Of a DNA stretch of 34,990 nucleotides, positions 1-34,990 are shown piece by piece. The notes under the pieces were generated by a model that was given only the letters and a program-made list of their open reading frames with translations, ran no database searches and had not been told where the DNA came from. The stretch lies in NCBI GenBank assembly GCA_021813685.1, contig JAKAJS010000174.1:1-34990 (forward strand), written 5' to 3'. Source of the stretch: Deltaproteobacteria bacterium (GTDB lineage: Bacteria; Desulfobacterota; Syntrophobacteria; Syntrophobacterales; Syntrophobacteraceae). The translations under genes were made by a program, and so were the position numbers. How positions within the stretch are numbered: position 1 is the stretch's first letter; each line of letters begins with the position of its first letter.

Positions 1-246
1 CGATGCTGTTCACAACTGCTTTACGAAGACGATGTCTATAGTGCCAAACGATACCTGCATCTGGCGTCGGCTCTCAGGCCGGACATCACCGAGGACTCCG
101 CCTGGCAGACTCTGTGGCGCCTGAGTCGTCAGGGGGCCGAGAAGCGCCGGCAGGGGCTGGCGGAGTTCGAGGCGGCACATCCGCAAAAGAGGCTTGTTTC
201 CTATGATCCGCCCGAAGGGGCGCTCAGACTACAGACCAGGGTATGA
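1..246 (+). CDS. 3' end of an unrecognised gene (partial, cut by left edge)
   Basis: Frame 1 is open from the first base to a TGA at 244-246, giving 81 codons of a C-terminus with no start in view. The translation is rich in Arg, Leu, Ala and Gln (for example RYLHLASALRPD and FEAAHPQKRLVSYDPPEG) and looks largely helical and soluble. I recognise no family. The stop lies only 6 bases before the next gene on the same strand, so it is probably the preceding member of the glycan operon. The codon use resembles the GC-rich genes downstream, which supports real coding. Confidence 0.6.
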   Translation, partial: RCCSQLLYEDDVYSAKRYLHLASALRPDITEDSAWQTLWRLSRQGAEKRRQGLAEFEAAHPQKRLVSYDPPEGALRLQTRV

Positions 247-252
247 GCAAAG

Positions 253-1419
253 ATGATTAGAGAAGAAAAATGTATCCTGTGCGGATCGAATCATCTTGCA
301 AGAGTTCCCGCCACGATTGCGCCCTTTATCAAGGTCCGCTGCAATATCGAGGGTCCGTTCGAGGATTTTTTCAGGCTGTACTGCCCGTCATGCGATTTTT
401 CATTCTATAATGAGCGCTTGTCCGTGGAAGAAATACTGCGCCTCTATAATGGTTATCGTGATCCGGTTTATCACAAATTGCGCATGGAACTTGAGCCGGA
501 TTGGACGGACCTTCGTGATTCATTTTCGGATCGATCCGACCGAAATCACCTGGCAAGGATCATGGGGCTTTCCTCTCTTTTGAAGGAATGGGGCATTTCG
601 CCCTCCAACGTGTTGGATTACGGAGGCGGAAGGGACGCCTGGCTCTCCAGGGGGGCTTTCCCCGATGCGGAGGTACAGACTTACGACATATCCTTTGAAT
701 CGCCTCGGCCCGCGTCCGGAGCCTTCGACCTTGTGGTCTGCTCCCATGTGCTCGAACATGCATCCTACCCTCTGCAAATGGTGGGGGAAATGTACGAGTA
801 TATGGCTCCGGGCGGGTATTTGTATATTGAAGTCCCATATAATGGCTCCCATCTTGCGTCAACGCTGATCGATGGCCATCCCCTCAACCGGATGCATGAA
901 CACGTCTCGCATTTCTCGCCCGCATCTCTTGCTCGCCTGGTGGAAGCGGCCGGCCTGACGCCGATAAGGGCGCGCGTTTGGCGCACGCCGGGCAGGGTCT
1001 CGGCCATCATCGGCTCTCGAACACCGGGAGGAAATGCCCCGCCCCCTTTGATAGTCGAACAACACGATGCGATGGATACGCCCGACTTGCCCCGAGGCAT
1101 GCATCGTATCCATCAGCGAGCGGAGCAGTGGGCTCGTGAGCAGGTTCGCATCGTAATCCATCCGGCCGGTGCATACGCAATGGAATTGCTTGCCTATACC
1201 GCCCTCAGGGATGCCGCGGTGGTCGCCTTAAGCGATAAGAACACCGCCCTCCACACCAGGACGTTAATGGGCAAAAAAGTCGTTCCCCCATCTTCTATCC
1301 CGGAGCTGAACCCCGAACTGGTCTTGATTGCTTCTCCTCGCTATGAATCGGAGATAAGCGCCGAAATGGCCTGGCTGAGGGATTTGGGTATCGAGGTCGT
1401 GAGAGGTGCAAAAATTTAG
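253..1419 (+). CDS. Zinc-finger class I SAM methyltransferase with C-terminal Rossmann-like module
   Basis: This 388-residue protein has three parts. Residues 1-60 carry two Cys pairs (C7, C10, C44, C47), a probable zinc site like that of sugar C-methyltransferases. Residues about 95-250 form a class I SAM methyltransferase domain, with a motif I-like LDYGGG at 121-126 and HVLEH at 165-169. Residues about 297-385 form a separate Rossmann-like domain that also occurs in the genes at 5284 and 6809. The likely substrate is a nucleotide sugar or glycan of the cluster; that is inferred from context. The ATG at 253 follows the previous stop by 6 bases, and the Shine-Dalgarno is weak. The next gene begins 57 bases downstream. 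The methyltransferase fold is firm; the substrate and C- versus O-transfer are not. Confidence 0.82.
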   Translation: MIREEKCILCGSNHLARVPATIAPFIKVRCNIEGPFEDFFRLYCPSCDFSFYNERLSVEEILRLYNGYRDPVYHKLRMELEPDWTDLRDSFSDRSDRNHLARIMGLSSLLKEWGISPSNVLDYGGGRDAWLSRGAFPDAEVQTYDISFESPRPASGAFDLVVCSHVLEHASYPLQMVGEMYEYMAPGGYLYIEVPYNGSHLASTLIDGHPLNRMHEHVSHFSPASLARLVEAAGLTPIRARVWRTPGRVSAIIGSRTPGGNAPPPLIVEQHDAMDTPDLPRGMHRIHQRAEQWAREQVRIVIHPAGAYAMELLAYTALRDAAVVALSDKNTALHTRTLMGKKVVPPSSIPELNPELVLIASPRYESEISAEMAWLRDLGIEVVRGAKI

Positions 1420-1476
1420 AGAGATCGGGGAGACCAAGCCAATATTCGGAGTAATTGGGTTTGAGCGAAAGGAAAT

Positions 1477-2550
1477 GTGCACGTGGCGAAAATAACGAGC
1501 ATTATCGAAGAGGATGCGGGTTGGGTTGCGGCCCGGGTGAAAGGGATGGCGGATTTTTCGGGCAAGACCATTCTTTTGACCGGTGCGGCAGGCTTTCTCG
1601 GTTCCTTCCTCCTCGACGTGCTCGCCGCGTGGAATCAGTCCCGTTCGGCCTCCGCACGCATCCTTGCCGTCGATAACGACCTTGTCGGGCTTCCGGAGCG
1701 TGTGAGCCATCTGCGGAAGCGCTCCGACATCGTCTTTTGCACCCGCGATATCGGCACACCTTTTGAACCCGGCGAACCGGTGAACTACATCATTCACTGT
1801 GCGGGGGTGGCATCGCCGACGTTTTACCGAAAATACCCTCTCGAGACCATCGACGTGAATGTGGGCGGGACCCGCAATTTGCTCGAACTGTGTCGTTTAC
1901 ACCCCGTAGAGGGCATGCTGCATCTCAGTACGAGCGAAATATATGGGGATCCTTCTGCGGAGGCGATACCAACAAGGGAGGACTACAGGGGATTTGTCTC
2001 CTGCACGGGTCCCAGGGCGTGCTACGACGAATCCAAGAGGCTCGCAGAAACCCTGTGCGTCATCTATCATCAGAAATACGGCGTACCTGTAAAAATCGGG
2101 CGTCCTTTCAACGTTTACGGGCCCGGCCAGCGGCTCGACGACCGGCGTATCATTCCGGATCTCCTGCGTGCGGTGATACATAACGAGCCCCTTGTGCTGT
2201 TGAGCGACGGGCGAGCCACCCGCTCCTTTTGCTACCTCCGCGATGCGGTGTGGGCGATGCTCGAAATTCTTCTGAACGGAGGGGCGGGCGAGGCGTACAA
2301 TCTGGGCAACGACCGGGAGGAGGTGACCGTGCTCGAAGTTGCGCAGACCCTCCGGGACGTGTCAGATTATCCCCTGCCTGTTGAACATCACAAAAGCGGT
2401 GACCCCGACTACCTCGTGGACAACCCGCAACGGCGCTGCCCGGACATACGGAAACTGAAAGCGCTGGGGGATTTCGAACCCGAGGTCCTCCTGCGGGAGG
2501 GACTGACTCGAACCCTTCGTTCCTATCGGGAAGAATACGGGAGAAAATAG
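1477..2550 (+). CDS. Extended SDR, UDP-glucuronate decarboxylase-like
   Basis: A 357-residue extended short-chain dehydrogenase/reductase. The NAD-binding loop GAAGFLG is at 36-42, STSEIYGDP at 151-159, and the catalytic Tyr/Lys pair (YDESK) at Y183 and K187. The block GPRACYDESKR, with the preceding HCAGVASPTFY, resembles UDP-glucuronate decarboxylase (UXS). That enzyme makes UDP-xylose, or a UDP-4-keto-pentose, from UDP-glucuronate. The next gene makes UDP-glucuronate, which supports the reading. A CDP- or TDP-hexose dehydratase/epimerase role remains possible. The start is a GTG at 1477 with an AAAGGA Shine-Dalgarno about 5 bases upstream; an ATG two bases earlier is out of frame. Roughly 25 residues precede the Rossmann fold, slightly more than usual. 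The gene ends directly against the next start. Confidence 0.85.
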   Translation: MHVAKITSIIEEDAGWVAARVKGMADFSGKTILLTGAAGFLGSFLLDVLAAWNQSRSASARILAVDNDLVGLPERVSHLRKRSDIVFCTRDIGTPFEPGEPVNYIIHCAGVASPTFYRKYPLETIDVNVGGTRNLLELCRLHPVEGMLHLSTSEIYGDPSAEAIPTREDYRGFVSCTGPRACYDESKRLAETLCVIYHQKYGVPVKIGRPFNVYGPGQRLDDRRIIPDLLRAVIHNEPLVLLSDGRATRSFCYLRDAVWAMLEILLNGGAGEAYNLGNDREEVTVLEVAQTLRDVSDYPLPVEHHKSGDPDYLVDNPQRRCPDIRKLKALGDFEPEVLLREGLTRTLRSYREEYGRK

Positions 2551-3918
2551 ATGAACGTCGCTGTCTTCGGCGCAGGACATGTGGGTTTGGTGACCTCAGT
2601 ATGCCTTGCGGAAGTGGGACACTCGGTCGTTTGCGTCGATGTGGACCGCGCAAAAATCGAGAGCATCCGGGCGGGAACCCCCCCCTTTTTCGAGCCGGGC
2701 CTGGCGGAGCTTCTTCTCCGGGGACGGGCCACAGGTCGGCTGCGGGCGACTTCCTCCGTCGCGGAAGCAATGGAAGGTTCCGAGGTTTCAATCATCGCCG
2801 TGGGGACGCCGGACCGGGACGGCCGTATCGATCTCGTTTACGTCTTAGAGGCCGCGGGCATCATCGGAGAGCGTATCCGCGACTTTGGAACCTTCCACAC
2901 TGTGATCGTGAAGAGCACGGTGGTTCCGGGCACAACGACGGGACCGGTGCGGGAACTGCTCGAGTGCAGGTCGGGCCGGAGGGCCGGAGTGGATTTCGGC
3001 CTCGGCATGAACCCCGAGTTTCTGCGGGAGGGTTCGGCGGTCCGGGATTTCCTTTGTCCCGACCGGGTGGTATTGGGCGCACTGGAAGGTCGAACGGCCG
3101 AAGTTATGCAGCGCCTCTACGCGCTCCAGGAGTGCCCCAAGCTCACCGTTCATCCCACCGAGGCCGAACTGATCAAGTATGCGGCCAATGCCCTTTTTTC
3201 GACACTCATCTCTTTTTCAAACGAAATGTTCAACCTTTGTGAGGCCATCGCGGGCGTAGACGGAAGCACCGTACTGAAAGGGGCTCTGCTCGACCATCGC
3301 TGGACTCCGCGCATCGACGGCAAGCTGCTGGCCCCGGGGGTCCAGGACTACGTCACGGGCGGGGTCGGATATGGCGGCAGCTGCTTTCCAAAAGACATGA
3401 ACGCCATCACCTCGATGGCCAGGGACCTCGGGTGCAGGGCACCGCTGCTCGAAGCGGTGGTGGAAGTGAACCGCCGCCGGCCCGTAGTAGTCGTGGAACG
3501 TCTCAAAAGGGAGACCGGAGGGCTAAAAAGGCGCAAGGTGGCAGTGCTTGGTATGGCATTCAAGCCCGGCACCGATGATTGGCGAAATTCCCCGAGCCTT
3601 CCCCTTATAGGCGCGCTCCTGGAGGAAGGCTCCTCTGTCGCGGCATGGGACCCCATGACGGGGGCGGAAGCGGTACATGGGTGGAAAGGGCGCGTAAGCC
3701 TGTCGCGCGATCCGGGTGAGGTCCTGGAGTCGGCCCATATCGCGATCATAGCTACGGCCTGGCCCGAGATAGCCCGGTGGCCCTGGGACGATCTGGGACA
3801 GAGCATGGCGCAGCCCGTCGTCTATGACGGACGAAACCTTATGGCGGGTTTTGCCTGGCCCACCGGTTTTCGATACATCCCGGCGGGTTCGGGAAAAAAA
3901 ACTGGAGAAACTAGATGA
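2551..3918 (+). CDS. ugd: UDP-glucose 6-dehydrogenase
   Basis: A 455-residue NAD-dependent nucleotide-sugar dehydrogenase of the UDP-glucose/GDP-mannose family, oxidising UDP-glucose to UDP-glucuronate in the cytoplasm. It opens with an NAD-binding GAGHVGLVT loop and shows the family blocks VGTP, VIVKSTVVPGTT and NPEFLREG. The catalytic cysteine sits in GGSCFPKD (C278). Length is typical for the family. The ATG directly follows the upstream SDR stop, and the last bases overlap the next start as ATGA, so translation is probably coupled. Together with the upstream decarboxylase-like SDR it would supply UDP-glucuronate and a UDP-pentose for the glycan. GDP-mannose dehydrogenase is less likely, from the overall resemblance to UGD. 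Confidence 0.93.
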   Translation: MNVAVFGAGHVGLVTSVCLAEVGHSVVCVDVDRAKIESIRAGTPPFFEPGLAELLLRGRATGRLRATSSVAEAMEGSEVSIIAVGTPDRDGRIDLVYVLEAAGIIGERIRDFGTFHTVIVKSTVVPGTTTGPVRELLECRSGRRAGVDFGLGMNPEFLREGSAVRDFLCPDRVVLGALEGRTAEVMQRLYALQECPKLTVHPTEAELIKYAANALFSTLISFSNEMFNLCEAIAGVDGSTVLKGALLDHRWTPRIDGKLLAPGVQDYVTGGVGYGGSCFPKDMNAITSMARDLGCRAPLLEAVVEVNRRRPVVVVERLKRETGGLKRRKVAVLGMAFKPGTDDWRNSPSLPLIGALLEEGSSVAAWDPMTGAEAVHGWKGRVSLSRDPGEVLESAHIAIIATAWPEIARWPWDDLGQSMAQPVVYDGRNLMAGFAWPTGFRYIPAGSGKKTGETR

Positions 3919-5228
3919 ACCGGGCCGAAGAATTGCGGGGCAAGATCCTGGAACTTACGGCAGAATACGTTAAGGCGGCGCACGCTCCAAAGGCCTTTGT
4001 CCCGGGGCAGAGCAAACTCACCTATGCGGGGCGCGTATTTGACGAGGCCGAGGTTATCAACCTCGTTTCCTCCTCCCTCGACTTCTGGCTGACGGCGGGT
4101 CCCTGTGCGGGCGAGTTCGAAAACCGCATGGCGGGTTTCTTCGGCGCCCCCGATTTTTTTCTAGTCAACTCCGGCAGCTCCGCAAATCTCCTGATGGTTG
4201 CCGCCCTTTGCGCCGAAAGCGCCGACAAGGTTCCGGGCGGACCGGGACGAATGCTTCCCGGCGACGAGATCATAACCCCTGCTGTGACTTTCCCGACCAC
4301 CCTCACGCCGATAGTGCACAACCGCCTGGTCCCGGTTTTCGTCGACTGCGAGGTGGGTACCTACAATATGGATCCCGCCCTGGTTGAAGGGGCCATCGGA
4401 CCGCGTACCCGGGCAATCCTTGCGCCGCACACGCTTGGAAATCCCTGTGACATGGCGGTGCTGACCGATATCGCCAAGCGGCGCAATCTCTGGCTTCTCG
4501 AAGACTGCTGCGACGCCCTGGGCGCAACCTTCGACGGGCGTCCGGTCGGCGCCTTCGGCGCGTTGGCCAGCCTCAGCTTCTATCCGGCCCACCATATCAC
4601 CATGGGAGAGGGAGGAGGCGTACTCGTAAACAACCGGGGGTTCAAAAAGATCGTTTTGTCGCTGCGCGACTGGGGCCGAGACTGCTGGTGCGACCCGGGC
4701 CGAAACGATACCTGCGGCAAACGCTTCGACCGGCAGATGGGAGAGCTTCCCTTCGGGTACGACCACAAGTACGTCTATTCGAACCTCGGCTACAATCTCA
4801 AGGCCACCGATCTGCAGGCTGCGATCGGGCTTGCCCAGTTCGAAAAGCTCCCCCGCTTCATCGAGGCACGACGCAAAAATTTTGGGCGTCTTTTCGAAGG
4901 GCTGAAATCGCTGGAAGATCGACTGGAATTGCCACGCATCGATCCGAGGGCCAACCCCTCCCCCTTCGGATTTCCCATCACCGTAAGGAAAGGCATAGAC
5001 CGACGGGCGCTTATCGATCACCTGGAAAATGCAAAAATCGAAACCCGCCTCGTTTTCGGGGGCAATATCCTGCGTCAGCCAGGATTTTTGAACATCGAGC
5101 ACCGCGTTCACGGAGATCTCAAAGCCTCCGACCGCATCATGCGAGACACCTTTTTCCTCGGCGTCTATCCGGGCCTTGGCGACGAACAGATCGACTTTAT
5201 GTTGGAGCGGATCAACGCCTTCTTTTGA
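3915..5228 (+). CDS. rfbH: E1-type CDP-4-keto-6-deoxyglucose 3-dehydratase (PMP and [2Fe-2S] enzyme)
   Basis: A 437-residue DegT/DnrJ/EryC1/StrS-fold protein. The Schiff-base lysine of the aminotransferases is replaced by histidine (FYPAHHITMGEGG, H226/H227), which marks the E1 dehydratases (RfbH, DdhC, AscC). It also has the E1 iron-sulfur pattern: C199-x57-C257-x1-C259-x7-C267, the same spacing as known for Yersinia E1. E1 removes the 3-hydroxyl of CDP-4-keto-6-deoxy-D-glucose and needs the partner reductase E3. No E3 gene lies in the window. The start overlaps the ugd stop as ATGA, with GGAG 7 bases upstream. The enzyme class is well supported; the CDP substrate is inferred from the rfbF-type gene at 15691. 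Confidence 0.92.
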   Translation: MNRAEELRGKILELTAEYVKAAHAPKAFVPGQSKLTYAGRVFDEAEVINLVSSSLDFWLTAGPCAGEFENRMAGFFGAPDFFLVNSGSSANLLMVAALCAESADKVPGGPGRMLPGDEIITPAVTFPTTLTPIVHNRLVPVFVDCEVGTYNMDPALVEGAIGPRTRAILAPHTLGNPCDMAVLTDIAKRRNLWLLEDCCDALGATFDGRPVGAFGALASLSFYPAHHITMGEGGGVLVNNRGFKKIVLSLRDWGRDCWCDPGRNDTCGKRFDRQMGELPFGYDHKYVYSNLGYNLKATDLQAAIGLAQFEKLPRFIEARRKNFGRLFEGLKSLEDRLELPRIDPRANPSPFGFPITVRKGIDRRALIDHLENAKIETRLVFGGNILRQPGFLNIEHRVHGDLKASDRIMRDTFFLGVYPGLGDEQIDFMLERINAFF

Positions 5229-5233
5229 AAAAT

Positions 5234-5258
5234 GGCCTTTCGTAAGGCCTTGACTTTG
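5234..5258 (+). terminator. Possible weak terminator or attenuator after the E1 gene
   Basis: A 6-bp perfect stem (GGCCTT/AAGGCC) with a TCGT tetraloop lies at 5234-5249, a few bases after the rfbH stop. It is followed by an interrupted T-rich stretch. The short stem and broken T tract make it weak. It may thin transcription at the border with the AT-rich gene downstream. Confidence 0.35.
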
Positions 5259-5283
5259 ATTTGGATGTGCAAGGATAATCGCT

Positions 5284-6720
5284 TTGGGAAGAACTCTATT
5301 CATACACATTGGTCCTCCAAAAACTGGAACGAAAGCTATACAGCGGTTTCTTGGCCTTAATGAAACGGAACTTCATACCATGGGGCTTCATTACGTCAAG
5401 ACGTTACGACAGGACGGAGGAGGGCACAATCGGTTAATGAACATATTATATCACAAGTACCGTGGAACACATATCGAGGATGACAGCTTAGCATTTATAA
5501 TGGATAAGGAGAGGTATATCAAAGAGTTATCGGATGAGGTGGATAGAAACAATGATAAAAATATTATTGTGTCATCAGAAATAACGATGATGTTGCCTAA
5601 TGAAGCGGTTGATGAGTTGCTGTCCCTATTTCACACTCATGACATTAGAATGATATGCTATATTAGAAATTTACATGAATTGATACGAAGTTTGGTAATG
5701 CAATGGATTCGCTTACAGCATAACAATACAATAGATATACGCATATCCTCAATGCCAAAAAGTATTCATTTATTTATTGAGAACTATAAACAGTGTATCC
5801 AAATATGGTCAGAAAAAATAGGTAAAAAGAATATTGTTTTTCGAAAATACGGATATGATTACTTTATAAATGGCAATATATGTTCCGATTTTATCCATGC
5901 AATGGGTTATTCGCTAGCTGATGATGCGGCTGGGTTCCGTGAGATACAGAATGAATCCTTAAAATATTGCGAAACGATATATTTCAAGGATTTATTAAAC
6001 AGGATCGACTTGAGGACAGACCAAAAAGTGATCGGAGATCAACTCCTGGCATGGGAAAAATGTCATAATGGTACCCCGTTCGCCCTCCCAAACGATTTAT
6101 CTATGCAAATAAAGGGTGATGTCATAGAAACCCACCGCTTTTTGCTCGAAAACTATTTGGATAATAACTATGCGGAACTACTTAATAAATACACTAAGCC
6201 CAACGGGAGCCCGGATTACAGACCGTCGTGCTCAGACTTTGTGAATATCCTGAATTACATTGATTCGCGCATTGCAGGTTTTAAGGAAGAGTTATTAGAG
6301 AGCCTTAGCGTTTCCTTGAGCAGGTCCTATGACTACGAGCTATCGATCCGCCGTTCAGAAACTGATCTTGCAAATGTACTCATGGCTAAGAAGGCAATAG
6401 CATTATGGGGTTGCGGGGATGTTGCCAATAGACTATTAAACTTCCATAGGTTCATGAGAGACATTCCTCTGTATATAGTCGACAAGGACGTCAACAAGCA
6501 TGGCGTTTATTTTCATAAGCGTGAGATCAGGCCCCCGGAAGTAATCGCGACGGAGGAAATTGACACTGTCATCATCGCTTCGGTTGCCTACGCAGAAGAA
6601 ATTGCCGCAGAGGTTATGCGCGATTATCCAAAAGTTCGATGTATAGTCCAAGTGGATGATTTAGCCGGGCAGATTGGCATTAAATGTACTGATCTCGATG
6701 CAGTCGATCAACGATCCTGA
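5284..6720 (+). CDS. Sulfotransferase-like protein with C-terminal Rossmann-like module
   Basis: This 478-residue protein starts with a PAPS-type phosphate-binding loop, HIGPPKTGT at residues 8-16, as in carbohydrate sulfotransferases. A block like their 3'-phosphate-binding segment follows (CYIRNLHELIRSLVMQW). Residues about 369-465 form a Rossmann-like module also found at 253 and 6809. The likely role is sulfation, or another phosphate-nucleotide-dependent modification, of the glycan; this is inferred. The start is a TTG at 5284 with an AAGGA Shine-Dalgarno 8 bases upstream. The frame closes at a TGA just above, and no ATG comes before the phosphate loop, so TTG is the best choice. The gene is clearly more AT-rich than its neighbours, especially in its first two thirds, which suggests transfer from elsewhere. 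Confidence 0.72.
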   Translation: MGRTLFIHIGPPKTGTKAIQRFLGLNETELHTMGLHYVKTLRQDGGGHNRLMNILYHKYRGTHIEDDSLAFIMDKERYIKELSDEVDRNNDKNIIVSSEITMMLPNEAVDELLSLFHTHDIRMICYIRNLHELIRSLVMQWIRLQHNNTIDIRISSMPKSIHLFIENYKQCIQIWSEKIGKKNIVFRKYGYDYFINGNICSDFIHAMGYSLADDAAGFREIQNESLKYCETIYFKDLLNRIDLRTDQKVIGDQLLAWEKCHNGTPFALPNDLSMQIKGDVIETHRFLLENYLDNNYAELLNKYTKPNGSPDYRPSCSDFVNILNYIDSRIAGFKEELLESLSVSLSRSYDYELSIRRSETDLANVLMAKKAIALWGCGDVANRLLNFHRFMRDIPLYIVDKDVNKHGVYFHKREIRPPEVIATEEIDTVIIASVAYAEEIAAEVMRDYPKVRCIVQVDDLAGQIGIKCTDLDAVDQRS

Positions 6721-6808
6721 CGTGTCTGTTTGGACAGGGAGGCAGCCGGGGAAGATCGCATTTGGATTCGATTCGTATTGTGCGAATGGACGAGCCGGGA
6801 GGTGATAG

Positions 6809-8074
6809 ATGGAATTGTGGGGCGATTTTGTGGTTCTTGAGGCGCGGGTCTGCCTGGAGAGGCTTATGCCCACCTGGATAGAGACCGCACGGCGAATAGT
6901 GATCTATGCGGCAGGAAGGCACACGCAGGGCCTCTTCGAAAACGGCGACTTTTGCAGACTGAACATTATCGGCATCGTGGATCGTAATCTTGCTCTTCAA
7001 GGGCAGCAGATACATGGGTGCACCATTTATCCGGTGAGCGAAATTGCGTTTCTGGCGCCCGAGGTAATCCTAGTTTCCTCACCGCCATACCATGAAACGA
7101 TCATGGGCGAATTCGGCAAACAGTGGCAGGAGGCAGGTATCGATGCAATCGACATTTGCGAGGGCGCCAAGCCGTATTCGCCACTCTTTCCCCTGGCGCT
7201 CAAGCATGGGTTGGCCCTGGATGATTCGCATCCGGGTGAGTTCCGGATCAGCTCTGTCGGAACTCCGAGACGGGTGATCCTCCACGGCTCGCATCCCTGG
7301 GAGGGCGCACTGGATCTCATCAAGGCGTTCGATCATTATTTTGAATCCGTCGAGCCTGTCCATGTTGCCCCGGACGAAATGAGGGTGGATTTCAGGCAAC
7401 CTGCCTACCACAGGCTCAAGGCGTCGGGCCTGCGATTCTTTTTCCCTTCCCACCCCGAAACGGAGGATATGACGCTTAACTATCTCGACTTTGCAGATTT
7501 GCGGGCGGGGGACACTGTGGTGGACCTCGGGGCGTATGCAGGCCTTTCCACCTTCTTTTTCTCCCGGGCCGTAGGGAAAGAGGGAAAGGTGATCGCTGTG
7601 GAGCCGGACGATCGAAGTTTGGATGCCCTGCGCAGGAATGTCGCTGACTATGGGCTGGTGAATGTATCCGTAGAGGCGGGAGCGCTATGGGATAAAGACG
7701 GGGAAGAACTCTTCCAGGCCGAGGGCGGCATGAGTTCCGGCGTTGCCGGCGTGCTCGGAAGAACCAGTCTTGCCAAGCCGGTTCGGACATTCACTCTAGA
7801 GACATTGCTCCAACGCCACAGACTTGAAAAAGTGGCATTTATGAAACTCGACATCGAGGGGGCGGAATTGAGTGTTCTTTCCCAGGCGATGCCGCTTTTG
7901 CGGAAAATTCGGCCCAGAATGGTCATCGAGGCGCATTTATACAAGAACGGCGCTTCTAACTTGCCTGATCTGATAGCTCTGCTGGAAGCAGGTGGGTTTT
8001 CAACAGTCACCCGTGGCCAGGGCATGACAGAGTTCCCTCTCGTTCTTGCGCAGTGGGGCGGTTGTGCATCGTGA
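6809..8074 (+). CDS. FkbM-family methyltransferase with N-terminal Rossmann-like module
   Basis: A 421-residue protein. Residues about 28-117 are the Rossmann-like module (RRIVIYAAGR, then IIGIVDRN, then VILVSSPPY) shared with the genes at 253 and 5284. Residues about 215-405 are an FkbM-type SAM methyltransferase, with motif I VVDLGAYAGLSTFFF, the acidic strand-2 end IAVEPDD and the typical KLDIEGAE block. FkbM enzymes usually O-methylate sugars or polyketides; here a sugar hydroxyl of the glycan is likely. The ATG has a strong GGAGGTGA Shine-Dalgarno just upstream. The gene is GC-rich although it lies between two AT-rich ones. The family call is secure, the acceptor unknown. Confidence 0.85.
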   Translation: MELWGDFVVLEARVCLERLMPTWIETARRIVIYAAGRHTQGLFENGDFCRLNIIGIVDRNLALQGQQIHGCTIYPVSEIAFLAPEVILVSSPPYHETIMGEFGKQWQEAGIDAIDICEGAKPYSPLFPLALKHGLALDDSHPGEFRISSVGTPRRVILHGSHPWEGALDLIKAFDHYFESVEPVHVAPDEMRVDFRQPAYHRLKASGLRFFFPSHPETEDMTLNYLDFADLRAGDTVVDLGAYAGLSTFFFSRAVGKEGKVIAVEPDDRSLDALRRNVADYGLVNVSVEAGALWDKDGEELFQAEGGMSSGVAGVLGRTSLAKPVRTFTLETLLQRHRLEKVAFMKLDIEGAELSVLSQAMPLLRKIRPRMVIEAHLYKNGASNLPDLIALLEAGGFSTVTRGQGMTEFPLVLAQWGGCAS

Positions 8075-8148
8075 CAACCACAAGAGATATGACAGCATTG
8101 TTGTAAACAGTTAAGGGAAGTACATATTCAATTAAAAGGATTCTACAT

Positions 8149-9270
8149 ATGTACAAAAAGTTCCTTAAGAAATACATTTCCAAAAGTGACGTTAATATCT
8201 ACAAGGTATTCTGGCAGTTTAGTATGTCTAACGCCATTATTATTGTTGTTGATGATAATGATAAGTTTGTTGGAATAATTGGAAAAGATGATTTTCGAAA
8301 AGCATGGTCATCTCCAAATATCGATAAAATGACTGCAATTGACATTTGTAATCGTAATTGCACGCGTATCTTTGACGACCAGGATGTTTATGCCATGGGG
8401 CGAAACGTATTCGCTGATTTCGCTTTTAACAATATTCCTATAATAACGAGAGATGGTGATGTAATTGATGTTTTTACCAGGGAACGTGCATTCTATAGGC
8501 AACTGTATGTGGAAGAAAAGTTACCGCGTATGCATTATGCCACACAAATATGGGGTGCAGCCTATGAGGCGAAGAAGCTGGGCTATGACGCAATTAGTGT
8601 CATTGAATTCGGGGTTGCCGGCGGCAATGGTTTGATCAACTGTGAGTTCCACGCAAAAGAAATTATGCGAATTTTAAATATTGGCATCGATGTCTATGGC
8701 TTCGATAATGCGTGCGGTTTACCTGAAAGTAGTGATGGTTGCAAAGACATGGTCCATCTCTGGCCAAATGGCCTGTTTCAAATGGATAAGGCATTATTGG
8801 AAGATAGGCTTCAATTTGCAAAATTGGTGATAGGAGACATTAAGCATACGGCCGATATATTTTGTGATGAATACAACCCTGCACCGATCGGCACCATTCT
8901 CATCGATGTAGATTACTATTCTTCAACTGTGCCGGTATTAGGTATGCTTGAGAAGGATGATAGATTCTTTCTTCCGAGAATTTACATGTTTTTTGATGAT
9001 GTTGGTGCTTTTTATGAATTTTCAGGGGAGAACCTTGCGATAAAAGAGTTCAACCTGCGACATGAATTTCTGAAAATTTCACCGGAAAGTGTTGCACTTG
9101 AAGGAGTTGGTGGTTGGGTAGACGGGTTTGAGGGGTGGTCAGGGTGGGCGGCACCGACCAAACGTGTGAAGATGTGCCACAGGTTCAAGCATCCTCGCTA
9201 CACCCAGTCCCTTTACAATGCAAGTAAGGATAAATCCATCCAGGATGTGTGGACAACGACCCTGCGATAA
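8149..9270 (+). CDS. CBS-domain and methyltransferase-like fusion protein
   Basis: A 373-residue protein with two parts. Residues about 1-120 resemble a CBS pair: AIIIVVDDNDKFVGIIGKDD at 29-48, then NIPIITRDGDVIDVFTRE at 95-112. This is the style of CBS pair seen in front of sugar nucleotidyltransferases. Residues about 135-330 resemble a class I SAM methyltransferase of the TylF/MycF kind: VIEFGVAGGNGL at 151-162, GTILIDVDYYSS at 248-259, and FFDDV after it. A plausible job is methylation or another modification of a glycan, with the CBS part binding a nucleotide or acting in regulation; both are inferred. The start has AAAAGGA about 9 bases upstream. Base composition is AT-rich, unlike the flanking genes. 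Its stop overlaps the next start as TAATG. Confidence 0.65.
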   Translation: MYKKFLKKYISKSDVNIYKVFWQFSMSNAIIIVVDDNDKFVGIIGKDDFRKAWSSPNIDKMTAIDICNRNCTRIFDDQDVYAMGRNVFADFAFNNIPIITRDGDVIDVFTRERAFYRQLYVEEKLPRMHYATQIWGAAYEAKKLGYDAISVIEFGVAGGNGLINCEFHAKEIMRILNIGIDVYGFDNACGLPESSDGCKDMVHLWPNGLFQMDKALLEDRLQFAKLVIGDIKHTADIFCDEYNPAPIGTILIDVDYYSSTVPVLGMLEKDDRFFLPRIYMFFDDVGAFYEFSGENLAIKEFNLRHEFLKISPESVALEGVGGWVDGFEGWSGWAAPTKRVKMCHRFKHPRYTQSLYNASKDKSIQDVWTTTLR

Positions 9271-10358
9271 TGGAGGATGTGAGGGGGGTGAAGAACACAA
9301 CTTCGGAAAGTCGAATTTGTAAAACTCTTCCGGACGAGGATTTCGTTTCTCCTGACAAATCGGTCCTCACGGCGCTTAACGGCCGGAGGATCTTTGTAAC
9401 GGGGGGCACGGGCTTTATCGGCTCATGGGTTTTGGAGTATCTCTACAGGGAAAGCCGCAAGCACGGCCTGGAGGTCGAGGTGCAGCTCCTTAGCCGCGAT
9501 CCCCGCGCCTTCCTTAGGGCGAACCCGCACCTGGCAGGCTGGCGCTCGCTCTCCATGGTCTGCGGGGATGTGCGCAGCATCGCGGCCTCGGCCGTATCGG
9601 CGGACTGGGTTCTCCACGGAGCCACTCCCGCCAGCCGAATGCTAAACGAGTCAAACCCTCTGGAGATGGCCGACATCATTGTCGGGGGGACGAGGAACAG
9701 CCTGGAAATAGCGAGGCGCTGCGGGGCGAAGCGGTTTCTTTTTCTGAGCTCGGGGCTTGCCTACGGCAGCCAGCCCCCGGAACTCGATGCGCTGGTCGAG
9801 GAGCAAACGGGGCGGCTTAATTCCCTCGACCCCAAGGCGGCCTACGGAAACGCAAAACATTTCGCAGAGCACCTGTGCATCCAGTACGGCATTTCTTTCG
9901 GCTTCGAGGTCTCTATCGCCCGTCTCTTTGCTTTTCTGGGACCGCTGTTGCCGTTGGATGCACATTTCGCAGCAGGCAATTTCATTCGGGACGGTCTGGA
10001 GGGGCGCACCATCCGCGTAGAGGGAGACGGCACTCCGCTGCGAACCTATCTGCATGCCGGGGAACTCGCCCGCTGGCTGTGGACTTTGTTTGCCCGAGGG
10101 CGCCCCGGCCAAATCTACAACGTGGGATCGGATGAAATCGTAAGCATCCGGGAATTGGCCGAGCGGGTGGGGCGACTTTGTGGGGTGGGCGTAGAGATTG
10201 CCGGAACACCAGCGCCCGGGAGGCTTCCTCCGCGCTATGTCCCGGACGTGCGAAAGGCAGGGCAGGAATTGGGGCTCCGTCCGCTCTGGAATCTCGAGGA
10301 GTCTTTGTGCAGGACCCTCGCCTGGCATCGAGGAAGAATCGAGGAGAATCCCGCATGA
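9270..10358 (+). CDS. Extended SDR nucleotide-sugar epimerase/dehydratase/reductase
   Basis: An extended SDR of about 362 residues with the NAD(P) loop GGTGFIG at 45-51, LSSGLAYGS, and the catalytic Y192-x3-K196 (YGNAK). It is neither a canonical CDP-glucose 4,6-dehydratase (no GHTGFKG) nor a clear GalE. Placed directly before a YerE-like ThDP enzyme, it may be the reductase or epimerase acting on the branched sugar (YerF-like role), an inference from position. The start is uncertain: ATG 9270 overlaps the previous stop, GTG 9249 lies inside the previous gene, and GTG 9288 has a GGAGG upstream. All precede the Rossmann fold. The 3' end overlaps the next gene as ATGA, so the two are probably coupled. 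Confidence 0.8.
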   Translation: MEDVRGVKNTTSESRICKTLPDEDFVSPDKSVLTALNGRRIFVTGGTGFIGSWVLEYLYRESRKHGLEVEVQLLSRDPRAFLRANPHLAGWRSLSMVCGDVRSIAASAVSADWVLHGATPASRMLNESNPLEMADIIVGGTRNSLEIARRCGAKRFLFLSSGLAYGSQPPELDALVEEQTGRLNSLDPKAAYGNAKHFAEHLCIQYGISFGFEVSIARLFAFLGPLLPLDAHFAAGNFIRDGLEGRTIRVEGDGTPLRTYLHAGELARWLWTLFARGRPGQIYNVGSDEIVSIRELAERVGRLCGVGVEIAGTPAPGRLPPRYVPDVRKAGQELGLRPLWNLEESLCRTLAWHRGRIEENPA

Positions 10359-12175
10359 AGCTTCGCGTTGCAGACTACATAGCCAACACTCTAGTCGCGC
10401 ACGGGATAGGCGATGTATTTCTAGTCACGGGAGGGGGCGCCATGCACCTGAACGACGCCTTGGGTCATCATCCCGGGCTTCGCTACTGGCCCTGTCACCA
10501 CGAACAGGCATGTGCGATGGCCGCTGAGGCTTATTTTCGCGCCACGCGGCGGATGGCCGCTGTCAATGTCACAACCGGCCCGGGCGGGACCAACGCCATA
10601 ACGGGAGTATACGGAGCGTTTGTGGACTCCCAGGCCATGATAGTAATTTCGGGCCAGGTGAAATGGGAGACCTGTGTGCGCTCCACCGGTCTGCCGCTGC
10701 GCCAACTGGGAGACCAGGAGGCCGATATTGTCTCGATGGTGGCGCCGGTGACCAAATACGCAGTCATGGTTACCGAGCCGCGGGGGGTCCGCTATCATCT
10801 GGAAAGGGCGCTGCACCTGGCCATGCAGGGACGCCCCGGCCCTGTCTGGCTCGATATTCCGATAAACGTGCAGGGCGCGGAGGTCGCTCCTCATGAGCTT
10901 GTGGCTTATGACCCTGCGGAAGACGACGGTCGGATTCCCGGGCCCGAGGGAGCACGGCAGGGCGCAGGCCGTGTGATCGAGGAGTTGCGTTCGGCAAAAA
11001 GGCCCGTGATCCTCGCGGGGTCCGGGATATGGACCGCGGGAGCCGAAGAGCTGTTCCGGATTCTTGTCGATCGCCTGGAGCTGCCGTTCGTAACTGCTTT
11101 TAACGGCCATGACCTGATTGCTTCGACACATCCCCGGCTGGCGGGTCGCCAGGGCGCCATCGGGGACCGCTCGGGGAATCTGGCGGTTCAAAACTCCGAT
11201 TTTCTCCTGATTTTGGGCAGCCGCATGAACATCCGGCAGATCGGCTACAATTGGACGCAATTCGCCCCGGTAGCCCGCAAAGCGATGGTGGACATAGACG
11301 ATGCGGAACTGCGAAAACCGACCCTGGACCTGGAGCTGCCCATACATGGAGATGTGAAGACATTCCTGGAGGCGCTGCTGGAAGGGCTCGATGGAGAACC
11401 GATGCCGAAGGCGCACTGCGAATACCTTGAGTGGTGCAGGAAGCGGGCGGCCGCCTACCCTGTGGTGCTGCCGACTTATCTGGCGAGGGAGGCTCCTGTC
11501 AATCCCTATGTGTTTATGGATAAGCTCTTCGAACTGCTCGTCGAGGGCGACCTGGTCGTCACCGCCAACGGGACGGCCTGCATAGCGGCTTTCCAGGCGG
11601 GAAAAACCAAAGCCCGCCAGCGCCTTTTCTCAAACTCCGGCAGCGCCCCCATGGGCTTCGATCTGCCCGGCGCCATAGGCGCGGCGGTGGCGACCGGAGC
11701 CGGGCGTATCATCTGCCTGGCGGGCGACGGCAGCATAATGATGAATATACAGGAGCTCCAGACTATCAGCCACCATCGCCTGCCTGTAAAAATCTTCCTT
11801 TTGAACAACGACGGATATCATTCGATTCGCCAGACTCAGCGAAACTACTTCCGGGAACCGGAGGTCGGGATCGGCCCGGGGAGCGGAGTAGGGTTTCCCG
11901 ATTTTCGCCTTGTGGCGCAGGCACATGGATTGGCCTACGCGCGGATCGCGCGCCACTCGGACATGGAGGCGGTCATTGCAGCGCAGCTTGCAGAAAAGGG
12001 TGCGACATTCTGTGAAGTGCACATAGACCCCGAACAGCCTTTCGCACCCCGACTGGCATCAAGATTGCTTCCAGATGGGCGCATGGTGAGCGCCTCTCTC
12101 GACGACCTGGCGCCGTTTCTCGGACCCGAAGAGCTACAGGAGAACACCCTGTACATGCATCCGAAATCATCCTAA
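10355..12175 (+). CDS. Thiamine-diphosphate-dependent carboligase, YerE/acetolactate-synthase-like
   Basis: This 606-residue protein has the three-domain layout of ThDP enzymes. The N-terminal domain has the cofactor-activating glutamate E50 in HHEQACAMAAEAY. A central domain follows, and the C-terminal domain holds the ThDP/Mg motif GDGS-x24-NND at 457-486. The opening MKLRVADYIANTL is typical of the acetolactate-synthase homologues of O-antigen clusters. YerE of that type transfers an acetyl unit from pyruvate to C4 of CDP-4-keto-3,6-dideoxyglucose. With rfbF- and rfbH-type genes in the same cluster, this role is more likely here than branched-chain amino-acid synthesis. The ATG at 10355 overlaps the preceding stop (ATGA); the longer open frame upstream is not needed. 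Confidence 0.86.
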   Translation: MKLRVADYIANTLVAHGIGDVFLVTGGGAMHLNDALGHHPGLRYWPCHHEQACAMAAEAYFRATRRMAAVNVTTGPGGTNAITGVYGAFVDSQAMIVISGQVKWETCVRSTGLPLRQLGDQEADIVSMVAPVTKYAVMVTEPRGVRYHLERALHLAMQGRPGPVWLDIPINVQGAEVAPHELVAYDPAEDDGRIPGPEGARQGAGRVIEELRSAKRPVILAGSGIWTAGAEELFRILVDRLELPFVTAFNGHDLIASTHPRLAGRQGAIGDRSGNLAVQNSDFLLILGSRMNIRQIGYNWTQFAPVARKAMVDIDDAELRKPTLDLELPIHGDVKTFLEALLEGLDGEPMPKAHCEYLEWCRKRAAAYPVVLPTYLAREAPVNPYVFMDKLFELLVEGDLVVTANGTACIAAFQAGKTKARQRLFSNSGSAPMGFDLPGAIGAAVATGAGRIICLAGDGSIMMNIQELQTISHHRLPVKIFLLNNDGYHSIRQTQRNYFREPEVGIGPGSGVGFPDFRLVAQAHGLAYARIARHSDMEAVIAAQLAEKGATFCEVHIDPEQPFAPRLASRLLPDGRMVSASLDDLAPFLGPEELQENTLYMHPKSS

Positions 12176-12190
12176 CAGCCGGGAGATTTT

Positions 12191-13297
12191 ATGGCTATTA
12201 CGCTGGCGCACCCGCAGATCAATCGCGATCTTTTCGAGGATCTCTTCGTCCTTGAACTGGCCAACAACCATTGGGGAAACGTAAAACGAGGCATCGAGAT
12301 CATCCGGCAGTTCAACCGGGTTGTCCGGTACAATAACGTCAGGGCGGCCATCAAGTTCCAGTTGCGGGACGTGGAGACCTTCATTCACAAAGATTTTTCA
12401 TCACGTGCGGACATACGGTATATCAAAAAGACAGTCGATACGCGACTTAGGCCTCAGGATTTCGCAACGCTCGTCAATTACACGCGCGATAAGGCGATGA
12501 TCCCCATGGCCACCGCCTTCGATGAACGATCGGTGGACCTGTGCGTCGATCTGTGTCTCGATATAATCAAGCTGGCAAGCTCGGACATTAACGACTGGTT
12601 TCTCCTGGAAAAGATCGCCCAGACCAAAAAGCCCGTCATCGCATCCACCGGTGGTTCCTCTCTAAAAGACACCGACGACCTCGTCGCCTTTTTCGCCAAC
12701 CGAAACATTCCCCTTGCTGTGAATCATTGTGTTTCGCTCTACCCCACCGAAGACCATGAACTGGACATGAATCAGATCGACTTTTTACGCAGCCGCTATC
12801 CTAAAAACACCATCGGGTTTTCCAGCCACGAGTACGGGGACTGGACCGCTTCGATGCTTATAGCCTACGCTAAAGGCGCCAGGACCTTCGAACGGCACAT
12901 CGATATCGAGGCCGACGGGATACCCGTGAGTCCCTATTGCTCCCTGCCGCACCAGGCGGATATATGGTTCAAGGCATTCAAGAAGGCCAAGCAGATGTGC
13001 GGCACTCCTGGCATCCAGAAAAGGATTCCGCCGGCACGGGAAATCGAGTATCTCGATGCGCTCGTGCGCGGAATCTACCTTAGACATGATCTACCGGAAG
13101 GTCATGTCGTGCAGCACAACGATATCTACCTGGCGATTCCGCTCCAGAAGGGGCAGCTTTCGTGTCGGGAGTGGTTTGCGGACCTGAGGCTTGCCAGACC
13201 CCTTAAAAGACATGATCCCCTCAAGCTCGACGACTTGGCGGACCCTTATTCCCACTCGCCCGATCTTCTGGAAGTTATACGGAAGAGGGGGCTGTAG
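12191..13297 (+). CDS. NeuB-family synthase (N-acetylneuraminate synthase-like)
   Basis: A 368-residue protein with a NeuB TIM-barrel (ELANNHWGN near residues 19-27, AIKFQLRD, IKLASSDINDW, PVIASTGGS, FSSHEYGD). A C-terminal SAF/antifreeze-like domain follows at about 300-368 (GIYLRHDLPEGHVVQHNDIY). NeuB enzymes condense phosphoenolpyruvate with an aldose such as ManNAc to give a nine-carbon 2-keto acid. No NeuC epimerase and no CMP-sugar synthetase lie in the window, so the substrate may not be ManNAc. The gene follows the ThDP enzyme by 15 bases with GGGAG as ribosome site. It is the last gene of the plus-strand run, ahead of a terminator. Confidence 0.86.
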   Translation: MAITLAHPQINRDLFEDLFVLELANNHWGNVKRGIEIIRQFNRVVRYNNVRAAIKFQLRDVETFIHKDFSSRADIRYIKKTVDTRLRPQDFATLVNYTRDKAMIPMATAFDERSVDLCVDLCLDIIKLASSDINDWFLLEKIAQTKKPVIASTGGSSLKDTDDLVAFFANRNIPLAVNHCVSLYPTEDHELDMNQIDFLRSRYPKNTIGFSSHEYGDWTASMLIAYAKGARTFERHIDIEADGIPVSPYCSLPHQADIWFKAFKKAKQMCGTPGIQKRIPPAREIEYLDALVRGIYLRHDLPEGHVVQHNDIYLAIPLQKGQLSCREWFADLRLARPLKRHDPLKLDDLADPYSHSPDLLEVIRKRGL

Positions 13298-13339
13298 ACG
13301 TGGCGGATAAGAAGCGAAGCGTCTATTGAACCGCGCAGG

Positions 13340-13368
13340 GGCGGGTGGGGAGAGCCCCCGCCAATTTT
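13340..13368 (+). terminator. Rho-independent terminator ending the plus-strand glycan operon
   Basis: A GC-rich stem (about 8 bp with one bulged T: GGCGGG..GG against CCCCCGCC) and a short loop are followed by AATTTT. It sits 43 bases after the NeuB-like gene and just before the convergent glycosyltransferase. On the minus strand no T-run follows the stem, so it serves the plus strand only. Confidence 0.6.
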
Positions 13369-13380
13369 AAAGCAAAGCAC

Positions 13381-15660
13381 TCACTTTCTCAGGATTGGCT
13401 TGGTGCCGAGCAGTTGTAGCCGGGTGCTCACCAGTTTGAAGATTTGCTCCCAGGAGTAGCGGGCGCGTATGTGTTGCGACACGGCAATTGCCTTGGCGAT
13501 TGCCTGAGTTCTGTCCCCGTAGACTTCTTTCAGCAACGAAACCAAGGCCCCTTCCTCAGGCTCCAAAACCCAGCCGGCGCCGCCCGCAAGCCTTAGATCC
13601 GGCGGGACGAATTCCCGGCGTACGGATGGGATCGGGAAAAACAGGCCCGGGGGGCAGAAATCGTCGGCAGGTCCACCAGCGGTTGCGATCACCGGGATTC
13701 CGCAGGCCATCGCTTCGAGAACCGGCAAGCCGAACCCTTCGGCACGATACGGGTAAACCAGGCAGTCGCAGGTATTGTAGAGCCTTCTTCTGCGGCCGGC
13801 GTCAACAGGCCCCGTATACTGAATGATTTCGGGCGCATTCGGATCGTTTTGCGTTCTCCGGATTGCCTTGTAAATGTCTTGGTCGTCTGAAATCGCATGC
13901 TGGGCGGGGTCCATAATGACGAGGGCCACACCGTCGCTTTTGGTAAACGCCTTCCGGCAGGCGTTCAGGAGAATATCGATACCCTTTTCCCATATGGGCG
14001 GGCCGGGAAACAGAAACCTGAATTTTTCCGGTTTTCTTCGGTCGCGTTCCTCGACCGGACAAAACAAATCGGCGTCGATGCCGGGAGGTATGACGACCAG
14101 GCGCTCGGACGGAACACCGCTTGCCAGAAAGGCTTTTTGAACATGCCTGCCTGGAACCCAAATTTCATCAACCAGGGAAGCAATGGGTTCGACCCAATAT
14201 TCGGGAATTCTTCCATATTCCCAGGACTGCATCATCACCCAGCGTCCCCTGGGGGGGGGAGCGAAAAGGGGGGGCGACTGGTTTCGCACATGGACGTCGG
14301 CAGTTGCAGAAAGGATTTTAGAAGCCGGGCTTTCGGTGTCTTTGTCGGATGAAATAATCGAGACTTCGTGGCCGGCATCGAGCAAGCGGCGGCTCAGTTC
14401 CCTGTTGAGCGAAGAGCGGCAGTCGCCAGAGAATTGAGGCCCTTCCCACACTATTCTTATGGCCGGCTTACGGGGGCGGTTGCGTGCAGGCAAGCTTCTT
14501 TTGTATTCCCACCCGGCGTTGATGGCCTCAATCGCCCCCTTTGCGGCAGCGGCCGGAGAAAGCACCCAGGCCGTCGCCCGGGACATCTTTCTCCTTCTTT
14601 CCGTTTCAGGCATATCATAGGCCCGACGCATGGCGTTTCGAACATCTCTTACGTGCAGCCCGGCCATAAAAGCCTCTTTATGATGGGGCTGGTATTGCAG
14701 CATGTCCCCGGTTAACCGGTACCTGGCATTCGGGTCCACTGCTATGCCGATATAGGGTCCATCGGTTCCGATATTATATCCAAGACCTTCGGGAATAATC
14801 ACCAGTCGCTGTCTGGCCCAGGCCTCGCTCAACGGGGCCGTCGGCGTGGTATCGGTTGAAATGTACATGCTGCAGCTGTCGATCAAACGGACGATGTCGG
14901 TTCTTCGCCCCAGTTTGTCGTCAATCACGAGCGCGGCATCGGATCCCGTCTTTTGGCGAAGTCGGTCGACAAGATCGCGAAGGTCCCGTTCCGGTTTGCC
15001 GGGCACGGGGTGCCAGGGCGGGTAGTTGACCTTCAAGTAGAGTTCGACATCGCCATTTCCTTTGAATTCTTCGAAATAGGCCTCGATTAACACATCCCAG
15101 CGTCGTCTTGGCTGAAACATGGCGATGGACAAAAAGCGGAAACGCTCGGCGGAGGGTTCAAGACTTGGGGGGGCTAGTATCGGGTTTTCCAGCCAGGGAT
15201 TCGGCCAGAAAACGACTCTGATTTTTTCGGCAGGCACACCCGCCTTAGTGAAGACCTCCCGTTCTTTTCCTGTTAGAAGCCATATCTGATCGATTTGTTC
15301 GAATACCTCCAGCCATTCGGTCGGGGGGAGATTGCCCTGAGCGCTGCTGTCAAAGGTGGTGGCCATAATCCGCAGTGCAGGCTCGGGCAGTTCCACCGTC
15401 AACCAGTTTCTGCTGGGCACGTGCGAAACAATGTAGGTGACAGGGGGAACGACCGGCGTTGTCTCCAGCAATTTCATGAGAGCGAGGTCGCAATCGTCTA
15501 TGCCGAACTCGATTTCATTTACGGGTAGGACTCGGATTCGGACGCCCGCATGGTAGAGTGCTGAAACAAAGGTGCGCGCCGCACAACCGTAGCCGCTCCG
15601 GTTCCAGAAAGGCGCCAGCCAGACCAGCGTCCCTGCGGGCGCATCAGATTGCCGGTCCAC
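13381..15660 (-). CDS. Tandem double-domain GT-B glycosyltransferase (GT4-like)
   Basis: A 759-residue protein that reads as two GT-B glycosyltransferases in one chain. The first (about 1-395) has SGYGCAAR near the N-terminus, RFRFLSIAMFQPRRRWD, and a GT4-like APLSEAWARQRLVI nucleotide-binding end. The second (about 405-759) has IPPGIDADLF, FRFLFPGPPIWEKGIDILL, and the classical EGFGLPVLEAMACGIPV E-x7-E motif at about 640-655. It probably adds two sugars in the surface glycan, or one half has another role. The first half lacks a clean E-x7-E and may be degenerate. The start is a GTG at 15660 with AGGAG 6 bases upstream. It follows the rfbF-type gene by 30 bases, so the two are probably co-transcribed. 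Confidence 0.87.
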   Translation of the reverse strand: MDRQSDAPAGTLVWLAPFWNRSGYGCAARTFVSALYHAGVRIRVLPVNEIEFGIDDCDLALMKLLETTPVVPPVTYIVSHVPSRNWLTVELPEPALRIMATTFDSSAQGNLPPTEWLEVFEQIDQIWLLTGKEREVFTKAGVPAEKIRVVFWPNPWLENPILAPPSLEPSAERFRFLSIAMFQPRRRWDVLIEAYFEEFKGNGDVELYLKVNYPPWHPVPGKPERDLRDLVDRLRQKTGSDAALVIDDKLGRRTDIVRLIDSCSMYISTDTTPTAPLSEAWARQRLVIIPEGLGYNIGTDGPYIGIAVDPNARYRLTGDMLQYQPHHKEAFMAGLHVRDVRNAMRRAYDMPETERRRKMSRATAWVLSPAAAAKGAIEAINAGWEYKRSLPARNRPRKPAIRIVWEGPQFSGDCRSSLNRELSRRLLDAGHEVSIISSDKDTESPASKILSATADVHVRNQSPPLFAPPPRGRWVMMQSWEYGRIPEYWVEPIASLVDEIWVPGRHVQKAFLASGVPSERLVVIPPGIDADLFCPVEERDRRKPEKFRFLFPGPPIWEKGIDILLNACRKAFTKSDGVALVIMDPAQHAISDDQDIYKAIRRTQNDPNAPEIIQYTGPVDAGRRRRLYNTCDCLVYPYRAEGFGLPVLEAMACGIPVIATAGGPADDFCPPGLFFPIPSVRREFVPPDLRLAGGAGWVLEPEEGALVSLLKEVYGDRTQAIAKAIAVSQHIRARYSWEQIFKLVSTRLQLLGTKPILRK

Positions 15661-15690
15661 TGCGAACTCCTGAGAAAATCAACGATGGGT

Positions 15691-16461
15691 TCAAACCTGC
15701 TCCCTCCATGCCACATTTCCCGACGCCCATAGATTCTCGAGCATGTGCACATCTCTCATCGTATCCATGCACTGCCAGAATCCTTCATGCCTGAAGGCGG
15801 CCAATTGATTGCCACGCGTCAGGCGGTCCATGGGCGCTTGCTCGAAAGGTTCATCGTCGCGGGGAATGAAATTGACTATTTCAGGATCGAGGACAAAGAA
15901 GCCTCCGTTTATCCACCCTTCCCCCGTCTGCGGCTTTTCGGCAAAGGCTGCTACATCGTCGCCTTCAAAGGTGAGGCCGCCGAAGCGCGCCGGAGGACGA
16001 ACGGCTGTCACCGTGGCTATTTTTTCGTGACTTCGGTGGAATTCGATCAGTCTGTTAATATTTATATTGCCAACTCCGTCCCCGTAGGTCAGCAGGAAAG
16101 GCTCCCTGCCGATGTATTCGGCAATTCGTCTTACTCGCCCTCCAGTCTCGGTTCTGGCCCCCGTGTCGAGCAGATGCACCGTCCAGTCCTCGGCGTGCTG
16201 GTTGTGTACCGTGAGGTCGCCGGTGGCGAGTCGTACCGTCAGGCTGCACGTTCTGGCCCTGTAGTTTATGAAATAATCCTTAATCATCTCCCCCTTATAC
16301 CCGAGGGCGACCACGAATTCGGTAAATCCGTAGTCGGCAAATCCCCTCATGATATGCCAGAGGATAGGCTTTCCACCGATTTCAACCATTGGCTTGGGCT
16401 TGACTACGGTTTCCTCGGAAAGCCGGGTGCCCAATCCGCCCGCCAAAATTCCAACTTTCAT
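15691..16461 (-). CDS. rfbF: Glucose-1-phosphate cytidylyltransferase
   Basis: A 256-residue nucleotidyltransferase, the normal length for RfbF/DdhA. It begins MKVGILAGGLGTRLSEE with the GGxGTR loop, then KPKPMVEIGGKPILWHIM, LTYGDGV and GEGWINGGFFV, all typical of the CDP-glucose family. It converts glucose-1-phosphate and CTP to CDP-glucose, the entry to CDP-3,6-dideoxyhexoses. This supports a CDP-sugar substrate for the E1 enzyme at 3915. The ATG at 16461 was chosen because the conserved N-terminus starts there and GAGGGGCGG lies just upstream. The frame is open for another 131 codons, but that stretch is not family-like. Confidence 0.93.
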   Translation of the reverse strand: MKVGILAGGLGTRLSEETVVKPKPMVEIGGKPILWHIMRGFADYGFTEFVVALGYKGEMIKDYFINYRARTCSLTVRLATGDLTVHNQHAEDWTVHLLDTGARTETGGRVRRIAEYIGREPFLLTYGDGVGNININRLIEFHRSHEKIATVTAVRPPARFGGLTFEGDDVAAFAEKPQTGEGWINGGFFVLDPEIVNFIPRDDEPFEQAPMDRLTRGNQLAAFRHEGFWQCMDTMRDVHMLENLWASGNVAWREQV

Positions 16462-16872
16462 TTTTCCGCCCCTCGTCAAAAGACCGACGATTGCCCCCAT
16501 GGCTGCAGAAGGGGGAACAACGAGCCCCTGGAACTCTTCTTTGCCGACATACAAGCGACCGCCTGGAAAGCAGCGCTGAAAAAATATTCTCGTTTTTCGA
16601 TTGGTTTGCAGGTGTCCCCACCACACATTTGAACATGGTTTCCGCCAAATGACAACACTTGCGCTCGCATGCGCGTCCGCAGCCGTGGAGCTTAGAAGCA
16701 ATAAACATACCCGGGTGATAATCGGAGCTTTTCGACAAAGAGAAAGCAAAAAGCGCGGGGGAAGGCTTCCTCCGCGCTTTTCCCTACCCGAGGGGGGATG
16801 GACGGGATATATAGATTCCACGTGTCGTTTTCGATTCACGGAGCGACTTTGCACTCACGGGAGATCGGGATC
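16462..16872. other. 411-bp intergenic region between divergent starts
   Basis: No convincing gene lies here. The region separates the starts of rfbF (minus) and the DUF3786 gene (plus), so it must hold promoters in both directions. It also contains a strong hairpin at 16749-16781 that belongs to neither gene end. A possible minus-strand promoter pairs TTGTCA with TCAAAT at 17-base spacing around 16624-16652, but the -10 is poor. Confidence 0.5.
16749..16784. terminator. Orphan bidirectional hairpin terminator
   Basis: The inverted repeat AAAAGCGCGGGGGAAG / CTTCCTCCGCGCTTTT gives about 14 stem pairs with one G-U pair. The left flank is an A-run and the right flank a T-run, so it could stop transcription both ways. 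It lies between the starts of two divergent genes rather than after a gene end. Confidence 0.6.
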
Positions 16873-17694
16873 ATGGAAAAGAGGGTGGCTCCCCTGGAGC
16901 TCTACAGGTGCACGCCCAAAACCAACTGCGGGGAGTGTGGACGCCCGACCTGCTTTGCTTTCGCAACCCTGGTGGTTACCGGGCAGCAAAACGTTTCCGC
17001 CTGTCCCTATTTGGGGGGAAAAGAGCTCGAGCCCCTGCTCGAAAGACTCGAAGAGCAGCTCGACCGGGGAGTGGGCGTCAGCCGCGAGGGCTTTGAAAAA
17101 ACGATGGAGTTTCTGAGGGGCGAAATCGAAAAGTGCGATTTCCGGGTAGTGGCAAAGAGCCTCGGGGCCAAAGTCGAAGAAAGGGCGGACGGGGCAGGGC
17201 TGGTTTTGCCCTATTTCAACGACAAGCTGCTCGTTACCCGATCCGATATCGAAAACCTCTCGGGGGGCGATCTTTCGGCGTGGGAAAAAATCCTTGTTTT
17301 CAACTATGTGATCGGCGGGGCGAGCGAGCCTTCCGGCACATGGGTGGGGATGGAAAGTCTGCCCAATTCCGTATCGAAAATAAAGAGTCTCAAGGCCCAC
17401 TGCGAAGAGCGGTTGAGCCGGCTCTATGCCGGCAGGATCGATTCTTTTTCACAAGCGGTCTCGAAGTGGGGAAGGGAAGTTTCCCTGAAGGATGAGGGTA
17501 TCGATTTGGCGGCCCAGTTTGCGGTTTTCCCGAAGCTTGCCATCCGGTTGCTTTTCTGGGACGAAGTACAAGAAGAGGGCTATGAGTGCCGGGTCAAATT
17601 CCTTTTCGACAGCAGGGTCCTGCAGGTCCTGGACCTTGAATCGCTCCTCTTTGCGTGTGAACAGATCACAGACCGCCTCAGCGTCAAGAGGTAG
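16873..17694 (+). CDS. DUF3786-type protein with N-terminal Fe-S cluster motif
   Basis: A 273-residue soluble protein. The N-terminus has a Cys pattern of the corrinoid iron-sulfur (FeS, Pfam PF04060-like) type: C13, C19, C22, C27 and C44, with CGECGRPTCFAFA in the middle. The rest (about 90-270) resembles DUF3786, a domain of unknown function common in anaerobic Desulfobacterota and similar bacteria. The function is unknown; a role with a 4Fe-4S cluster in anaerobic one-carbon or corrinoid metabolism is a guess. The ATG at 16873, preceded by GGGAG, starts just before the conserved Cys motif. The frame is open 25 codons further up. The gene stands alone between a divergent rfbF and a 252-base AT-rich gap (17695-17946) in which I see no clear promoter or gene. 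Confidence 0.78.
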   Translation: MEKRVAPLELYRCTPKTNCGECGRPTCFAFATLVVTGQQNVSACPYLGGKELEPLLERLEEQLDRGVGVSREGFEKTMEFLRGEIEKCDFRVVAKSLGAKVEERADGAGLVLPYFNDKLLVTRSDIENLSGGDLSAWEKILVFNYVIGGASEPSGTWVGMESLPNSVSKIKSLKAHCEERLSRLYAGRIDSFSQAVSKWGREVSLKDEGIDLAAQFAVFPKLAIRLLFWDEVQEEGYECRVKFLFDSRVLQVLDLESLLFACEQITDRLSVKR

Positions 17695-17946
17695 AAAGCC
17701 AAAAATTTCAATAATCCGCAAAAAAATGTCAAATAAGCTTCGCCCACCGAAATCTTTTGATGAAAATTTCTTAGAATTCATGTATTTTAGGCCTAACCAA
17801 CCTGACACAAAATTTTTATGGCCTCCACGTGAGGGACTCTCGGACGATGGATGTTATGAGGAGCGGCTTGCGGCGTTGTTGCTCGCAGGCCATGGGGTGC
17901 TTCTCTATTTGTGCAGTCTTACCGTTTAAAAGGAGAACCAGTAGTT

Positions 17947-19566
17947 ATGAAAAAAGGACTTAAACGTGAACTTACCTTGCTCGATTTGACGATGCTTGGG
18001 TTGGGCGCAATCATCGGTTCGGGCTGGCTTTTCGCCTCGCAGAAAGCCGCCAATCTGGCCGGCCCGGCCTCCATTCTGTCGTGGCTCGTCGGCGGAGTCG
18101 CAGTCATCTTTATCGCCCTGGTGTATGCGGAACTGGGCGCCATGCTTCCGGTGGCGGGGGGGCTTGTGCGTTATCCCCAGTATTCGCACGGCAATTTTGT
18201 CGGCTATATCATGGGGTTCGCATGTATAGCCGCCTACTCGACCGTTGTATCCATCGAGGCCGAGGCCGTCGTCCAGTACATGAGCGCCTATATTCCTCCT
18301 CTTTATGCCAATCATAACATGACTTTCATCGGCTGGCTGGTCACGCTCTTATTCGTCATCATTTTCTTTGCAATCAATTATTACAGCGTCCGCATTTTTG
18401 CCAAGGTAAACAACATTGTTACTTTCCTCAAGTTCCTCACTCCCGCACTTGTGGTACTCCTTTTCATCACCAAGTTCCATCCCGCCAATTTGCACTTTGG
18501 AGGCAGTTTCGCACCCTTCGGCGTACCGGGTGTTTTATCGGCGGTCTCCTCGGGCGGCATCGTGTTTGCCTATCTAGGCTTTCGCCAGGCAGTGGATATG
18601 GCCGGGGAAGCGAAAAATCCCGGCCGTGACGTTCCTCTGGCGATCGTTATTGCGGTTCTTATCGGTGTTGCCCTCTATGCCCTGCTCGAGACCTGCTTTG
18701 TCGGCGGACTCACAGTGAAGGAACTGGCTACGGGCTGGGGCCACTTCGGGTTCAAGGCTCCCTTTGCCGATCTGGCTATGGCGCTGGGCTTCACCTGGCT
18801 TGCTCCTGTTCTTTTTGCCGATGCGCTGCTTTCCCCTGCCGGCACCGGCAACATCTATTGCGCCTCCACCTCGCGCGTCGTTCTGGCCCAGGCCAATAAC
18901 GGGCTGTGGTGGAAAGTCTTCCGGGGCATAGACGAAAAGTCCGGTGTTCCCCGTCCCGCCCTGTGGCTGACTCTGGCTCTTGCCCTGATCTGGACCGCCC
19001 CTTTCCCGACCTGGAACAAGCTGGTCGGAGTCGTCTCCGGCGCGGTCGTCTTCACCTACATGATCGGACCGGTTTCGGTTATGGGCCTGCGCAAGACGGC
19101 GGCAGACCTGCATCGGCCGCTTCCTCTGAAAGGCTTGTCGGTAATCTCCCTTCTCGCCTTCATCGTCGGGACCCTTCTGATTTACTGGAACGGCTGGGCC
19201 ACCGACTGGGTCGTCGTTGTGGTCGACCTGTGCAGCCTGGTGCTTTATGCCTACTTCATGTTTAGTGATGCGTCCTTGCGAAAGGACCTCGGCAAGAACA
19301 TCAAGGCCGGCATCTGGCTGGTTGTGTACATGTTCTTCCTGCTCGGCATTTCGTACGCGGGTTCCAAGCAGTTCGGCGGCCACGACATGGTCAAATATCC
19401 GATGGACCTTCTCGTGGTTGTGATCGGCGCCGTCGTGTTTTTCTACTGGGGCTGCGCGTCGGCCATCTCCACTCCGGAAATCGAAGCCACCCTGCTCGCC
19501 CAGGAAAAGCGCCTGGCGGCCGGCCTTCCGCCGGAGATGGATGTCGAACCGGTAATGGGGCTGTAA
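17947..19566 (+). CDS. APC-family amino-acid permease
   Basis: A 539-residue inner-membrane transporter of the amino acid-polyamine-organocation superfamily. The first membrane helix contains GLGAIIGSGWLF (19-29), the unwound substrate-binding signature of the family. GEAKNPGRDVPLAI after helix 6 is also a family block. About 12 hydrophobic segments can be counted, followed by a short cytoplasmic tail. The substrate (amino acid, acidic amino acid or polyamine) cannot be told. The ATG at 17947 was chosen because AAGGAG lies 11 bases upstream and the N-terminus matches the family; the frame is open 12 codons further. It is a single gene ending before a strong bidirectional terminator. Confidence 0.9.
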   Translation: MKKGLKRELTLLDLTMLGLGAIIGSGWLFASQKAANLAGPASILSWLVGGVAVIFIALVYAELGAMLPVAGGLVRYPQYSHGNFVGYIMGFACIAAYSTVVSIEAEAVVQYMSAYIPPLYANHNMTFIGWLVTLLFVIIFFAINYYSVRIFAKVNNIVTFLKFLTPALVVLLFITKFHPANLHFGGSFAPFGVPGVLSAVSSGGIVFAYLGFRQAVDMAGEAKNPGRDVPLAIVIAVLIGVALYALLETCFVGGLTVKELATGWGHFGFKAPFADLAMALGFTWLAPVLFADALLSPAGTGNIYCASTSRVVLAQANNGLWWKVFRGIDEKSGVPRPALWLTLALALIWTAPFPTWNKLVGVVSGAVVFTYMIGPVSVMGLRKTAADLHRPLPLKGLSVISLLAFIVGTLLIYWNGWATDWVVVVVDLCSLVLYAYFMFSDASLRKDLGKNIKAGIWLVVYMFFLLGISYAGSKQFGGHDMVKYPMDLLVVVIGAVVFFYWGCASAISTPEIEATLLAQEKRLAAGLPPEMDVEPVMGL

Positions 19567-19662
19567 GAAAATAGTACTATCCGGCACAGGTTGGTTTGCA
19601 GTCGAATAAGGACCGGCAGGGGGAGGGAAGCTGTTGTCGCCTTCCCCCTCCCGCTCATTCTG

Positions 19663-19713
19663 AAAAAGGATTCGGCTACACGCGCGCAGCGCGTGTGGCC
19701 GAATCCTTTTTTT
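19663..19713. terminator. Strong bidirectional terminator between permease and protease genes
   Basis: A stem of about 20 bp (AAGGATTCGGC...GCCGAATCCTT, extended by ACGCGC/GCGCGT, one T-G pair, GCA loop) is flanked by an A-run on the left and seven Ts on the right. It serves both convergent genes. The stop codon of the minus-strand protease directly abuts the T-run. Confidence 0.92.
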
Positions 19714-20969
19714 CATCGGGCAGTCGGTTCCAGTGCGGCCACCCTTTGGGATACCGGCGGATGGGAATAGTGAAACCAGACGTAGAGAGGGTGAGGGTTC
19801 AGGTTCGACAGATTGTCGGCGGCAAGCCTCTTGAGTGCTTTGGCCATGGCCTCGCCGCTGCCCGTCATTTCAATCGCAAACGCATCCGCTTCCCGTTCGA
19901 ATCTTCTCGATAGAGCCATGGAAAAAGGCTTCAGAAAAAAAACCGCCTTGCCAAAGATGATCCAGGCCAGAAAAATGCCCGCATAGGGCGGCATCGTGCG
20001 CAATCCGAAAGTCGAAAAAAGAAGGGGCCACCGGATGAAGAGCCACGTGGCGTAAAAAGCGGCAAGCGAAAAGCAGGAGAATACGATCAGGGTTTTCACG
20101 ACGTGCTTTTTTGTAAAATGGCCGGCTTCGTGGGCGAGAACCGCAAGGATTTCCTCATGCGTGTGGGATTCGAGCAGGGTGTCGAAGAGCACGATCTGCT
20201 TGGTTTTCCCGATCCCCGTGAAATAGGCGTTCGTGTGCCTGCTTCTCACTCCCGCGTTCATCTGCAGGATCTTTTTTACCCGAATACCGCTTTTTTCCAT
20301 CTCGGCTGTGATTTTTGCGGCAAGCTCTTCGTCCCGGACGGGTTCGAACTTGTTGAAAAGAGGGGCCAGAAGCACCGGGTAGAGAATCGCCATGATCAGT
20401 TGCACGGCGGAAAGAAGCAAAAAGCCCCACAACCACCAAAGGCGCGGCGACCACTCGATAAAGAGCAAAAGCAGAGAAAATATGACGGCGAAAAGAAGGA
20501 CCGAAACCAATCCGCCCTTAATCTGGTCGAGGGTCCAGAGTTTTCGGGTAGATTTATTGAACCCGAATTTTTCCTCGATGACGAAGGTGTTGTAGTAGTC
20601 GAAGGGAAGGGCGACCAGAAACTCGATGAGTCCCGGAACGAAAAAGAATAGAAGCCCCGCAGGGATAAGCGCCAGGCCCGCTCTGCCGGAAAACCGGACC
20701 AGGGCCGGAAGCAGGCCGGAGAGCAGGATGGCGAGCATAACGGCTTCCGAAACGATGTCTCCGAAAATTCCCGTCCCTGTCTTTGCCCGTTCGTACCGGG
20801 CGGTCTGGACGAGTTTTGCTTCGTCGAGGTAGCCTTCGAACCCTGCCGGGACCTTGTCGCCCCGTTTTTGGGAATAAGCGAGGTTTAGCCTTTCCAGCCA
20901 GATGTTGAAAGCGTTCTGTACGAGGTATAAAAAAAGAAAGCAAACCAGAAACCAGTTCAGTTCGACCAT
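19713..20969 (-). CDS. M48-family (Ste24-like) membrane zinc metalloprotease
   Basis: A 418-residue integral-membrane peptidase resembling CAAX prenyl protease 1/Ste24. The zinc-binding HEAGH is at 280-284, the later glutamate ligand probably in FEREADAFA, and the NAYFTGIGKTKQIVLFDTLL block precedes HEAGH as in the family. About six or seven hydrophobic segments are seen. It probably degrades misfolded membrane proteins in bacteria, since CAAX prenylation is absent. The ATG has GAGG 8 bases upstream. It lies 139 bases downstream of the EF-G gene, separated by an inverted repeat, and ends at the bidirectional terminator. Confidence 0.92.
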   Translation of the reverse strand: MVELNWFLVCFLFLYLVQNAFNIWLERLNLAYSQKRGDKVPAGFEGYLDEAKLVQTARYERAKTGTGIFGDIVSEAVMLAILLSGLLPALVRFSGRAGLALIPAGLLFFFVPGLIEFLVALPFDYYNTFVIEEKFGFNKSTRKLWTLDQIKGGLVSVLLFAVIFSLLLLFIEWSPRLWWLWGFLLLSAVQLIMAILYPVLLAPLFNKFEPVRDEELAAKITAEMEKSGIRVKKILQMNAGVRSRHTNAYFTGIGKTKQIVLFDTLLESHTHEEILAVLAHEAGHFTKKHVVKTLIVFSCFSLAAFYATWLFIRWPLLFSTFGLRTMPPYAGIFLAWIIFGKAVFFLKPFSMALSRRFEREADAFAIEMTGSGEAMAKALKRLAADNLSNLNPHPLYVWFHYSHPPVSQRVAALEPTAR

Positions 20970-21012
20970 TCGAAAACCTCTCTGGCGGCTGAAGCGGGCG
21001 CCGCGGCCAAGG

Positions 21013-21091
21013 CTAGTTGCTAGTTCTAGTTGCTAGTTTCCAGCTACCGGTTTATTTGTCTCTAACAACTAGCAACCAGAAACTAGCAACT
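21013..21091. repeat. Inverted repeat built of CTAGTTG units
   Basis: The left arm (21013-21038) holds two tandem copies of CTAGTTGCTAGTT-like sequence. The right arm (21065-21091) holds two copies of its complement (AACTAGCAAC and AAACTAGCAACT). Together they form an imperfect hairpin of about 24 bp. It sits between the end of EF-G and the start of the M48 gene, both on the minus strand, and could be a terminator-like structure or a dispersed intergenic repeat. Confidence 0.7.
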
Positions 21092-21108
21092 CAGCCGGCG
21101 GCACGCCG

Positions 21109-23199
21109 CTATTTGCGGTTTTCTTTTTCTTTGCGGATGATCTCCTCGGCTATAGCCTTGGGCACGGTATTATAGCGGGAGAACTCCATGGTGAATTCGG
21201 CCTTGCCCTGGGTGGAGGAGCGAAGCACCGTGGAATAGCCAAACATCTCGGAGAGGGGAACCTCGGCCTCTACGGCGGAAAAGGCGCCGTCTTCGGAGGT
21301 GGAGAGGATGATGCCGCGTCTCTGATTGAGGCTTCCAAGAACTGCTCCCTGGAACTCGGAGGGGGTCTCCACCACCACGCGCATTATGGGTTCGAGCAGT
21401 ACGGGCTTGGATCTTTCATAGGCTTCGCGGAAAGCCCCGATCGCCGCCTGTTGGAAGGCGATATCGGAGGAGTCCACCGAGTGAGAGGCGCCGTCGTTTA
21501 TCGTGACCCGCACCCCTACCACCGGAAATCCGGCGAAAGCGCCTTTGGGAAGACACGCCTTGAAGCCCTTTTCGCAGGAGGGGATGAATTCGGTGGGAAT
21601 CGAGCCGCCGACGATTTTATTTACGAACTCGAACTCCCCTTCGGAAAGAGGCTCGAGAAAGCCGGCCACTCGACCGAACTGCCCGGCGCCGCCCGTTTGC
21701 TTCTTGTGCGTGTAGTTGAAGTCGGCCTTCGTGGTGGGCGACTCCCGGTAGGCGACGCGCGGCATCCCGGTTTCGATGTCCGCATTGTACTCGCGTTTCA
21801 TACGTTCGACGTAAACATCGAGGTGGAGTTCTCCCATCCCGCAGATGATGGTCTCGGAGGTCTCTTCATCGAGGTAGACCTTAAAGGTCGGGTCCTCTTT
21901 GGAGAATCGCGTGAGGGCCTTGCTCAGATTCATCTCCGCCTTTTTGTCCTTGGGCTTTACGGCGAGCGAAATGACCGGGGCCGGAACGTGCATCGAGGTC
22001 ATGGCATAGCGGATGCGCCCGTCGGTGAAGGTGTCTCCGGAGGCGCAGTCGATACCGAAAAGGGCAACTATATCGCCCGCCATGGCTGAATCGATTTCCT
22101 CCATTTCGTCTGCGTGCATCCGCACGAGGCGCCCGACCTTCACCTGCTTGCCCGTTCTGGTGTTGACGATGGTGTCGCCCTTGTTGAGGCAGCCCTGGTA
22201 GATCCGAACATAGGTGAGCTGCCCGTAGCGGCTCACTTCGAGCTTGAAGGCAAGCATCACCAGAGGCAGGTCGGGTTCCCCGGTGAGAACGACTTGCTCT
22301 TCGTCCTTGTCCAGGTCGAGCGCCTCATTTCGGATATCGAACGGATTGGGCAGATACTTGATGATCGCATCGAGCAGGGGCTGAACGCCCTTGTTCTTGT
22401 AGGCCGAACCCATGAGCACCGGAGTCAGTTCCAAAGAGAGCGTGCCTTTGCGGATCGCCTCTTCAACCAATTCGGTCGGGATGGCCTCCTCGCCCAGGAT
22501 CGCCTCGGTCAAGTCATCGGAAAAAAGGGAGATCGCATCGAGCATCTCCTCTCTTTTCTCCTTGGCAAAGGCGGCGAATTCGGCAGGAATATCGGTTTCG
22601 ACCAACTCCTCGCCATGCTCGCCATCGAAGGAAAGCGCCTTCATTGATACGAGGTCGATTACTCCATTGTGGTCCTTCTCAAGGCCCATGGGTACCTGGA
22701 GCATGACCGGGTTGTGATTGAGCTTTTCTTTGAGTTGCCGCACCACGCGCAACGGGTCGGCGCCCGTCCTGTCGCACTTGTTTATGAAAGCGATACGCGG
22801 CACCCGGTAGCGAACCATCTGCCTGTCCACGGTGACCGACTGGGACTGAACCCCGCCTACGGCGCAAAGAACCAGGACCGCTCCGTCCAGAACCCGCAGG
22901 GCGCGTTCTACCTCGATAGTGAAATCCACGTGGCCGGGCGTATCGATGATGTTGATCGGGTGGTTGTCCCACGAGCAAAAGGTCGCGGCCGACTGGATCG
23001 TGATGCCGCGTTCCTTTTCAAGTTCCATGAAATCCATGGTCGCTCCGACGCCGTCCTTGCCTTTTACGTCGTGAATCGCATGGATGCGTCGGGTGTAGAA
23101 AAGGATTCTTTCCGTGAGAGTCGTCTTACCGGAATCTATGTGCGCGCTGATGCCGATGTTTCTGAGCCGAGCGATGTTCTCCGAGGTTTTGGTGGCCAT
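21109..23199 (-). CDS. fusA: Elongation factor G, mitochondrial/spd-type
   Basis: A 696-residue translation GTPase with all EF-G domains. The P-loop AHIDSGKTT is at 19-27, ERGIT at 63-67, DTPGH at 86-90, and NKCD at 140-143, where most EF-Gs have NKMD or NKLD. EF-G moves tRNA and mRNA through the ribosome. The blocks [17 protein letters not shown] and [17 protein letters not shown] are closer to mitochondrial EFG1 and the spd-type EF-Gs of spirochaetes and planctomycetes than to the classical form. No rpsL, rpsG or tuf is adjacent, so it is outside a str operon. ATG 23199 was chosen because [10 protein letters not shown] starts the family homology and GGAG lies 6 bases upstream; the frame is open 40 codons further. 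Confidence 0.93.
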
Positions 23200-23349
23200 G
23201 TGGACTCCAAGCCGGAGAAAGGGGGGGCAGGTTCGCGGAACGGCGCCTCTTACGCCGTCTCGGTTCTCATTTCGAACCCGGGCCGAAATGCAACGCGTGT
23301 CGATCTGTTCGGCCCACACTGTCTCCCCGTTTCCGGCGAATTGCGGTTT

Positions 23350-23378
23350 ATTCTAGTTTCGTAACGCCAACGGGACAA
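23350..23378 (-). promoter_or_regulatory. Candidate sigma-70 promoter of the EF-G gene
   Basis: On the minus strand TTGTCC (-35) and TAGAAT (-10, 5 of 6 consensus bases) are separated by 17 bases. The transcript would start near 23343 and carry a leader of about 140 bases. The -35 element overlaps the A/T tract of the upstream terminator. Confidence 0.5.
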
Positions 23379-23407
23379 AAAAGAACGGGCACCCCAAAAG
23401 TGCCCGT
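23376..23407 (-). terminator. Rho-independent terminator of the murein endopeptidase gene
   Basis: A perfect 8-bp stem ACGGGCAC/GTGCCCGT with a 7-base loop is followed on the minus strand by TTCTTTTTTG. It lies about 85 bases past the stop of the minus-strand gene at 23492. Confidence 0.85.
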
Positions 23408-23491
23408 CTGAGCCCCCCTGTATAACGCATATTTTCCCAAAAGAAAAGAGTCTTCTTGAGAGTTTTTTATGCAAATTGCCCGGAAAAGATT

Positions 23492-25165
23492 CTACTTCCT
23501 GGCAAGTCTTGTCCTTCCATGCCGCAGAGCCGCCGATTTTTTCTTCGCCCTGGTGTGCACGGCCTCCCTGTGGATCTTTTTTGCGCTGTGATGTTCGATC
23601 CTGTGTGCCGTGCGTGCGGTCGGTTTGTGCTGAGCGATCTTTTCATGCCTTGTGTCTGCATGCTTTGCGAGCGGTTTGCGGAGAGCGGTTCTTGCGTGCT
23701 TTGCCTCCGAAACCTTGCGGCCCTTTTTGTGTCGGGCCAAAGCGGCCTTCCTTGCGGGGTACTTGATCGCACACGAAGACATTCCAAGCGATGGCCTCAC
23801 CGGGAGGTTCGCCTGGGCCAGCTTTATCAGCTGCCCATGCCTGAGAAGGGCCTTGGGGCCAAGCCGATTCAACCGGCAAAGCGCGGAAAGAGGAATGCCG
23901 GTCTTTTTTGCGACGTCCTTCAGCGTGCCGCCGTGAGCCACACGATAGTACGCGGAGGTGAGGCCGGCTTTTCCCGAATCGGACTCAAAACAGATGGGGG
24001 AAGAAGAATGTCGCCGCCTGGAATAGACGACAGGTCGGGCGGTTTTTCGGATTTCCGCTCGCCTCGTCTTATACGCTTCCCGCACACGAACGGAATGGTC
24101 GGCTGCACCGGTTTGTTGCGGCCGGGGCCGGCTCGTGACCGGTTCGTCGACAGAATCCGACAGGACAGACGGGGCCGCTTGAGGAGCCAGCGAGGCCACC
24201 TTGACCGGGGGGGTGGCGACCTGGGCGATGTAACCCGGTTGCAAAGAATTTGCGAGCTGGACCGGACCGCTTTCGAAATTCCTCCTGTAGTACACCAGGC
24301 AACTGCCGGGAACCAGTACGCTAAATGGCGTGATGTGGTTCCAGGCGCAAAGCTCCCTCTGCGAGACGCCGAAGCATTTGGCCAGCTGAGCGATGCCTTT
24401 TTCGCTGCCGTTTACAAAGTAGTCGATTTTTTTGGGCAGATACGATTCCTGGGCGACCTGGATAATCTGATCCATTTTGACTTCATTGGGCCCAATGTGT
24501 GCCGCAAGCGTCGACCACGGGGTGAAAAACCGTATGTGCATGTGCGTGACATGCCCGGGGATGTCTTCGACAAGAGCCCCGGGGCAATTGCCGAAAAGAC
24601 GGTTGAGATACGCCTTGCTGTAGCCGTGGGAGAGCCCGTAATCGTAGAGTACTTTCTGAATGCTCCGGTCCAGGAAGATGTACTGCACGCGCTGGGAGGC
24701 GACGAGATTTTCTATCAGGAAGAGGGTCTTTGCGGGATCGAGATTGTCTCTGTTCATGGGAATGAGACTGTGCAGCTGGCAGTTGTCTTTGGCATAGAGA
24801 CCGACATCGACGTCACGGCCGTTCTGGTGAGATACATGACCTCCGAACCTGCCTCCACCCTTTTGGGAAAAATCCCCGATGTAAACATCGCACGTTCCGG
24901 GAAACTGTGCCTTTACGGCCTCTATCGCATTGAGCAAAGCCCCTGCAAGCTCCGGGGTGGTGTAGGCCCTGTTGTAGTCCTGAACCTGGTAGCCAGGGAA
25001 CATATTTGGAAAGACGACACCATTAACGAGATACCCATTGAACGGTTCCCCGTATGATGCCGTAAGTGCATGACATGTTTGAAGAAAAAGTAGAGAAGAG
25101 ACTGTTATTACGGCCGGTAGAATCAGGGTATAGTATAACACCCTTCGAGAACTGGCTCCCTTCAT
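23492..25165 (-). CDS. MepA-like (M74) murein endopeptidase with LysM-like repeats and basic tail
   Basis: A 557-residue exported protein. A signal peptide or N-terminal anchor occupies about residues 1-33 (ILPAVITVSSLLFLQ). The catalytic part resembles penicillin-insensitive murein endopeptidase: GGHVSHQNGRDVDVGLY near 109-125 and HVTHMHIRFF near 205-214 supply the His/Asp zinc ligands. It should cut D-Ala-meso-DAP cross-links in the periplasm. Two LysM-like segments follow (around GSEKGIAQLAKCFGVSQREL and VAHGGTLKDVAKKTGIPLSA). The last ~90 residues are extremely rich in Lys, Arg and His. At 557 residues it is about twice the E. coli MepA length. The start ATG 25165 gives a clean signal peptide; ATG 25177 and 25183 are alternatives. 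Confidence 0.85.
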   Translation of the reverse strand: MKGASSRRVLYYTLILPAVITVSSLLFLQTCHALTASYGEPFNGYLVNGVVFPNMFPGYQVQDYNRAYTTPELAGALLNAIEAVKAQFPGTCDVYIGDFSQKGGGRFGGHVSHQNGRDVDVGLYAKDNCQLHSLIPMNRDNLDPAKTLFLIENLVASQRVQYIFLDRSIQKVLYDYGLSHGYSKAYLNRLFGNCPGALVEDIPGHVTHMHIRFFTPWSTLAAHIGPNEVKMDQIIQVAQESYLPKKIDYFVNGSEKGIAQLAKCFGVSQRELCAWNHITPFSVLVPGSCLVYYRRNFESGPVQLANSLQPGYIAQVATPPVKVASLAPQAAPSVLSDSVDEPVTSRPRPQQTGAADHSVRVREAYKTRRAEIRKTARPVVYSRRRHSSSPICFESDSGKAGLTSAYYRVAHGGTLKDVAKKTGIPLSALCRLNRLGPKALLRHGQLIKLAQANLPVRPSLGMSSCAIKYPARKAALARHKKGRKVSEAKHARTALRKPLAKHADTRHEKIAQHKPTARTAHRIEHHSAKKIHREAVHTRAKKKSAALRHGRTRLARK

Positions 25166-25197
25166 ATTCCCCCCCATCCCCATTTGACTTGAAAGAT

Positions 25198-25282
25198 GTC
25201 GCCTGTTATTGGCTGAAGCATTACCAGGCGACTATGTTAGAAGAGATGCATCTCCCTACCAAAATAGTGATGTTGCTGTCAA
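25198..25282 (-). promoter_or_regulatory. Candidate regulated promoter region of the endopeptidase gene
   Basis: Minus-strand reading gives a perfect -35 TTGACA (25277-25282) but no good -10 at 16-18 bases. The 12-bp palindrome GAGATGCATCTC lies at 25243-25254, and GTCGCCTG/CAGGCGAC (8 bp, 19-base spacer) at 25198-25232. The arrangement would fit an activator- or repressor-controlled promoter; this is inferred. Confidence 0.3.
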
Positions 25283-25430
25283 TCGGTTTTTTGAATAAAA
25301 TTTGCTGCAAATAGGAAGATATTTATTAATATTGGAATATGAGCAGGATATAAATTATCTGAGAAGGACGGTAGCTACAGAGACGTTCGCCGATTCTTCT
25401 CCATCCGGGAACCCGATCTAAAGAGGGTAT

Positions 25431-25463
25431 CGCAAGTCCCCCTTTTTCCCAAGGGGACTTGCG
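25431..25463 (-). terminator. Hairpin after the L,D-transpeptidase gene
   Basis: A perfect 11-bp stem CGCAAGTCCCC/GGGGACTTGCG with an 11-base loop lies about 40 bases past the stop of the minus-strand gene at 25505. No long T-run follows on either strand, so termination may be Rho-assisted or the hairpin may protect the 3' end. Confidence 0.5.
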
Positions 25464-25504
25464 GTTTGAATCACCCGGCGGATTCCAGGATTTCCGGATG
25501 CACA

Positions 25505-27325
25505 CTAGTTGAGCCGGTCGGCCAGTTGGCTCGATTCGGAGACGACTCCGTACGGGTCGCCGGCGAAAATAATGCTTCCGCTGCCGGCGGCGACCACGGG
25601 AATGTACTCCACGGAGATGGGTACGGGTTTGGAGAGCTTTACGAACACCTGGCGGGTTCCTTGAAGGATCGAGTCCATCTTTTGCGCAAAGGGGTTGCCC
25701 TCGTCGTTGAGGACCGCCTGCGCCAGTTCGAGAGCGTTTTCGACCCGAATACAGCCGTGGGAGAAATCGCGGCGCGACCTGGCAAAGAGGGATTTTTCGT
25801 TGGTGTCGTGCAGGTAGACCACGTAAGGGTTGGGAAAATCGAATTTTACCCGGCCAAGAGCGTTTTTCGGTCCCGATTGTTGATACAGTCTGTGTTCGCC
25901 GAAGGCGTACTGGGATTCGTAGCGTGATTCCATCCTCACATAGCCGTGTTCGGCAAACCAATCTGGGTTTGATCCGGCGTCCTTATTGAGCTCGGCCCGG
26001 ATGCGGCCGTCGACATACCAGCGAGGATTCAATACGATCTGGTAGATCTGGCTGACCAGGGTGGGTGTCGTATTTTCTCCGACGATCTGGCCCCTGCGGT
26101 CGATTTTTTTCCCGCTGGCCCTGCCAACGACCACCTTGTCGCTCTTTTCGATTTGCCCGTTGTTATAATAGTCGAGCATGAACTGGGGAATGTTTACCCG
26201 GATAAACCGTTTGAAGCGGCGCGACGGGCTGTTGCGAACGGCCTGGAGCGAGTAGGCGATAAGTGCGGCCTTCTGACGGAAGGGAACATTCAACCAGTCG
26301 ATGGTGCGCCTGCCGACCACGCCGTCGGGCGTAAGCATGTGCGCCTCTTGAAACTGTTTGACCGAACGTTCTGTCGCCCTGTCATAGACGCCGGTGATCC
26401 TGCCGGCGTAGAAGTCCTCCTGACGAAGCCTCCTTTGGAGAAGCCCGATTTCTCTACCCGCGTCGCCGGGGCGCGCCGGGGAGGCGAAATAGACGTATTG
26501 CTGGCCCCCGTGGGCTGCGAGCTTCATGTATCGCCGGTAGGCGGAAAGCAGGGCCTTGTAGCCAAATCCTTTCGGTTCGAGCCCGGCCATGTAGGTCGAA
26601 ATCGGCGTGTTGCCCAAAAGAACTTGCAGGCTGTCTTCAAACGGCGAATAGGGGTCCATCTGCTTTGTATAGAGAAAAAAATCGGTGGTAAGACGCACGT
26701 CCGCTTCGCTGGCTGCCTGGAAACATCGGCGGAAGTCTTCGGTGATGACGACTCCGGGATTCGCCGGCTGGGAGGGGGAGGCTTCTTTCGCTCCATAGGT
26801 ACCGGAGGCGGCCCCAACAGAGGACAGGGGCTCGGAAGGGGATCGTTTCCCGGCGGATGCGAATTGGGGGTCGGCCGTACGGAGAGCGGCCCGGCAGTCG
26901 GCAAGTTTTTTAAGGGTTTCAGACAACCTGTCGAGTGCGAAGGGGGCCGGGTCCATTGCGTCTTTATCGGTAGAGCGAAGAAGGGCGAGAAGGTTCTTCG
27001 CCTTGCCGTCCAGTTCGAACCGGGAGTTTATGAACAGGGGCTGCCACTCACTCGCCGCATAGGCTTTGCTGACAGGGCCCGGGGTAAGGCCTCGCAAGTC
27101 CGCGGCCGGAATGGACTGCCAGAGGTAGTTCGACCAGAGTGACTTCCTGTCGTGGGTTTGCGTGGAAACCGAAGATCGGGCCGAAGCAGCGGCCGCCGCC
27201 GGTTGCGGATGGTTATCCGGCACCTGGGCTGCGCCGATCGCTGGAAATGAAGTGAGCAGGATCGCTGCTGAGGCTGCGAAAACGAAAACATTCCTTACTG
27301 CCGGCAAGATGCGCACGGAACTCAT
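25505..27325 (-). CDS. YcbB/LdtD-like murein L,D-transpeptidase
   Basis: A 606-residue exported protein. A signal peptide covers about residues 1-32 (VFVFAASAAILLTSFPAIGA). An N-terminal scaffold region is followed by a peptidoglycan-binding domain at about 285-345 (LLQRRLRQEDFYAGRITGVY). The YkuD catalytic domain spans about 375-560 with HDTNEKSLF and SHGCIRVENA; the nucleophile is C525. Such enzymes make 3-3 cross-links in peptidoglycan and can bypass penicillin-sensitive transpeptidases. The layout and length match YcbB/LdtD. ATG 27325 was chosen since the signal peptide starts there and AGAGG lies 3-4 bases upstream; the frame is open 23 codons further. It neighbours another murein enzyme on the same strand and is divergent from tadA. 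Confidence 0.9.
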   Translation of the reverse strand: MSSVRILPAVRNVFVFAASAAILLTSFPAIGAAQVPDNHPQPAAAAASARSSVSTQTHDRKSLWSNYLWQSIPAADLRGLTPGPVSKAYAASEWQPLFINSRFELDGKAKNLLALLRSTDKDAMDPAPFALDRLSETLKKLADCRAALRTADPQFASAGKRSPSEPLSSVGAASGTYGAKEASPSQPANPGVVITEDFRRCFQAASEADVRLTTDFFLYTKQMDPYSPFEDSLQVLLGNTPISTYMAGLEPKGFGYKALLSAYRRYMKLAAHGGQQYVYFASPARPGDAGREIGLLQRRLRQEDFYAGRITGVYDRATERSVKQFQEAHMLTPDGVVGRRTIDWLNVPFRQKAALIAYSLQAVRNSPSRRFKRFIRVNIPQFMLDYYNNGQIEKSDKVVVGRASGKKIDRRGQIVGENTTPTLVSQIYQIVLNPRWYVDGRIRAELNKDAGSNPDWFAEHGYVRMESRYESQYAFGEHRLYQQSGPKNALGRVKFDFPNPYVVYLHDTNEKSLFARSRRDFSHGCIRVENALELAQAVLNDEGNPFAQKMDSILQGTRQVFVKLSKPVPISVEYIPVVAAGSGSIIFAGDPYGVVSESSQLADRLN

Positions 27326-27478
27326 AGGCCTCTTTTCCCCAAAACGAAAGGTAAGACTTATTTCTGGTAAAATATAGAGCGGGAACACGCCCACCGTCCC
27401 CGGGTTCGCCTCTTCGTTACCGCTCTACGGATGGAAAGGCCTTTCCTATATACTAAAACTGTGCTATTGGCAATCGGC

Positions 27479-27952
27479 ATGCTGCAGGATGATTATTTCA
27501 TGGGCCTTGCTCTGGAAGAAGCAGGCAAGGGGTACCGTCTGGGCGAAGTTCCGGTGGGGGCCGTGCTCGTTGCCGGGAATGGGCAGGTGCTCGCGCGTGC
27601 CCATAATATGCCGATCGCCTCCCGGGATGCGACGGCGCATGCCGAGGTGGCGGCCATACGGGGCGCATGCGCCGCTGTTGCCAACTACCGGCTTCCCGGA
27701 TCGGTCCTCTATGTGACCCTGGAGCCGTGTGCCATGTGTGTCGGGGCAATGCTCCACGCCAGGGTGAGCCGCCTGGTGTTCGGCGCGCGCGACCCGCGAA
27801 GCGGCTGTGCGGGAAGTGTGCTCGATCTCACCGGTGTCGCTGCTTTCAACCACCGCATAGAGGTCGTGGGGGGCGTTTTGGCAAAGAGTTGTGCCGACAT
27901 TTTACAAAGCTTTTTCAAGGCCCGCCGAGCCGACAAGATGGGTGAAAAGTGA
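27479..27952 (+). CDS. tadA: tRNA-specific adenosine deaminase
   Basis: A 157-residue zinc deaminase. It has HAE (H54, E56) and PCAMC (C84, C87), the zinc ligands and proton shuttle of TadA, and the family start DDYFMGLALEEA followed by GEVPVGAVLV. TadA converts A34 to inosine in tRNA-Arg(ACG). With the ATG at 27479 the residue numbers sit three below those of E. coli TadA, which supports this start. An in-frame ATG at 27431 would add 16 residues that do not look like the family. A TATACT at 27449-27454 could be a -10 element, which would also favour the shorter form, but I see no -35. Confidence 0.93.
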   Translation: MLQDDYFMGLALEEAGKGYRLGEVPVGAVLVAGNGQVLARAHNMPIASRDATAHAEVAAIRGACAAVANYRLPGSVLYVTLEPCAMCVGAMLHARVSRLVFGARDPRSGCAGSVLDLTGVAAFNHRIEVVGGVLAKSCADILQSFFKARRADKMGEK

Positions 27953-27970
27953 TTTTGTGTCGATTCCCGT

Positions 27971-27998
27971 TTCAATTATTTTTCATCTGCAGTACAAT
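27971..27998 (+). promoter_or_regulatory. Weak candidate promoter of the tRNA-Ser genes
   Basis: TTCAAT and TACAAT (5 of 6 for the -10) are spaced by 16 bases, about 50 bases ahead of the first tRNA. The -35 is poor. Confidence 0.3.
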
Positions 27999-28048
27999 TC
28001 GGTTTTGCTTTTTTACCCCGCATTGAGGTAAACAGGGGTTGCTGTTGC

Positions 28049-28144
28049 GGAGAGGTACCGAAGTGGCCGTACCGGGCTCGACTCGAAATCGAGTTGTCCT
28101 GTGAAGAGCAGGGCACGTGGGTTCGAATCCCACCCTCTCCGCCA
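28049..28144 (+). tRNA. tRNA-Ser(CGA)
   Basis: The acceptor stem GGAGAGG pairs with CCTCTCC, followed by G and an encoded CCA. The anticodon arm CTCGA-CTCGAAA-TCGAG gives anticodon CGA (28084-28086). A long variable arm and the T arm GTGGG-TTCGAAT-CCCAC complete a class II serine tRNA that reads UCG. Confidence 0.95.
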
Positions 28145-28198
28145 CTTTTGGCGGATACGCCCCCTGCCTTGTTGCGAAAACCGATGCAAGTACTTTGC

Positions 28199-28291
28199 GG
28201 AGAGATGTCCGAGAGGCTGAAGGAGCACGACTGGAAATCGTGTGTACGCCCAAAAGGTGTACCGAGGGTTCGAATCCCTCTCTCTCCGCCA
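28199..28291 (+). tRNA. tRNA-Ser(GGA)
   Basis: The acceptor stem GGAGAGA pairs with TCTCTCC, with discriminator G and encoded CCA. The anticodon arm CACGA-CTGGAAA-TCGTG gives anticodon GGA (28233-28235). The long variable arm and T arm GAGGG-TTCGAAT-CCCTC fit tRNA-Ser reading UCC and UCU. It lies 54 bases after the first tRNA-Ser. Confidence 0.95.
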
Positions 28292-28334
28292 TCCCGCCTG
28301 ACGGTCCACAGCCTTCAGGCCGGCGTAGCCACTT

Positions 28335-30107
28335 ATGTCCTATCAAGTCATAGCCCGCAGATGCCGACCCGAGACTTTCGAGGAAGTCATCGGGCAGCCG
28401 CATGCTGTCCGAACCCTGCAAAATGCGATTCGCCTCGGCCGCATCGCACACGCCTACCTGTTTTCGGGGGCGCGGGGGGTCGGAAAAACCTCGGTGGCCC
28501 GAATCATGGCAAAGGCCCTCAATTGTGAAAAAGGGCCTACCCCGACGCCTTGCAATCAGTGTTCGAACTGTCGGGAAATTTCCCACACCAACTCTGTGGA
28601 CGTGATCGAAATCGACGGCGCCTCCAACCGCGGGATCGAAAGCATACGGGAGTTGCGCGAGACCGCGCGCTACAGGCCGGCCAAGGGGCGCTACAAAGTC
28701 TACATTATCGATGAAGTGCACCAGCTCTCCGTGGATGCCTTCAACGCCCTGCTCAAGATTCTCGAAGAGCCTCCGGCCCACGTCATTTTCATCTTCGCCA
28801 CCACCGAACCGCACAAGATCCCCGCCACCGTGCTCAGCAGGTGTCAACGGTTCGATTTTCGCCGCCTGAGCCTGCAGCTCATCGTGGAGCACCTCAAAAG
28901 AATCGTTTCGCAGGAAGGGGCCGATTTTTCCGACTCCATTTTCTACGCTATCGCCCGCGAAGCCGATGGGGGCATGCGCGATGCCCAAAGCCTGCTCGAA
29001 CAGCTTCTCGCCTTTCGCGGCGATGATCTTGCCGAATCTGAAATTCTGGATATCCTCGGGGTGATCGACAGGCAGAGCGTCATGCGCACCGCTGAAGCGG
29101 TGATAGCCGGAGACGCCGGGGCCTGTCTGGACATTGCCGCCGATGTCTACCGCAGGGGACTGGACAGCAGGCGCTTCTGCCAGCACCTGTGCGACCACTT
29201 CCGAAACCTTCTCTTTGTCGCCCTTTCCCCCGGTGCGGAAACGAGGGGCGATCTGCCCCGGGACGAAATGGAACTTCTCCGGAAACTGGCGGCCAAAACC
29301 AGTGTGGAATCCTTGCACGTCTACTTCCAGATTCTGTTGCGGGGGGAGGAGGATATACGCCGTTCGAGCATGCCGAAAATCACCCTCGAGATGCTGCTTT
29401 TGCGCATGGCCGGCCTGCCCCGAATCGAATCGATCGATCTGCTGCTCGAAAAAATATCGACACTCGAACAGGCTCTTACAAGCGGACAGCCTGCTGCTGC
29501 GTGTGTCGTCTCCGAGAGCAGGCGCCGCTTCGGGACGGAAGAACGGGGAGAGAATCGAGCAGAGCGAGGCGAACAGCGAGTGGCCTCCGATTCCACCGCT
29601 TCCCCTTCCCGGCCCGAAGCTGAGTTTTCCGGCCAACCGGAAAGCCCCGGGCCGGCGAACGAAACCTTTGCACACCCCGACGGCGCGCCGCCATCGCCCG
29701 AGAGAGCCATTGCCGATTGGCACATGTTCGTCGCTTTTCTGGAAACCCGCAACCCCATTTTGTGGGCCAAAGTCTCCCATTGCACCGCTCGGGTTTCGGG
29801 GGAGGCGATCGAGCTGGAAGTGCCGGAAATTTTCGAGAGCAGCACCAGTGGGCCCGAATTTGTCAAAAAGCTCGAAGAGGCCTCGCAGGCTTTTTTCGGC
29901 GCCGGGTTCCAGTGGGTCGTAACGAAAAAAAAACCCTCCGCCGTCCCGCGCGGCCCGGCGGCGAAGGCCGGTAATCCACCCAAGGCCTCGGGCGCAAAGC
30001 AGCTCGTAAGCCACCCGGCCGTGCAGCAGGCGATAGAAATCCTCGGGGCCGAACTCGTCGAGGTCAAACCCGCCACAACCGGGCCGCCGGAGGGTCGCAA
30101 GAAATAG
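28335..30107 (+). CDS. dnaX: DNA polymerase III subunit gamma/tau
   Basis: A 590-residue clamp-loader ATPase. The Walker A GARGVGKT is at 45-52, the zinc module cysteines are C64, C73, C76 and C79, and Walker B IIDEVH ends at 129. The sensor blocks LLKILEEPP and TTEPHKIPATVLSRCQRFDF follow. Domain III ends near 370, then a charged low-complexity linker (about 375-455), and a C-terminal tau-like domain (about 460-530, IADWHMFVAFLETRNP onward). It loads the sliding clamp in the replisome. A run of nine A lies at 29925-29933, close to the 3' end. No Shine-Dalgarno is seen before the ATG, but MSYQVIARRCRPETF is the canonical N-terminus. It follows the tRNA genes by 43 bases and leads the classic dnaX-ybaB-recR order. 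Confidence 0.95.
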   Translation: MSYQVIARRCRPETFEEVIGQPHAVRTLQNAIRLGRIAHAYLFSGARGVGKTSVARIMAKALNCEKGPTPTPCNQCSNCREISHTNSVDVIEIDGASNRGIESIRELRETARYRPAKGRYKVYIIDEVHQLSVDAFNALLKILEEPPAHVIFIFATTEPHKIPATVLSRCQRFDFRRLSLQLIVEHLKRIVSQEGADFSDSIFYAIAREADGGMRDAQSLLEQLLAFRGDDLAESEILDILGVIDRQSVMRTAEAVIAGDAGACLDIAADVYRRGLDSRRFCQHLCDHFRNLLFVALSPGAETRGDLPRDEMELLRKLAAKTSVESLHVYFQILLRGEEDIRRSSMPKITLEMLLLRMAGLPRIESIDLLLEKISTLEQALTSGQPAAACVVSESRRRFGTEERGENRAERGEQRVASDSTASPSRPEAEFSGQPESPGPANETFAHPDGAPPSPERAIADWHMFVAFLETRNPILWAKVSHCTARVSGEAIELEVPEIFESSTSGPEFVKKLEEASQAFFGAGFQWVVTKKKPSAVPRGPAAKAGNPPKASGAKQLVSHPAVQQAIEILGAELVEVKPATTGPPEGRKK

Positions 30108-30200
30108 ATTGTCGCTTGTAAGCCCATGGGCGTATGCTGTATGTCCCATAGTGCATTATGTTGAAATGGAAATATTTTATTTGGATGGAGGAAAAAGACG

Positions 30201-30527
30201 ATGCCCAAGGGATTCAATCCGATGCAGCAGGTCAAGGCGCTGCAGGAAAAAATGACCAGAATGCAGGAGGAGTTGGCTCTAAAGAAAGTGGAAGCAAGCT
30301 CCGGCGGGGGCATGGTGACCGTTGAGGTCAACGGCAGGCAGGAAGTCTTGAACATCAAGATTGACCGGCAGGTCGTCGACCCGGAAGATATCGAAATGTT
30401 GCAGGATCTTATCGTCGCCGCGGTTAACGACGGTTTGCGGCGCGCCCAGGAAATGGCCGCCTCCGAAATGGGAAAGCTCGCCGGTGGGCTCAATATCCCG
30501 GGACTGAACATACCGGGGCTTTTTTAA
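30201..30527 (+). CDS. ybaB: YbaB/EbfC-family nucleoid-associated protein
   Basis: A 108-residue protein of the YbaB/EbfC family. It has an N-terminal helix (FNPMQQVKALQEKMTRMQEE), then VEVNGRQEVLNIKID and AVNDGLRRAQEMAASEM. It forms DNA-binding dimers and is associated with the nucleoid and recombination. GGAGG lies about 10 bases before the ATG. It sits between dnaX and recR, as in most bacteria. The 93-base gap after dnaX contains a GCCCATGGGC palindrome at 30122-30131. Confidence 0.94.
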   Translation: MPKGFNPMQQVKALQEKMTRMQEELALKKVEASSGGGMVTVEVNGRQEVLNIKIDRQVVDPEDIEMLQDLIVAAVNDGLRRAQEMAASEMGKLAGGLNIPGLNIPGLF

Positions 30528-30533
30528 CGGTTT

Positions 30534-31133
30534 ATGAACCCCTATCCACCGATCTTGAGCAACCTCATTCGTAAACTCAGCAGGCTTCCGGGGCTTGGGG
30601 AGAAAAGCGCTACGCGTATTGCCATGCATCTTCTCAAGGCCCCGGAAAGCGAGACCCGGGCGCTTGCGGAAAACATTCTGCAACTGCGCAGCACCATTAA
30701 AACCTGCTCCGTCTGCTTTAACTTCACCGAAGAGCCGCTTTGCTCCATCTGCAGCGACCCGGCGCGCAACATCGGCGAAGTCTGCGTCGTGGAAGGTACG
30801 GCAGATCTTCTGGCAATCGAACAATCGGGGGCGTTCAAGGGCCGCTACCACGTCCTCCAGGGCGTACTCGCCCCCCTTGACGGCATCGGGCCGGAGCAGA
30901 TCCGCATACGGGAGCTTCTTGCGCGCCTGGAATCTGAAAAAATCAACGAAATCATCATCGCCACCAACCCGAGCAGCGAAGGGGAAGCGACCGCACACTA
31001 CCTGCTCCAGATTCTCAGGGACCGGGGGGCGCGCGTAACCCGTATCGCTTACGGAATCCCCATGGGGGGCGACCTCAAGTACACCGACCGCATCACGCTG
31101 GAGCGGGCGATGAAAGGCAGGCAGGCCTTTTAG
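30534..31133 (+). CDS. recR: Recombination mediator protein RecR
   Basis: A 199-residue protein with a helix-hairpin-helix (LSRLPGLGEKSATRIAMHLL), a C4 zinc finger (C58, C61, C70, C73), a Toprim domain (VCVVEGTADLLAIE to IIIATNPSSEGEATAHYL), and the C-terminal GIPMGGDLKYTDRITLERAMKGR. With RecF/RecO it loads RecA on gapped DNA. The length is standard. It starts 6 bases after ybaB, so the two are co-transcribed. A small hairpin TGCAAG...CTTGCA lies just past the stop, around 31140-31160. Confidence 0.96.
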   Translation: MNPYPPILSNLIRKLSRLPGLGEKSATRIAMHLLKAPESETRALAENILQLRSTIKTCSVCFNFTEEPLCSICSDPARNIGEVCVVEGTADLLAIEQSGAFKGRYHVLQGVLAPLDGIGPEQIRIRELLARLESEKINEIIIATNPSSEGEATAHYLLQILRDRGARVTRIAYGIPMGGDLKYTDRITLERAMKGRQAF

Positions 31134-31238
31134 CCCCTTCTGCAAGCCGGGCTTCTTGCAATTTCTTCCCGTTCGTAATAGAGTATCGCCCAGTATTCAT
31201 TTGGCACGCACGTCCGGCAAAGATCGGAGAGCGACTCG

Positions 31239-32978
31239 ATGAATTCCGCAGCGGAGTGGAGGTACCTTCCTCGGCGCCGTATCGAGCTGTTGATAGCTCT
31301 ATCACGGTTGATCTTTGCCTCTTTTTCCCTTGTGGCGGTGAGCCTCGACCCATCGCAGCCCGCCCGGTATCAGCAGTTGGCTTACGGCCTCATGGCGGGA
31401 TACGTCATCTATTCGCTGATCATAGGGTTGGTTGTCTGGCAAGATTCCTTTCGCCTTGCAAAACTTGCTGTGATCACTCATATTTGTGATCTGGTCATTT
31501 TTACGGCTTTTATGTTCTTTACCGAAGGAGCCAGAAGCCCTTTTTTCGCCTACATCATCTTTTGTGTGCTGTGCGCAACTCTGCGCTGGCACTGGCGGGG
31601 AGCTCTCTACACCTTTATCCTCGCCCTGAGCGCATATTTTGCCCTTGGTCTGTATGGCGACCAAATTCTCCATCACTCCGACTTCAATCTGGGAACGTTC
31701 ATAGTCCGCGGCAGCTATTTGACGATAGTTACCCTGCTTCTCATCCATATAAGCGCTCAACAGCTAAGGATAAGGAAGGAATTCGCCGCACTCGCCAGGT
31801 GGCCCAGGCCGGAGTTGAGCGACCTCGGCGATATTTTGCAGAAGCTGCTGAGTCAGGCATCTGCGATATCGGGCGCTCCACGCCTGCTGACTTTTTGGGA
31901 AGAACCCGAGGAGCCGTGGGTGCATAAGGCTTTCTATTCCCGGGAGGCGGGCTTACAGATGAGTCGTGAATCTCCCGATGCCTTCGGGGAACTCGTTCCG
32001 GAACAGTGGAGGGATGAAAATTTTCTCTGCTATGACGTGAATCGGCCCGGGACGGTGGTTTTACTGGAGCCGGAAAATACTTTGCACCACCTGCGTGCGA
32101 ACTGCCCCATCAGCCGTGAACTGCAGTCCAGGTATGGTGTGCGGTCGTTTCTGTCTATGCACCTGAAGACCAAACGATTGAACGGGCGATTGTTCCTGCT
32201 CGATAAACCGGCAATAACCTCCGATGATCTGGTTATGGGAAATATGATCGCTGCGCGCATCGCCGAGGCGCTTAACGAGTACTGTTTGATGGCCGAACTG
32301 CGCAGTGCGGCGATAAACGGAGAACGAATCCATCTCGCGCGCGACTTGCACGACGGTCTGCTCCAGTCACTGGCCGCCATAGGGATGAAGATTCAAAGCG
32401 CGAGCCGGGTTATCGAAAGCGACTCCCGACTTGCCAGACGGGAACTGGCCGATATTGGAAAACTTCTCCTTTCCGAACAGCGCGATCTGCGTTGCCTGAT
32501 TCAAGAACTGAAGCCTATGGGAGGCAGGAACGACCATCCTTCTCTGCAACATCGCCTGGAGGATCTTGCCGGTCTTATACGGCGCATTTGGGGATTGAGG
32601 GTGGAAATCGATATGGGAGGCATCGAGTTTCCTACGGCCTCCATGGTGGAGCGGGAAGTCTATTTTCTCGTGCGGGAGGCGCTGGTCAATGGCGCCAGGC
32701 ACGCAGCGGCTTCGAGTCTGAAAGTGTGTCTGGAGGCAAAGGACAGACATATTTGCATTACCGTCGCCGATAATGGGAACGGTTTTCCTCTTCTCGCGGG
32801 GGAATATGACCTGGCGAGTCTGAAGGCGACTCAGGCGGGTCCCGGATCCATTGTGGCAAGGGTTGGCGCGCTTGGAGGGAGCTTGACCATCAATTCGAGC
32901 CAATCGGGTGCCTGCCTCAGAATCCGCCTTGAGCTTCGAGGCCCGGGAGGGGGAAATGGCGATTCGCCTAGTGCTTAG
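31239..32978 (+). CDS. NarX-like membrane sensor histidine kinase
   Basis: A 579-residue kinase. About six hydrophobic segments fill residues 15-170, an integral-membrane sensor with little periplasmic sequence. A GAF-like region spans about 190-350. The HisKA_3 dimerisation helix contains RIHLARDLHDGLLQ with phospho-acceptor H371. The HATPase domain runs from about 475 (REALVNGARHAA, then VADNGNGF; the second glycine box is weak). It should pass phosphate to the NarL-type regulator encoded next, which it overlaps by 23 bases. The signal is unknown. The start ATG is preceded by GGAG about 8 bases upstream. It begins 105 bases after recR and is probably a separate unit. Confidence 0.88.
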   Translation: MNSAAEWRYLPRRRIELLIALSRLIFASFSLVAVSLDPSQPARYQQLAYGLMAGYVIYSLIIGLVVWQDSFRLAKLAVITHICDLVIFTAFMFFTEGARSPFFAYIIFCVLCATLRWHWRGALYTFILALSAYFALGLYGDQILHHSDFNLGTFIVRGSYLTIVTLLLIHISAQQLRIRKEFAALARWPRPELSDLGDILQKLLSQASAISGAPRLLTFWEEPEEPWVHKAFYSREAGLQMSRESPDAFGELVPEQWRDENFLCYDVNRPGTVVLLEPENTLHHLRANCPISRELQSRYGVRSFLSMHLKTKRLNGRLFLLDKPAITSDDLVMGNMIAARIAEALNEYCLMAELRSAAINGERIHLARDLHDGLLQSLAAIGMKIQSASRVIESDSRLARRELADIGKLLLSEQRDLRCLIQELKPMGGRNDHPSLQHRLEDLAGLIRRIWGLRVEIDMGGIEFPTASMVEREVYFLVREALVNGARHAAASSLKVCLEAKDRHICITVADNGNGFPLLAGEYDLASLKATQAGPGSIVARVGALGGSLTINSSQSGACLRIRLELRGPGGGNGDSPSA

Positions 32979-33600
32979 TGACGACCACCCGCTCATTTTG
33001 AATGGCCTCACGGCGCTTCTCACTGCCGGGGAGGGGTTTGAAATTCTTGCCTGCTGCACCAACGGAGAGGATGCCCTCAAAGCAGTGCAGGACCTTGCGC
33101 CGGACATTCTCATTCTGGATGTCCGGATGTCGGGTAAAGACGGCATGGGCGTTTTGCAGGAACTCCATAACCTGGGAAGCCCGGTGAAAGTAGTCCTTTT
33201 GACCGGTGAGATCAGCGAAGAGCAGGTCGCTATAAGCGTAGGGCTCGGAGTCAGAGGAATCGTTCTGAAGGAGTCGGCCCCGCAGGTGTTGGTGAGTTGC
33301 CTGCACAAAGTGTATTCCGGGGGGGGATGGCTGGAAACGGCTTCTTTCTATGAGGCGATTGAAACGACACTGCACCGGGAAAAAAATCGAGAACAGCTGC
33401 ACCTTACGCTGACAACCCGTGAAATCGAAATGGTGAAGATGGTCCGGGAGGGTCTTAAAAACAAGGAGATCGCGGAGAGGTTGTGCATCGCCGAAACGAC
33501 GGTAAAAACTCATTTATTCCACATTTACAGAAAATTAAACGTGGAGAGTCGGGCGCAACTCGTTCGCTACGCGCATGTAAACAAGCTGTTTTCCGATTGA
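32956..33600 (+). CDS. NarL/FixJ-family response regulator
   Basis: A 214-residue two-domain regulator. The receiver domain has the acidic pair D9-D10, phospho-acceptor D55 in LILDVRMSGKDG, and the conserved lysine in GIVLKESAP. The LuxR-type helix-turn-helix is LTTREIEMVKMVREGLKNKE and the following IAERLCIAETTVKTHL. It is the partner of the overlapping kinase and probably controls transcription of unlinked genes. The ATG at 32956, inside the kinase gene, has GGGAGG just upstream; the open frame extends 16 codons further without a better start. Confidence 0.92.
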   Translation: MAIRLVLSDDHPLILNGLTALLTAGEGFEILACCTNGEDALKAVQDLAPDILILDVRMSGKDGMGVLQELHNLGSPVKVVLLTGEISEEQVAISVGLGVRGIVLKESAPQVLVSCLHKVYSGGGWLETASFYEAIETTLHREKNREQLHLTLTTREIEMVKMVREGLKNKEIAERLCIAETTVKTHLFHIYRKLNVESRAQLVRYAHVNKLFSD

Positions 33601-33764
33601 AGGATACAGTCACCGAAACGAGCAGAGCGTCTTTCGAGGTTCCGCTCCCCTACCGAAAAAGTTCAATTCTCATCCTGCGGAAAGAGGCTGACGCTATTAC
33701 ACAATAATGCCATAGTAGCGCCAAAATCCAACCAAAGTCGCATATAACTAATACTTTTGTTCGA

Positions 33765-33792
33765 TTGATTTTTGGCAGCGAGAGAATAAATT
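33765..33792 (+). promoter_or_regulatory. Candidate promoter ahead of the small gene pair
   Basis: TTGATT and TAAATT are spaced by 16 bases in the AT-rich 295-base gap 33601-33895. The rest of that gap holds no gene that I can support. An AGGAGG at about 33864 lacks a nearby start codon. Confidence 0.3.
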
Positions 33793-33895
33793 ATCCTGAA
33801 ATTCAATCAGAATACATAAATGCGATCTAAACCTGATATCGTTAACGGATAGGCTGAAAAAGCAGGAGGTTTTAACCTTCCAAGAGGTGAGGACA

Positions 33896-34114
33896 ATGGA
33901 AGAGCACATCCTTGCATACTTTTCTGAAAACCTGGCAACGGTGAGCAAGGAGGAACTTCTCCAGGCGCTCAAAGATGCACTGAAAAGCTCGCACTACTGG
34001 CGTGAGGCCTGCTTATTAAAAATGCTTTCTCCTGCCCAAACCGGAAGGAACGTTCAGGCGATTTCTCGTCAAAGAAAGAGAAGACATGGTATTCGCGGCG
34101 GTGAAAAAGGATAG
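33896..34114 (+). CDS. Small unknown protein (72 residues)
   Basis: A short protein starting MEEHILAYFSENLATVSKEE, with a helical, acidic N-terminal half and a strongly basic C-terminal tail. No family is recognised. The case for coding rests on a strong Shine-Dalgarno (AGGTGAGG) directly before the ATG. It overlaps the next gene by 29 bases in another frame. The overlap could mean translational coupling, or a frameshift that once joined the two. The N-terminal half has the look of a small regulatory or phage-like protein, but this is only an impression. Confidence 0.5.
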   Translation: MEEHILAYFSENLATVSKEELLQALKDALKSSHYWREACLLKMLSPAQTGRNVQAISRQRKRRHGIRGGEKG

Positions 34115-34505
34115 CGACAAAGCGCGGGCGTATGATGTTCATTTTTTCCCGGTGTTCCGCTTGAGTGTGCGCGGTATTGCGGCACACTCCCCGGAAGAGG
34201 CGTGCAGATTGGCCGCTCTTGCGCTCGATACGGAAACACTTCGGAGTGCGATACGCGAAAATTTGGGGCGGGAATGCGAGTTTGTCGAGGAAATGGTTGA
34301 AGCCCTGGTGGATATTCCCTGTGGAGAGAGGCCATCGAAAAGCACCTGGTTTATGTATTCCGGGAATACCTGGGTGAAGGAAGCCATTACGCAAAAAGAA
34401 TTCGAGCGGATGGCGCGGGAGGTTCTGCACAGGGATTTAGCCCGACAGGCGAGTGATTTTCCCGTTTGCAAAGCGAGTGGTCAAAACAGAAAAAAGGCGC
34501 CATAA
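34086..34505 (+). CDS. Unknown 139-residue protein
   Basis: The protein contains AYDVHFFPVFRLSVRGIAAH and SPEEACRLAALAL, an arrangement of beta strands followed by a helix. It resembles small uncharacterised proteins of mobile or plasmid origin, but I cannot name a family. The middle part is acidic (ENLGRECEFVEEMVEALVD) and the end basic. The ATG at 34086 has only an AAAGAGAAG purine stretch upstream, so expression may depend on coupling with the small gene it overlaps. No function is assigned. Confidence 0.55.
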   Translation: MVFAAVKKDSDKARAYDVHFFPVFRLSVRGIAAHSPEEACRLAALALDTETLRSAIRENLGRECEFVEEMVEALVDIPCGERPSKSTWFMYSGNTWVKEAITQKEFERMAREVLHRDLARQASDFPVCKASGQNRKKAP

Positions 34506-34521
34506 AACGGCTCGGGAGAAA

Positions 34522-34990
34522 TCATCTACGCCTGGGGGAATCCTTGGCGGTTCCCTGTATCGCGGTGCGCGGGATCTGGTGAAAACCCTTCTGGTCCCCG
34601 TACGCTCCTGCCTGATATCCCGAACGGCTCCCGTCAGGAAGGGCGGGTTGCGGGATGTCCAGGGAGATTTGAAGATCAGGCTGATTACTCTGGACTTCCA
34701 GGATGAGCAGGTAATAGGGCGGCTTGGAAGGGAACTCGAATCCCTGTTTCATGCCCGGGTCGGCATATTGCACCGAGAACTCGACTCCTGCGCGTTCCTG
34801 GATTTTGACAGAAACCAGCTCAACTCCTGCGCCGTTCTCCGATGGCTCGAAGAGGACCTGCGGCGGAACGGGACAGGGCAAACGGTCACGAAATCCCTGG
34901 CCGTGACGGCCAGGGATTTGTGCACCCCGATGCTGACCTTCGTCTTCGGTGAGGCGCGGCTTGAAGGCGGATGTGCGGTTGTCAGCTCCT
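34522..34990 (-). CDS. Unknown protein, 5' end cut by right edge
   Basis: The minus-strand frame is open from the right edge to a stop at 34522, about 155 codons, so the true start is outside the window. The readable part includes VELVSVKIQERAGVEFSVQY and PPYYLLILEVQSNQPDLQIS, which look like beta strands of a folded domain. The C-terminus is Gly-, Gln- and Arg-rich. No family is recognised. A perfect 13-bp inverted repeat (34891-34919) lies within the frame. The gene is convergent with the pair before it, with only 16 bases between the stops. Confidence 0.5.
   Translation of the reverse strand, partial: GADNRTSAFKPRLTEDEGQHRGAQIPGRHGQGFRDRLPCPVPPQVLFEPSENGAGVELVSVKIQERAGVEFSVQYADPGMKQGFEFPSKPPYYLLILEVQSNQPDLQISLDIPQPALPDGSRSGYQAGAYGDQKGFHQIPRTAIQGTAKDSPRRR
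34891..34919. repeat. Perfect 13-bp inverted repeat
   Basis: AAATCCCTGGCCG and CGGCCAGGGATTT are separated by TGA. No T-run follows on either strand. It lies inside the minus-strand open frame at the right edge. Confidence 0.8.

Follow-up and report, generated by a model that had tools for sequence, protein, structure and literature searches.

The surface-sugar operon was predicted to make a 3-deoxy nucleotide sugar branched at C4, in which the branch is a polyhydroxyacyl group and its donor is supplied by a NeuB-like synthase. We consider this reading likely. Its general part, a C-branched 3-deoxy nucleotide sugar from a YerE-type enzyme, was predicted from the genes and was well supported, in agreement with the original prediction of a branched sugar formed by YerE-type chemistry.

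Gene content of the window

The window, which is the whole stretch of 34,990 nt that was analysed, runs from base 1 of contig JAKAJS010000174.1, and its left side is cut by the contig end. The UXS-like and UGD genes (1477-3918), which the original prediction did not mention, led straight into E1, with the UGD stop overlapping the E1 start. The end of the SDR gene overlapped the start of the ThDP gene, and the NeuB-like gene started 16 bases past the ThDP stop, directly after it as originally described. The SDR was likewise a real gene, but its start was taken as 9300, since 9270 is the end of the preceding ORF. SDR relatives were found in 19 of 40 loci with a short NeuB like that of the window (short-NeuB loci), as well as in the closest relative, L060. 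In L055 and L056, the ThDP/NeuB cassette was followed downstream by a protein 51-58% identical to the GT4 glycosyltransferase.

Table 1. Genes of the predicted branched-sugar locus
Feature	Coordinates	Strand	Evidence
MT1, SAM methyltransferase with C-terminal Methyltransf_14-like domain	253..1419	+	PF13489 77 bits, PF08484 25 bits
UXS-like decarboxylase (NDP-glucuronate to 4-keto-pentose or pentose, predicted)	1477..2550	+	human UXS1 193 bits
Nucleotide-sugar 6-dehydrogenase (UGD)	2551..3918	+	TIGR03026 375 bits, cut-off 189.8
RfbH/E1-type PMP and iron-sulfur 3-dehydratase	3915..5228	+	NF011936 (RfbH) 619 bits, cut-off 423
Sulfotransferase-like protein, C-terminal Methyltransf_14-like domain; GC-poor insert	5284..6720	+	Pfam matches under cut-off
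FkbM methyltransferase, N-terminal domain like MT1 C-terminus	6809..8074	+	TIGR01444 94.9 bits, cut-off 37.7
CBS-like N-terminus and putative methyltransferase; GC-poor insert	8149..9270	+	PF00571 23.1 bits, cut-off 24
SDR, proposed reductase of the ketone from carboligation	9300..10358	+	PF01370 126 bits
YerE/JanthE-type ThDP carboligase	10355..12175	+	PDB 8rph 407 bits, acetolactate synthase (AHAS) 216
NeuB/3g8r-family PEP-dependent synthase, proposed ThDP-donor maker	12191..13297	+	PF03102 123 bits
GT4-type glycosyltransferase	13381..15660	-	PF00534 61.8 bits
RfbF glucose-1-phosphate cytidylyltransferase	15691..16461	-	TIGR02623 366.6 bits, cut-off 300.25

Decoration by methyltransferases and a sulfotransferase, as originally suggested, stood only in part. 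FkbM scored above its cut-off, and its N-terminal domain matched MT1 (E 8e-11). Among the 40 short-NeuB loci other than L060, relatives of MT1 occurred in 10 and FkbM-type relatives in 22. The sulfotransferase, however, stayed below the cut-offs of both Pfam Sulfotransfer_1 (19 bits, cut-off 22) and Methyltransf_14 (22.1 bits, cut-off 23.5), and the methyltransferase reading of the CBS-like gene was made by eye. The GC content of the sulfotransferase-like and CBS/methyltransferase-like genes was 0.40 and 0.41, and that of the core genes was 0.54-0.62. Together with FkbM, these two genes formed one block, which was missing between E1 and SDR in L060. The block was therefore dropped as a core part of the pathway.

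The ThDP carboligase and its NeuB-like partner

The nearest PDB entry of the ThDP enzyme was 8rph, a proven ketone-accepting YerE-like enzyme, ahead of the best acetolactate synthase. The enzyme grouped with JanthE in the tree (support 99/99), in a clade that also contains aldolase-paired ThDP enzymes. The identity of a stray acetolactate synthase was dropped on the scores and this grouping, and the enzyme did not cluster with housekeeping acetolactate synthases, which the original prediction had named as its refuter. Catalytic Glu50 was kept throughout the 69 aligned YerE-like rows, and the ThDP-binding motif GDG was located at 457-459 in the window protein, in place of CDG in JanthE. JanthE was sister to the ThDP enzymes of L168 and L169 (57% identity), which carry a 4-hydroxy-2-oxovalerate aldolase. 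By sequence, the window gene is a YerE-type (JanthE-like) carboligase, and acyl addition to a ketone is its predicted reaction. The available text of PMC12188165 describes that JanthE takes 4-hydroxy-2-oxovalerate, with benzaldehyde, and also accepts pyruvate. According to the available text of PMC12247030, 4-hydroxy-2-oxo acids are the preferred donors of ErwE, and pyruvate, a substrate of YerE itself, is not used by it.

The NeuB-like protein was closest to PDB 3g8r (217 bits versus 73 for SpsE) and fell below the curated cut-offs for NeuB (105.5 versus 399.65 bits) and PseI (92.3 versus 340.25 bits). Residues K55, T108, K127, S130, S152, S211, H213 and H236 were identical in 94 aligned sequences including that of the window, one sequence being gapped at K55. 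These residues presumably bind PEP and metal. Although 3g8r was the nearest solved relative, it grouped with ThDP-linked cupin-fused NeuBs, a sister lineage to the short NeuB of the window. We take 3g8r to be the "probable spore coat polysaccharide biosynthesis protein E" of C. violaceum and are not aware of any assigned function. Cupin-fused NeuBs without ThDP sat apart on the NeuB tree, with the single exception of L050, and a CMP synthetase was present in 29 of 34 of them. The CMP-sugar synthetase type searched for was found in none of 41 short-NeuB loci, and a Pfam scan of 15 window proteins showed no CMP-activating enzyme. A HAD phosphatase gene occurred in the locus for about half of the NeuB relatives and was not recognised in the window or L060. 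In the plasmid collection, all 85 NeuB records were below 60% identity (22.5-29.3% among the 30 matches listed), so none was a close relative, and the ThDP search gave just 2 distant matches at E 1e-60.

Co-occurrence of ThDP and NeuB-like genes in other genomes, the check proposed originally, was borne out. A YerE-like ThDP gene was present in 37 of 41 short-NeuB loci, the exceptions being L061 (a 3.3-kb contig), L087, L093 and L097. When sampled from the ThDP side, 26 of 32 YerE-like ThDP genes had a nearby gene for an enzyme type that forms 2-keto-3-deoxy acids. It belonged to the NeuB family at 18 places and was a 4-hydroxy-2-oxovalerate aldolase at three (L142, L168 and L169) and an HpcH/HpaI-type aldolase or relative at five. 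The three 4-hydroxy-2-oxovalerate aldolase loci also carry an acetaldehyde dehydrogenase. Both enzymes of L142 exceeded their NCBIfam cut-offs, and the L168 and L169 aldolases were 64-65% identical to that of L142. The HpcH/HpaI aldolase was found at one ThDP place (PF03328, 85 bits) and a weaker relative at four (Pfam match 19.6 bits, under cut-off). The profile of this relative had just two PDB matches, one a 2-keto-3-deoxy sugar aldolase and the other a 4-hydroxy-2-oxoheptanedioate aldolase. Since L084 has both a NeuB and the HpcH relative, one of the two may have a different role there. No donor maker was recognised at six of the 32 ThDP places. Five of these (G574 twice, G811, G814, G726) were less than 3 kb from a contig end, and the sixth, G149 (L144), lay away from a contig end with its ThDP enzyme inside the window clade. 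As a control, 136 lower-scoring ThDP places listed were inspected by eye and gave no NeuB match within 10 kb. Outside those 136, a true acetolactate synthase was found 1.3 kb from a sialic-type NeuB in L059 (G093). It was 46% identical to an AHAS of its own genome and 33% to the window ThDP enzyme. Given L059, the linkage is not exclusive. No NeuB/YerE pairing was described among the literature matches listed.

These results were weighed against two other roles for the NeuB-like enzyme. A yersiniose-like reaction, in which pyruvate provides the ThDP enzyme with an acetyl group and the NeuB product enters the same polysaccharide as a residue of its own, is unlikely. Every yersiniose enzyme type except RfbG and E3 is present, YerE and JanthE both take pyruvate, and the NeuB of L059 adjoins an acetolactate synthase with no sign of a branched-sugar pathway in the reference search. 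However, neither aldolase nor NeuB was recognised in L214, a yersiniose-type locus of the same genus (RfbF-RfbG-E1-ThDP-SDR), and its ThDP enzyme is placed outside the clade that unites the window enzyme with JanthE and the aldolase-paired carboligases. Moreover, unrelated 2-keto-3-deoxy-acid aldolases take the place of NeuB beside the same ThDP type, and the lack of the CMP-sugar synthetase type searched for in the 41 short-NeuB loci also counts against a separate residue. An acetyl branch from pyruvate and an unlinked acidic sugar gene, both raised originally, were thus disfavoured. The third early suggestion was that NeuB acts after the ThDP enzyme and adds three PEP carbons to the branched sugar. 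NeuB enzymes add three carbons to a sugar, so this chemistry is established, and the gene order of the window is ThDP then NeuB. The order was not conserved, though, and NeuB came first in L064, L067, L084, L094, L121 and L166. The ThDP enzyme would yield a nucleotide-bound alpha-hydroxyketone and not an aldehyde, and the swap of NeuB for an aldolase with acetaldehyde dehydrogenase better suits a small free donor. Such an extension is very improbable. NeuB is probably the maker of the ThDP donor, which fits the linkage data.

The acceptor sugar

The RfbF cytidylyltransferase and E1 3-dehydratase of the original prediction were both confirmed. The nearest PDB entries of E1 were the E1 entries 3bcx and 3bb8 (477 and 473 bits versus 182 for the ColD type), and Cys199, Cys257, Cys259, Cys267 and His226 were kept in 39 of 39 aligned E1s. 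We take His226 to stand in place of the PLP lysine and the cysteines to be the 2Fe-2S ligands. RfbG (CDP-glucose 4,6-dehydratase) was present in 36 of 40 E1+ThDP loci and lay within 1.5 kb upstream of E1 at 25 of 35 E1 places. No convincing RfbG was found in the window locus, which is cut on the left, and UGD and UXS occupied the usual RfbG place. The genes UXS-UGD-E1 were contiguous in the window and L060, as were RfbF-UXS-UGD-E1 in the distant L084, and RfbG was recognised in none of the three loci. Because the profile cut-off (278) misses a same-genus RfbG that scores only 224, its presence was tested by protein query. The best match was 91.5 bits in the window genome, 101.3 in the L060 genome and 123.6 in the L084 genome. 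The acceptor of the window may therefore be a 3-deoxy-4-ketopentose rather than a CDP-3,6-dideoxyhexose precursor, and the "CDP-3,6-dideoxy" part of the original prediction became uncertain. A good E3 reductase was not found with one short E3-like query, a weak search (best own-genome match 26%, 28.7 bits); similarity to that query identified E3 in 2 of 41 short-NeuB loci.

The nearest PDB entry of the UXS-like protein was human UXS1 (193 bits), and the next family reached 111 bits. By an alignment judged by eye, it keeps the catalytic Thr, Glu, YxxxK, Asn and Arg, residues named in the available text of PMC10338323. Reading 4-keto release from these residues was dropped, since structures give no explanation for the differing products of UXS-type enzymes in the available text of that source. 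The window enzyme belongs by sequence to the UXS family with its catalytic residues and may release a putative 4-keto product.

We give an even chance to a variant that is compatible with a NeuB-made donor, in which the acceptor is a CDP-hexose, RfbG lies in the assembly gap left of base 1, and UGD and UXS make UDP-xylose destined for a different residue. The start of the window at the contig end and the frequency of RfbG upstream of E1 agree with it. The window E1 was 42-58% identical to 35 E1s from RfbG-bearing loci. Its RfbF was 75-78% identical to those of four same-genus cassettes (L048, L051, L053, L056), and 75-76% to those of three with the order RfbF-RfbG-E1. The best match in the L084 genome also makes an RfbG elsewhere possible there. 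The recurrent UXS-UGD-E1 order and the low RfbG scores in the window and L060 genomes argue against it.

Proposed pathway and relation to known sugars

All reactions proposed here, with their substrates, chain length and order, are predictions from the observed gene identities, kept catalytic residues, linkage and tree positions. The NeuB-like enzyme would join PEP and an aldehyde (aldose or aldose phosphate) into a 3-deoxy-2-keto acid. The ThDP enzyme would decarboxylate this acid, and the acyl anion so formed would attack a 3-deoxy-4-keto nucleotide sugar at its C4 ketone, giving a tertiary alcohol. The acceptor would arise through RfbF, a step forming a 4-keto sugar, and 3-dehydration by E1. 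The middle step would be RfbG in most relatives (CDP-4-keto-6-deoxyglucose) and perhaps UGD and UXS in the window (4-keto-pentose). The SDR would reduce the ketone remaining in the branch, and the methyltransferases and the late-inserted sulfotransferase-like gene may decorate the sugar. More tentatively, and with somewhat less than even confidence, a 3-deoxy-ulosonic acid from the Kdo/sialic-acid-type synthase would escape CMP activation, be decarboxylated by the ThDP carboligase and be grafted whole, apart from the lost CO2, onto NDP-3-deoxy-pentos-4-ulose made by UGD, UXS and E1.

The yersiniose A pathway (RfbF/G/H/E3, YerE, reductase) shares RfbF, E1, a YerE-family ThDP enzyme and an SDR with the window, but uses pyruvate as donor, whereas the window has a NeuB partner and, on a contig cut at the left, no convincing RfbG or E3. 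The window ThDP clade was set apart from the yersiniose type via L214, with YerE known by description. The nearest relatives found for JanthE pair with an aldolase and acetaldehyde dehydrogenase, while the window enzyme pairs with NeuB. Erwiniose resembles the predicted product by donor class, with 4-hydroxy-2-oxo acids used by ErwE, also known by description (available text of PMC12247030). Caryophyllose (C12; ThDP gene MMAR_2332 of M. marinum), again compared by description, has a 2'-deoxy branch, as from a 3-deoxy-2-keto acid. The available text of PMC5706390 gives it as 1,3,4,5-tetrahydroxyhexyl with a CH2 beside the attachment carbon, which fits a decarboxylated donor of this kind. NeuB/Kdo-type ulosonate pathways share the PEP-dependent synthase and often a HAD phosphatase, with a fused isomerase-like cupin in the sister lineages; in the window type a ThDP carboligase was seen instead of CMP activation. 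For everninomicin eurekanate (EvdS6), a UXS-type decarboxylase is proposed to feed a 4-keto-pentose to a TPP branching enzyme. That system differs in its acetyl donor and its two-subunit TPP enzyme of another type, and no E1 step is mentioned in the available text of PMC10338323.

If the proposal is true, higher-carbon branched sugars would be a new class and NDP-3-deoxy-pentos-4-ulose a new acceptor. The NeuB subfamily, and with it the structure 3g8r, would gain a testable function. A general source of long hydroxylated donors for YerE-type enzymes, the missing step, is thereby proposed, and the donor class, hence the branch, would be predictable from the aldolase or NeuB gene beside the carboligase. 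Carboligases for tertiary alcohols bearing sugar-like side chains would be on offer. By the titles of sequence records, the ThDP/NeuB pairing occurs in about ten phyla, a spread which suggests a wider occurrence of large C-branched sugars than the few described examples would indicate.

The locus and its enzymes

The window covered bases 1-34,990 of contig C41, in an assembly of 5.06 Mb and 285 contigs. Because base 1 was an assembly end, the cluster may extend leftwards. The plus-strand genes of the cluster followed one another with small gaps or overlaps. To the right of RfbF, three proteins were scanned between 16.8 and 21 kb. They were an FeS/DUF3786 protein, an amino-acid permease and an M48 protease, and none was the product of a sugar gene. 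E3, the reductase partner of E1, and a HAD phosphatase were looked for, and neither was found in the window cluster.

Coordinates of features in the window and in loci of other genomes
Feature	Locus	Position	Strand
Methyltransferase, UXS-like SDR, UGD, E1, sulfotransferase-like, FkbM methyltransferase, CBS/methyltransferase-like, SDR, ThDP enzyme, NeuB-like, in this order	window	253-13297	+
GT4, RfbF	window	after NeuB-like gene	-
MT1, shared domain at C-terminus	window	253-1419	
Sulfotransferase-like protein, shared domain at C-terminus	window	5284-6720	
FkbM protein, shared domain at N-terminus	window	6809-8074	
Insert block between E1 and SDR	window	5229-9299	
Stretch with 70% DNA identity to L060	window	1801-5224	
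Stretch with 71% DNA identity to L060	window	9608-13290	
ThDP/NeuB pair, cupin-fused type, in several pieces	L060	280-3278	-
ThDP/NeuB pair, window type	L060	8135-11107	+
Cupin-fused NeuB locus without ThDP gene	L045	8840-12238	
Sialic-type NeuB and acetolactate synthase	L059	9016-13171	
Tandem YerE-like ThDP genes	L174	8162-12557	
Erwiniose-like cluster	L142	5781-13942	
Erwiniose-like cluster	L168	9629-19122	
Erwiniose-like cluster	L169	9531-18911	

RfbF and E1 of the window both scored above curated cut-offs. E1 matched the solved CDP-4-keto-6-deoxyglucose 3-dehydrase with 477 bits, compared to 182 for the ColD type, and four Cys residues and His226 were conserved in 39/39 aligned E1s. The upstream SDR was of the UXS type, with 193 bits to human UXS1 compared to 111 for the next family, and its catalytic residues were retained in an alignment judged by eye. 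The ThDP enzyme gave 407 bits with 8rph, compared to 216 for the top acetolactate synthase. The PDB search labels 8rph only as a thiamine-pyrophosphate-binding protein, and we take it to be JanthE. This agrees with the CDG motif in 8rph, which matches the description of JanthE in an excerpt of PMC12188165.

The NeuB-like protein scored far below the NeuB and PseI curated cut-offs. Its nearest solved relative was 3g8r with 217 bits, and the next gave 73. We aligned 40 short NeuBs (window included), 15 ThDP-linked cupin-fused NeuBs and 39 other cupin-fused NeuBs, and compared the residues that correspond to the PEP- and metal-binding ones of N. meningitidis NeuB. These residues were identical across the aligned short and cupin-fused proteins, the window included, with one ThDP-linked cupin-fused row gapped at the start. 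Residue 132 of the window protein was Asp in 39/40 short NeuBs and Asn in one, and it was Ser or Ala in 54/54 cupin-fused NeuBs. It is a candidate acceptor-specificity residue.

The closest relative of the window, L060, aligned with it over two stretches. The SDR followed E1 directly in L060, and three genes lay between them in the window. Two of these had a GC content of 0.40 and 0.41, compared to 0.54-0.62 in the core. Since the block was missing in L060 and two of its genes were GC-poor, the sulfotransferase-like and CBS genes were best seen as later decorations. A similar domain of ~100 residues was observed in MT1, the sulfotransferase-like protein and the FkbM protein (MT1-FkbM, E 8e-11; MT1-sulfotransferase-like, 1e-4; no match between the latter two proteins). 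It is possibly a nucleotide-sugar docking domain.

Linkage of NeuB types to the ThDP enzyme

The genome samples were partly fragmented, and many of the records were metagenome assemblies. Genomes were scanned with a NeuB alignment, and the best 80 loci (L060-L139) were classed by score cut-offs. The window-type short NeuB was present in 41 of these, namely 40 loci and L060, which has a cupin-fused copy too. A YerE-like ThDP gene was found in 37/41. The loci without it were L061 (a 3.3-kb contig), L087, L093 and L097. In the 40 loci other than L060, we counted RfbF in 23, FkbM-type genes in 22, RfbG and HAD phosphatase in 21 each, E1 in 20 and the window-type SDR in 19. A CMP-sugar synthetase of the query type was found in 0/41. 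L060 carried two distinct ThDP/NeuB pairs on one contig. Among isolates, Pelomonas sp. Root405 (L073) has the short-NeuB cluster.

The top match in the remaining 39 of the best 80 loci was a longer NeuB ending in a cupin. The protein of L048, the sole relative run through Pfam, matched Cupin_2, and D-lyxose isomerase barely above the cut-off. Five of the 39 loci had a ThDP gene, with RfbF in 5/5 and CMP synthetase in 0/5. Most of the other 34 carried a GFO/IDH protein (29), CMP synthetase (29) and HAD (27), and none had ThDP, RfbF or E1 above cut-offs; the two groups were set by ThDP presence, so that the ThDP counts hold by construction and those of RfbF, E1 and CMP synthetase do not. This gene combination was seen, for example, in L102, L109 and L133, and also in L045. 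In the NeuB trees (quick, LG), the short type formed one side of a branch, and 3g8r grouped with the ThDP-linked type. Cupin-fused NeuBs without ThDP were separate from those with it, with the sole exception of L050, a 4.4-kb contig carrying E1 and RfbG. The cupin-fused loci without ThDP look like a separate, widespread ulosonic-acid pathway.

The acceptor sugar

E1 and ThDP occurred together in 40 loci besides the window. Of these, RfbG was present in 36, UXS without RfbG in two (L060 and L084) and neither in two (L121 and L178). L060 and L084 both carried UGD as well, and the order in L084, a distant lineage, was RfbF-UXS-UGD-E1. The 1.5 kb upstream of E1 were also compared at 35 E1 places from two genome samples. 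This stretch contained RfbG at 25 places, UGD at one, which was the window, and neither gene at 9, some of them cut by contig ends. The top RfbG-type scores were 91.5 bits (window genome), 101.3 (L060 genome) and 123.6 (L084 genome), and with this last score RfbG may still exist in the L084 genome. A pentose acceptor has precedent, because EvdS6, a UXS relative, releases 4-keto-xylose, the proposed substrate of a branching TPP enzyme (excerpt of PMC10338323). Hexose and pentose acceptors were about equally likely in the window pathway.

Proposed donor-making enzymes beside the ThDP enzyme

The ThDP query was compared with 196 relatives, giving 14 places of at least 379 bits and all others at or below 274. 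Under a stricter E limit, two further samples added 7 places among 369 genomes (class of a Pelomonas) and 11 among 294 (phylum of a Pirellula). The neighbourhoods of these 32 places were examined up to 20 kb or over the available contig. The NeuB family was near 18/32, among them G084 and G181, whose NeuBs were more distant members. 4-Hydroxy-2-oxovalerate aldolase and acetaldehyde dehydrogenase were near 3/32 (L142, L168, L169), both above NCBIfam cut-offs in L142; these erwiniose-like clusters also had RfbF, RfbG, E1-type and ThDP genes. An HpcH/HpaI aldolase was near one (L141) and a weaker HpcH relative near four (L140, L164, L171, L172). A profile built from the latter four proteins and the one in L084 matched in the PDB only 2-keto-3-deoxy sugar aldolase (E 1e-4) and 4-hydroxy-2-oxoheptanedioate aldolase (E 1e-3). 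A putative donor-making partner was not found at 6/32 places, G149 with full context and G574 (two), G811, G814 and G726 near contig ends. G149 had a NeuB beside a CMP synthetase 8 kb off, which was left out of the partner count.

An AroB-like gene was observed beside ThDP and either NeuB or the HpcH relative in L064, L082, L086, L088, L091, L092, L164, L165, L171 and L172, usually with an SDR, and with a sugar-kinase-like gene too in L064 and L086. The one tested gave 299.5 bits with TIGR04425, under the cut-off of 400. In L174, the first of the tandem ThDP genes lay in an 859-codon frame.

No NeuB match was seen within 10 kb among the 136 lower-scoring ThDP places listed, compared by eye. 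One of them, G003:C150, was the yersiniose-type L214 of the same genus. Its genes were arranged RfbF-RfbG-E1-ThDP-SDR, and neither an aldolase nor a NeuB was recognised there. However, NeuB linkage was not exclusive to YerE-like enzymes, because the L059 acetolactate synthase, outside the 136 listed, lay 1.3 kb from a sialic-type NeuB. It was 46% identical to its own-genome copy and 33% to the window enzyme, and no further branched-sugar genes were recognised in L059.

ThDP trees were built from 73 rows (quick) and from 40 chosen rows (careful), and the sequences compared did not include YerE, ErwE and MMAR_2332. In the 40-row tree, the included enzymes of the 32 places, with or without a partner, and JanthE formed one group (99/99). 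The L059 enzyme fell outside this group in the 73-row tree, and the L214 enzyme also fell outside it, on a long branch. Cyclic ketones have served as acceptors in work on ErwE and JanthE. JanthE was sister to the aldolase-paired enzymes of L168 and L169, which lie in its clade (57% identity), and it is reported to use 4-hydroxy-2-oxovalerate with benzaldehyde (excerpt of PMC12188165).

NeuB was not named in the excerpted text of a review on erwiniose and ErwE (PMC12247030). Among the matches listed, no paper named NeuB with YerE-type enzymes, and one source may already mention NeuB neighbours. Caryophyllose is a 3,6-dideoxy-4-C-(1,3,4,5-tetrahydroxyhexyl)-hexose (excerpt of PMC5706390). The CH2 adjoining its attachment carbon fits the donor model, because a 3-deoxy-2-keto acid minus CO2 leaves CH2. 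Unrelated enzymes of one product class, 4-hydroxy-2-oxo (3-deoxy-2-keto) acids, adjoined the same ThDP type, which argues that NeuB may act as the donor-maker for the ThDP enzyme.
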